A stretch of DNA of 64,000 nt from Kappaphycus alvarezii (lineage: Eukaryota > Rhodophyta > Florideophyceae > Gigartinales > Solieriaceae): the NCBI GenBank assembly GCA_002205965.3, contig NADL03000095.1, positions 62,001 to 126,000 on the forward strand. The letters run 5' to 3'. This document shows, piece after piece, positions 1 to 64,000 of the stretch; the stretch's first letter is position 1, and each line of letters opens with the position of its first letter. The position numbers and the translations under genes were made by a program. The notes beneath the pieces are model-generated. The model was not told the origin of the DNA, did not search any database, and worked only from the letters and a program-made list of their open reading frames with translations.

Positions 1-1663
1 GTCTGCCCTCGTCAACCCAAAGTTGGTCGGTGTTGAGAATAATTGCCTTGTAAGTGTCATCCAGATCTATTAATTAATTTCACAGCTAAATAACTTGCTG
101 TAAGGAATGAATTTGCGCTGTTAGTCCGGAGTGACCTTAGGCGGGCCAGAGTCGTGACATCGACCAGCAGAAAGGGGTTGAAATACAGAACACAAGCACA
201 GATAGGCGACGCAGATGCGGGTGGGTCATATTTCGTCGTCAAATCGAAAATATTGTACTATATGCTGTGCAGGGCGGTATAGAAAACATGAGATCCCCTC
301 AATATACGTTTAATGCTCAATATCATCGAAAGCGTCTAACATGGCGGCGAGTGCAGTGAAATACATGTCATCACGATGATCGTTTGTGCAATCGGCTTGA
401 GTGGAAGTCGCGAAATGATAATTGAGCTCGTTCAAAAGCCATACAGTCTCTTGTTTATCTTCTCATAATTGAGGATCTTTCTCAACTTAAGCGTCATCTT
501 CATCATTCATGAAGTCTGTAAGTACATGGTAGGTTTCTCACAGCTCTCTATGCGTGAGTGGGCATTCCAAATCACATCTGATTTGGAGCAACGATGGCTA
601 GGTTGCTAATTTTGATTTTATTTCACGCAATGACCCTTATCATGTGCACGGAGAAGTTCTTCGTGTCATGAGGGTGGGTTTCCGTTCTCAAACTTGAGAA
701 CGGGTGCCTCGCGTGATCGCTTTGTCCAGACTGCCGTTTATTTCGGTCGTAGGGCATTTTGCATGTGACTGCTGGCTAATCATTGATGTTATTAAAGTCA
801 AGAGTAGAGCTTCCCATTTTCATGAGCTTGATTTGCGGAAGCTGTTGGATGTATTCATGAGGGGAAGTGTCCGACTTAGTGAACGTGTACTTATGTGCAA
901 TGATGCTTTGGATAGGTATCCGGGACAATTCAGTAAGTTCGGTGATCAACTTTCTGAGGTAATCGATCTTGTAGGAGTCCGAATGGAAATTGCTAGGTAA
1001 TGCAGGTCCAAGACACTGATATGCTCTACAATTTTTTTGGGACCAGATGACATATCTGATATGTCATTTTCAGCAATAAAACTGCGCACCCTTAGGGTGT
1101 TTAAAGTTCCTTTCGCTTGCATCCGGCGAGCCCCACTTCCATATTCTTAGTTCATGATGAGGTCCATGTCGTGGAGAGACCTGAAGTCGAGATCAAAGCA
1201 GAGGTCCAGAAAAAACATGCGAGTTGGACCGAAGAAGACCTAAACAAAGAAGTCCTCTTTCTGCGTTCAGGAAAGTTGTGCTGCCTGGCACAAGTGTCAT
1301 ACATGCAGAGAGTTTATTCAATTTATGTAGAAAACTCACCAGAGAAAAGAGTGTCTTTGACTATTGTCTGGGCATAGTTGATCTTGCAATTGTCTTCAAT
1401 ACAATGTTGCTGAAGAGAATTTGGGATACCTTCAGTGACGTCAGCTTAGGCTTGATTTTCTTTCCGAGATTCATCCTTGTGAACGACGCGGTCATCCTTA
1501 GCATTCCGATGGCGGAATTTTTGTCATATCCCAAGCGTGGAGAATGATTGTCCCAAAAGTGCGTTTTTGAATAGCTTGGCCCATGGAGGTTCGAGCAGCT
1601 GATACCTCTGAGTTTTCGAAACAGAATCGGATGGTAAACCAAATATCGTTTCCGTTCTTTCAC
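1..1663 (-). mobile_element. LTR retrotransposon fossil, gag-like region (left copy)
   Basis: Read on the minus strand, this stretch encodes pieces of a Gag-like protein. A recognisable patch reads HKIDYLRK near 950-965, followed by an amphipathic segment, as in the Gag proteins of LTR retrotransposons. The mirror copy at 46,600-48,361 shows the same patch with more context. The element reads outward, towards base 1, so any pol region of this copy lies beyond the window. It is broken, with several interruptions, and looks old (about 80% identical to its mirror copy). Family is uncertain, Copia or Gypsy. Open frames on the opposite strand are probably shadows. Confidence 0.6.
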
Positions 1664-2292
1664 TTACCTAGTGCGCAACTGCAAACATATTAGTTCCTTC
1701 TATTTCATTTATTTCCCTTTATACTGAACATTTTTTCCCACGGAATCTTCATTTGAGGAGAACGAGAACGGAGAATTGTTATGAGAGCAACGGATATTGT
1801 AGAGGTTCTCAATGACCACTTTGCACTACTCACTTCTGGCTCCCATAAGGTAGCACATCCAAATTTGAGAGTGCAACCGTTTGTCCTTCATGAAGTCCTC
1901 CGAGATGTCGCGTGCACGAATATGGTGGTCCAGAACTATAGTAAAGAGAGGAGTTCTCCGGTTTGTTATAAGACTCGATTTGGAAACAAGGGCATCTTAA
2001 AATCTTCTTCGGACAAAAGCCCAGAGCTTCGAGTAAGAGGACTTCCAAGAAGTCCGAAATTGTTTCATGGAACGGTAGTTCAAAATAAGCGCCCGTTCTG
2101 GATTCCATGGGATCGTATATTTCTGTTGTAGTCTTATTTGTTAGTTATACGAGTTAAGGTAGACCCTACAAGAGGGTGAGTCGATAATATTCATCAAGCG
2201 GCTGAGCTACGACTTTAGATGTGTTCGAGTGATTGTTTGGCATTATTTCCTTATCAGGAGATCTTCTGCATGTCTGCTCAGCGTAGGTTTGA

Positions 2293-2440
2293 GTGAAGGT
2301 CGTGATAGAGGGAAAGAAGAGGCGGAGCAAGGGGGAGAGAGAAGGAGCGAACGAGAGAAGGAGCGAAGAGTGTGAGAGAGAAGGAGTGAGGGACCAAGGA
2401 AGAGAGTTGAGAGGAGAGAATTTGGTAAGGTACTTTACTC
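2293..2440. repeat. Purine-rich GA/GGAG low-complexity tract
   Basis: About 150 bases are almost pure G and A on the plus strand, made of irregular GAGAAGGAGCGA-like units. It lies in a part of the left arm (about 2,130-3,180) for which I find no counterpart in the right arm, so it may belong to a later insertion. It codes for nothing recognisable. Confidence 0.7.
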
Positions 2441-2565
2441 AAACAGAATATGGAGGGAGACCGTGGCTTGAATAGACCTCAAGTCGAGTCTACTGGGGCT
2501 TCCAGAAGATCGAAGGAAGTTTCTAGAAGCCACCTAGACGACGGCGAGAGGTTAACCCTAAACCT

Positions 2566-2598
2566 GCTTGAGCTGATCTAGAGAAGATCAGCTCAAGC
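2566..2598. repeat. Perfect 14-bp hairpin
   Basis: GCTTGAGCTGATCT at 2,566-2,579 is followed by a 5-base loop and its exact reverse complement at 2,585-2,598. It lies in the left-arm-only block. The rest of 2,440-3,180 shows no gene I can recognise, although an open minus-strand frame covers 2,700-3,101. Confidence 0.75.
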
Positions 2599-3179
2599 TT
2601 ACAGCACTGTAGCGTGTAATATCGTACCGGTAAAGTTCTATTTTGTACAGTAAACTACAGTAACAGACGTCTGCGAGCTTCTTTGCTAGGTGTAAGCTGT
2701 CAGCAGAGGCGACAGAAAACTATTAAACTAACAGTTCGCGAAGAATAAAAGCGAATCCGGATACGCGCTGCTCCAACTGTACGAGCAGCCCGTCGGATAG
2801 GGTCGCGTCGCAGAGCGCAGATAACTGGAAAACTAGACAATAAAGGATGTGAAACTGGGTCCGAGCTGAGCGAACGGCGGTGAGTTCCAGTTACTTTACT
2901 AGTAGAACTATAACTACGAACCATCAGTGTTTGTAGCCTTGCAACGCTCGCCAAGTTGTCCTTCGGATCACTATTCGTAGTGATACATACAGTACTGTGC
3001 GTTCCAACGACCAGAGCAGCCCCTACAGCGGAGACGGTTTGAGTGATTAAACACTGTAAGTAGGTAGTGTACACAGCTACTGTGATGACAGTGCGGTACA
3101 CTGACTGGTCCGATTAATAGGAAAAGTGCAAACCAAATATTCCAAGTCGGCCACGTGTCGTACTAAAGAGGTTGTACAT

Positions 3180-5060
3180 AGTGGCCGGCTAGTTGATGTT
3201 GAGGTATTCCATTATGGCCGAGAATTGTTTTTGTGCAGCGACCCCGTCGACATGCCCACAGTTGGTCCGCAAGTGGCACGTTTATTGCTTTGATTCCCTG
3301 TCTTTTCAGCATCCTGCGAAGTCAGTGTTTGCACAGCGGTGTGAATCTCCATTCCTTAGTGACTTTAGTTTTTGGGAGACCTTTATCTCCTCTTTGGTGC
3401 CCGCTATGACCGTGTTATGGCCTTGAAGGAGTTTGAGGAAGAAGGAGTCGCCTTAGTCAAGTGGTGTTTTTCTCTGCAGGTGAGGCTGCTTTGTACTCTG
3501 CTGTTCACTACTGAGGCCTTTACCAGTCCGCTTGTCGGATAGCCAAGGAATATGACTTCTGTTAAATGCCTATAATTTGGCCTATATTTACAACCTTGTG
3601 TCTTTTCGAAGCCGGCATGCAAAAAGTCTCAATTTGCAGTGATTTATGAAGTAATATTATTGCGGGTTGTAGGTGATATCATGGTGCATCATTCGTTTGA
3701 AGCATCATACCAGGTGTCCATTGAGCAGATATTACAGCATTTAGGGAACAGCTCTGGGCCTCTTTACGTAGGATGAGACTCCAGGAGCGGTCAATCGGCA
3801 ACTTATCGAGACACTTCTCTAACCTCTTGACATTTGCCATGTGTTCTGGTATCGGGTAATCACTTTCGTCCGACTCGTGGTATCTCATGCTGTCTACATT
3901 CGAACATGGGTTTTCGATGTATTTGGTCATGTAGTTTATCTGCAGAGCCTTTGTTATGTACGATGGATAGTGTATTTTGATCTCTCCGTTTTCCTATGTT
4001 CAACCTGTCATTCCAGATAGTGTAAAAAATTACTGAAAGCGCTTAAAATGGTTGCTGAAATTATTTTGAGCTCAATTTAGAGAGAATCCATGCGCTCCGT
4101 TGGACGACCAATGCAAGAAAGTCTTCTCATGCCAGTGCCGGTAAATCGAACCCATTTCGGTCAATCAAGATTGGCAGGTAGGCAAGGTTTGTCTTCGCAT
4201 CGGCTCAATCTTACATTCTAAGGCCCTTTTCAGTTACTTTATGTAATCATATTCCCTAAATAGGGTTCCAAAAGTTTTCTTTGTAATAATACTCATCCAT
4301 TTTGTGGTTCATAACAGTCCATTGAAATTGGGCATCTGGCAGACTAGTGCATAGGTTTCGTATGTGTATTTTTCCTGCATGAGGCGGATCGATTTCTAAA
4401 TGGGTTTAGCCGTATTGCAGCTGTGCGAGCTGGCAGTAGGCGCACTTTCACCTTTTATTCTTTATAAGCCTTTTACTCTGTATGATCCGCTTTGTAGTAT
4501 GGAATATAGAGCATGTTGGCCACTATCTCGTCATCTCTTGCTGAGCATCGATCTTTTCATTCGAGTGAATCTCTTGGATAGTTCCCTTTGTAGCTCTTTT
4601 TATGATCAGAGTAATATATTTGGTGCTTTTTATTTAATTTGTGAGCAGTTACTTGATTATATGTGCACGCAGAAATTTGGGAACTCTAGTTCATATACCA
4701 GATCTGAAAGCATGGTTTCGGGTTATTTTCTGGTGGTGGATACGTTTTGAAGTGGAAAATGTGGTAGAATGCCTCTTCGAGGGTTTTCTGGCCTTCATTG
4801 GCTTAGAAGGAGGCGATGGTCTCACTTTGATGGCCCTTAAGGGTTTTTTTCCAGTTAGTACGGGTGGAAGTCAACCGCGCTATTGCAATAGACACAGTTC
4901 GTTTGAAGCTAATGTAATGCTACTGAGCAGACTCTATTCAAAGGACTTTGAACTTTCAAATGGCGTGATGGAACTCACGTGCAGATATCCTGCGATCTTT
5001 TTTGCGCTCGCGATGTGCGGATTCTTTCCAAATTTGGCCCAAGGCATGTAGTCTTTTCCA
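3180..5060. other. Conserved but unrecognised arm segment (left)
   Basis: This segment is shared with the right arm (42,780-45,680, reversed). Open frames survive in both copies on both strands. On the minus strand, 3,930-3,679 begins MTKYIEN and contains a DESD.PIPE motif that the mirror copy retains at 44,918. On the plus strand, 4,400-5,051 stays open and includes LKGFFPVST, which is also kept in the mirror copy. Nested position beside a gag fossil suggests it is part of a retrotransposon, but I recognise no catalytic motif and cannot choose the strand with certainty. Confidence 0.4.
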
Positions 5061-5890
5061 TGGGAGGTAACTCTCCGATCCATTTATATGCGGTAGTTGA
5101 CCCTTGGTTGTACGAAGGTGCTTTTATACATATAAAATAAATTTATGAGTACGTACAGAAACTTATTGAAAATATCTAGACTCTAAAAATAAATTGGGTA
5201 CAATGCTGCGTCTCAGAGCGCGAAATCATAGTAATGCTCGGGCAGCTTGCACCTTTTGTAACAATGGTAGGGGTGCTTTCATGAGTTCGGAAAAGATTCA
5301 CTCAGCCAGTGAGTTTTTCTGCGGTGCGTTGGGATTGGTTGGGTTAATTGTAACGCTTAGACGCTTATAAGTTGCCGCAGATCCTTGAATCGGTACTCTC
5401 ACGCGCTGCCTGTGGTTATTTTCTCAGCAATTCTCTGGAGTTGGTTATTTGTAAGTATCATCATATTCCGAGCTCACCTCTCTACATCTTCCCTGCCCTA
5501 GTTGAGTTAATACATGACATATTGCGATTTTACATCCACAAACGAAATTATAAATCGTCTTTTGAGTTTTTTAGCTGTTACAATGGGTCAAAGGACAGCA
5601 GAGCATAATTTCTTGCACAAAAGGCAGTCTGTTGCTTTCCGATACCATGTGCGCTTCCTAAGAACGACAGTTGTGGGGTATCTGCTTGATGATTGCTGGG
5701 AAAGTAATGATCTTCTTTTGTCTATTTTTACAGGGCTTCGCAGGGCCTCGGGTCGATTTAGTTGAAGATAATATTGTTCTTATAGAAAACTCGTTCCCTG
5801 TAAGTTGGCTTGCGCTTGGGATTGGAACGCATTGGACTTTCGAGATAGTATGGTTTATTTAATCACATTCTCCTGTACATGTTCGGCTAT

Positions 5891-6312
5891 TGTCAATCTG
5901 ACCGTGGTTCTTCTATGAGGTAAAATTTTAGGGCTAATTTTTAAAGTAAAGTAATTTTAAGAAAAAATTCGGCGTTCTTGCTGGCCTGTACTTTCAACAG
6001 CAGTTAATTTCGATCAAAACAAACTTTTCAGTAATTTCAGCGCTATTCAAGGCATGAAACACCTTATTCCACTTGATAACCTTCGAATTGAGTGCCATTT
6101 TGCAATATTTTATCTCTTCAAGTACCTGCGGTGAATGCTTTAGCCAAGTGGTGTACAGTCGAAGCCATCGGCTCCTACCTACTTTATAGCCATTTTTGGG
6201 GTACACATTTTAGTAAATATTTACGGCCCCAAAAAACTTTTGGTTTACAGTACAATTGTATATGATAAAGAAGATTGTACATATACGAAGACACCGCTAT
6301 CGCGGATAGACA
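5891..6312. mobile_element. Small inverted-repeat DNA transposon, copy C (left arm)
   Basis: The left end reads TGTCAATCTGACCG and the right end is the reverse complement of TGTCTATCCGCG. The right side is flanked by CTAG and the left side by CTAT, a decayed form of it. The element is about 420 bp and matches copy B at 41,667-42,066 throughout, and copy A at 21,902-22,340 at the termini and around a GAAAAGTTTGTTTTGATCG core. A minus-strand frame at 6,206-5,994 (70 codons) is open here but not in the others. I take it for a non-autonomous transposon with CTAG target duplications. It predates the inverted duplication because both arms carry it at matching sites. Confidence 0.7.
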
Positions 6313-8253
6313 CTAGGAAGCACAATTTGGTTGTTTCGGATACAGAAGCTTTAGGTTGTCTTTTGGCTGGTCTGTGTTTGTCTCCACACGAATTGTCCCT
6401 GAATTTAGCTTCGATTCTTGCCCTATTGTCAAAAACGTATGCCGACTTTTACCCTATCGCTAGTACCCGCTTCTTAACGTTGCGTTTGACGTAGATGTAG
6501 GCTGCGTATTTCTTCATGAGTACCGGACCAGGGAGCTTGTTAATGTCTCCTACTGATACAAGGTTGCTTATCAAGAGCTTATTGTACTGGCATGTACCTT
6601 AATGAGTGACCAACTTGGAAGCATTAGTTTCATTTTTGTGATATGAGTCGGTTTTTTTGTTCAGGGCCGTATAGGTTTGGATTGGTTCAGCTTGAAGCGT
6701 ACTTGATTTGCTCTGTAGTTAATATTGCTTAGTGCGCCCAGAGTAGAAGATGTACTTACTACTGTCTTACGGAGTTAGATTGAAGTTTCATTCGCTTATA
6801 TTCAACTGCAAAATTTTTAGTTTTTCTTTCCTCCAGTTTGTGTGGCTTACGATTTTTTTGATAATATTTGCTCCATTGACTTGATCATTTGTTTGAGTTG
6901 CATGATTTTCCAGAGAGTAAACAAAGTATGTTGTTTTCGCTCCCGCGAAACCTGGACGGCTTAATATTATCTGTATCTCTGGTAATTGCTTCGGTGACTA
7001 CCAACTGAGTCGCCATCACCGGTGCTGTTTCTTGGTAATGATGCTGATGCCTATAGTTTTGTGTTGTCGCATGCTTCAACCGAGTATAAGCCCTAAACCT
7101 TTTGGAGTCTATATTGGGGCTCCATAGAATGCGGCGCAACTCTAGAGCCAGTCGTACTCTGATCATCCTTTTATTTACTGAAGCATGAACGAAAATTTTG
7201 TTCTTTCTGAGCTTTTATCCCGGTAGTTCGCGGCCATCATTTTCGTTCCAAATTTTTGGTTCCGTTCCATGTAGTTCCCTGTTTATCGTAGCAAATGCCT
7301 CCCTTTACTTTTCGAACCGCTGGCACGACGAAGAATATATATACTGCTTTGGCGTTTAGGACAGTCTGTCTTTATTCCTTCGACATTCTCAAAGGACATT
7401 ATTTCTGTGTCTGTGTATGCTTTTACTTAGACCTTGAGAATTTGTACATGACATTCGTGTCGCGCTGTATTAGCACCATTTTTGTGGCAAATATAGGGGC
7501 TGAATCTTAGCGGAAGGTGGTTAGCTCCAAGATTACTTCACTTCGGTAGAAATTTTTCCATGGTGATTGCTGTGCAAGAAGCCTTGGCCTCGTGGAAGTT
7601 CTTTGTTTTTCTGGTTGTTTGTAGGTGGAAACATGCAAGTAAATAGCCGCCGTAACTCATGATTTTGCAACTCAAGTTCTAAAATTTGTCCCCATGTTGG
7701 ATATTTTATTCACGGAGCTAGGTAGTTTTCCACTGATTATCAATTGATTGCTGACGTGGGATGGCTTTTTGCAGCATTTTCTGCCTTTTTTGTTCGTTTG
7801 CATTTTTTATTGGTTATTCGAAGAGTCCATAGTTTGCTTGACTTGTCTTCAAATATCCAACAGGACAGAGCTGGTTTCATGGCTGTGCTTACATCTGTTT
7901 CTCGGCGTCAGGTTTTGAACTTTTTACCCTGCAGCTTAATAACCTTCATCGTTAGTCTTGAATTTGCTGTTGCGCTTTCGTAGCGTATGGCCCAGAATCA
8001 ATTAATGTGACAAGCTGTACCCACGTCACTCCAGACGTTGACCCCGGTGGCTAGTGTCATACTGGAAAACTGCCAGCTACCTTTTCACGTAAACTCAAAC
8101 GCTGTCCTGATGAAACTATACTGAAGAAATCTAATTGGTGTACAATAAAATACAGTACACTGGTGACAAATGCCATAGGATTCATGTGACGATATGACCA
8201 TTAGTATCCTTTTAGTACACAACATCCCGCCAGTGGCCCTCAAACGCCATGAG

Positions 8254-8397
8254 CACTGTAGGGAAGCACTAGTGCCACTTTACACTGTAAAGAGACACCA
8301 GTGCCACTATTACACTGTAAGGAGACACCAGTGCCACTATCTCACAGTAAAGATACATCAATGCAACTATTGCACTGTAATCTGACATCGATGCAAC
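8254..8397. repeat. 30-bp tandem repeat, about 4.8 copies
   Basis: The unit is close to CACTGTAAAGAGACACCAGT followed by GCCACTATTA, repeated at 8,254, 8,283, 8,313, 8,343 and 8,373. Units diverge progressively to the right. The period of exactly ten codons makes a plus-strand frame (8,194-8,385) encode a ten-residue repeat around TVKRHQCHYY, but the His and Cys spacing matches no zinc finger I know. I read this as DNA-level repetition, possibly in an LTR or leader. Confidence 0.85.
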
Positions 8398-8664
8398 ATG
8401 TCAAAAGCACACAGCCAATCAGACGAAGCCATTATGGATACCTGGCATACTCCTAGATACTTTCCAGGCAAGGCCAATCAACAAGTTCCTTATGGATTCT
8501 CGCCAACTCTACCATCATGGGCAGTACAGTCAGTCTCGCCGTAGTATGCTAGTTGAACTCTCAGAACCTTGTATTATTATGCCCCTAGGTCCGTTCTTCT
8601 AGAATACTTTTGAACTTGGTATTGTTTGCGTATCATTCATTGTCACTCTCGTTGAATGCTTCTC

Positions 8665-8672
8665 TATATAAA
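8665..8672 (+). promoter_or_regulatory. TATA-like box
   Basis: TATATAAA lies just downstream of the 30-bp repeat, in a CT-rich setting like those in the LTR promoters at 15,464 and 44,169. An ATG three bases later is too close to be the start codon of a transcript driven by this box, so the open frame from 8,675 is not supported by it. Confidence 0.35.
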
Positions 8673-11600
8673 CCATGGTCAGAAGCTACTATCTGCTCAC
8701 CGGAAGCTTCAACCATCACTTCAACCATCGATCACCTCTCTTCTGCCCAGAACCCCACAATGAAACCCCTGTGATTATGTTTGGCCACATTTGTATAGTA
8801 AAAAATGAGACCATTCGAAAAAACGTGTACACAAAATTTGAAACAGTCTACGGTTTTAGCCGAGACATCTATCGCCAAAATTAGGGTTCTGAAGTAGATT
8901 CTTAAGACTGAGTGATACCATATATTTTTTTGAGTTAAACAAATAGAAAGTTCCACTGACGCTCATCTTAAAACCAATTACCCCCTCTCGCAGCAATATC
9001 ATCTAAAAAAATTTATCCTTGAATGTCTAGAAAAAGACAGAGCAGGAACTACCGATTGAATCAAAAGGCCTATATGAACGGTTATCTATTCTTTGATTAG
9101 CAGAAACCTTTTAATACATTCCTACAGCATGGGCAATGTGGAGTGATTTAATATTTGAAATATATGATCGAATGTGGCCCAGTATATCCTCCAGGGTGAC
9201 CAGTAGTTCCTACTGTAAAATATCGGCTACAAAATCTGAAATGCGCTGGAAAAAGTTCATTTTATTGCAGGGGAAGTAATGTTTGGAGCATGAACTGGTA
9301 TCAGCTGAACCGATGCTGTTTAGAAAAACACAAAAGAACATGCTTTTTCATGCTTGTATTATTTAGGAAATAAAATGGGAGTCCCTTTGGTTGCAAAAAG
9401 ATAATTGATTAAATCAGTGATTCATCTGAAATTTCATCGACTGGACAACTTACCCCCTCCAAAGACCTTATTAAATTCTAATTATTTAATTATTTTAAAT
9501 TATTTTTATATTTTATAATTATATTTTAAAAGAGGTAATTTCTATGCTAATGAAGAACCTAACGCAGAACGTCTACAAAATCAGGCGGTATCAATGAAAA
9601 CCTTTACACACTTAATGAGCCATCCTGCTGTAAAGGAAAAAACCACACATAACGGCGACTCACCATTCTCCAGCATTTCCCTGTTTTCTCTTTCATGAGT
9701 GCATCGAAGCTTCTCAAACTTTGCACTGCTCAACTAAGCCCTCTCATCATAGTGTCCCCTTTCGGGATAAATGCTCGTCAGCATCGGCTTCGATCGACGT
9801 ATAATGCCGAGAATTCGACTTAAAATGCTCCTTCTTCCCTTTAGAAACGCAGCGGTGCGTTTTAAATATGATGAAGAGCTCAAATATCTCTCTCTCAGAT
9901 TTTTTGAAAGTGGAGACTTTTACAGGAATCTCGGGACTACGCCAAAGCTGAGGCAAATTTTCTGGACAGAATCTAGAAAAGGCCTCGTTTTGCAAAATAT
10001 CCATCATGCAGTGAGAATAGCTCCAACATCTACTTTATTTCTTCGATTGCAAAAAGAACTCTATTTTCACCAAGACAAGCTCAGCTAGGAATCCATTTTT
10101 GGGCTCCTCATTAACGAGCAATTAATCCGCAAAACTCACTTCTTAAATTTACTCGAGATTCGCAGACTAAAAAATCACTAATTTAGGCGAGCTGATTTCA
10201 ATGATAAGAATAAGGCGTTCACGCAGCTCATGAAAGCATTGGTTCTTTGTCGTAAGACTATTACGCTAAGATAGAGGGTAATTTCAGATAGTGGAAACAG
10301 CGACAGGGATCAGAAATTACAGCCATGTCTGTGACAGAAGGCAGTGCGGTTGTTGATTAGCACTGACTAAGGCCTAAAGGATGTAGAAAGTATGGCTTAT
10401 TACCTCGTGAAGGCATATCAAGACCTATTTCTCTTGATCATGAATCTCTAAAAGTAGCCTAATTGGATCAAGGTTGATGTTCCAAGCACTAAGAATCGTA
10501 ACAGCCTGAGACCGACCGTAAGTGCCATTTTTGTGTCCAGAAAAGTAATTGGAACACAGTTTCCACAAAATTATTCATCGAAATGACAAGCTCCTAGATA
10601 GCGGGAAGAAGGGTCATTCTGAAACGATTTTTTGAAAAAAGTAAGGAATTAGTTTTGCGTTGGCAAGTAAGGCTTTAATCGAGAGCTAAAGATATGAAGA
10701 GATATAATATAGCGAATTGTTGATAATGTATTGGTGCTCGATAGAGGTTTGTGTGTCTGATGCAGTTCTAAAGAAAACTGAGCACGTCGAGCATCATTTT
10801 ACAGACACTCAAGGAGCACTGGGAGTGCCGATTTCAAAATACTGAATTCTGTGATCCCAGTGCTGTCAAAAGTGTATCTCGGGCTTGAATCTCCTCACTA
10901 ATCCAGCGCCGTAGTCGGCAGCGAGGAAGAGAGATTCTCTCAGGAAACTGAAAAAGAAGAATACCAGTAAGTATGAGCCGAAGACCAACAGAAAGAAGGT
11001 TGAGAGGACTTAAAAGTTTTTCGCCTCCCTGGCTTTGTATATAAGTCAGACACTTATAATTTCTTGGTTGATGACCGGTAGAATCTTTATTTTGGCTGGT
11101 TTATTACTCGTGAGTAATCAATTAACACGAAGAGGACATAAAAGGATTTCTCGGTGGCGCAGCTGTGGAAACAATAAAAGAGTATGACCAAAATAAAAAA
11201 CCATGCCTGCTGATTGTCAAAAAGAGTGATTATTTTAGCAATTGGTGCGATCTGTTGTGCACTGATTCTACGCCGGATATTTTCTCCGACCTATTCGCAA
11301 GAAATATAAAATTGCGCCAGATTCCGTAAGCTGTGGCACTATAGTCATGACAGGTTTCAGATGCAAAAAGGATGGCATCCTGAGGAAACTCCCCATCGAT
11401 TGATACTTATTAGCTAATGCAGGCACTAGTACTCACCAAAAATCGGACCCGTAAGGGCCCAAAAGCCGAGAATAGTCGAGAGTAAGCTCGATGCTCTTTA
11501 TTCTTTGCAAATTGGGGACGAAGTTATGGTAGAATAAAAAAAGAGTGCTCAGGATCTACACGGCCTGCGCTTGATCAAATTAATTCGGAAAAGACGAGAA

Positions 11601-11966
11601 TATTCGTTCAAATATCACTTGGTATTTCATATGCTCTCTAAAGCAGATATTTGGAGGCCATTGTATCTACAGTTGCCGCATGCGCAACTAATTCTTTCTC
11701 TCGATTCACCTTTCTGTTCAAACAGTAAGTAATTCGATATGTCTCTCCCAAAGCCGTATTTTCGATGACGACAGATGGCACTGCACCTTTCCGTCGCGCT
11801 TCACAACAGCTGAGAATCCTGCGAATACAGTCAAGCTTCAAATGTCCGTTTCTTATCCGTTACATACACATCCTCAGTGACTTGGGGGCTGATTTTATTT
11901 AATAAATATATATTCACCTAGTAGACGGAATGAACCGATTCTATCGAAACATTCATTCTATTTTCC

Positions 11967-14280
11967 GCCTTCACAACAGCTGGAGGATGGAGGATTAAGG
12001 AGGTGATGAAAATAGGGGAATTAACACTCTTGATGTTATGTAATCTTCGGGGAAATTTGCTCTGCACGCTTTAAAAATTTAAGGTATATAACTGTATTTC
12101 ACTGTATCCAACTTGACTGAGCTAAAAAAAGGGCTTTTGGGTCCGTTCTTTTCAATGAGAACCTCATTCTTGCAGTACATGCAAAAGTATGTCCCAATTG
12201 TATGCATTTACTCGGGAAACACTATTTAGTCATTTAAAGACTGCCTTTTTTGTTTTTATCTACTTTGTTCACCAATTATACCTAAAAATTACCATTTTTG
12301 GTCATCAGGAAAGAACTTAATTGTGGGAGCATGATTCGGCCATCAAATTTCGTGATATCTTCAAGGCTTCTGTAGGATTTCTTTTAGTTATTAGAAGTAT
12401 TTTGCTTGATGAAAACATTAAACAGAGAGCTACCATGAATCATAGAGCTTTTTTAAGTTGTAAAACTCTTGAAGATAACACAAACGTATTTTGGTGTCAT
12501 TAAAAATAGATAGCGGAATTCTTGTTTCATGTAAGGACTAAAGGTCAAGTTGAACCATAATAAAATATAGAGTAAATCATTAAAAGCTTACCTCAAACCA
12601 TGAGATCTCATCTTGGTACTTCACTGATTTTACGGGTGTCATTGATTTAACATTTCAAATACTGATCTTACCTGTTCAAATTGTAATATTACAGAGCTTA
12701 AAAGTATCTGAATCAATACTTACCATTGGAGAAGTGAATCATGCTTATTTTTAATCTCAGAAAAAGTTTTTATAATTGATTTACAACACTACACCTCCAT
12801 AATTTTGCTATATCTAGAATTTTGGCTTCGGTCATAGTTGTACCCATGCCTAAATCAAAATGTTTTATGGTAAAAATCTATTATTAATGCCAATTTATCC
12901 CCTAAATATTTAAACTACTAGAAGAATATATTTTCGCATGCTTCCCTGCTTTAGCTCCGATAGATAATCAGTTTCTCTCACTCTTACACCCGCAACTACA
13001 AATTTATCAAAATACATACCTTTGGAGTAAGACCCATAAGAATGATTGAGAGAATTTTAAGTATTCATCATGTCATAAGTAAAGTCCGTATATTTTTTGA
13101 TTCATTTGTTTCCGTCCTAATACTCGATTTCGTTCCAAAATTGAAATATTTATGGTAGTAGGTGTCACTTTTATATGCTCCTTTGAATGAAAATTCTGTG
13201 ATTCGACTGCCTTGATGAGGTCTGTTGTACAGCAACTAAAACATACAATACTTGTACCACTGCTTATTTTTTAATCTAAATTCCTTTTGTAGGCCGATAG
13301 GATCCATAAAATCAACCTAGAACAGGTATGTTGGTATATGCTGAAGTGTTTACTCCTTTTAGTGCATTTCAGTTGATGCAAAAGCCACAGTTTCCTCCGA
13401 GAGATTCGTATTGACCTAATATATTCGCGATGAATTAAATGTTTAAAGCGAGCAAAAAATTCTTAAATGTTTAATTGTAATAGACTCTTCCTTAAGGTAC
13501 TAAAATGGACGCAATGTAAAATGAACAAACTTATATATATGATCATCAATAGGGATACAGCTCAGTTTTCATGTTCTATACACGAATTTCGTTTAATTAC
13601 AATTTGTTTTTCAGTTTGGACTTGTAAGCATCCGAGCCAGCGGAACGACTAAATTACTGGGATCCAATTCTAAAACTAAGATAGCTTAACACAACCACTC
13701 TAAGTGTATTATAACGTTAGATGGAAGGAAGAAATTGAAAATACCACATAAATGTGGTAGCGAAATAAGCATGTCGTAACAAATATGCCTTGTGCCATTG
13801 TTCTACGTTTTGACCTACAGTGCTACTTAACCGCGAACTATATTACATTGTAAATGGTCTATAATTAAAACAAAATAACAACTGCGGTACATATCAGTTG
13901 TTCCAAGCGACTTAAGTGCTTCCTAAGTTCGTAATCCTTATTATTAATAATAGTACTATCCTTAAGATAAACTTCCCATTCATGCAAAGCGATCAAACAG
14001 CCAATAATTCTGATCACTTGTGTCCCACCTTGTTTCTGTCTCTAAAATTCCATCGTATAAATATGTGACAGACTCACCTGTCTGCTCCAGAGTTGCCGCT
14101 ACTGCATACTTGGAAGCATCAGTAGTTGACAAAAATATCTCACCTGATGATGGATTCCGAATATCGGTGCAGTTTTTAAGCTCTTCTTCAACTCCTAAGG
14201 ATTTTCTCCCTGTAGCTCGTTCCACTTAGAGGACTTAGTGCGAGAAAAATCGTTGATTAGATGTGAAATTTCAGCAAACC
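11967..14280. repeat. Near-identical core of the inverted duplication (left)
   Basis: This tract matches the reverse complement of 38,610-40,918 at about 97-99% by eye, far better than the arm sequence on either side. It is AT-rich and includes the RNase H fossil at 13,980-14,225. The 13,467-13,652 frame is almost unchanged in the mirror copy, but so is the surrounding noncoding sequence. The sharp rise in identity inside an older palindrome suggests later copying between arms (gene conversion). Between 11,967 and 13,900 I recognise no gene. Confidence 0.85.
13980..14225 (-). mobile_element. Gypsy-type LTR retrotransposon fossil, RNase H domain (left)
   Basis: The minus strand encodes a segment with the RNase H signature TTDASKYAVAATLEQ. 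The first Asp lies in the TDAS motif, and a downstream ETETRW corresponds to the Glu-bearing helix of Ty3/Gypsy RNase H domains. The next residues into the core resemble the end of the domain. The matching segment at 38,697-38,897 is nearly identical. The element is broken and only a fragment of pol remains. Confidence 0.75.
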
Positions 14281-15463
14281 ACTCTCATCGTTACAATTTC
14301 TTTCATTTGTCGAAATTATTTCGATGTGATCTCTCTCGTCGATTAGTGTTACATGTGTCGCTCAATCCCTTCTTTCGTCACGCAAAGTATTGATCTTTCG
14401 TTCTGGAAAGAAAAAATTAATCTTCCTCTATGAGTATCAAGTGATGTTAATTTTAATCTTCATAGCACTCTCTTCCTCTTTAGACTCTTGATCAGTCAGA
14501 TTACCTCTCTTACCCTTAATATCCTTGCAATTATAAGAACCTCAACTTTTATCGTCTTCTGATAATTTCTTCTTTCAAATAGGCTTAGAAGACAGCTCAA
14601 TGGTTCGTGCATAGTCAGAAACTGGCTACTGAGATAATTTTCTCGCTTTACCAAGCTTTTTTAATTTGAGAAACATCTCCGTTAACTTCCTTTGTACTAT
14701 TTTCGTATAATAAACAATAGAAACATGTATAAATCACTGTTTTCTACCCAAAGAGCATGAAGAGATTTGAAATTGAGGGTTAAAAAGTGTGTTGGGAAAG
14801 GAACGGCGATAAGTGGGTGGTGGAGATGTGGACAGTTGCTTTCCAAGCTGAGGCACGCAAAAATGGCGGTTCGGAGGTTGCGGGATGGAGATGTATAAAT
14901 CTGAAGTTGTGAAATGGATGTGGCCCAGAGAGAGGTGTGTTGACGAGTGGCGTTGACGTATTGAGAGAAGAAGCAAAACAAACGAGTGTAGGATGTGGCT
15001 ATACCCATCATGTCGAGTCGAAACTCGGAACGGGCCGAAACGCATGCGAAATTCTGTGAACAATTCCGCTGGCTACTGTATTGTACTGTATTATACATTG
15101 CACAATCTTCTGTACAGTTTGTGTTGTATCGCCGACAGTGCGAACAATATTCGACCACAATTTTGGATCCTGAGAGCCATGGCCTCATATTTGGATCGCG
15201 TGAGCCATATGCAGTAAGGTACAGTAATTGGACACATATTTGGCCCTTGGAGCCATATACAGTTTTGTAGATGGCCTCAAATTTGGATCACGCGATCTAT
15301 GTGCAATAGCTTGCATGGCTCTGGGCCACGTATTGTGAACATCGCACTACAACTCGATGCGAAAATCACAAAAAACTGGCTTTAAAGTATCGTAGAATCT
15401 TCTTTGTATCTTTATTCTAGGTATTCAGTACTATCTAGCGCATTTCGATATTTCTGAGTTGTC

Positions 15464-15471
15464 TATATAAA
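15464..15471 (+). promoter_or_regulatory. TATA box of LTR
   Basis: TATATAAA is followed at the usual distance by a G-rich start region and then the leader described for the surrounding LTR fossil. Its placement about 415 bp before the predicted LTR end fits a U3/R promoter. Confidence 0.5.
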
Positions 15472-15533
15472 GAGTCGTGGGGAGGGATTCGGTCCAGACC
15501 GAAGGAAACAAGCAACACTTCAAGATCTCAAAA

Positions 15534-15569
15534 CCCCAAACCCCCAAAACTCCAAGACCCCAAGACCCC
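15534..15569 (-). other. G-quadruplex-capable run
   Basis: The plus strand has C-runs at 15,534-37, 15,541-45, 15,558-61 and 15,566-69. The minus strand therefore carries four runs of at least four G separated by loops of about 4, 12 and 3 bases. It lies in the leader of the LTR fossil, just downstream of the TATA box. Confidence 0.6.
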
Positions 15570-15640
15570 AAAAAATACCACAAACACGACGTTACCTTGT
15601 CCTGCGTGTTGTCCTTAACGCAGTGGCGTCCTTTCTCTCC

Positions 15641-15757
15641 TTGGACTTCCGGTGTGCATACCGAAGTTCAAGGGGGCAATACCCATTATACTTCAGTTGT
15701 CTCTTACCTCTTTGGACTTTCGGTGTTTATCTCGAAGTTCAAGGGGACAATACCCTG
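15641..15757 (+). repeat. Duplicated stem-loop in LTR leader
   Basis: Two copies of a unit with a period of about 71 bp each contain an inverted repeat. The first pairs TTGGACTTCCGGT with ACCGAAGTTCAA (15,641-15,673). The second pairs TTGGACTTTCG with CGAAGTTCAA (15,713-15,743). Each is followed by a GGG-CAATA-CCC or GGG-ACAATA-CCC motif. The changes partly preserve pairing within each stem. Confidence 0.7.
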
Positions 15758-15887
15758 AGTAATTGCTCTAATTTAAACCTTTCTGGTACTCGAAGGGATG
15801 TTCGAAGGCCTGCAGAACCACTAAAGACGCATCAAGACCACCATGGCTACTAAGGGTTGAGTCAGAGGAATGATTGACAGGTTTAAT

Positions 15888-15903
15888 TGGTAGCAGTAGG
15901 AAA
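15888..15903 (+). promoter_or_regulatory. Primer-binding site, initiator tRNA-Met type
   Basis: TGGTAGCAGTAGGAAA differs from the complement of the initiator tRNA-Met 3' end by one inserted base in its first 13 positions. It starts eight bases after a candidate LTR end. Confidence 0.55.
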
Positions 15904-16359
15904 CAGACGGGGATTAAATAGGTCTAAAAAACGCAAAAGTAAAAAAGAAACAAAAGAGAAAATAGAAACAAACCTATTAAAATAAATAACTCCTTCCAGT
16001 ACCCCCTTAATCCGGTACTATTAGTTTGTACAGAACTGTGCAAAATAATGCAGCCGTAGTCATTGCTGCACTCATCGTACAGTTGTTGTAAAGCCTCTAA
16101 ACTCCTTGTAAAGAACAATCCAAAAGACCACGTGTGCAATTATATCCGCGACAACTATTGCGAGTAGTGATGCCTGTCTTGCATGTCAAGTAAAAGTAAA
16201 TTTTGCTGAAGCGCCATGTGCAAAGCCAAAATGAGAACTATTCACGCTTCAAGCTTTGCAATTAAAACATTCTTTTATGCACAGAATATGATAAGATACA
16301 TATCATATCGGTTTTGGTATCAACCATTACAACAGAATATATTTTATGCAAATATATGT

Positions 16360-16475
16360 ACGGTACATGTACTGTCATGCACTGTAATGACGATAGTGAG
16401 CTAATACTGTAAATCACAGCATTTTGTAGTACGTACTGTGCGGAACAGTGGTACAGTACTGTACAGTACATCATC
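16360..16475. repeat. GTAC-palindrome cluster
   Basis: Several overlapping copies of TACTGTACAGTA-like palindromes occur here. Similar motifs lie at 15,075-15,120, 19,028-19,045 and 52,690-54,335. The neighbouring 16,140-17,240 stretch has no recognisable gene. A patch at 16,540-16,575 resembles 49,900-49,935 in the same orientation, which suggests a further dispersed repeat. Confidence 0.5.
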
Positions 16476-17239
16476 ACTGGTACAGCACGAAATAGTCATA
16501 CATTAACGCACAGTACCAAGTAAAATATCTTTACTGGGCGCACCTGGAAACTGCCAAATTGCTATTTCGCAAAAATTGGCTCGCTGGGAAAATTGAGCAG
16601 AAATGCCAAAATGTCATGTAAGCATATGCATGTGTGTCGTATTGAGATGAATATTTTAGTGCCATCCCTGCCCATTTTGTATCTCCAGCAAACCTTGCCT
16701 TGGCCTGGTAGAATACCATATGCCAAGTTGCCACCCCGCACTAAGCATTCTTCATGACTCAGATTGATCCCCGGGCTTCCCCCGACAATCCTTCATGCTC
16801 CGCTATAACGGATAGATCTCAACCATCTGCTTCCGCCCCTCCTACAGTAGCATTACAAATGCACAAAGGTAATGAACCAAAAACTGCATCCGCTCCTCCG
16901 TATGGGAGAGGGCTTGACCAAAAAATTACCGAACCCTGTTAGTAACATCGGCCTTATTTGTCGCATGGACGCCAAATGGGGTGCATTTGACAAACTGGTT
17001 CGACCCTTGCTGAGTCGAACCAGATCAGAGTACAGTCATCTCTGGATAAATGGCCGCTTGAGGTGGTATTTTCTTGCGGCCAATTTACGAGAAGTTTAAA
17101 TATCAAGTGCAAACGTGCCATATATTTAATTGATCACTTACTGAAAAACTCGCCTATAGTAGCTTTTCTTGCAGCTTTACTGCGTTGAAGTAGTCACGAG
17201 GACTGCAAGCGATGTAAAGACGAAATGAAAAAGACATCA

Positions 17240-19027
17240 AAGACATCATGTGCTAAATTCCTCTGAGGTTTCACCAATGACTGGTTGTCCACCCGAAACG
17301 TTAACACATGAGAGAGAGTTCTTTACTTACATTGCAGATGATGACGACAAAAATGACCTCCTCCGTATTGAGGTCGTCCTGTATGGACATTCGACAAAGG
17401 CAAGTCTCTTAGGCAGCACAATATGTGACCTACGAGTTGACAAGAACGCCATCAAGAAACTACATAGGATTACTCATGCAACCGCCGAGTAAATGAATTC
17501 TATCCTTGAGGACGCCGGCAAGTTGAGCCCTGAATTGTCCCAAGCATGTGATACAATTTGTAGCTCATGTGACATTTGTGCATCGACAGGCAGACCATGA
17601 CACAAAAGAAGGTATCAATCAGCCATGTTAACGAAGATTTCAGTCAGTCAATGCATGCTGCCTTCCTAGTGGTATATATATCTGAGGAAAAATACGAAGT
17701 ACTGAATATGATCGATGCTGGCACTACGGTGAGAGAGTTATTGTAGCGAAGCGAACCGCCCAAGAGATGGCTGGCAAAATCGAAACCGAATGGATATATC
17801 ATCGTGATACTTCTCGAACATTCAGCGCCGATCTAGAGTTTACTAAAACAAGTGCTTAAGAGGATCCTCACATCCCATGGAATCGAGATTCAAGAGCGAC
17901 CTTCCCGCTCGTCCTCAAAGAACGGCAATTTAGAGCGCAATAAAGGGCTAACGAAACAAATCTTCGAGAGAATAACCCGCGAAAAAACTATGGGCATCCC
18001 CGCAGACCCTTGTCGCCCGTGCATCATTCTTGTGTAATATTTTTCACGGTCGTTCGACACTGAGCTCCTTCCAATTAGCACGGGGATATTCACCCCCATT
18101 GCTAGGTATTGCCGACAACTATGTACCGATAGATCTACTGGAAGCCCACAAGCACATGACCGCCACCCGAGCGCGGCAGAAACTGATGGTTTCACATGAC
18201 AATCACGTAGTACCATTCTCTGCATTGAAACCAGGACCCAAGATTTGGGTTTATTACAACACGTCGAAACAGAATGACCCAGTTCGATGGGTAAGAGCTA
18301 ACTTGATATCTGCAAAACCCTTCTATGTCAAGTTTCGTCGCTCTGGTAAAGGACCCCCCATGCAAGTGGCATACTAACACATCCGGTTGGTACCGAGGGA
18401 GCGTTAACCGAGGAATTGCAGCGAGGTATACTTGAATACATGCTAGCCGACGGCACCCCAACTTTTGCTCGTCAAGAAGAGCTGTGTGTGCAAGGCCGGT
18501 TATATTGCCGATGCATTGCCTAAGTTCAACTCTGATTCCCACCGCATCCTGAATAGAATTGCAACAACAGGAAGGCTGAATTTGCACCCGTATCAAAGTT
18601 TTGAACTCGACAGCAAAAGTTGGACGTGAGTTGCATGATTGTACTCATGAAACTTGGGGGTGTGTGAGATGCTAAACACTCCAAGACCAATTGGAATCCA
18701 GTATACGCAATGCAAAACGAGCGGTAATGTCGCCTGTAGCAATACGGCATTACTAACACGGCAAATGCAATTGTCAGCGCCACCGTGTGTGCGATGACCG
18801 CGAAAGGTCAGAAAAGAGGAGAATGCAACCCAAGCGTGTCCAAAGCGAACGGACTCGCAAGCAAGGGTATAAAAAGGGAAAAAGCGAGATCCCAAAGAGT
18901 AAATAATCGCGGAGGAGCCAGATCGGGAACGCGCAGGAATTTTGTCCTGAATCACATCCACGCTTGTACATCTACAGAGAACACTTCGCCCTGTGTAATC
19001 ATGAGTGACAGCTTCAGTCGCCTCAAA
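17240..19027 (+). mobile_element. Gypsy-type LTR retrotransposon fossil: integrase and 3' LTR
   Basis: The region starts in the last part of pol. An H2C2 zinc-binding motif of integrase is visible around 17,450-17,600 (LHRITHATAE, then CSSCDIC). After it come KVSISHVNEDFSQS and an LNMIDAGT patch around 17,610-17,730, corresponding to the start of the integrase core. Further pieces (IEIQERPSRSSSKNGN near 17,880) match the core's C-terminal side. A region from 18,030 to 18,380 resembles the post-core domain. An LTR follows at 18,663. The 5' half is missing and the coding part has several breaks. The LTR matches the one at 51,707-52,069, so both belong to one family. Confidence 0.8.
18663..19027 (+). 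repeat. Gypsy-family LTR (3' copy)
   Basis: About 365 bp beginning TGTGAGATGCTAA match the LTR at 51,707-52,069 on the other strand, at roughly 93% by eye. A TATAAAAA box lies at 18,868. The match ends near 19,027, where a GTAC-palindrome begins. A G-rich stretch just upstream is compatible with a polypurine tract. Confidence 0.75.
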
Positions 19028-19039
19028 ACTGTACAGTAC

Positions 19040-19725
19040 AGTTTATAGATGCAAAAAGAGTTACGGTAATAGAGGGCTTACGCACCCACTTTTCAGAATT
19101 AAATATGACTGAATTAGTCAAGATAAGGACAGACTGTCATAAAATAGTAAAAAAGTCTTTCTATTTGTGGTAAAGTTGACTGAAATACTGCCTATTAGTG
19201 AAGGGCTTTTAGAAAAACACTGTACAGTGATATACTCATGTGAGTACAAATGATTGTTCGAAAATACCTAGATTTTTTTAATTAAAATTATACCTTGGTG
19301 TGCTGAATCCCTGAACACTAACATGCACTAACTATAAAAGAAGTAGTTTCATCCCCATTCACAACAAACGCTGTGGCCTAATGGGCTTCAATTATAGGAT
19401 GGAAAAAGAAATCGTGAGTCCGACTCGCTGCGCTTCACAGGAGAGCAAAATTTTCCTTCAGGAAGGTCGACATTTCTGCGACAGCTGCTACTTCGGTTTG
19501 CTTAGCGCGCCCACTTGAACATGAGCAGAGAGGTTACTTAAATGATCACTCATAAAGAGGAATAACGCCATAGGTACGTATGCTAATTCCGCAAGTCGAA
19601 CGACGCGAATCAGAAATGTAGGCGGCTACAGTCAAGGACTCAATTTTTTATTTTCGCTCATTCAGCCTACAAAGAATGTAAGCATAGACAAGTAATCACC
19701 ACTATGGAGTAGTATAGAGCATGAT
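19040..19725. other. No gene recognised
   Basis: This stretch between the Gypsy LTR and the piggyBac-like gene is moderately AT-rich and shows no coding signal. It should contain the 3' untranslated part and terminal inverted repeat of the neighbouring transposon, but I could not identify the terminus. A palindrome close to GTACTCACATGAGTA lies at 19,230-19,247. Confidence 0.4.
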
Positions 19726-21782
19726 CTAATTATGACAGAAGTAGACATCGCGTAAGTGGTTTTGAAAGCAGTTACGTCCTGTCTCTGAATGGCATAGCCA
19801 AACCTCCTTGTCCAGTTTCAGGCACTCAGAGCAGATAAATTTGTACTTCTTGTCAGATTTGAAAAGTTTGCATCTGCTTTGAAACGCCACTTTCGTTAGG
19901 CCCATTGGCTCCTTTGCGTCTTTTCACTGTGTGTACCAACTGAATTCCAGTACCGCAGGCCAGTGACTGAATAGAATGCTCCGGAACGTCAACATCAGAT
20001 CTGTGGAGGCCAATAGCATCAAATGAATTGTCAATGAGTTGCTCTGCAAGTTTAGCATAAAAATCCTCTTGCGACATGCAATTTCTCGCACCCATTAAAC
20101 CCTTGTATAGCAGCCATGTATCAACTATGCAAATTGCAAGCAAAGATTTATTTACCCTTAAAGACCAATCATTGACTTCGAATTTCTTCTCCAATCCAAG
20201 ATCGTCCTGTCTGCATCTGTTATGCCTGTAAATCCGGAAGCAAGTTCCATAGTATGTGCTGACAACCGCTGGGACTGGAACTTATATTTCCGCAAGCACC
20301 ATTTCATTACCACCAGATCTCCAAAGAGATCTTCTGATAGGCTCTGAAGGAAGTGTTGTACCCGAAGTACTGCCAAAATACCTTCTGTCACTATCCATCC
20401 ACATAATGGCCATCATAGAAGGATGGCTTTCCTTCCTCGAACTTACCATAGAGATATGATCCCCACGCCTAAAAAGTTCCAGCCCTGACAAAAATGACAT
20501 CGGAAACTGCCTTTTCGCATTCTTGACGACACGAGTAAACCTCAGTCCATATTCGAAAAATGCATTTGCTGTAGTCACAGAAGCAAATGCAGAGTCTGCA
20601 CAAAAAGTCGATTGAAATGAAACCAAAGCTCTGTAAGGCGAAGAGAAATAGCAGTTCCGTGAAGAAAGCTCGATTCGTAACGCCGATTAATGCTGTGAGA
20701 TGCTGACAAAGAAATATCCAAATTCAATAGAATTCCACTGACACCACAGCAAGAAGTCTTGATTTCACATCCGTTTTCAGGCTTACGGTCCATAGCAAAA
20801 TAGTGAGGGAGTCCTTCTGACGTCCAGTTTCCCCCATTCCGTACCAGCGGACATGCTTTCATCCACGCAAATTCTCTCCGATGGCAACACACCTGAACTC
20901 CTATGCCGTTTTATGGCTTCCACGAATCCACTGACCAAAGGACATCTTCTATCAGTGCTTTCAGTTTCCGTTTAGCGGCTGAACGTAATACATGAGACCA
21001 GTGCTTCAAAACGGTTCCTCGAAATTATTTTTCCAAACATTACCAATGGAATGTATTTGGATGTAGACTGTATATTCCAAAACGACCTTCTGCTTGTGAA
21101 CTCGAATCTGCATAGCAATATGAGAATTCCAAAAAAACTTTAGAAATTCACCAGCTGTTGCATGCATGTGCCCACCCTTAGCGAGTTTCTGGTTTGTAAG
21201 TTCGGTAATTGTGGAAATTTGTTCGAGGGGAAACATGGAAAGGAAAAAATCGCACAGGGTCTTGTCATACTCGATATGACCTTGAATGTGCGTTTCACCT
21301 GGTGCAACAATTACCTTCCCTTCCATGGCCGATGATCCATTCAACGGTAATAATACTTCCTGATTGGTCCAAATTTTTTCATGCACTTCTTTGCATACCC
21401 CTTCTACCCCGGCCATCCCATTGGCTTCTTCTCTAGGTTCTTCCTGTGAAGGTTGATGATTTGGTAGCTCGATCACGGCAGCGGATGCCTCTATTTCATT
21501 AGATGTTGCTGGGCCACCTTCAGATGCTTCTCCTGGCTTGCTGTTGATAATTTTCAAGCTGACACGCTTTTTCCGGTCCTGAACGAACCAGTCTGCGATG
21601 ACCGTTGTCTGACGTCTTCCGGTAGATGTTTCAATTTCGATGCTGACCACAGTTCCGTTGACACGCTTACTTTTCCAAAGGGAACCGAATAGTCGCCTAC
21701 ACTCAGCTTCTGACGTAATAAGGGTTGCTCGGGTGTTGCCAAGGTTTCCGGGCTGTTGACGGGAGTCATTTGGATTTGTCAT
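19726..21782 (-). pseudogene. PiggyBac-like transposase (DDE_Tnp_1_7), degraded
   Basis: A cut-and-paste DNA transposase reads leftward from 21,782. The intact first 258 codons (21,782-21,006) have a charged N-terminus and then FFLSMFPLEQIST, TNQKLAKGG and EFLKFF, typical of the start of the piggyBac transposase domain. The core follows in changing frames: ICVDESMS (first catalytic Asp near 20,861), YFAMDRKPENG, CADSAFASVTTAN (second Asp near 20,594) and SMMAIMWMD.DRRYF. Near the end come DDLGLEKKFEVNDWSLR and a Cys-rich zinc-ribbon tail (CSEC, WLCH, GRNC) ending at a stop at 19,726. Usual family length is 550-650 residues; about 680 codons lie here. Several frameshifts and stops break it, including a TAA near 20,960. 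No TTAA-flanked termini were found. Confidence 0.85.
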
Positions 21783-21901
21783 TTTTGGTTAAATTTTGCG
21801 ATGTTGACAAACTTGTGAGATCTATTGAACATTTGAGGTGTAAACTCCGAAGTTTTGAACTGCGAAGTTTTGCACGGTTGACTACCTAAGGGTGCTACTA
21901 G

Positions 21902-22340
21902 TGTCTATTGGACCGTTGTCCTCATATGAGGACTACTTTTAGCACTTCTTTTTCAATACAAAATGTTTTTACCTCAGCGCATTTCTTGTCCCTCCGCATT
22001 AGTTCATGAGTGTAGATGGCCGATCAAAACAAACTTTTCAAGATTGCTGACCTCGGTGAAGGCTAGAGCAGTTTTCTCACACCAGCTTCCACTCTTCGCA
22101 AGAAGTTGTGAAAACGACTTCATTTTGGAAGGTAAAATAGTTCTTATTATCGTGGGGGTTTCAGAAACGAGGGCGCATGTACATTAAAAATTACTTTACT
22201 GTAACTAAACATAAAAAACCTTTTTTCCAGTAAAAATTTCGGGTTTCCAAAACATTTACCTTTCCAAAATGTAACGGAAATTGTCCTCATATGAGGACAA
22301 AGCGTGCCTCATATGAGGACAGTGCTTGGTCGGATAGACA
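21902..22340. mobile_element. Small inverted-repeat DNA transposon, copy A
   Basis: The left end is TGTCTATTGGACCG followed by the perfect palindrome GTCCTCATATGAGGAC. The right end is the reverse complement of TGTCTATCCGACC with the same palindrome, duplicated, just inside. Both sides are flanked by CTAG, read here as the target duplication. At 439 bp with no intact gene it is non-autonomous. Copies B and C in the two palindrome arms share its termini and an internal core. It lies only 120 bp upstream of the piggyBac-like start codon, but piggyBac elements use TTAA targets, so I do not assume that transposase moves it. Confidence 0.8.
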
Positions 22341-22785
22341 CTAGATATAGTGAAAAGCTAATGGTGTCATTCTGTAATTTTTTATATAAAATTTTGCCGT
22401 TAGGACTATGGACTCATATGAGTACAATTGTCCTCTGGACACTAGACCCACCTCGATCCAAACCGATTCCCATCGCCCGTATCCAAACCATTACCGCAAG
22501 TGCCTGCATCACTTACCAATATGACTTCCTCCTAACCCACCCTGCCGCGGCAGATATCTGCATTCCCTGTCTTCGTCTGCTGAACCTTGCCCGCGTGGCC
22601 AGCATCCCTTCATACTCCCTCTGCATCTCTAGTATCCGAACTATCAATCCCTCAAGTAGAAGTACCCCCCTTACCAGCGTCACGCGTATCTCACAGTCAC
22701 CCCAACAACCTCCACCAGATTACACTCTTTCATTTTCTATGAACTGCATCCAGAACTAAGCCGACTCACACCCCATCCGAAACAA

Positions 22786-24326
22786 ATGGGCATAAAAAAC
22801 ACCAAGGCTATAAAGCCCGTACAAATTAATGCCCCTCCACCTGTCAGCCGGAACCTTCAAGAAAACACCAAAAACGCTTCGTCCATCGAGACCTCTCTCC
22901 TTCCTCCCGCTGGTGCCCCTACGTTCACCTAAAACACAAATGAGAACACGATCAATAATACTGCCATTGGATCAACCTCCTCACTCCCGCTAACTTACCT
23001 CCTGTTGACGGATCATCACATGAAAGCACGATCAATACTCCGGCCGTCGGTGTCACCGTCTGTTCACTCGCCGAGAGACGTCATGTCACCCCAAACCTAG
23101 ATGTTAAAGCAAAAACACTGCTGCCGTTGTAATTTCCTTCTTTCCCCCCACCAACAAATGTATTGTCACCCCAAACTCACATTTAACAAGCGCCATCTCT
23201 AATGCCACGCTTTTTCCTACTAAAATGGGTCAAAGAGCCACCTTACCCAACATGTTTCCGTGTTCAGAACTCCGCTGGGTTCTCCAAATGAATCATCTGG
23301 TGTTACCTTTGCAAAAATCTAAATATTTGTCCCTCCCCTGCAACTGGTGCCGTAAATTTGATACCACGACCGTAATGCTTCACGGCCGAGGCGCGTCGAA
23401 AGAAGCCCCAATAATCTCGCTCGATTTGACAATAAAAAACCCCACAAATGGCTATGCGTGTTCGGAAGTCTAAAAAATTCTCTTGAATAATCCCAACACC
23501 TCTCCTGTAGGCACTATTACTGAATCCAATGGTCCAGCTACTTCTAGAAGTGCAGCGAAATCCAGTGAGAATAACTCTGAAGAAATAATCCTAATGGATG
23601 ATAGTACTAAAAAACAAAAGAAGGGACGCCATTCCAGGGTTTTTCCACACTAAGATCTCATATTGGTAGAGGAGTTGGCAGCAGCAAAAGAGCATATCGC
23701 TTCTTATGGTAAGGTGACAAAATATTTGAGGACTCTGCAAACATGGCGATCAGGGACCCACAGATTCCCGAAAAAGTTACAGGCAAATGTGTGCAGGACA
23801 GATATAAGCCACTGAAAACCTCGTTTGACAGATCCGATAAAAAAATCAGCTGCGTTCAGGGATATGTGGGGAAGTGGGAGAGAAGAGTGGACTTTTATCA
23901 ATGTGGCAGGAAGCGCGAAAAGACGTAGGAACTAAAAGAAGCGATGCAAAAAGGGCCCCAAAGGAGCTTGACGAAGATAAGGAGCGGATTGGATTGGGAC
24001 TTGCGAGCATGGCGCCGAATAAGGGGGTTTTCGAGACGGAAAAAGAAAGCGGAAAATTCAGCGCAGTTGAGTCATCTGCAGAGACAGCACGGAAATAAAA
24101 AAGAGTGTTAGGATCCTCGGAGGAAATGGAGCAAGTTTCGATTCAGCTTAGAAATGCTGATATGGCACGTACAGCGCTTCAAAGAAATGAAGAGAAGATG
24201 GCGATGGAAGCGTTGGAATGGGAGAAATAGCGCCAACAAAGTCGTGCTGCGATTAAAGCTAGTCAGGAGTTGGAACTCAAGAAGTTCCGGTCGCTATTGG
24301 AGACAATTGGTAAGAATCAGACGTAA
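22786..24326 (+). pseudogene. PIF/Harbinger accessory protein, Myb/SANT-like (ORF1), degraded
   Basis: The recognisable part starts around 23,594 (MDDSTKKQKKGRHSRVFPH). A Myb/SANT-like DNA-binding segment ends in CVQDRYKPLKTSFDRSDKK (23,787-23,850), a pattern seen in transposon-linked Myb/SANT proteins. A long charged coiled coil follows to a stop at 24,324 (RNADMARTALQRNEEKMAME, then QSRAAIKASQELELKKF). Low-complexity Ser/Thr/Pro-rich reading from an ATG at 22,786 may be its N-terminus, but that is uncertain. Breaks include a TAA after FPH (23,670 area), a TAG after EWEK (24,228 area) and at least two frame changes. It converges on the Harbinger transposase; such elements need both proteins, this one binding DNA and escorting the transposase. 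Confidence 0.65.
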
Positions 24327-24394
24327 ACTGTATGACCGCTGTTCTATAACTGCTATGGACAAGTTCTGCGATTAGGGACTCGTTTTACTTTTGA

Positions 24395-25480
24395 CTACGT
24401 GCTTTCAGACATTTCAGCAAGTTCCTCAAGAGAAGGCTTTGGATATTGAAAGTATCTGGAATTTTGTTGCGGATAGAAGCAGTTACGAACTTTATTGAAA
24501 AACATAGCCCCAAGATGAAGAGATCCAACCGGAGATTCGAGCACCTTCATTTTGCGCTTGAAATCAATAGAAGTAAATTATGCGTTGATTTCTTTGTGCA
24601 GACATCCTACTGTCACTCCCTTTACAAATATTCTCATTGAATGAAAGTTGATGGGAGGGAAGGAACATTTTTTGGTACAGCACTTCTAGAAACCACCATC
24701 TTTTGAACCCATGATCCCCGTTAAGGCAGTATTTGACGTCCTCTCATTCCAAGACGGCTGGGAGTATTTCGTCCAGTGTAGTGCGATAGTATAGAATCTA
24801 ATCATGCCTTCTACCCTCTCGTGGGCCGTAGGCATTTAAAACTATGCCACATAGTCTCATTACCGCTTGAGACTTTGGAGAGCGCTTCCATTTATGTCCA
24901 TTGCACGCAACCAGTTGGAGCATATGTGTGGGACTGGGCATTGATATGCCAATAACTGTTCCGTCGATGAACCCGACAGAGTTAGAAAACCCATTTGGCT
25001 TCTCTCATATTTTTCGGGCGTCTAGTGAGGCTCTACGTTGCATGAATGCATCGGGTAGCCCTACTGATATCAGCTTCACACTATTGGATAGAACCAATTA
25101 TAGCCCGTCCAAGAACATTTCGGTCAATTGCGAAGCATGCTTCCCAACGAAAACCTCTAAATTGGTCCATCATGATGGAGTAGCTAATCTTCTCTGTAAA
25201 ATACAGCAACGAGTGATCCATCTAGTGCTTATCGATTTCTAGACGTGTTTGTGAGACTGGCCATACAATGACATTGATGAATTAGTGAATGTCTTTCTTC
25301 TAAAATTGAAACAACCACAGACACTCTCTTTGTTGATACCATTTAAGTTGAAAGAGAATTCGCATAAAATTACTTGGGTATTTCTGTGCAGTATGTTTTG
25401 GAGAACTTCTCGAAGAGATAATTACTTTGTTGCAACGGTTATCAATGAATATATCGATGAAAATGGTTGTTGCTTTTGGA
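24395..25480 (-). pseudogene. PIF/Harbinger transposase (DDE_Tnp_4), degraded
   Basis: The minus strand shows the Harbinger core. RLATPS then WTNLEVFVGKHASQ (about 25,205-25,145) matches the family's RLAYP-R-x-DL-x-FG segment. VGFIDGTVIGISMPSPTH (24,985-24,930) carries the first catalytic Asp, NGHKWKR follows, and YGPREGRRHD (about 24,835-24,805) carries the second. Towards the end DFKRKMKVLESPVG and FFNKVRNCFYPQQ (24,560-24,460) match the C-terminal core, and the frame stops at 24,395. Breaks include TGA after TPS, TAA after LDGL, TGA after ARKI, and frame changes between 24,800 and 24,580. The N-terminus beyond 25,245 is unclear. The transposase excises and inserts DNA at TWA-type targets; element ends were not located. 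Confidence 0.85.
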
Positions 25481-25499
25481 TAACCTGTGCTTAGTCAGG

Positions 25500-27590
25500 A
25501 TGAGGAGAGCGACCTTACATTGCCGGAGGTGATAGGTACATTTGTGCTCGGTGAAGTCTTTTAAACGGACCGCTGCTGACAGTGCCATTTGTTAGGAGAG
25601 TGCGCGCTTCGCGGACTATTAGTGCAGTTTTGTAATACTTATACAGATTGCCACGAGCCGCGATGCGTAAGCATAATCATGCACGCAAGAAATACTGGTT
25701 ATGAACTATTAAGTGGTATACACGGGACCCGTGTATATCGCTGAATTTCTTTATGCGTAAGCTTTCTAGTATTGTCCCAATTTCGCAAAAGGAGCCTATA
25801 CCAATACACAGAAATGCCACCACCAGTCTCGAAAAATACCTGTTCTACATCTTTTATCAGTAAAGCACCCCAAATTCTCCCCCATTTACGCGCCCAATCA
25901 TTTGCACCATCAGACGGCCGAATGGGACTTTTCGTCGAGGCAAGTTCAGAAATGTCTAGTAACTTAAACGACCGATGGATGGAGATAGCTCGCTGAATCT
26001 AGAGATTTTACAACTTTTTACCAGAAAAAAGCTCCCTCCGCAGCCTTTTCTCTAACATAGGCACTGAACCATTTCAGTCATTCAAAAATAACTCCCAAGT
26101 CAAATAAGCCTTCGTGCTGGCATACTAACAAACCAATGATCTTGAAATGTTAAAATTTGAGGGAACCGAGGTTTAGGCGTGTTTCATCGAAGCTTCAAAA
26201 AAACTTTCCCATCGTCTCACTGAATAGAATACCATGGAAATTTTTTATAATTTATGCAGTTCATACACTTAAATACGCCAATTTGACCCGGTTCATTGCT
26301 AAGGTAGGTAGTGAAGAGACCAATAACTTCAAGACGCAATTTGTCCTTGAAGGATTATTAATCGAGGAGTGGCTGGAAATGGTCTTCTTCTCGCACAAGT
26401 AAGTGAAATTTACTCGAGTCGATCAGCCGATCTACTGGAGCTATAGATTGTGGTTTTTCACAAGCCGCGCTTATAACTACATCTAAGAGCAGCTCCGTGC
26501 TTGCCCCTGTGCGCTTGTGCATTCTCATAACGCGTAGAAGCGGTGGTGATCTGCAGCTGCACGATGGCAGGATGATTACATGTAGGCTATGTAATGACAG
26601 CCTCGTAGAAACCTTCGCTGGATTCGAGACTGGACGTTTACTGTACAGTAGCCCTTGATCACATGAGCTGTGTTCATGCTATCTGACAGTTACAGAATCG
26701 CACAAGTCTTTCCTTTGCATATGACAGCGATCTAACACTGCTTAAGTGTAATAAACGTTATGAAACCACGTTAACGGTTTGAAGAACGAAATTCAATGTG
26801 TTTTACCTCGGACAGCTTCTATCTAGCTCAATTGGCAATCGATATCGCGTTTGTTCTCGGTATAAAACCTGAAATTTGGCTTTTTGCAGTATATTAATCG
26901 GACAGCTATTGTATTTGACATGGAAGACTGCGACATATCTTTTATCTCAATATTTCATCTGCCTAGAAATGTGTGAGATATATAGGTTGACTAGGAGGTG
27001 TCTTGAGGTTGAAATTATACTTTTTCAATATCAAATGGCACTATGTTTCTGTCATTTGATCTGTCGCTAGAGAGCGACAGAATAAAAATTGCGTAATCCA
27101 ATTCTTCATGTAGTAATATGTGTCCGGAAAGCCTGCACTCCAGGAATTTGGAATTGACGCGGTGTTTCCTGGCGAGACCAGTTTACCGAGTCCAGAAAGC
27201 TAGATAAATTTGCTGCGGGGTGCGAACGTATACTGCTCTCTATATAAACAACAGGATGCCCTAGGCCTCTCCATTACTTCCTGAAATGGGGTATGTGGAG
27301 GAAGAGTAGTGACAATTCTAAAAAGAAAAGTGCTCGCATTCCCATTAACGACGCTTGGGTAACAGTATCTGCAACTGCAAAGGCTGGTCTAGTGAGTCTA
27401 ATCGTTGGGAGCATGACACTGCTCGGCTTGACGGTCACTCATCTAAGTTTCAATAAGGCTTGAGGAAGTAGTCGCAACACTTAGGGGTGAAAACGATTGA
27501 AGGGGATTATTAGTAGATTTACCGCCGTAGCCGAAGTTCCTGAGGCGATGGGGTTTGATGCTACCTGCGTGATGCCGCCACTGTAAAAAT
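25500..27590. other. No recognisable gene
   Basis: Short open frames exist (for example 25,772-25,996 and 26,157-26,402 plus), but none shows a motif I know. A TATATAAA box at 27,241 lies in an LTR-like setting with GC-richer flanks, so part of an LTR may be present. I found no matching partner elsewhere in the window. Confidence 0.4.
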
Positions 27591-27599
27591 ATGTAGACC

Positions 27600-28260
27600 A
27601 ACTACTCTTTTCTTTCGCTTTACGCGTCGTTCACAACTCTCCTGCACATAGTAGGTACCTGCGATGCCTCAAACATCTCTTCCAAGGTATACTTTTGCGC
27701 TATCTTTCGAAATATATATTTTTTGTTCAAACTTCCTATGGGCTGCCGTTGCAGCTTCCTTTTGCTTCCGAAGGTGCTTCTCGGCTTCTTCTGAAGCTGG
27801 CTGCTGCGCTGAACCTTGATGGAGCAACTAATTCATCCAGAGTGACATATCCTGCCGCTGCTTTGCTGCTTGACGCAAATTACTGGGACTGGAGCTTACT
27901 GCCGTAGAATAAGTTTTGGGTCGCTTTCCGAGAAGCGGATTTTGATAGCCGTCTCAGCGGTGTGTAGCATTTTACTTATCTCTTTAACAGCTGTGGCAAG
28001 TCCTTGTGCATTCTCCATTGCTTACTTGATTAATGTAATGGTATGCTCATCACTACTTCGCCTAAAATTCTCAGCCTCTGTTATTGCAGATACGTTAACA
28101 TATCGCATCACAATTCGACCACGATCACGCGTCTCATCACCGTTTGTACGAAAACGGCGCGGGAAATATTTTTCAAATGCAAACAGACTTGTCTCTTCAA
28201 ATATCCTTGTTATTTGCGGCGTTTCAATCAAATATCAACAGAGGGGGAAGATTCAAGTGA
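27600..28260 (-). pseudogene. Unrecognised coding remnant with coiled-coil segments
   Basis: The minus strand reads as protein in two frames. 28,231-28,022 begins MIETPQITRIFEETSLFAF and continues past a TAA at 28,019-28,021 into AMENAQGLATAVKEISKM, a helical amphipathic stretch. After a frame change near 27,890 comes another helix rich in Glu, Lys and Ala (EEAEKHLRKQKEAATAAH). Such low-complexity helical proteins are common as accessory or Gag-like proteins of mobile elements. No fold can be assigned. Lack of any host-type conservation cue makes a transposon origin more likely. Confidence 0.35.
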
Positions 28261-28599
28261 TGTAATATTTCAAATGTTTCCAGTACTACATGAGGCAGTT
28301 GCGGATTGGCCGACGGGAAATACAGTGGTATAGTACGCATCAAATTCCTTATAAGACTAGCTCGAGCCCAAAATGGAGGCCAGCTGTGTTAGACATGACA
28401 GCGATCGCAGCATGCATTTGCATCAGTATCCCTCGCATCTTTCCAAAAATTTCCGTGGACTTCACGGCTAAGCCACTCGCGACCTCTGTTTTCAGTCCGA
28501 TACTCACTTTAAATAATGAGACTCAACCATTAAATCACAATACAGTAAATATAGGAACAGATGCAGTGTATGTCCTCTATATTTACGCCCGCTAATCAG

Positions 28600-29332
28600 T
28601 CACTAACACATATTTCAACAGCTTAAGTTTTCAGTGCCCATAAACAAGCGAAAATGCTATTATGAATTATTTCCCTTCAATTAAACTCAATTGTATTAAT
28701 CTATACGATATTTATCTCGAAATTGAGAAAAGGAGAGATATAAGGTGTTCAAGAACTTCACAATCACCACATTTTTCACCTTTTGTAATCTCACGCACAT
28801 CATAGCTATGGATTGGCTCTGATTAAAACAGAAAGAATTAATGTAAAGATTTATTTATATACCGTGGAGTTCAATTAACTTTTCTTGCTCTAAAAATTTA
28901 GGCTGATCCATTTGTGAGGGTCAACAGTTGTGTTGGAAACTCATTTAAAGAGGTTAAAGCAAAAATTAGAATAGAATATCGAATAATTTAGTAACGTTTG
29001 TATTTTTCTGATGGAAAAACTTGAATTATGAAAAAAATTCTATCAATTACTTTTAAACAAAAAATATTGGAAAATGTTCGGTCGTTTAGGTATAGTTATC
29101 TGAGCGCCACTCGAAAAATAGGTTGCGATACTTCTAAGCCAGCAAAAAATCCATATGAAAGTATATTTTAAGCTCTTGAAGTCCCAAAAGACTCGGATGA
29201 GGAATGTATGCAGAAGTTGGTGATATTAAAAAGGTGAAAAGGTTGCTCCAGTGGTAAAGAAAACACACGACTTGAAAAGAAAAATTCAATTTAAATATAG
29301 GGTGAGATGTGTGAAGTACCCTTCCCCAATGG
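28600..29332. other. AT-rich, no gene seen
   Basis: This stretch is AT-rich sequence up to the left end of the pogo-like element. I see no coding potential or repeat beyond short A/T runs. Confidence 0.4.
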
Positions 29333-31624
29333 CTCAATTTGGGACACCTAGCAAAGATTTAATTATAAAATTACCGAGAACTGGTCCATACTCTGATTAC
29401 ATTTCACTAGAGTTCTCTGCACACGACGGCGGCCCAGATTACACTCAAACAAATCCTAACAAATTTTTTCCACTCTTGTTCTTTTTATTTTAGTGAAGGC
29501 TACTCCGGAAGCTCAAGCTCTCCAAAACCAGGTTAATTTGGGACGCCATCACGGTTCCTTCCTCTTCCTTCTGCCTCTATTACCAGTTCCACAAAAACTA
29601 AAGCTGCAAACTGAAATGTACGCAGTGGAGGCAGACGCTTTGATCCACAGCGTGAGTTCCTCCTTCGTCCTCTTTTCGTAACTGACAGCCCTTTCTGACG
29701 TCTCTCTCTTACTACGCGAGCCAGTTCCACAGCCCACTGCTTAGATTCACGTAGGATTTCTTTGGGTCGCTCAGCTTCAACTTCTTCAGCCTCTTTGCGA
29801 CGACGCGGTCCTAACACTTCACCTTTGGTTAAACACTCCGAAGGAGCACCTACATGAAACGTGTTATACGCCTTCTGGCTCGCGCTTCGGACTGTAGCGG
29901 CAGACAAAGATGGTGTAACGCTCATCAGGATCGACTTAACGGTCTCTGAGTTCTTGAGGAAGATGCTGAGTTTCTGTATCGTTCGCGAGGGAGCAATAAT
30001 GTCGTTGACAATCTTTCTTGCTTCCTTCAAATTGTCACTATCACTGAGTCGCTGACGTACCGAAGCTATTCGTTAGGCAGCGCCCGCAGCATATAGTTTT
30101 TTCCTCTCCTCCTCTGCTCTATCATTACAAACGGCTTGCGATCTCTTGAATCTTTCGGCAAAGTCCGCCTGAAAGGAAAACGCACTAGTCACTTTGGAAG
30201 CGTTTGTAATGTGGGCTGAGGTAATGGTTTCGTAGGCATGGATGGCACATGCAAGATTAAAATTAACCTGGGGTGTTTCAAGAGTTCCTAAACGACGAAA
30301 AGCTTCACGAAGCTTCCGCATTCCTTGCTCGAATTGTTGGTTGATCATCTAGTCACATGGTTATAAGAAGTGGGATATGTTAGCAGGCTGTATCACAGCT
30401 TCACATCCACTGCTAATGCACTTTTCCACCCATTCAATGCCCTTCTGTGAGGAATGCCCATCCAAGGACAAAAGGTATGTTTCGCTTGTCACGAACCGGC
30501 GGACAAGGTTGTTCATATGGTTCACTGCTGCAACCCAAATTGGCTTCTACATCAAGCCATTTGCTGAAAACTTAATAACGGTTCCGCTAGGAGGCCAGAT
30601 TGGCTTCGTATACTAGGCACAAATCCCTGAAACCTCATCGCCGAAAGAACCTGTTATTGGGTACCACCAGCGCTCGTTCGTGCGCCTAGCTTCTATGATC
30701 AAGAAAGGAGGAGCAATAAGTCCTGAGGCAGTTGCAACCACGGGAGCAGTTATGTGTTTGCTATTACCGTAACACGCCGTCTCTCCCACGAATCCGCCAT
30801 GGTAAGAGTCTGCTGCAGTGAAAGCTTTGCCTTGTTTTCCATATATGGCGTCAACATTAGTTTCATCTATATTAATGATACGATGAGGATTGCGTAAGGG
30901 TTCTTCATGCTTTTCCGGAAGATTTTTCAATGTGTCGAAGAATCTGCTGACGTGTGGAAAGTTCTTAGATCTGAGTTTCGCTTGCTCTTTGCTCTCCGTT
31001 TTTCTGTAGGTAATATCTCTGTTTCTAGAACGAAAGGTCCTCACTGCATCATCGGACAGAAACCCATTCCTCCACCCTAACACACCCATCTGTAGCAATA
31101 CGGGACATCATATCTTTCACGCCAACCACACCAATTGCAAAACCTCCTGACACTGCCTCCTTTAAGCTGCTTAACTATAATGTTTTCTTCATCTTTGGTT
31201 AGTACTGTGTTTCGACCAGCGCGTGAGATGTTTTGTCTAACATTTGGTCTAAGGCGGCCTGGTCTTTTGAACGCAGGAGTGTCTTCAAAGTTCCGACTGT
31301 GGTTTTTGGGACTCCCGTCATATTCGAGATGTGACGAACGGAAAAGCGCTCTTTCTTGATTATTTTGACAGCTTCGCTTCGACCTTTGCTGCGTTCGTCG
31401 CGCTTCTTCGTTCTTAGTTTTTGTTTTCTCGTCGGACGGCGCATTGATTCGGGCATTTTGGGACCCTTGGCTTTTCGTTGAGCTGTTTGAGCTCCAAAAC
31501 CGTCCCGGTGGATAGGGAGAGCATAGAAACAAAAGAATGGCCATGTTCTGTTTAGCAATAGAATTGTTTCGCTTCTTCTTTTTTGCGCAAAACTGTCCTA
31601 AATTAACCTTCTGTCCCAAATTGA
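29333..31624 (-). mobile_element. Pogo-like (Tc1/mariner superfamily) DNA transposon
   Basis: The termini are inverted copies of CTCAATTTGGGACA at 29,333-29,346 and TGTCCCAAATTGA at 31,612-31,624. A second, subterminal copy, GGTTAATTTGGGAC at 29,531-29,544, has its partner (GTCCTAAATTAACC) at 31,594-31,607, directly inside the right terminus. On the left about 185 bp separate outer and inner repeats, so that side may hold an extra insertion or the true end may be the inner repeat. The single gene between is a DDE_1-type transposase on the minus strand. The element is about 2.3 kb. I could not confirm a TA target duplication. Confidence 0.75.
29533..31456 (-). pseudogene. Pogo-like DDE_1 transposase, degraded
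   Basis: From a likely start at 31,456 (MPESMRRPTRKQK) come a basic segment and a helix-turn-helix (FSVRHISNMTGVPKTTVG, about 31,350-31,295). Frame changes follow near 31,205 and in 31,140-31,080. From 31,098 one frame runs to 29,533: a W-NGFL segment, IINIDETNVDA (first Asp 30,865-30,867), GLIAPPFLI, SLDGHSSQKGIEW (second Asp 30,460-30,462), and the box that normally reads LQPCDQ (third Asp 30,352-30,354). A charged helical C-terminus completes about 640 codons, longer than most pogo transposases. Five in-frame stops (30,613, 30,548, 30,361, 30,349, 30,073) are all TAA or TAG; the two in the LQPCDQ box sit exactly at its glutamines. The terminal stop codon lies inside the subterminal repeat. 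Confidence 0.85.
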
Positions 31625-31629
31625 ACTAT

Positions 31630-34600
31630 TGGAATGAGAACAATGCTAATATTTCTTTATTGTACTCTTATGAAATATTAATATTTTTCTTGCGTATGTA
31701 TTCGTTTATATTTACGTGATTAAATTAATCATTAAGGAGGTCAATTTTTTTTGGGAGACAAGAAGTAAATATATGATAATGCTTCAAATTCAAAATGTGA
31801 TTCAAAGGGGAAATTTATAAACGAGTAAGTTGTGGAACATACTCTTAAATAGCAGACAAAATGGTGAGAAGTACATAACTGGTATATTTATTTTTCCGTT
31901 TTGGAGTTTTTTCGTATATTTAATTAGTTTCCATTATGTTACCTTTGAAGTAAAGGGCTGAATTCTAACATTGTATTCGAATCTACACAAAATTTAAATT
32001 TTTTTTAAGCAACCACAGATTATAAGATGAAAGTAAAAGTAAGCGCAAAGATTTAGAGAATATTGAATGTAAGTTACTGTTAAATGCGCCAAATGAAAAC
32101 TATTCAGAGAGGCATTGCTCTGTTTGGGGATATATAATCTCAAAAAAGTTATTTTAGGCAGATTATATGCGTTTCATGAAATAAGATTTGAGGTAAATGA
32201 TATGTAGTACTTAATGTGAGATGAAAATAAATTTAATAATTTAACCAGGACTGTTTATAGAGAATGGAAGGGAATGAATTTTGGGAATGAAGGGGAGCAA
32301 GAACTAGGAATATTGAATAATTATAGGAAAGTTTCAAGTACGCTAATCACTTTTAGCCCATTTAAAAACAAGAATACAATTTTAAAAGACCAGAGTTAAA
32401 TTTAAATGAGATTTAGAGCATGAAAGCCATCTTCTTTGTAAATAAAGTGAAAACATTTGCAAAAATACTTACGCTCTCTGAACTTTTACTTTTTGGTGTG
32501 CCAAATATTTCCGGCAAAATGAGCTAGTATTCCGATTTTCTGCTTTTAGAAAATTTCCTGCCAATTACTGTCTAATCCTTTCTTAAATATAACAGTTCAT
32601 CCTCTAATAATATTCTGCAGAATTTTCATAAATTTATTTTTAGACTTCATACAAATCAATAACATACATGTAGATCTTTGGATTGGTTTCTTAATAGTAA
32701 AGTTTTACTGGCCAGTGAATTTTGCTGTTTCTTAGATTTAATACCGTTATGATACTTTCTGGACCAGACGGACGTTATTTTTGTAGTTGGAAAGTTTTCT
32801 CTGCGAGAATCGCTACTTCTCTTATTTCTTATAATGAAGCTTTATATGGAAGAAAAATTTTAAACTTCCCTTTTTTATAGCATATCAGAAAGGGAAACTG
32901 AACTTCACTTCTAATTTTAAAAAGAAATTCTACATTCATTCTCGCATGTATCCCAGAGTTTTTAATAGAAAAATCAGTTTAAAATTGGCTTAGAAAAGGA
33001 GTTTTATTAAAGTAGGACGCTATAAATAGGTCTAATTAAAAGTGTAATTTGTAGGTATTTTATTCCTAAAGGACCGAGATTATGGTGAAAACTTACATTA
33101 ATTAATATTGGATGCCCATGGAAGAAGATTACACTAGATATTTAATGCATTATTAGAGCTTCAAATACATTATAAACATGTCTTGTTTGGCATTTTTGGT
33201 GTATTCTAAAGAGAACTCAATTGATCACAATGAAAAGTAAAGAATTTATTTATTGTATATCAAAAAATTAATTTAATAAAAAGCAAATCATTATGACGCC
33301 TGCTGTTTAAATCTTTTTATATCTATAATTAACAATTATTTGGAATGGTAACATGTTATGGGAAGATTAAAAAAATTTTTTTCCTGTGAATACATATCTA
33401 CCATATTTCTGATGTACCAAAAGTCCACCACGGGTTTGAATTATCCTGATTTTCTTGGACAGGCTCCCACTTTTGCAGTTCAGACCATTTGAAAAGCAGA
33501 ATATGCAGAATTTGTTCTTAATACATAACTTAAGGGGGAAATTGCGGATCCAAAGTTTTTCACTTACTGAATGGGAACCAAAATATTCATTTTAGAGCTT
33601 TCTTTGGGTATTTTCTATTATAATTGGGTTCATTAGTGTATTAACAGTAAATATTGAAGAGAACCGAGCAGAAAATGAGATTTTGCACCAAGAGGCTTCT
33701 GGAAGCCTCATTGGCCTATTTTCGTCCCCATTAAGGAATTATGAATGCTCATAAGAAGAACTGGAATGAAAGTTAGTCATCTTAGACCATAAACACATTG
33801 GTATCCAATAACTTATTTATGATTGGTAATTATTTAATTATAAATAGCTACTGGAGCAATTTTTGTACAGAGTAATTCCTATTTCAAAATCATTTAATCA
33901 TTTAACGACTTGCAGTCCACATTTGTTTTGTGAAACATAATTTCTATGGGCTATCAATCATGGATGTTAAGATTTATTCGTGGTGCTTTTTCTTATAGAA
34001 TAAGTTCTCTTTTTGCCATTAAATACGGTTTCCTAACCAAAAACTTCTCAGGGCATTAAAATATGTTCAAAGTTTCCCATATTTCCGGCTTTGCATTGAG
34101 AAATGTTCGTTCTTTTCATGAATTATATAGTCGGTACATGGTGGATGTTTATTTGCATTGTGAGTAATTTTCATATCAGACGAAAATAGTTACGAAAGTC
34201 TGTAATCGAATAGAAACATTTTGGATATCAGTTGTCCGATTGGTCACCTATTGATACCGCTGCAACTCAGTGTAGATGTAAAATAAGGTTTCAATTAATC
34301 TCTATTTACTTAAATCAGAATTATGCATATTGTTTTGTGCTTGATTAAAAATTAATATGACATATGTCAGGATCTAAGGCTGCAGTACTTTGATTATCAA
34401 ATATATTATGCAATGAAAAATTATCTTTGTAAAATTCAGAGCCGTAATTACTGAACAAGTCTTCACTAATGTCTCAAAATTGTGGCCTATTAATTGAACG
34501 TTTCATATTTTGACTGGGGAAAGTGCGAATGGAAGCTATTCAATTTTAGAATTGCTTCCAGCGTGTTTATAACACTCAAAAAGTTTATGATTATTCTTAT

Positions 34601-37600
34601 ACAATTGTTGAATTTATATTTTGAGTTTATTTTAATGAGACGGTGAGAATTAATTGCTTTTTGTCATCACTGTAGGCTAGGATAAATTCTTATTTAAGAA
34701 AGGGAGTGCAAAAATTTTTAATTTATGCAGTAAACATCGATATTTTCTGATTAAAAGCAAAGAGGCCTTTATGAATCCACAGTAGATTTAAAATTAATAA
34801 AAAAATGAAACCATTTGTTGTGATGAAAAGGAAATTAAAGCTTTGTACGTGTACGTACTCATTACTGTTTCACTGGTATGGTAAAAATTTAAAATCAGGA
34901 GGCAGTAAAAGGCTCTATTCAAAAGAACAAATATCGAAACTTTCTGTAACCATAAAGTAGGCGAATATATCTCAGATCATTGATATGTAGCTATTTAATT
35001 GTCTTAATACCACTTCTACACTGTAGAAAACTACAAAGTATAATTAATTATCAATTATCTAGAGCCCATGTAAGTAATATATTCAGCAAAAATTATTTCG
35101 ATAAAGCTATGGACTAGGAGGGTTATTTGAATGCTTTGAGCGATTGTAATCGGCTTTTTGAGTTTCAACTTTCTAAAAATGCAATAAAATGTTTCTGGAT
35201 ATATTTCTTGGCTTAAAATAGGATTCCAGAAGAAAATTTAATCTCCTTATGAGGGTGTTAGTGAAAAAAGCATGTAAATATTCCTGAATATTACATCTAA
35301 GAATTTGAAACTGAGAAAAGAGCAGTAAAATTCAGATATACCGAATAAAGATGCCAGTGGAAGAATCGGCTTCATGTAGTATTCAGAAGGATTGAGAATA
35401 TTTTTGGTCAGTCTAGGACAGATTATACGAAAAGAAATTAGATAATACATACTAAGAAACCCTATGATATCAGAGGCTCCACGAGATGCATAATAATTCA
35501 CTAACGAATTTTTGTATTGAATAAAAATAGCGGCAACAATTCAGCTTGAAATTAGGAAAAATGAAGTACTGGTTTCACTAGACTATAAAAATTAGAATCA
35601 GAACATAGCAATTATTCTACAGATAAAAAGATTTCAAAACTCACTAAAAGACAGTAAATTTTTTCCTCTCTTTTATAGTCTAGGCTCTTTCGGTAGATGG
35701 CGCTTAATAAACTATTAAACTCTACTGTATAATGTTGTCATCAATTTGACATGATTCAGCCCCTCGCTTTGAAATTTCAAAATTCTGGAAAAAGAAGATC
35801 ATTTGTTAAAACATCCGTAGAGAAATTTTTTTCTGATCATAGTTACATAAATTTTTTTTAGAAACAAAAAAAATATTATATAAATTTATCACAGGAAATC
35901 TTGAAGAAAAAGCAAGTACTACCGATGCAAATTACAGCTAATTATTCACTATTTGGTCGAATTTACTATTCAAAATTGTTAGAATTGTCAATCTCAAGCT
36001 TGAAGGCAACTATTATTGAATATAATTATGTACTATGCTTATGTTTTTGGAAGGTAATTAAATTAAATTCAAAATTCGAGACATTATATCAAATGAGAAT
36101 GGCTAAAATACTCTGCTAGAATCTTCGAAAGATCCAATAGATTTTCACTCGAGTTTAATTATTTTCTCTTGCCAGAATCGCCATTAAATGTCCCCTGCTC
36201 AAGTTTTCGTAGTGCACTACTAATATAACTTGTATGAACCTATGAGAGATATGTCGCAGCTTTTTATTTTCGGTGGACTAGTCCCCATAATTGCAATTTA
36301 GAATGCTTCATTATATAAGAGTACTGCTTTGAAGTAACTTTTATCCAGTAAATAATACCTTTTTATATATAACTTTAGAATTTTTTTGCGTATCTAAGTA
36401 GGATAGATGAAAAAATTTCTGTAAACTGAACTTACTGGATGCATAAATTTCTTTACGGATTTTTAAAAATTAATACCAAATTAAATTATGAGCGAGAAAT
36501 TGAACCGTATCTGTCTGCATTGAGTGCAGGTGGGAACAAATCACTTCGAATTTAAGAAAAATTTATCATTATATAAGATTACCAAACTTTCAAACTACGT
36601 CTTCTTTACTAAGAATCTGTGGTTTAGAAATAAATTACCTGTTTCTCTAATAAATGTCTCTACAAGAAATTATTGAGTTAAAATCACAGCTTTTAAAACC
36701 AAGAGAACAGATCTAATGACATTTTATCCCTCATGTAGTACCTCTACGTATTATGGAAATATACAATCATATAATCATCCCATATTTAAAATATGGAAAA
36801 TAGATATACGAAGACACCAGAAATCGCCTAGAAATATTGAAATGTATATTTTCCCGTTGAAACGCTTTCATTTACGTATAATTACGTACAGTTATTATTT
36901 CACTGAGAGAAATTAAGATGATTATGAAAGCTTTCACTCTTAACATATTTAATGTGGTAGACAAGAAAGAGAGCTCAAAAGTCCAAAGATATTTTGTATT
37001 AATATTACACTAATGGTATCGAGACTGGTAGTTATCATTAGATTTTGTAATATTTAAAATTTAACCCCTTTTCAGGAAATTAGTAGCCATAATCATGGTT
37101 TTCCATCGAGAAAATTGCTGTCTGGACCTTTAAATAACCTTCTTTGTTTCGGAATCCCCATTCACTAATATAAATGAGGCGAATTGTGCAATGGAACTGA
37201 TGCATGGAAAATATTTAAGAACAGCCGACAAAGTTTGAAAACCCTCTCGAATGTTTTTGGTCAACTCAACTCAAATATTCACAGAGGGTCCTAACTTTCT
37301 ACAGGTAGACAGTTTACTGTAATATGAGAGTTAAAAACAATGCGATGGCTCTCCTCCGCGAAGGGGGTCTTCGAGGGTCATTGTGATCGTAGGTGTGCTG
37401 ATTGAGTAAAATATTGACAAAAAACAGTACTTTAAAATTTTTAGCATCTGAGAAACTTTTTGAGACACAATAAAACAGCTCCTGCGAGATGGTTCGTCCG
37501 ACGAAGAACAATAGTGTCTTGCAAGACTAGCGTAGTAGTTTGATTGAGAAATCACAGTATTAGCAGATCATTAATAAGACGAAAGAGTTGAGAGAGATGC
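31630..37600. other. AT-rich desert without recognisable genes
   Basis: About 6 kb are roughly 70% A+T by eye. No frame is longer than about 85 codons, and none has a recognisable motif; the longest, 35,501-35,247 minus, has a hydrophobic composition expected from AT-rich sequence. The left edge is sharp, at the pogo-like terminus (31,624). The right edge is gradual, becoming GC-richer from about 37,330. I see no long direct or inverted repeat inside it. It may be one old, fully decayed insertion or an AT-rich chromosomal domain. Confidence 0.6.
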
Positions 37601-37644
37601 TAAAGACATAGTATGAAATAATTAATGGTCTTCAGAAAATACTT

Positions 37645-38600
37645 ATGCAGGCTAATCAGAGTGACGGTACCAGATTTTTCGGTTCAGTTAAGGCCACTCC
37701 AGTTTTAACTTTTTCTGAAAGGAATTTAGTCAGAACATGTGAAAAGTTATCTGGTTTCTTTTATTCTATCTGGACGTACGGCAAGCTTTGCAACTACTCA
37801 GATGGGAGAATGCTTTACATAGTATTATTTTTTCGGGACTTGGCTGCTATTTGCATGACGCGTCTATAGAAGTCTGGGAAAGTATGGGAACAAGGCAAAG
37901 ACTGTCAGTCACTTACGAGTGGCTTAGGTTAAAGAATTTGTGCAGGCCAATGAGACGGACCCGACTCGGATTAAACCCATTGATTTTTTTCTGAGAGAAA
38001 ATGGTTGCATGAGTGATAAAATAGCACGCTTTGAAAACCTCTTCATGCTCTTTGGGTACGAAACAGTGATTCATACATTTTTTTTAAAAATATATACGAA
38101 AATAGTACAAAGGGAAGTTAAAGGAGATTTTTTCTCAAATCAAAGGCGGTTGATAGAGCTGAAAATTAATCTATGCAGCCAGTCAATGACTATGTATGAA
38201 CCCTGGAGCTGTATTTTAATGTAATTTGATAAAAGAATTCATCAAAAGACGTTAAAATTCGAGTTTTTATAAGTGCAAGGATATCAAGAGTAAGAGAGGA
38301 AATCTGAGTGAACAAGAGTCTAAAGAGGAAGAGAGTTCTCTGAAGAATATATATACCATTAATTGATACCAAGAGAGAAAGCCGTAATTTGGTCTTTTCA
38401 GAAAGAAATATCGGTGCTTTAATTTTCGAAAGAAGGGACGGAGCGATAAAAGTAACGTTCATAGACAAGAGAGATCTCACGGAAAGAATTTCGACAAGTC
38501 GCAAAAGAATTTCGACAACTCGAAAAAGAAATCCGACAACTCGAGAATGAATTTCGACAACTACAAGAAGGATTTCGACAACTCGAATAAATAGTAGCAA
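37645..38600 (+). mobile_element. LTR retrotransposon fossil, Gag-like region (right)
   Basis: The plus strand carries Gag-like protein pieces, including MQANQSDGTRFFGSVKATPV at 37,645 and AWRFENL-like helical segments between 37,940 and 38,220. They lie directly upstream of a coiled-coil repeat and the RNase H fossil at 38,697, in the order expected of an LTR element with most of pol missing. The part after 38,030 has a mirror copy at 14,290-14,775; the part before it does not. The element is broken in several places. Confidence 0.45.
38486..38590 (+). repeat. 21-bp tandem repeat, five units, coiled-coil coding
   Basis: Five units of GAATTTCGACAACTCGAAAAA type run without gaps from 38,486 to 38,590. 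At 21 bp each unit is one heptad, of the form EFRQLEK, so on the plus strand they encode a short, regular coiled coil within the Gag-like fossil. The mirror copy near 14,308-14,335 holds only about one unit, so the array expanded here or contracted there after the arms separated. Confidence 0.85.
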
Positions 38601-38609
38601 TGAGAGTGG

Positions 38610-40918
38610 TTTGCTGATATTTCACGTCTAATCAACGATTTTTCTCGCACTAAGTCCTCTAAGTGGAACGAGCTACAGGGAGAAAATCCTTAGGAGTTGA
38701 AGAAGAGCTTAAAAACTGCACCGGTATTGCGGAATCCATCATCAGGTGAGATATTTTTGTCAACTACTGATGCTTCCAAGTATGCAGTAGCGGCAACTCT
38801 GGAGCAGACAGGTGAGTCTGTCACATATTTATACGATGGAATTTTAGAGACAGAAACAAGGTGGGACACAAGTGATCAGATATTATTGGCTGTTTGATCG
38901 CTTTGCATGAATGGGAAGTTTATCTTAAGGATAGTACTATTATTAATAATAAGGATTACGAACTTAGGAAGCACTTAAGTCGCTTGGAACAACTGATATG
39001 TACCGCAATTGTTATTTTGTTTTAATTATAGACCATTTACAATGTAATATAGTTCGCGGTTAAGTAGCTCTGTAGGTCAAAACGTAGAACAATGGCACAA
39101 GGCATATTTGTTACGACATGCTTATTTTCGCTACCACATTTATGTGGTATTTTCAATTTCTTCCTTCCATCTAACGTTATAATACACTTAGAGTGGTTGT
39201 GTTAAGCTATCTTAGTTTTGGAATTGGATCCCAGTAATTTAGTCGTTCCGCTGGCTCGGATGCTTACAAGTCCAAACTGAAAAAAAATTGTAATTAAACG
39301 AAATTCGTGTATAGAACATGAAAACTGAGCTGTATCCCTATTGATGATCATATATATAAGTTTGTTCATTTTACATTGCGTCCATTTTAGTACCTTAAGG
39401 AAGAGTCTATTACAATTAAACATTTAAGAATTTTTTGCTCGCTTTAAACATTTAATTCATCGCGAATATATTAGGTCAATACGAATCTCTCGGAGGAAAC
39501 TGTGGCTTTTGCATCAACTGAAATGCACTAAAAGGAGTAAACACTTCAGCATATACCAACATACCTGTTCTAGGTTGATTTTATGGATCCTATCGGCCTA
39601 CAAAAGGAATTTAGATTAAAAAATAAGCAGTGGTACAAGTATTGTATGTTTTAGTTGCTGTACAACAGACCTCATCAAGGCAGTCGAATCACAGAATTTT
39701 CATTCAAAGGAGCATATAAAAGTGACACCTACTACCATAAATATTTCAATTTTGGAACGAAATCGAGTATTAGGACGGAAACAAATGAATCAAAAAATAT
39801 ACGGACTTTACTCTATGACAATGATGAATACTTAAAATTCTCTCAATCATTCTTATGGGTCTTACTCCAAAGGTATGTATTTTGATAAATTTGTAGTTGC
39901 GGGTGTAAGAGTGAGAGAAACTGATTATCTATCGGAGCTAAAGCAGGGTAAGCATGCGAAAATATATTCTTCTAGTAGTTTAAATATTTAGGGGATAAAT
40001 TGGCATTAATAATAGATTTTTACCATAAAAAATTTTGATTTAGGCATGGGTACAACTATGACCGAAGCCAAAATTCTAGATATAGCAAAATTATGGAGGT
40101 GTAGTGTTGTAAATCAATTATAGAAAACTTTTTCTGAGATTAAAAATAAGCAATGATTCACTTCTCCAATGGTAAGTATTGATTCAGATACTTTTAAGCT
40201 CTGTAATATTACAATTTGAACAGGTAAGATCAGTATTTGAAATGTTAAATCAATGACACCCGTAAAATCAGTGAAGTACCAAGATGAGATCTCATGGTTT
40301 GAGGTAAGCTTTTAATGATTTACTCTATATTTTTATTATGGTTCAACTTGACCTTTAGTCCTTACATGAAACAAGAATTCCGCTATCTATTTTTAATGAC
40401 ACCAAAATACGTTTGCTGTTATCTTCAAGATTTTACAACTTAAAAAAGCTCTATGATTCATGGTAGCTCTCTGTTAATGTTTTCGTCAAGCAAAATACTT
40501 TAATAACTAAAAGAAATCCTACAGAAGCCTTGAAGATTATCACGAAATATGATGGACCGAATCATGCTCCCACAATTAAGTTCTTTCCTGATGACCAAAA
40601 ATGGTAATTTTTAGGTATAATTGGTGAACAAAGTAGATAAAACAAAAAGGCAGTCTTGAAATGACTGCGTAGTGTTTCCCGAGTAAATGCATGCAACTGG
40701 GAATACTTTTGCATGTAGTGCAAGAATGAGGTTCTCATTAAAAAGAACGGACCCAAAAGCCCTTTTTTAGCTCAGACAAGTTAAATACAGTGAAATACAG
40801 TTATATACCTTACATTTTTAAAGCGCGCAGAGCAAATTTCCCCCGAAGATTACATAAAGAGTGTTACTTCCTCTATTTTCACGTCCTCCTTAATCCTCCA
40901 GTTGTTGTGACGGCGGGC
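38610..40918. repeat. Near-identical core of the inverted duplication (right)
   Basis: This tract pairs with 11,967-14,280 at about 97-99% by eye, while sequence on both sides pairs at roughly 75-85%. It contains the RNase H fossil and then about 1.9 kb of AT-rich sequence without a recognisable gene. Confidence 0.85.
38697..38960 (+). mobile_element. Gypsy-type LTR retrotransposon fossil, RNase H domain (right)
   Basis: This is the mirror copy of 13,980-14,225 and nearly identical to it. It shows the TTDASKYAVAATLEQ signature and, further on, a HEWEVYLKDS patch that corresponds to the end of Gypsy RNase H domains. The reading direction is outward, away from the palindrome centre. No integrase follows; the next 2 kb are AT-rich and unrecognised. 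The element is broken. Confidence 0.75.
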
Positions 40919-41666
40919 AAAAGATCGAAATTTCCGATGTACTCGGTTCAACACAAAGCCACAGGCATCATCATCATTACCAAACGAAACAAAACCGGTG
41001 ATGATGACTCAGTTGGTAGTCACCGAAGCAATTATCAGATATACAGATATTATTAGAGCCACCCAGGTTTCGGGAGTAAAACAGCGACATACCTGGTTAA
41101 GTCTCCGGGAAATCACGCATCTCACACAGATGATCAAATCAATGAGCAAATATTATCGAAAAAATCTGTAAGCCACTCAAAATGGAAGGAGGACAAAGTA
41201 AACATGTTTTCAGTGGACTACAAGGAAATGAAACTTCGTTCTGACTCGGCAAGAACAGTAATAAGTACATCCTCTACTCTAGGGCGCACCCAAGCCACAT
41301 TAAATACAGACCAAGCCGATTAAACTGTCAAGCTAAACCAATCCAAACCCACACAGCTCCGAACAAAAAAAAACTCAAACTACAAAACTGAAACCAATGA
41401 CTCCAAAGTGGTATCTTGTATCAGTAAGAGACATTAACAAGCTCCTGGGTCCGGTACTCATGAAGAAATACGCAGCCTACATCTATGTCAAGCGAATTTA
41501 AGCAACGGATACTAGCGATAGGGACGAAATCAGCATACGGTTTTGACACTAAGGCTAGAACCGAAGCTAAATTCAGGGCACATTCGTGCTGAGACAAATC
41601 CAGACCAGCAAACAAGACAAATCAAAGCATATGTGACCGAACCAACCCGAATTGAGCTTCCTTAGT

Positions 41667-42066
41667 GTCTATCCGCGATAGCGCTGTCCTCAAATGAGGA
41701 CAAACTTCTTTAAAAAAAATATGTGCTTTAATGAAAAGATTTTTGGGTAAACGTAAATATTTACCATAACATATATTCTGAAACATAGAAGTAGAGTAGG
41801 GAGGGGCTCGATGGCTTCAACTCTACCTCTTCGGCTGAAGCATTCACCTGCAGGTACTGACAGGATAAAATGTGGCAAAATGACACTAAAATCGAACGGT
41901 TTCCAGTGGAATAAAGTAGTTCGTGCCTTGACCAGCGCTAAAATTACCGAACGTTTCTTTTGATCGATCTTCACTACTGTTGAAAGTATTTTAGCAAAGA
42001 ATACTTTTTCTTAAAAATATTATTCCTAAACTTTCCCCTAATATGAGGACAACGGTCAGATAGATA
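41667..42066. mobile_element. Small inverted-repeat DNA transposon, copy B (right arm)
   Basis: One end reads TGTCTATCCGCGATAGCG followed by GTCCTCAAATGAGGAC, a near-palindrome. The other is the reverse complement of TATCTATCTGACCGTTGTC with a decayed ATATGAGGAC. Flanks are TTAG and CTAG. It is 400 bp and aligns with copy C at 5,891-6,312 as part of the arm pairing. No intact frame is shared among the three copies. Confidence 0.75.
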
Positions 42067-42779
42067 CTAGTCCACCAAGTATAGGAGAATATGGAGAAAA
42101 TAAAACATACTATCTCGAAACTGCAATTCGTCCCAACTCCAATCGCAGGCAAACTTATAGAGAAAGTATATTCTATAAGAACAGTATCATCTTCAACTAA
42201 ATCGACCTAAGGCCCTGCAAAGCCCTACAAAAATGGCCAAAAACGAGATCATTCCTCTCCCAAAAATTCTAAAGCATATTACCCCACAAATGACGTTCTT
42301 AGGAAGCGCATATGGAAACCCGAAGCAAAAGTTTGTCCTGTGTGCAGGCATTGCGCTCCTCTTTCCTTGGGCCTACTGTAACAGCTATAAAACTCAAAAA
42401 CGATTTTAAATTGCGTTTATGGATGTAAGATCGCTAGAAGTCATCTATTACTTCAACTAGGACAAAGAAGATGTAAAGAGGTCCGCTCGGAATATGATGA
42501 TACTTACAAATAACCAACACCATAGCATTACTGAGAAATTTACCACAGGCAACGCGTGAGAGTACCGATCCAAGGATCTGCGACAACTTCTTAAGCGTCT
42601 TGGCGTTACAATCAATCTAAAAATTCCATAAAAAACCGCGAGTAAACGCACTAGCACAGTGAATCTTTTCCGAACTCTCAGAGCAAGCCTATAACTGCTA
42701 TACCAAGCGCAACTGCCCGAGTATTACTATCATTTCGCGCTCCGAGAAGCAGTATTTATGAATGAAATCAACTTTCTTA

Positions 42780-45680
42780 CAGCCAGAGATCAATCTCCGC
42801 ATACTAAAGGCATCGGAGGGTCACCAAGCATGGTATGTCTTGGGCCGAATCGGAAAAGAATCCGCACATCGCGACTGCGACAAAGTTTGCAGGTTATCTG
42901 CACGTGAGCTCCTACCACACCATTTAAAAGTTCAATATCCTCACAGCAGACTCTCCACAGTAGCAGTACAGTAGCTTCAAATGAACTGTGCCTATCGCAA
43001 TAGCGCGGTGGACTTCCAGCCGTGCTGACCGGAAAGAAACCCTTAAGGGCCAACAAAGTCAGGTCATCGCCCTTTTCTGAGCCAATCAAGTGCAGAAACC
43101 CCTCGAAAAGGAATTCTACGACATTTTGCAACTTTGAAGCACATCCACTGCCATAAAATACCCGAAGCCATGCTTTTGGATCTTTTATATGATCCAGAGT
43201 TACAGAAAATCTACAGTGCACATGCAATCAAGTAACTGGTCGCAAATGAAATAAAAAGCACCGAATCTATTACTGTTATCATAAAATGAAAATACAAGCG
43301 GAAGCACCAAATGAAACACTCGAATGAAAACATCGATTGTAAGCAAGAGAAGACGAAATGGTGGCCAAAATGCCCTATATCCCATGCTAGAAAGCGGATC
43401 ATACAGATTGAAAGGCGAAAGTGCGCCTACTAGTAGCTCGCGCGGCTGAAATACGGCTAACACCATTTAGACATCGATCAGCTTTCATGCACGAAACATA
43501 CACTCAAAAAACCCATGCACTAGTATGCCAGATGCCAAGTTCAATTGGGCCTTTTATGAACCAGAACAAGGATGGGTATAATTGTAGTGCAATTAGCACT
43601 CAAACTGTACTGCCATCAGCAGAGCTGATTTTGGTGATCATTTTTTGACCTGATTCAATGCTAACCAGCAGGCACTGTGTGGAGTGTAATGGCAATTTTC
43701 GCTTGTCGCCCACTATTCTTCCTGGTACTGTATGATCATCCCAGAGGGCTGTAGACTTGCAATTGGACCACTCAGCCACAAAATTGGACCTGATATTTTC
43801 GCCGGTGAAAGGCACTTATTAGGCCAAGTGCCGAATATACTCATCTCTAACTTGGATCTTTCTTACTTGGCCGAGCCTAACTTCACTCACCCCGCCGTCG
43901 TAGATAACCCTAACCTAGCTAATTAGTATTTATACCTACCTGGCCACTAGGGCCCCAGATTAAACAGCCACCTCGTTGTTGACTCTGAACTTGACTCCCA
44001 ACTTCCGCCTTTGCAGAAACCGTGCCAACGGCAACTTTGGCTATAGCCACGTTTATCCGCCCGGGTCCCCCTTTTTATTTCCCCCCTATCTATCCAATAT
44101 TATTATACCCCTTTTTTTGTTTGTTTGTGATATTTACTTACACTTGGCGCCACGGACTCCGGCGTCCATATATAAATAGGAACTTCAAGGTTGTCGTTGG
44201 TGACAACATTCTTATCTCTAAAGGAGATTTTTAGCACTGCTGACCCACTATACATCTTCTTTGTCCAGTATTACACTCTGGTGTCTACGAATCTTTTGAA
44301 ATCGATCCTTATCAAGTTTCTAGCATTCCGCGGACCACGTTCCGGCCTTGCAACCCGGAGGACAGGTAAACCGTCCAGCCGTCCAAGGAATCACCCCCGC
44401 TCTTCCCGCTCCACTTCTCTTCGCCACCGGTGAGCGGTGCTACTGCATCGCATGGTGCTTCAAGAGAAAGAGGGATAGCAAAAACTCCGTGGGTATTCGT
44501 GCGTGTTTTTTAGTTCTCTCATTGTCTGAAGGAGTTCCGTTCCCAAACGAGAAGAACTGCGCACCGCGCATTGCACTACAATAATTACAAAGAAAACTTT
44601 CGGAACCCTATCTAGAGAATATCATTACCTGAAAATAATTGAAAAGGGCCTTAAAATCTAATACTGAGCTGATGCAGAGACAACCCCTGCCTATAAAGCA
44701 GTCTTGATTGAGCAAAATTACCTCAGTTTACTGGCGCTGGCAAGAGAAAACTTACCTGTGTTGGTCATTCAAAAAAAGCGCACAGATTAACTCTAAATTG
44801 AGCTCGACAATAAATAAAACAACCCTTTCAAGCGCCAAAGTACCTTTTCGCACCATTTGGGATGACAAGTTAAACACAAGCCATCGTACATAAAAAAGGC
44901 TCTGCAGATAAAATACATGACCAAATACATCGAAAACACATGCTTGAATGTATACAGCATGAGATACGACGAGCCGGACGAAAGTGACCACCCGATACCA
45001 GAAAATATGGCTAAATGTCAAGAGGTTAGAGAAGTGTCTCGATAAGTTGCCGATTGACAGCTCCTGGAGATCGCATCCTACGTAAAGAGGCCCAGGGCTG
45101 TTATTCATATCCCCGAAATGCGGTAATATCTGCTAAATGGACACCTGATATGATACTGCAAACAAATGATACACCATAGTATGACCTACAGACTGCAATA
45201 ATATTCCGCCAGAAAATCACTGCAAATAGAGACTTTTTGCATGCAGGCTTCGAAAAGACACAAGGTTGTAAATATAGGCCAAATTATAGGCATTTAACAG
45301 AAGTCATATTCATTTACTATCCATCAAGCCGAATGTTTAAGGCCTCAGTATGTGAGTAACAGAGTACGAAGCAGTCACAAGTGCGGGGAAAACACCACTT
45401 GATTAGGGCGAATCATCTCCTTCCTCAAACTACTTCAAGCCCCAAAAACGTTCAGAATTGACACCAAAGAGGAAATGAATATATCTTCCAAACCACAGGC
45501 ACTAAGAAATGGAAAACCACACCTCAGCGATAACAATAGCATTGTGGGATGCTAAAAATAAAGTAAATCAAATCATGACACGTGCCACTTGCGGACCAAC
45601 TGTAGGCGTATCGACCGGTCCGCTGTACAAAAACAATTATCGGCAATAAAGAAGTACATCAATGTCAATCAACCGGCCAC
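42780..45680. other. Conserved but unrecognised arm segment (right)
   Basis: This is the mirror of 3,180-5,060, split by the solo LTR. Minus-strand frames at 43,466-43,200 and 43,227-42,790 correspond to the left arm's plus-strand frames at 4,400-5,051. Around 44,918 on the plus strand the MTKYIEN start and PIPE motif of the left arm's minus-strand frame reappear. I recognise no domain. Nesting between gag and RNase H fossils favours a retroelement origin. Confidence 0.4.
43583..44580. mobile_element. Solo LTR, 998 bp, with 5-bp target duplication
   Basis: The insertion starts TGTAGTGCAAT and ends with its exact reverse complement ATTGCACTACA. It is flanked by ATAAT at 43,578-43,582 and 44,581-44,585. 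The left arm has the unoccupied site near 4,270, where the flanking sequences join directly, so the boundaries are well supported. A TATATAAATA box lies at 44,169. Its TG...CA ends and 5-bp duplication are those of an LTR retrotransposon reduced to a solo LTR by recombination. It entered after the inverted duplication. Frames inside it are not genes. Confidence 0.9.
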
Positions 45681-46599
45681 TATCTAGCTTGATATTCCCC
45701 CGAATTTCACCTGAGCATTTACTGTGCGAAGCGAGCCATCAGAAGAATTTGTAGGTACTTAAGAACTACTTATTTGATTTGACGCACTGAGGTCATATAC
45801 CGTAATGTGGACAATATGAAAGAGTAGGCGAAAGTATAGGTTGATGGTGATTTTACCATCAAACTAAATATCGAACGACGGTCAGCCCCTTACGTATCGA
45901 GATATAGGATGTGATATAAAAAATCAGTACCTTGCGTACAAATTTGAACGGGGGGAAGAAATTTGGGGTTATTTAATATCTGAAATACATGGTAGGTTGT
46001 ATGCGTGAATTTCCTACAAGGTGACTAGCATTACTTCTTTAGTTTCCCTAAAAAGCCTGCTCAAGGCCCCCAGCAGACCAGCTTGTCTAAAGATGTCACA
46101 GAAAACTACAGCACCCGAAAGATTTATAAAGCGCCCCGCTTTTGCTTAATTTACGCCCCTCAGGCTGTATGTTTCTTGAAAACTTCGCTTCTCTATTCTA
46201 TTGCTTGAACGCGAATAAGCGATGATTTGACTGTATTGAGCTTATTTAGGCGAAAAATGTGTACTAAATTTGCATTCAACCGTCTAAGTTGAGATAAATG
46301 GTACCTAATCTTTAGTTGCTTTGCATACGCAGGTATTCTTTTTCTAAATTTTTTGGTAAAAATTGATGAATCGCGATGAACATGTGCATATTTACAGTAG
46401 GGCAATATCCATATAATGATGAATTCTACAATACCGTTGTTCTCATAACATTTCTCCGTTCTCTTTCTCCTCAAATATAGATGCTATGAGAATAAATTAT
46501 TCAAGAAAAAGTAAATGGATAAAAGTGAAAGAACGAATAATTCCGCAGTTGCGCACTAGGTAAGTGAAGAACAGAGACGATATTTGCACCACAATCCGA

Positions 46600-49150
46600 T
46601 TAAGTTTCGAAAATCCTTGTATCAGCTGATCGAACTTACACGGACCAAGCTACTCAGAAACGCACTTTTGAGACACTCATTCTTCCCGCGCTTGGGACAT
46701 GACAAAAATTCCGCCCAGGAATGCTAAGGACCATCGCGTCGTTCATAAGATGAATCTTTGAATGAAAATCAGGCCTAGGCTGACGTCGATGAAGGTTCCG
46801 CGAATTCTCTGCAGCAGCATGGTATTGAAGACAGTCGCAAGGCCAACTACGACCAGAAAATAATCAACGACACTATTTTCTCTCGTGAGCTTTCCATAGG
46901 CATCGAAGAAACTCTCCGCATGTATGGCATCTGTGCCAGGCAGCACGACTTTCCCGAACGCAAAAAGAAGATTTCCTTGTTTAGGTCTTCTTAGGCCCAG
47001 CCCGAATGTTTTTTCCTGGACTACTGCTTTGATCGCGACGTCAGGTCTCCCTACGACATGGATCTCATCATGAACTAAGAAGTAGTTCTTGGTCTTGTCA
47101 ACAGGGAAGGCTGGGTTTCAGCAATCTGTACCGCGGCGTGTCTCTGTAACAGGATGTCCCTATTGGGGCAACTCTCACATCCAGAACTGCAGCTTTGGCA
47201 TGTTCTGCAGAGATATGGAAGCGGCGATCGCCGGCTGCAAGTCAAAGGAACTTTAGAAACCCTAACTTTGCGCAGTTTCATGGCTGAAAATGAAATATCA
47301 GATGTGTCAACAGGTCTCGAAAAGCTTGTAGAGTATATTAGTGTCTCAGCCCCGCAGTGCCCTGGCAACATCCGTTCGGACGCCCACAAGATCGATTACC
47401 TCAGAAAAGCGGTCACAAAATTTAATGAATGCTCCTAGATGCTTATCCAAAGCATCACTGCACACAATTACACGCTCACTAAGTTTGACACTTACCTTCA
47501 TGAATACATCCAACAGTTTCCGCAAATCAAGTCTATGAAAATGGGAAGCTCTACTCCTGACTTTAATAACATCAATGATTAGCCAGCAGGCAGAGCCAAA
47601 ATGCCCTACGACAGAAATGAACTGCAGTTTGGACGAAAAGGTCATGGGAGGCACCCGTTCTCAGGTTTGAGAACGGAAAAACATCTTCACGATACGAATG
47701 TCTTCTCCGAGCACACGCTAAGGGTCTTTGCGTGAAATGAAATCACAATTAGCAACCTGGCCATCGCTGCTCAAAATCAGATGTGATTTGGAATGCCCGC
47801 TCACGCATAGAGAGCTGTGAGAAACCCACCATGTACTTACAGACTTCACAAATGGTGAGGATGACGCGTAAGCTGAGAAGGTTCCTCAATTCCAAGGCGA
47901 TAAACAAGAAACCGTATCTCTTTTGAACGAGTTCAATCCCCATTTCGCAACTTCTTCCACTCGATCCGAACGAATAAACGATCATCGAGATGACATGGAT
48001 TCCACTGCACACGTCTCTATGTACGACACTTTCGATGATATTGAGCACTAATTGAATATTAAGAGGATTTTATGTGGTCTCTACCGCCCTGAAAATCCTT
48101 CATTACAAGATTTCCGCTGGACGGCGAAATTTGACCCATACTCCTCTGCGTCGCCCATCCGTGCTTTCATTTTGTATTTTTCCCCCTTTCTGCTGGTCGA
48201 TGTCACGAATCTAGACCTTTTAAGATCACTGCGGACCACCAGTGCAGATCCCTGGTCTTACAGAAAGTCATTTAGCTGTGAGATTTCGTTTGGCTCTGGA
48301 TGACATTTAAAAGACAAGTATTCTGAAAACCGACCAAATTTGAGTTGACGAGGGCAGAAAGTGTGTGCGTTAGACATATCCACCGCTTTTGTACCGTTAA
48401 GGCTCCCAGAATCGCATGGCACCACAATTTCATGTGTGCGATAAAATTTATGAAAATTTTCGGATTTTCCTGAAATTTTACCGAAGATATGCTGGACGAA
48501 AATTCCAAAAAAATCCTGCATGTACACACCTGACGAAAAATGCTCTATTTTTTGTACGCCCAATGAGTTTGTACGAGTGACAGAGTTTTATTACAGTAGA
48601 TTCTTTCACTACCTACTCACAGTGTTTACTCGCCGCATCCTCCGCCGCTGTAGGGGCTCCTTTGGTTTTTGGAAAGCACATTGCTGTGTCAAAATTCGTG
48701 AACATCATGGCAATAAATTGTGAGCAGTATCTTGAGCCACAAATTATTAGACAGCTACAGTACGGATGCTGGCATTGGAGGAAAGACGGCAATCTCGATA
48801 CTGTTTGGATTGTTTTAATCAAAATATTTTCTTTTAGTACTAGTTTAAGGTATTATGCAAATTAGAGCTGTCGATACAAACCCCTGTCTAAAGCTCCAGC
48901 CTGACTGGGGCATCAACAACCATTTAAAGATTCGATTACGTGGTTTCCGGCAAGAACCCACACCTGGTATATCGACATAGGTTTGTCAATGTTGCGATTT
49001 CTTCTAATCCGAAAGAAGGTCAAAATATCTATTATATTTGCCTTCTTGTCCGATTGCGAACAGGGTGTAACATTCTGTGTTACTCTAATCCTTTGGAAAA
49101 AAGCCCCGTGCCCATGAAAATGGCCTCCAGGGCGACTGCTAGACATTAAC
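46600..49150 (+). mobile_element. LTR retrotransposon fossil, gag-like region (right copy)
   Basis: Read on the plus strand, Gag-like pieces appear in order: a helical segment with IFSRELSIGIEETLRMYGI near 46,870-46,930, then at 47,154 MSLLGQLSHPELQL, a long stretch with SDVSTGLEKLV, and HKIDYLRKAV near 47,390. That last patch matches the left arm's minus strand. Sequence after 48,361 continues without a left counterpart in the window and may be the start of protease or pol, but I see no clear motif there. The element is old and broken at several points. Confidence 0.6.
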
Positions 49151-50198
49151 GCCTTCTATCGATGTCATTGGGAAAGGGGAGAAAAGGAGTGGCCGCGATT
49201 CTTCTGACACCCCGCCAACATCGAACAAAATAGGTCACGGGCAGTACATCAAGCCTCACCCTGGGACCACGATTGGAAGTGCAGAAATTGAGCATAGTCC
49301 TTTAGAGCCTTTGACTTGCATGCTACCGATCTTGCGAAGTTTCATCGCGAATAATTCCACCGAACTCTTCGAAATTGAAGCTCTCTAGGCCAGCCGGAAA
49401 CGAAGAATCGGAGTTAGATTCATCGATGAAAAGGACCTAGGACTACAGCGATAAGAAACGTGAGCCTGCAACCACTTAAAGATTTCAGAGGTATTCCAAC
49501 AACTTCCTTCGTATTTAGTTGGGATAACCGTTTCATTTATTAAAAAAGGTGATTGCATTGAAAATAGTCAAAGTTTTATGAAAGTGAACCGTTCTGGTCG
49601 AACATTGTCTAGACTCTACACAAAGTACAAATAATGTTCCCTCGAATGCCGCTTAGATTACGTTCCGGCTGAGAATACACAGAGGGCTCATTTTTATAGT
49701 TCTTCAAGTTGCTTGAACTCACCACGGTTTTTTCAGCTCGGCCTGAGTTTTCTATTTTTTTAAATATACTTTTCTCGCTACCTACACTTTACGACGCGTT
49801 GCTATCCGACGAGCTGATCGTACAGTTCGAGCACCGCGTATGCGTAAAGGTAGTAACGCGGCGACAAAGACCGTGTAGCCTACAGTAGATGCACCCGGAA
49901 ATTGCCAAATTGCCATTTCGTCAATTTTACAGCAAACTACAAAGCTGAAAATCTGCGTCATGAAATCCAAGTACAAAAAGTATTTTCATAACTGAATGCC
50001 CGATGAATGGCGCCTCTCGGCAGATGGCTCCATTTGCAGTCTACGAAGTCTGTGGTGGCCTTGAAAATTACTGGAAAACAATATTCGGTCAATTTTCGTA
50101 ATTGGCTCCTTCGCTCGGAAACTTCAGAGCATAAAGCGTAACAATAATTGTAATATTCTTTAAATTTCTTTATTTTTGATTTTTTGTACGTGATATTT
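49150..50198. other. No recognisable gene
   Basis: About 1 kb lie between the gag fossil and the truncated Gypsy element. A segment at 49,900-49,935 resembles 16,540-16,575 in the same orientation, pointing to a small dispersed repeat. Nothing else stands out. Confidence 0.4.
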
Positions 50199-52069
50199 CT
50201 ATTTTGTCATGAAATGAGATGTAAAGTACCGTACATTCATGCCGATTTCGTTCAAAGTCATCCATGGCTTCTTTATGCGAACAGTTGGTGGCTTAGTGCG
50301 ATTCACAGTGTCACAGTGCTCTTTAACATCCAATCCAAGTATCATCGAAGAATTAAATTCCACGATGTCAAAGGGTAGTGCTGTTGGACGGCCATGAATT
50401 TCATTGATAACTAATGTCCATGTAGCAATAATGGGTTTTGCATTTGCAACAACATCCCCCCCATCCATGGAAGTAGTGCTTGTGTGGAGGTCCAAGGTCG
50501 AGGGAATATCCAAGTTCATTGCATAGCGCAGTAGCATTATTGATACCACTATTTGATGTTGTGCTCCTTCATCAAGTATAGGGCTGAGATCCTCTGGGAG
50601 CTTGCTGGACCTCAACGCCGAAAAAGCGACTGCTTTACGGAATCAGCTCTATCTATCCTTGCTTCTATGTTCTCTGGCGGGTCATCAGTGGCTTTAGATA
50701 TATTTATGTTGGCATTTTTAGCCTTTCTGCGTCGGCGTAGAGTTTCCTCCCGGCATTCCTTGCGGTCTTTGTACCAGTGACCAAGCTCTCCGCATGCATG
50801 GCATGGTTTTTCCTCCTTGAGTTTCTTCAGAAACCCTTCCCGGCTTGGCTGCTGTGCAACGGCACGTTTTCTCAGGTGTGAGCGACCCGTTGGATCCACT
50901 TGCATACTGTTGTTGACCGCTGCTCGTCATAGACATGAGAAATTGGTGCAGCAGCTGCATCCAACGTAAAAATTGGAGAGGTTTAACTTCGTCCTTGCTT
51001 GTGCTGCTGAATCACTCTTTTGGTCCTTGCTAGAATAAAATTCTCTGTAGACGAGCCTTCCAAAGTGTTGATCAGGGTATCCAATTCCGAGTCAGATAAC
51101 ATTAGCCAAGCTGCGCTTGCTTATTACAGTAAGGGTATCGGCCGTTAATTGGAATATAAAAGATTTCATGGCATCAGCTGTCAGGCGCGCGTTGCAGAGC
51201 ATGAGAGTATTTCAAACTGCCTTGTAAACGATTCTTGAATTCCAGAAGCATGATTTTATACTTTGTAACTGCTCCTTGAACATGCTGCAAAGAGGAAACC
51301 TTTTCGCCATTCTTTCTTTCACAATTGTGAACTGCTGCAAGTTCTAGTTCTCTCTTAACGATTTCTGTAGGAGAATTTGTGGTGATTGTCTTTATTATGG
51401 ACTCGATCATGTGTCCATTCTTTCCATCATTCTCATCAAAGTCCAGTGAAAGATGTCCCGCAACTTCAGCTTCCCTTAATAATTCCTTTGCTGTGGCATA
51501 TTAGCGAAAGTAGATACGCCATCCCGCTCCACGACAGAAAGCCTTAAACTTTTTATGAACTTCTGCAAACGTGGAAATCATCTTCATCCATGTACGTAAA
51601 GACTGGAGGTAATCCACTTTCGACAAGACATTTGTGATGAACTTTGGGGCATCATTAATACTTCCACTAGATTCTGCAGAGCATTCGCCCTCTGGGCCCA
51701 TAACTTTGAGACGACTGAAGCTGTCGCTCATGATTACACAGGGCGAAGTGTTCTGTGTAGATGTACAAGCGTGGATGTGATTCAGGACAAAATTCCTGCG
51801 CGTTCCAGATCTGGCTTCTCCGCGTTTGTTTACTCTTTGGGGTCTCGCTATTTGCCTTTTTATACCCTTGCTTCCGATTCCGTTCGCTTTGGACACGCTT
51901 GGGTTGCATTCTCTCTTTTTTTGACCTTTCGCGGTCATCGCACACACGGTGGCGCTGACAATTGCATTTGCCGTGTTAGTAATGCCGTATTGCTACAGGC
52001 GATATTACCGCTCGTTTGACGTTGCGTACACTGGGTTCACATTGGTCTTGGAGTGGTTAGCATCTCACA
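50199..52069 (-). mobile_element. Gypsy-type LTR retrotransposon fossil: 5' LTR, gag, zinc knuckle, protease
   Basis: Reading leftward, a 5' LTR (52,069-51,707) is followed by Gag-like helical frames (51,710-51,174). A CCHC zinc knuckle, CHACGELGHWYKDRKEC, lies near 50,810-50,760. A protease-like segment (50,615-50,199) has ILDEGAQHQIVVS as active-site region and SSMILGLDVKEHCD as the second conserved block of retropepsins. Just after the LTR, TGGGCCCAGAGG could be the primer-binding site. Reverse transcriptase onward is absent. It is broken in several places. The LTR matches that at 18,663-19,027, so this 5' half and that 3' half are one family. Confidence 0.8.
51707..52069 (-). repeat. Gypsy-family LTR (5' copy)
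   Basis: The LTR is 363 bp on the minus strand from TGTGAGATGCTAAC to a CA near 51,707, with a TATAAAAA box, and matches 18,663-19,027. The good match to a 3' LTR elsewhere fixes its ends to within a few bases. Confidence 0.75.
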
Positions 52070-52689
52070 ACAGGGGTAAAGGGGTGTTTCCTTGAATGTG
52101 TAAATTGGGTCCATGCTTAGAATGCCTAAAACAAGGGTACTGCAATAACCTTGGTAAATCCAATCCTACTCAATCCTAAGTTACTCGTCACCGTTCTCCT
52201 TCTCACATCCCTCCTCTCCCTCTGCGTCAGCAATGTCATCATCGATGTCATTACCTTCTTCAGAGTTCAAATCGTTCCAATCCATCTAACTTACCGGCAC
52301 CCACAACCGCTCGGTTCGGCACGGTCCCCAAAGTTCCAATCCCGTTCCCTTCTCGGTGCTCGTACTGGCCCCACTCTCTCGCCAAGTTGACGCCGACCCA
52401 TAGACGCCTTGGGGTTTGTTTGAAATAACAGCGGCTTCCGAAGATTCGGAAGATTGGAGCTGCTCGCCACTAGAAGGTGGGGAGCTTGGGGTTTTCGGTT
52501 GTTGCACCGGGATAGTAGAGGGCCTTTCTTTTGGGGAACAGATGGCGCCAGTTCTGGCAGTTCTGGCACCGAGACGTAAGTGCGCGATCCGCAAGACGCG
52601 CGAAGGCACGAGTGCCCGGCGCCCGGTTAAAGGGGAGGCTTACTGCGAGTAATGGAAAGGTTGGGGAGTCCTCTGTACTTGTAATCACA

Positions 52690-52930
52690 ACAGTACAGTA
52701 CTGTACAGTACAGGATGTAAACGTTTCGAAAACTTAAAGCTGTATGCTGTGGAATCGCTAGAGCGTGCATCGCCCTTGGGTATTGCATACATACAGTACT
52801 GTACTGTACGTACTATACTCATGTACAGTACTGTACAGTAGAGTATCGTCCTCCCTGTGGTATCAATCATCGAGATATAACTGTAAATACCCGGTTATAC
52901 TATACTGTACAGTACTGTACTGTATGTTCC
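52690..52930. repeat. Dense GTAC-palindrome cluster
   Basis: Three groups of overlapping TACTGTACAGTAC-type palindromes lie at 52,691-52,713, 52,793-52,840 and 52,902-52,924, with further copies at 53,500-53,520, 54,088-54,112, 54,318-54,335 and 56,955-56,970. Each group can fold on itself. They surround the kinase gene. Apart from them, 52,100-54,330 holds no gene I can support, though several short frames overlap there. Confidence 0.75.
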
Positions 52931-53210
52931 CAAATCCAGGAATGTGCTCGTGTGATGAACATTTTATTTACTCCCGACGAAGAGCAATCTAGGGCTATGT
53001 TGTCGGGGAAAACTAAGATGGTAACCATAGCGTTTTCGGTGCGGGGTCGAGTGTAATTCATGAGATCGGTCGGGTCCATGGACAGACCCAACAAAAAACC
53101 TAGTAGGAAAAAAAACAGGCCTTTGACTCGATGTCGATCCTCCTCGTCTACTGCTGTTCTTCGCGGAATTCTTAGAGTGTGAGGTAGTCCTAGAGTCGGT
53201 GCTTGAGCTT

Positions 53211-53284
53211 GTGTTTGGTCTTGTCCGTTCCTGCTTTGCTTGAGTTAGTTTTTGATCTTTTCCGTTCTTGCCTTGCTTGAGGTC
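53211..53284. repeat. 37-bp tandem duplication
   Basis: Two adjacent 37-base units (53,211-53,247 and 53,248-53,284), each containing a TCCGTTC(C/T)TG-CTTGCTTGAG-type sequence, differ at about eight positions. It has no coding role I can see. Confidence 0.7.
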
Positions 53285-54480
53285 GTGCTTCTGCGTTCGT
53301 GGATGAGTTTTACGCCTTCCCAGGGCTGTTGGCTACAATGATGTCATCTTCTGGATCTGAGGGTGCACAAATCTGTACTGTCCAATAAAATGTTTTGTTG
53401 TTGTTTAATGTATTCAATTATTAGTTTCAATTCGTGGATTGATTGGGTGGACGAAAATTGGTCGTTATCACACAAGTATACTGTATACATGCGCAATTTA
53501 GTGTACTGCACTGTACCGTGTGAGAAAAACAAAACGCATTTATTTTTGGGGACATGCAACAAGCACTGTACTGTTGGTGGTCGGCACGTGGCCAAGTTTC
53601 ATTGGTATAGTAGTTGTGAGGGAGCGACATTGGTAGGTTGGGAATAGCGGGGAAATGGATTGGATGCTGGGCAATCCATTTGCACAGTATGCCAAAGAGG
53701 GGTCCATTCTTTGTGTTGTTTCGATTCCCCGTTTCAGTTGTGGTAGAAAACAAAACGGCTTTATTTCCATTTTTTGAATTACTGGATCATCTCGTTCAAT
53801 CACCGAAATGAAAAGCTGGAAAGAGAGGAATGGGGCAAATCACTGTAAGATGAAATAAATTTCGACACGGTTTACAGGATAAAAGATAAAGTTCAAAAAC
53901 CTAGCCAGGTTAAGGGTCAGCATGCGGTAGGTCGCGCTCGCGTTTGTTTGAAATTCGGGAATTTTGAAAAATGAGGCATGGAACTTGTCAAGTGCAGGAC
54001 GTGCCCGTTGGCGGCAAGCTTTAAATTTATGTGTCAAAAGCTGTGAAAATGCTACTGTAGACAATTGATTCGTGTGTACAGTAATGACACTCGGTACTGT
54101 ACTGTACTGTACACGAACAGGAACAGGGCAGGGATTATGCGCAACGTGTCTGAGAAAGGGCAAGAGGCAAGAGACACCGAATGCGCAGTGAAGCGAAAGG
54201 GTAATAGGTTGTGGATGGTGTAGGATGACGTTCAACGTCGGAAGTAGAATTTAATTGGTGACTTTGGATTTGCGCTATTTGGTTGGCTGGTTGATCGAGT
54301 GCATTGTCAATAAACGTACAGTATACAGTGTACAATGATATTGTACGTCTGTACAACTAAATTTAACCTAGTTTATCCATGTCTTTGCTATTTTTATTGT
54401 TTTTTTGTTTTTTTTCCAACCGTTGTCAACCATTTCAATTTCTATCCATTTCCCACAGCACAAGAGTTGTTGCACATACA

Positions 54481-54870
54481 ATGCACTGCCCGTCCCTGCC
54501 TGCCTATGCCTACATTTCAGCTTGGACTTTCAAACGAAACGGCCCGTCATACGAGCACACCTTCGCAACTCGACGTTTCGTTTCAAAGCCCGAATCTTCA
54601 CCACTTTTGTTTGCACGTTCAGCCCAAGCCTGCAACCCGCATCACTGCGATTTTCTGCCGTCCCCTCCCTCATCCAAACCACCAACCAACTTCTCTGCAA
54701 CCACCGCACCCTCCCCCTACTTCTTCCGCGCCAACCCCTCACCAACCCCCGCCCTTCAACCCGTCCCCAAACACTCTCAACTCCAACCTTCAACCTTCAA
54801 CCGCCGCAAACCCACCCAACAACCCCCGTCCCACCCTCCATCCTTCCACAACTCGCCCACTTACACTCCC
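54481..54870 (+). other. C-rich, proline-rich leader upstream of kinase
   Basis: From about 54,640 to 54,870 the plus strand is C-rich with few G, which keeps all three frames open. In the frame of the kinase start it would encode a Pro/Ser/Thr-rich, disordered tail beginning at an ATG at 54,481. Both possibilities stand: a disordered N-terminal extension of the kinase, or a C-rich 5' untranslated region. I favour the latter because openness in every frame follows from composition alone. Confidence 0.4.
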
Positions 54871-55982
54871 ATGGTCGAGTTGCGCTACGCAGCAGACTCA
54901 AAAGAGTCAGACTGGCTAACCCGCGTTTCCGCCTTAAACACCAGTCTTTTCAGTCGCCGCCCTGACACCACCCGAAGCGTTTGTTTTTCAAACTAAGAGG
55001 CGCCATGTTGGCAGCCCATGCCGACGAATCTTACCCGGAATTGTGGCGCGCCCCCATCAAGGAACTGCAAAAAGTAGACTCAAACAAATTGATTATGACC
55101 GTGCGTTTGGAAAAGGTGGTTCTCGACTTGAAGGCCCCTGACCTTGACACGTACCATCGCTGGGTCGACGCCTTGGGCCGGTCGGCGGGAATTGAGTTTG
55201 AACGCTTTTACAAGAAGGAAAAGACTATGGCAAGGGCCATTTCTCCCAGGTTTATGTCGCCTCGGATCGCAACACTGGTGACAAGTTTGCCGTCAAAGTT
55301 ATTAAGAAGGACAAGAATGACCTGGAAAAGAGTAAGAAGTTTATTCGACGCGAGGTTAAGGTTTTATCTTTGACCGATCACCCGAATTTGGTCAAGGCCG
55401 TAGACTTTTTCAGCTCAGGCGGAAAGCCGCACATTGTTATGGAATACATACCTGACGGTAGCTTGCGCGATCTGATGAGAAAGAAGAAGCGTTTGACAGA
55501 GGCCGAGACGCGTCCCATCTTGCGCGGAATCTTGCAGGGCATCGCTTACTTGCATGAGTTGAATATTGTGCATCGTGATATCAAGCCTGAGAACGTTTTG
55601 ATGTACCGCAAAGACATGCCAAAGATTACCGACTTTGGGTTGTCAACGTTTCGTCATGAGGATAAGAACATTCACTCGTGGTCGGGACGCCCTCTTACGT
55701 AGCCCCAGAGATTATCCGCAATGTTCCGTATGGACCGCCTGCGGATGTATGGTCCTGTGGTATAATGCTTTACTTTATGCTTGCGGGGAGCGCCCGTTTT
55801 CGGGTGATACGAGGGAAGAGATTAAGCGCTCGGTGTTGGCGGGGGAGTTGCATTTTCCTAGTCAGGTGTTTGGTTTATGCTCTCCTGAAATTAAGCATCT
55901 CATCAATCTGATGTTGTCTTATGATCAAAGGAGTCGGATTACGGCGGAGCAAGCGCTACTACATCCGTGGCTACTGCGTTGA
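54871..55982 (+). pseudogene. PH-domain protein kinase (CAMK-like), four frame breaks
   Basis: The best start is ATG at 54,871 (MVELRYAADSKESDWL). A PH domain follows (WLTRV at the front, then LFFKLRGAMLAAHADES, ending DTYHRWVDALGRS), about residues 14-110. A Ser/Thr kinase domain runs to the end: glycine loop HFSQVYVASD, VAIK-type Lys at 55,295, αC Glu at 55,352, HRDIKPEN at 55,571, DFG at 55,630, GTPSYVAPEI near 55,685, and EQALLHPWLLR before TGA. About 370 residues, with no AGC-type C-tail. PH domains bind membrane lipids or proteins, so recruitment to membranes is likely. The frame changes near 54,974, 55,231, 55,680 and 55,793, each time as if one base were missing beside a short purine run, while every key catalytic residue is kept. 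Either a young pseudogene or sequence error. No introns. Confidence 0.85.
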
Positions 55983-57240
55983 TTTAGTCAGACTGAAATT
56001 GATCAAGGTGATTACTAGGCAAGTGTGTAGCGAGAATGGGTTTGGATGGATTCGCAGATATGTACAGAGCGAAAGATTAGTTTATGGTGAAGCCGTTATA
56101 GAGATGGTGGAAGGGGATGGGCTTCCGAACAACCAGATTGGCACGAGGAGCTGCCTTGTGTCATCCGAGAATGGGTGCATAGAATCTTGAGCCAGGTAGT
56201 ATAGAGATGGTAGTATATCTTTTATTTCAACTAATGTCAATAACATGATCTAACGCTCAAGTAAAATCTTTGTAGCAAATCCATATTGAAGAACACTAAT
56301 ATGACCTACTGGCTATCCCCACAAGACGCTTCGGTGGTAATTGGGAGAGGTTTCCTCTCGTTTGGGGAAGATTTTTCTATTAACGCTAAAAGGAGCTTCA
56401 TTCAGCGCACAGAAATGCAGTGAGTGTCAGTAATCATTACCCAGGTAAACTACGTTCGCAAGCAAACTTCATTCCAGAGGGAAATTATGTGTCGTGAGAT
56501 TCGAAAAAGAGAAACTTTATAAGCGTCGCATATTGCAGGCGTCAGTTACTGTTGCCATTGGCGAATAAAGTCGCTGCAGTGTCATGTTGAGAATCACGCG
56601 ATGCTTTGCTGGAATGTCGTTTAGCCATTCACATGAACTACAGTATATCTCCAAGAGTGGATGTGGGCAAATGCAGATAGCCTTCCCAGTAGAAGACGCG
56701 TGCGCTATCATCGGTTTCTCGCTTGGGTTTGCAATCAGTGCGCGGGTATGTTGACTTGAGATTGGTTGAAGGGTAGAAGTGCAGATTTAGCGAAAGGAGG
56801 TCAGGTGTTGCTCAGCAAAAAGTGAAGGGTGGTGGTTGGCTGTTAGCCGATTTGTCAGACCAGTCAGCATACCGCACAGACACAGTATGAACTTGAGATA
56901 TTTACTGTACAAGGCTGGCAGTCGCAGGGTGGCACTCTTGGACAAATCAAATGAAACTACAGTACAGTAGCGAACATGTAACACGAGATCCAGGGAGGTT
57001 CAAGTCCTTTTGAGAGCTGAAATCAGCTCTAGACATGGTACCTTCTCTCCAGCTTCTCTCTTACAGTAAAACAACGCCCTTGCCCCCCTCTCTCAAGTAG
57101 GAAGCAAAATTTTGAGTACCATTGAATGAAAAGTTTACATCAAATGGTTTCAACATTACCGGATAATGAATTGAATCAATTTTTTCGCCCTGTAGGGTAT
57201 CATAGGGTACTCTCGCAATTAATTACAACTTCATAGAACA
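55983..57240. other. Kinase 3' flank, no gene recognised
   Basis: This is intergenic sequence after the kinase stop. Short frames at 55,921-56,190 plus and 56,711-56,517 minus have no recognisable content. A GTAC-palindrome copy lies near 56,955. A TTTTATTTCAACTAATG stretch around 56,219 could be part of the transcript end, but there is no clear polyadenylation signal. Confidence 0.4.
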
Positions 57241-57699
57241 GCTCTGGAATGATGCAGCTTGTCCCCAACTCAACAGTAGTCTTACAGTGTACTTACCGTC
57301 GTACAAAAATCTGTGACAAACTTCACAGACAGTTCCCTGAATTGCGAACGTGTAGCAGCCTACCTCGGTGGACACCACCAAGGTTACCTCCAAGGGCCCA
57401 ATCAAGCCACTCGTACTTTCATGTCCGTATTGGGACAAGGATCCTTGCACCTCGTTGGACATACCCGATGCCCACGGCCCTCGCGAGGTGGACCGAATCT
57501 GGCCTCATTAACTCTGCAGTAGCTCTCTCCACACATCAAAACAGATACGGATCAAGTATCGGATCAACCTGGTGGCGGATCGACCAAAGCTCAAGCCTGC
57601 GATATCAGGAGAATAAAGTTCAAGAGCACCCAACGAACATTTCAACTAGCCTGTCAAGGATGTTACATCGGTGTCTTGCCCCTTTGGCCTGCAGATTAT

Positions 57700-59766
57700 C
57701 GACGATAACAATCCGCTGATAGAACGTAGAGCGCGAGAGGAGCCGCTCTTCCTAGGCCGATTGCGGTCGGAGAGACGCTGTGCAGGCTCGTCGGAAGCTG
57801 TCTACAGGGAAGAATGTCCAAGAAAGCTGCACTATACTTCCAGCCTCTTCAAGTTGGGTCAGCAACAAGAGCCGAGACCGACACCGCGGTGCTTACTACG
57901 CGAAGAATGGTACAAGCACTCGGAAAGAGGTCAGACTACGCATTGCTCCCTGTCGACCTCAAAAATGCGTTCAACCTCTGCAGCCGATCCTCGTTCCTCC
58001 AATCCGTGAAAGATCTGTTCCCCGAGCTCCTTCCATGAGTGCGGTATTGCTATGCTAAAGAGCCAGCATATCTATGGGTAGGCTCCAAGATCATGCGGAG
58101 TGTGGTTGGAACCCGACAGGGCTACAACCTGGGTGGGCTGTTCTTCGACCTAGTCTTGCATCCTCTCATCCTGAGAATACAGGATTTGCTGTCATCCAAC
58201 GAGGATGGCGTCAGAGAGGTAGGTCAGCTCCTACTACAGTTATGGTATCATGACGACGATATATCATAGGAACCCACAAGCAGCTACTGAAAGCAGTAGA
58301 AGTCCTCTCGTCGTCATATGCCGCAGACCGCGGCCTTTATTTGTCCATGACAAGTGCAAAATTTGGTGGCCTACCGCACCACCGCCGTCCGTCCAAGAGC
58401 TCTACCCAGCCGGCCTAAAACAAGTGTATAGCGAAGGGACTCACATTCACAACGCTCCCATAGGTTCGATGGCATTCATGCAACGGGACTTCTACGAACA
58501 CGTCGAGTCCCTGAAGCCCTTCCTGGCAACAATTGCCGATCTCGACGACACACAAGTGGACCTTCAACTCCTCCGAAATTGCTTTGGCGTCTGCAAGGTC
58601 GGCTACTTGCCACGCGTCGTTCCCCCTCTAGTACAGCGGAAGGCGCCAAGTGCTTCGACGAGATGATCCAGAATTGCGTCCGAACTCTGGCCGGAGGCGT
58701 TCTCGCGTGAGGTCTTCGAGAACTCCAGCTCCCAGTGACCGCTAAACCCGAAAAAACCCATCGCTGGGGATAGGCCTCACGGTCGGCGCGCGACATTTCG
58801 CTGCCGATTTCCTCGCTTCTTGGGCCGCTGCTGACACCCTCGGCCGCTCCATCTTACCGGCTACGGTACGACCGCTGAGCACATACAAATATGCAGCCGA
58901 CGCCTATAGGGTGTGGTCTGCCTCATGTCCGCCGCAAGATAGTGTTCCCTTCAGCGCCTTTTGCTCCAACAACCCACACTCGCAAAAGAAGCTGACGGAC
59001 GCAATTCGCAAAGCGGCTCAAGACCTCATACCCCCTGGCGACAGCAGGAGACAAGCTTTTCGCTCATCCATGGGCCTTCCCGGTGCTAAACAATGGGTAT
59101 ACTGCGCACCATGCCCGGGCCTTAAGACACACATTGCTCCCAAAGCTTTCTCCGTCTGGCTCCAATATTACTGTCAGGTACCGTTCTTCGCCCCCAACAC
59201 CCTGTGGCCCAGGAGCAACTGCCCGGAAACCTTGGACATCTACGGCGACCACCTCATGCTCGGCTTGTATGGCCGAGAGCGAATCGAGCGTCACGACCGG
59301 CAGGTTACGGTCCTCACGTCGGACTTAGCAAAGGCCGCGCGAAACCCCGTCATGGAGCCCCGTCCCAATGTCCAAAACCGCACAAGACAGACATCCAGGC
59401 TTTAGGGAGCACCGGAGGGAGAGACTTCTTCGACGTTACCTTCGTCAATCCACTTGCCCCTCCAACACACAGGCCCGTTGCTTCAACCCCCTCACATCTC
59501 TGAACGCCGCGAAAGCGTCAAGTTCAGGAGGTATCAAGACTTCATCACCACGCATGCCAGGTCCGACTGATCCCAGTGCCGATATCCACTCTTGGCGGTG
59601 GCACCCAGACGAATTCGCAGTGCTCACAGACGTGGCTAGGCACGTCGCCATACGAGCCATGGAGACCTTCGGGCGGGTGCGATTTGTCCTTATGCAAAGA
59701 CACGCTGCGGCGACGGTTTCGTCCAACGCAGCATGCCTTACGGCTGGCCTCACACCAGCCCTGTGA
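57700..59766 (+). mobile_element. LINE retrotransposon copy 1: reverse transcriptase and C-terminal zinc/nuclease region
   Basis: Reverse-transcriptase blocks appear in order: RPIAVGETLCRLVG (about 57,750), FQPLQVGSATRAETDT, motif A VDLKNAFN (57,955-57,975), motif B GTRQGYNLGG (58,110-58,140) and motif C WYHDD (58,243-58,257). The thumb region follows, then WLQYYCQVPF, a degenerate Cys/His segment (NCPETLDIYGDH near 59,215-59,255), MEPRPN and FFDVTFVNPLA (59,430-59,462). The C-terminus reads RHAAATVSSNAACL and stops at 59,764. The Cys/His motif followed by RP and D-V residues resembles the restriction-like endonuclease end of R2/NeSL-type LINEs. Breaks include a TGA for Trp at 58,036, a TGA near 58,708, and frame changes near 58,260, 58,345, 58,650, 58,760 and 59,400. 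Two zinc cysteines are lost. Confidence 0.85.
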
Positions 59767-60060
59767 GGTAGTACCTCATGACTCGGCCTCATTTCCAGAC
59801 TCTCCATTACACAGACCTGTCCCCCTTAGCCTTCGGAAAATAGCCGTCCTGCATCCCTACTCAGTAAAGCACCCCAAAAATTTCCCCCTCCTTCCTAGGC
59901 TGGTGTTCGATTAACGCCCTCGTGAGCCTGGGTCATGAGCATCCTTATGAAATGCTGGCAGAAATATCAGGGGCATCCCATCAACGCACTTTACACAGGC
60001 ATCCTCGCAAGATTTACTAACATCAAGTTATCCAGTCGAGCACTCTAGACGAGAAAAATT

Positions 60061-60108
60061 CTAGACAAAGCCTGTAGACAAAGCCTGCATCCCTGCAGGC
60101 TTTGTCTA
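60061..60108. repeat. Perfect 15-bp hairpin with partial duplicate
   Basis: TAGACAAAGCCTGCA (60,075-60,089), loop TCCC, and its exact complement TGCAGGCTTTGTCTA (60,094-60,108). The first 13 bases of the arm also occur immediately upstream (60,062-60,074). It lies between LINE copy 1 and the LINE tail fragment. Confidence 0.85.
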
Positions 60109-60146
60109 AATCGATGAATCTGTTGCTAGATGGGACTCCCAACAAA

Positions 60147-60242
60147 ATGGAGAGCTTCTCGAGAGCCAAAATAGTCCTCATGTGTAGACACTCAGCGCAA
60201 GGTTTACTGTCTAATGCGGCATGCCTCCTTGCCTGCCTTGGC
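60147..60242 (+). mobile_element. LINE 3'-end fragment (third copy)
   Basis: The plus strand reads MESFSRAKIVLMCRHSAQ, then SNAACLLACL. This aligns with the extreme C-terminus of LINE copy 1 (METFGRVRFVLMQRHAA, SNAACLTAGL) at about 17 of 30 residues. Only the last 32 codons are recognisable, as expected from 5' truncation or decay. It is clearly more diverged than copies 1 and 2 are from each other, so it is older or a sister subfamily. Confidence 0.65.
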
Positions 60243-61463
60243 TCGTCGATGTAGTTGCAGGGTCACGGAGGCGCAGACCCGTTTCTGTTTTCTTCTTTCC
60301 TTCTCTCTAAACTCCGTCTAGATTACCCCGCTAGAAGTTACTGACGACGAAATAAACTACCCCATCATCCCCCCCCTTTTGCAGTCTTCCTCCTTACCAG
60401 CTCTTTTGACAGGGAAACAAGATATGCATTCTCCTCTAAGCCACACCGAGTAACCTCATGATTATCTTACAAGCAGTGGCTTTTTGAGTAGCTGTAGTTC
60501 ATTTCTTAGTGCTAGTGAAAAAAGGATGTGTTTGCTGCGAGACATCGGAGAGCTGACCGGGAAGGAAGGACGGAAAACTTGGCATAGTTTAATGATTAAA
60601 AATCATGTTCGCCTTTGTTCCATAGTGGAGTGGTGGTCGTGGATCACCCGGTTAGCACTTAGCTAGCAACATATGTAGTCGGTTCTTGCACTGGACCCTT
60701 GATATTAATGCCGTGAAGTTCTGCTCTGCATCAAATAAGTTGTAGTCGGCTTCTGGAAAAAGGAACCAATGCACCCTCTGAAGTGCTCCATGGCTCTATT
60801 CGCTACAGATTTTACCAGGCCGATGACAACAGAGAATACATCCTGATACCGTCTTACAAGGGTAGAAATTCTGAAAAAGAAAGACTTCGAATCCTCCATG
60901 AGTGCGGTTGCAACGAAAAAACTGCATCTCCGGAACCATTGACACCGCAAAAAGACACTTTCAAGCCAATCTCAAAAGATGTCACCTAAGCACTTTTCGA
61001 ACGAATGGAGAAATTATTTAGCTCATCTGGAGATAGAAGTTCGCCTCTATATCTTTCAATGCCGATGTTAAGGGTAAGATTTGACAAAAATAACACATCA
61101 TGAAAGTCATATATTTACTCGACATGCATCACCAGATGACTTGAGGAAAAGTCAGAACTGAACAAAAATTCGCTGCTCCAGTGTAAACCTACATTGAACA
61201 CCCTGTGATGCTCCAAAATGAATGACTACTTACTGGAAAAATGTGGTAACCGTGAGTAAAGCCGTCAACTCGTTGGTCGAACTCGTTGGTCAGACGGCTT
61301 CCCAATCTTACTGCGGTGGGTACCACTGGTAAATAACAAGGGGAAAGGTTTGGTGTTTTACTCTAGGAAGATATATCCGATCTATCCCATGGTTTTCCAG
61401 ACAACCGCAATCGACTCAAAAAGGGTATACCGACACGCAGTAATGGGGAAGGAACTACGCTCC

Positions 61464-63240
61464 CTAAAATGCTACCTTCAGGCCAGCCATCAAGCAGGCC
61501 GCATTGGACATGACGGCTGCTGCGGCGTGCCTTTGCATCAAAACCCCCCGAACCTTTCCGTACGTCTCCAGTGCCCTCACGCCACGTTCCTTGCCACGTC
61601 ATTTAGCACTGCACATGCATCCGGGTGCCACCTCCAAGAGTGGAGATTGGCACAGGCACGAGCCTACCTCTGGTGGAGGTCGCGATAAAGGATTGATATC
61701 TTCTCTGCTTTGCATTTCGCGCCGCATTCAGAGAGGACATCGGGTTGAAGGCCCTCACTCTCTGTTGGAGGGAGCGAGGGGATTCACGAAGGTAACATCA
61801 AAAAAGTCGGTCCCTCCGCTGCTTCCCATTGCCTGGATGTCTGGTCTCGTGCGGTGGAGACCATGGCGTGGCTCTACGACAGGATGACGAGCAGCTCTTG
61901 CCAGGTCTTTCGCAGAAGGTTACTGGCGATCGTCGGTTGATCCTGTGGGCTCCATGCAAGCAGTGCATGATATGATCGCCATGTACATCGAGTGTGTCCG
62001 GGCAATTCCTTCTCGGGCATGGCGTGCCAGGGTGAAAAAGTGGGACTTGACAGTAGTATTGAAGCCACACCGAGAATTCTCGAGGATCAATGCTTGTCTG
62101 TAGTCCGGGGCATGGGGGACAATACACCCATTCCTTAGCTCCCGGGAGGGCCATAGACGCGCGAAACGCCTGCCTCCTCGAATCCCCAAGAGGAATTCGT
62201 TCTTGCACTGCTTCATGGATTGCGTCCGTCAACGTCTTTTGCGATGGTGTTTTTTGCGAGCAAATTACACTGAACGGGATAATCCTAGACGGCAGGCAAG
62301 AGGTCGACCACCTCCGATGGGCGTCTGCAGCTGCTTCGTATGTTCCTAGCTCCTTAATAGGAGTTGGGAGCAAGGTCTTGCAAAGCTTGCTAGATGATGA
62401 GCTAGAAGCCAAGAACGCCGCAGCCGCGATGTTCTTCGCGGAGGTGAGTCCGATCCCAAGAGATGGTTTTTTCTTGTCCTTGGTGTGACCGGCAGCTGGA
62501 GTTCTCGGAATACTTCCGAATCCAGTACTCCCCTGCCAATTTTCGAACACAGTCCTCCATCATCCTGTCGAACTCTTCCGCTCCTTCTCCGTGCAAGACG
62601 GGGGCACTACCCGCAACAAATAGCCTACTTTGCAAACGCCAAAACAGTTACGCAGTAGCTGGAATGCCACTTGCCTATTCTCAAGGTCAGCAATGGTCTC
62701 GAGGAATGGTCTGAGAGATAGACATGGTTCGTAAAGGACCGTGTGGTGTATTCCTTAGTACCGACGGGGCGTTCAGGACGGAAGTACCCTCGCTGTACTC
62801 TTGCTTAATCCCGTCTGGGTAGAGACTTTGTACTGACCCTAGAGGGGCTGTAGGCCATCAGACGGTGCACTTCGGCAGCGACAAGTGCAGTCCTCGGCTT
62901 TCAGCATCCACGGAGCGAAGTACTTCGATGGCTTTGACGAGTTGGTCGTGGCGCCCGGTAATGTACCTGTCATCGTGGTACCACAGTTGAAGTAACAACT
63001 TTGCCAAATCTCTGTTCTCCCCTTCCTCTGAACTGAGGAGTTCTTGTATTTTGAGGATAATAGGGTGCAGCACCAGGTCGAAGAGGAGGCCTCCAAGGTT
63101 GTCTCCCTGTTGGGTCCCGCAGACGCTTCTTATTGTGTGACTACCTATCCACAGGAATGCGGGCTCGTTTGCATAGCAATATGAGACCCAAGGCTGTAAC
63201 TCTGGGAATAGCTGTCTCACCGCGGCCAGAAAAGGGTCTG
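61464..63240 (-). mobile_element. LINE retrotransposon copy 2 (5'-truncated), convergent with copy 1
   Basis: Reading leftward from about 63,240, just after motif A: AADPFLAAVRQLFPELQPWV, motif B GTQQGDNLGGLLFDLVLH (near 63,115-63,070), motif C WYHDD (62,984-62,970) and LHLSLPKCTV. The next stretch to 62,640 is scrambled. EEFDRMMEDCVRKLAGEYW starts the next part near 62,580. A 250-codon open frame (62,550-61,798) carries WLQYYCQVPLF and an intact Cys/His motif with LDVHGDHIMHC (61,961-62,020). It ends in RHAAA..SNAACLMAGL, with a stop at 61,464. The Cys and His residues lost in copy 1 are kept here. Copy 2 lacks everything upstream of motif A. The LINE copies itself by target-primed reverse transcription. 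Confidence 0.85.
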
Positions 63241-63249
63241 CTGCACATA

Positions 63250-63283
63250 TTAAACAAATAAACAAATAAACAAGTAAATAACA
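63250..63283. repeat. AAAC/AAAT microsatellite at LINE 5' truncation
   Basis: The plus strand reads AAACAAATAAACAAATAAAC and onward to about 63,283, immediately upstream (in the minus sense) of where LINE copy 2 becomes recognisable. It may be the tail of another element into which copy 2 inserted, or expansion at the junction. Confidence 0.6.
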
Positions 63284-63340
63284 ATCTAGTGTGTTCAATG
63301 CACGACATGAGAGCGTGAGCATGCTGACTTAAAACCAACG

Positions 63341-64000
63341 TTGAAATTCAAGCGGCCATTTCGACGCTTCCTGAGGAAATTCCTGGCAGTACAGACGCAC
63401 ACGCACATACAAGTACAGTACAATCATGACAAGAAACATCACAACTGTAGTGAGGTAGACGCATGGAGAAGAAATTACACGTTGCAAAATGCAACATTCG
63501 CGGTGATATGCAACGTTAACGGGAGCACCAATCAAATAGGCCTAAGACTGTCGGGATCAATCTTGATCCTCAACATAGACGGAAAATCCCAAAAGATACT
63601 TCGTTACATTAATCGAAAATGTGAATTCAATATACCGTTCATCGACAAGTATCTACCTAATCAGTAATCAATTGGCATCAGGCCATGCGTAGGAGGCGGA
63701 GCCAGCGGATTTAACACATAGTTTAAAAAAGTTCAGAATGCCTTCTTGTGTAGATGTTCGAGGCATCATTCGGGAGTTTGAAAGTGCACGAAAAGTACAT
63801 AGCCCGAATAGGCAAGTTAAATTACATCGCACTTCTTGCTCTGCAACCGTTTTGCTGAGATCTAAAAATAAATATGGACACAGGGCACACTCGGATACCC
63901 ACCTGCCCCGTCAGCAGATACTGGATTTGGCACATATTCAATTTGCCTTGGTCAGCAGAATTTGACAGATGAAAAAAATTTGATCTCGGAATATCTTGCT
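63341..64000. other. Window end, unrecognised
   Basis: A 108-codon plus frame (63,341-63,667) and a 75-codon plus frame (63,738-63,965) are open but carry no motif I recognise, and their composition gives no clear coding signal. Either could be a fragment of an element running past the window. Confidence 0.3.

Follow-up and report, generated by a model that had tools for sequence, protein, structure and literature searches.

The 64,000-nucleotide stretch of the Kappaphycus alvarezii genome analysed here (contig NADL03000095.1, positions 62,001 to 126,000; hereafter the window, whose own numbering is used throughout) contains decayed retroelements and has a low coding density. A eukaryotic-type protein kinase gene (Pfam Pkinase) was found in shifting frames at 55202-55982, and the frame shifts are probably due to one-base assembly errors. 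The longest of the three open frames of at least 200 aa in the window, encoding 258 aa at 21006-21782, has no Pfam match; together with the frames at 19853-20910 it bears a possible resemblance to a piggyBac-type transposase. Two decayed retroelement-like copies are placed in inverse orientation, 57969-59750 against 63255-61480, with 66% identity at the DNA level and 53% in the protein alignment. A second inverted pair, 18663-19027 and 51705-52069, is 365 bp long and 93% identical, and a nearby frame (50612-50926) shows a weak zinc-knuckle match under the Pfam cut-off.

Self-comparison of the window reveals that the left stretch 1-14768 pairs mirror-wise with 48358-38035 on the right. Five collinear inverted blocks were identified by BLAST, namely 2-1144 with 48358-47213, 1144-1830 with 47081-46396, 3175-4290 with 45686-44581, 4285-7066 with 43583-40949, and 11931-14768 with 40950-38035. 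Their E-values range from 0 to about 1e-165, so that chance is excluded for the arm match. The left arm (forward strand) consists of an outer part at 1-7066, alignable over 2-1830 and 3175-7066 at 80-82% identity in ungapped columns and unshared at 1831-3174, and an inner AT-rich part at 11931-14768 (34% G+C). The right arm (reverse strand, 38035-48358, 10,324 bp) likewise has an outer part, 40951-48358, and an inner AT-rich part, 38035-40950, the latter being the partner of 11931-14768. The spacer of 23,266 bp occupies 14769-38034, with an AT-rich block beginning at about 31.5 kb; apart from short repeat pieces, nothing of any length in the window pairs with it in inverse orientation. The mirror axis lies at about 23.9-24.4 kb for the outer blocks and at about 26.4 kb for the inner blocks, because 4,864 bp at 7067-11930 are present only on the left. 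The match of the right arm ends at 48358, where its partner has reached base 2; the outer end thus lies outside the window, and the inverted repeat may extend further, beyond the window start. These coordinates confirm the geometry given in the original prediction, opposed arms of 14.8 and 10.3 kb around a 23-kb spacer with the left arm running off base 1. They also agree with its claim of a 48-kb palindrome in so far as a large, old inverted duplication is present, but 23.3 kb of it, about half, is unpaired spacer. The arms are collinear copies in opposite orientation, as expected of an inverted segmental duplication, and the structure is best described as an inverted repeat with a wide spacer and diverged arms, for which palindrome is too strong a word.

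The two arms have diverged considerably. Outside a near-identical core described below, differences occupy 1193 of the 6296 aligned columns (18.9%), counted block by block and leaving aside 1831-3174 against 46395-45687, 47081-47212, 43578-44580, 7067-11930 and the 21-bp array at 38498-38572. Over ungapped columns, the four outer blocks are 82.0, 81.3, 82.2 and 79.9% identical and the inner tail 78.5%; the differences in the four outer blocks (1049 of 5510 columns) correspond to about 0.22 substitutions per site after Jukes-Cantor correction. The non-core columns also contain 58 one-base gaps and 21 longer gaps. It had been argued that large inverted duplications are unstable and usually trimmed quickly, so that such an old pair would be surprising. 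This argument is weak, since inverted repeats are less able to cause rearrangements the further apart and the more diverged they are, an inverse correlation stated in PMC10164571. That a pair with 19% divergence and a spacing of 23 kb has survived is therefore no paradox; the title of the same paper names widely spaced, divergent repeats as a potent source of rearrangement in long single-stranded regions.

Each arm also carries an insertion that the other lacks. A 1000-bp insertion at 43582-44581 is specific to the right arm. It has perfect 12-bp terminal inverted repeats and is bordered by TAA at either end, and the corresponding place in the left arm, near 4285-4290, represents the empty site; the three-base duplication is reminiscent of the Harbinger group. 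The 4,864-bp stretch at 7067-11930 is confined to the left arm and accounts for most of its greater length, whereas the right arm is continuous at 40949/40950. By eye, a possible AACCGA(GTA) duplication can be seen at the edges of this stretch.

A further insertion is shared by the two arms, in agreement with the nested elements that had been predicted to be common to both. A candidate element of 410-450 bp, which we take by its inverted end repeats to belong to the class of miniature transposons, occupies the same place in each arm and occurs once more in the spacer. Its ends are alike in opposite orientation, CTAGTGTCTATC... and ...GATAGACACTAG. The left copy lies at 5884-6315 on the forward strand (profile-match limits; end repeat of 28/34 bases at 5887-5920), the right copy at the homologous position 41662-42073 on the reverse strand (end repeat of 32/34 bases at 42037-42070), and the spacer copy at 21895-22343 on the forward strand (E = 1.3e-16; right limit uncertain). 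On either side of the element, the flanks of the two arm copies match one another, the score being reached in 0 of 300 shuffles. The body of the spacer copy matches the arm copies (0 of 100 shuffles), whereas its flanks match neither arm: their scores were reached in 200 and 106 of 300 shuffles on the right, and in 290 and 256 of 300 on the left. A one-sequence search extended the match of the spacer copy with the right arm beyond the element end by about 95 bases, where alignment confidence is low. Since the flanks of the arm copies match each other and not those of the third copy, the insertion of the miniature transposon appears to predate the separation of the arms. A second end-like sequence (26/34 bases) was noticed at 22412-22445, shortly after the spacer copy, which may have a nested structure or exceed the length given here.

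The most conspicuous departure from the overall divergence is a core at 12254-14288 in the left arm (forward strand), with its right copy at 38600-40642 (reverse strand; limits set by hand from alignment gaps). Only 9 of its 2031 columns differ (0.44%), identical runs reach up to 528 bases, and there are 16 one-base gaps and no longer gap. The substitution density is about 43-fold apart between the core and the rest; the associated P = 1e-141 is descriptive, because the core limits were taken from the same data. A maximal-segment scan places the core at 12049-14288, where 23 of 2232 columns differ, with a score of 368; when the non-core columns were shuffled 500 times, the score never exceeded 12.2. 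The original prediction had named a core at 11,967-14,280; such a core exists, its limits being corrected here to 12254-14288 or, by maximal segment, 12049-14288, but its meaning as a sharp block of near identity within diverged arms had been missed. Within the window, a collinear inverted diagonal extends well beyond the core as first delimited, so that the prediction withstands the dot-plot criterion that it had set for its own refutation. Diverged homologous arm sequence is found on each side, at 80% identity from 11931 to about 12040 and at 78.5% over 14307-14768. A block of excess identity with diverged homologous flanks on both sides is a pattern that gene conversion would leave, and the core is a probable conversion tract. 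Its inner edge coincides with a tandem array of five 21-bp copies at 38483-38587 (reverse strand), of which fewer copies are present at the matching place in the left arm. The outer edge, about 120-325 bp from the large left-only stretch, is graded, with identity rising through 80, 91, 92 and 99% along 11931-12250, and this unclean edge counts against the conversion account. A second block of raised identity at 3548-3993, weaker than the core (35 of 420 columns differ; score reached in 0 of 500 shuffles), could reflect older conversion or constraint.

The sharp inner edge of the core and its composition (34% G+C, against 43% in the outer arm) could also be expected if the near identity were due to strong constraint, or to a young element that had entered each arm at the corresponding site. 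We regard this explanation as very unlikely: the identical runs are long, no frame of at least 90 aa is present inside the core, although one-base errors could hide one, and Rfam gave no match. Moreover, homologous AT-rich arm sequence runs past both edges, so that neither composition nor edges mark a separate inserted unit. It is also conceivable, at a very low probability, that the AT-rich core and the adjacent AT-rich block (about 31.5-41 kb) form a functional chromosomal element, for instance a centromere-like one bordered by inverted repeats, in which selection would favour the repeated homogenisation of this segment alone.

One-base gaps, in contrast to substitutions, are equally dense in the two zones (58/6296 outside and 16/2031 inside the core, P = 0.68; 0.8-0.9 per 100 columns), and for this reason most of them look like assembly errors. 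The same gaps and the kinase gene in shifting frames indicate an error-prone assembly, and one might ask whether the inverted pair is itself an artefact of assembly or sequencing. This is highly improbable, since a foldback artefact would be expected to be near-identical throughout, whereas the arms differ by 19%, and the 16 one-base gaps between the two cores argue against one of them being a pasted copy of the other.

The arms appear to be non-coding. In overlapping windows of 210 columns with at least 10 mismatches, codon periodicity was detected at P < 0.05 in 2 of 54 cases (0.045 and 0.039) and at P < 0.01 in 0 of 54, so that coding arms are not supported; a weak signal might be obscured by gap errors, and mismatches in the core are too few for this analysis. 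Ten arm frames gave no Pfam match at E 0.1, ARAGORN with bacterial settings gave no tRNA, and Rfam gave no match at gathering scores. A phage origin of the core is likewise not supported, as it has no match among phage records. Among viral contigs no relative was confirmed with the kinase fragment, a retroelement frame, a 24-base core pattern or two-sequence alignment, nor was any among prokaryotic genome contigs with two-sequence alignment. The lack of such relatives says little, because the window is eukaryotic in look, with its kinase, decayed retroelements and low coding density.

The main rival explanation for the arms is that each is a copy of a large dispersed repeat, either a long non-autonomous transposon or a mobile composite, that the two came to be opposed by chance, and that conversion of the core drew on the partner or on a further copy. 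Paired repeats are indeed common in the window, as seen in the inverted pairs 18663-19027 with 52069-51705 and 57969-59750 with 63255-61480 and in several short pairs, four of them direct, and one part of the arm, the miniature transposon, has its third copy in the spacer. A transposon-bearing element moved as a whole could have brought the miniature transposon to both places. However, six arm-segment profiles searched across the 64 kb (E up to 0.01) found nothing beyond the arms but this third copy at 21895-22343, with a marginal match at the same position on the other strand (E = 0.009), and by eye no recognisable terminus is present at 14768/38035. We consider the dispersed-repeat explanation possible but doubtful. 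The idea of a single very large transposon with long inverted ends is not supported, in that the frames scanned yielded no match to a Pfam transposase, but it may still apply, as the outer left end would lie off the window. The presence of a miniature transposon within both arms favours composite DNA, although a mobile element carrying it may also have given rise to the arms.

Taken together, we consider it rather probable that the locus represents an old inverted segmental duplication, composed of transposon-bearing and apparently non-coding DNA, which was later homogenised in part by ectopic conversion or crossover. The arms, the flanked block of identity and the shared and unshared insertions can be read directly from the alignment, and from them we infer in what order the events took place and that conversion was the mechanism. 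The miniature transposon would have inserted first, and a stretch of at least 10 kb containing it would then have become two copies in opposite orientation; composite DNA was thus probably duplicated in inverse orientation long ago. The copies would have diverged to about 0.22 substitutions per site while acquiring separate insertions, 1.0 kb on the right and 4.9 kb on the left. Recently, 2.0-2.2 kb in one arm would have been overwritten from the other, most likely by arm-to-arm (ectopic) gene conversion, or alternatively through a crossover that flipped the spacer as well. The donor of the core could also be a third copy elsewhere.

Ordinary inverted segmental duplications and transposon pairs have diverged copies and later insertions, like the present arms, but differ from them in that here a near-identical block lies within old arms. 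In palindrome P6 of the human Y chromosome, the mean minimum conversion tract was inferred to be 2068 bp and inversions are rarer than conversions (PMC3723533). The length of the present tract comes close to this value, which speaks in favour of conversion. P6 resembles the present pair in its inverted copies and a conversion tract of about 2 kb, whereas human Y palindrome arms are more than 99.9% similar and the present arms differ by 19% outside one tract. The near identity throughout the arms that characterises a maintained palindrome of the sex-chromosome type is absent, as given by the 1193 differing columns of 6296. Long inverted repeats in Caenorhabditis, thought to be actively maintained, also combine inverted structure with sequence homogenisation; they are nearly perfect and involve gene pairs and intergenic sequence (PMC1803023), whereas the present arms are apparently non-coding and mostly diverged. 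The process is a known one, of which this locus is an unusually clear example. It looks like a natural case of conversion between inverted copies long after their divergence, in which the arms provide the background divergence, the shared transposon and the arm-specific insertions a relative clock, and the tract its size and boundaries. The case would carry more weight if the tract proved to be repeatedly refreshed or functional.

Several smaller features were also observed in the window. Measured in steps of 500 bp, the AT-rich block at 31700-41000 has a G+C content of 28-39%, compared with about 43% in the surrounding sequence, and its longest frame is 143 aa; the left arm has only the outermost 2.8 kb of this block. 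A weak reverse-transcriptase match under the Pfam cut-off lies at 62858-63328, and a piece at 28303-28500 matches the ends of the two retroelement-like copies. A decayed repeat at 2755-3100, within the unshared left stretch 1831-3174, is found again just outside the right arm at 48576-48691 and 49625-49847, where the right-side copy has about 0.9 kb extra.
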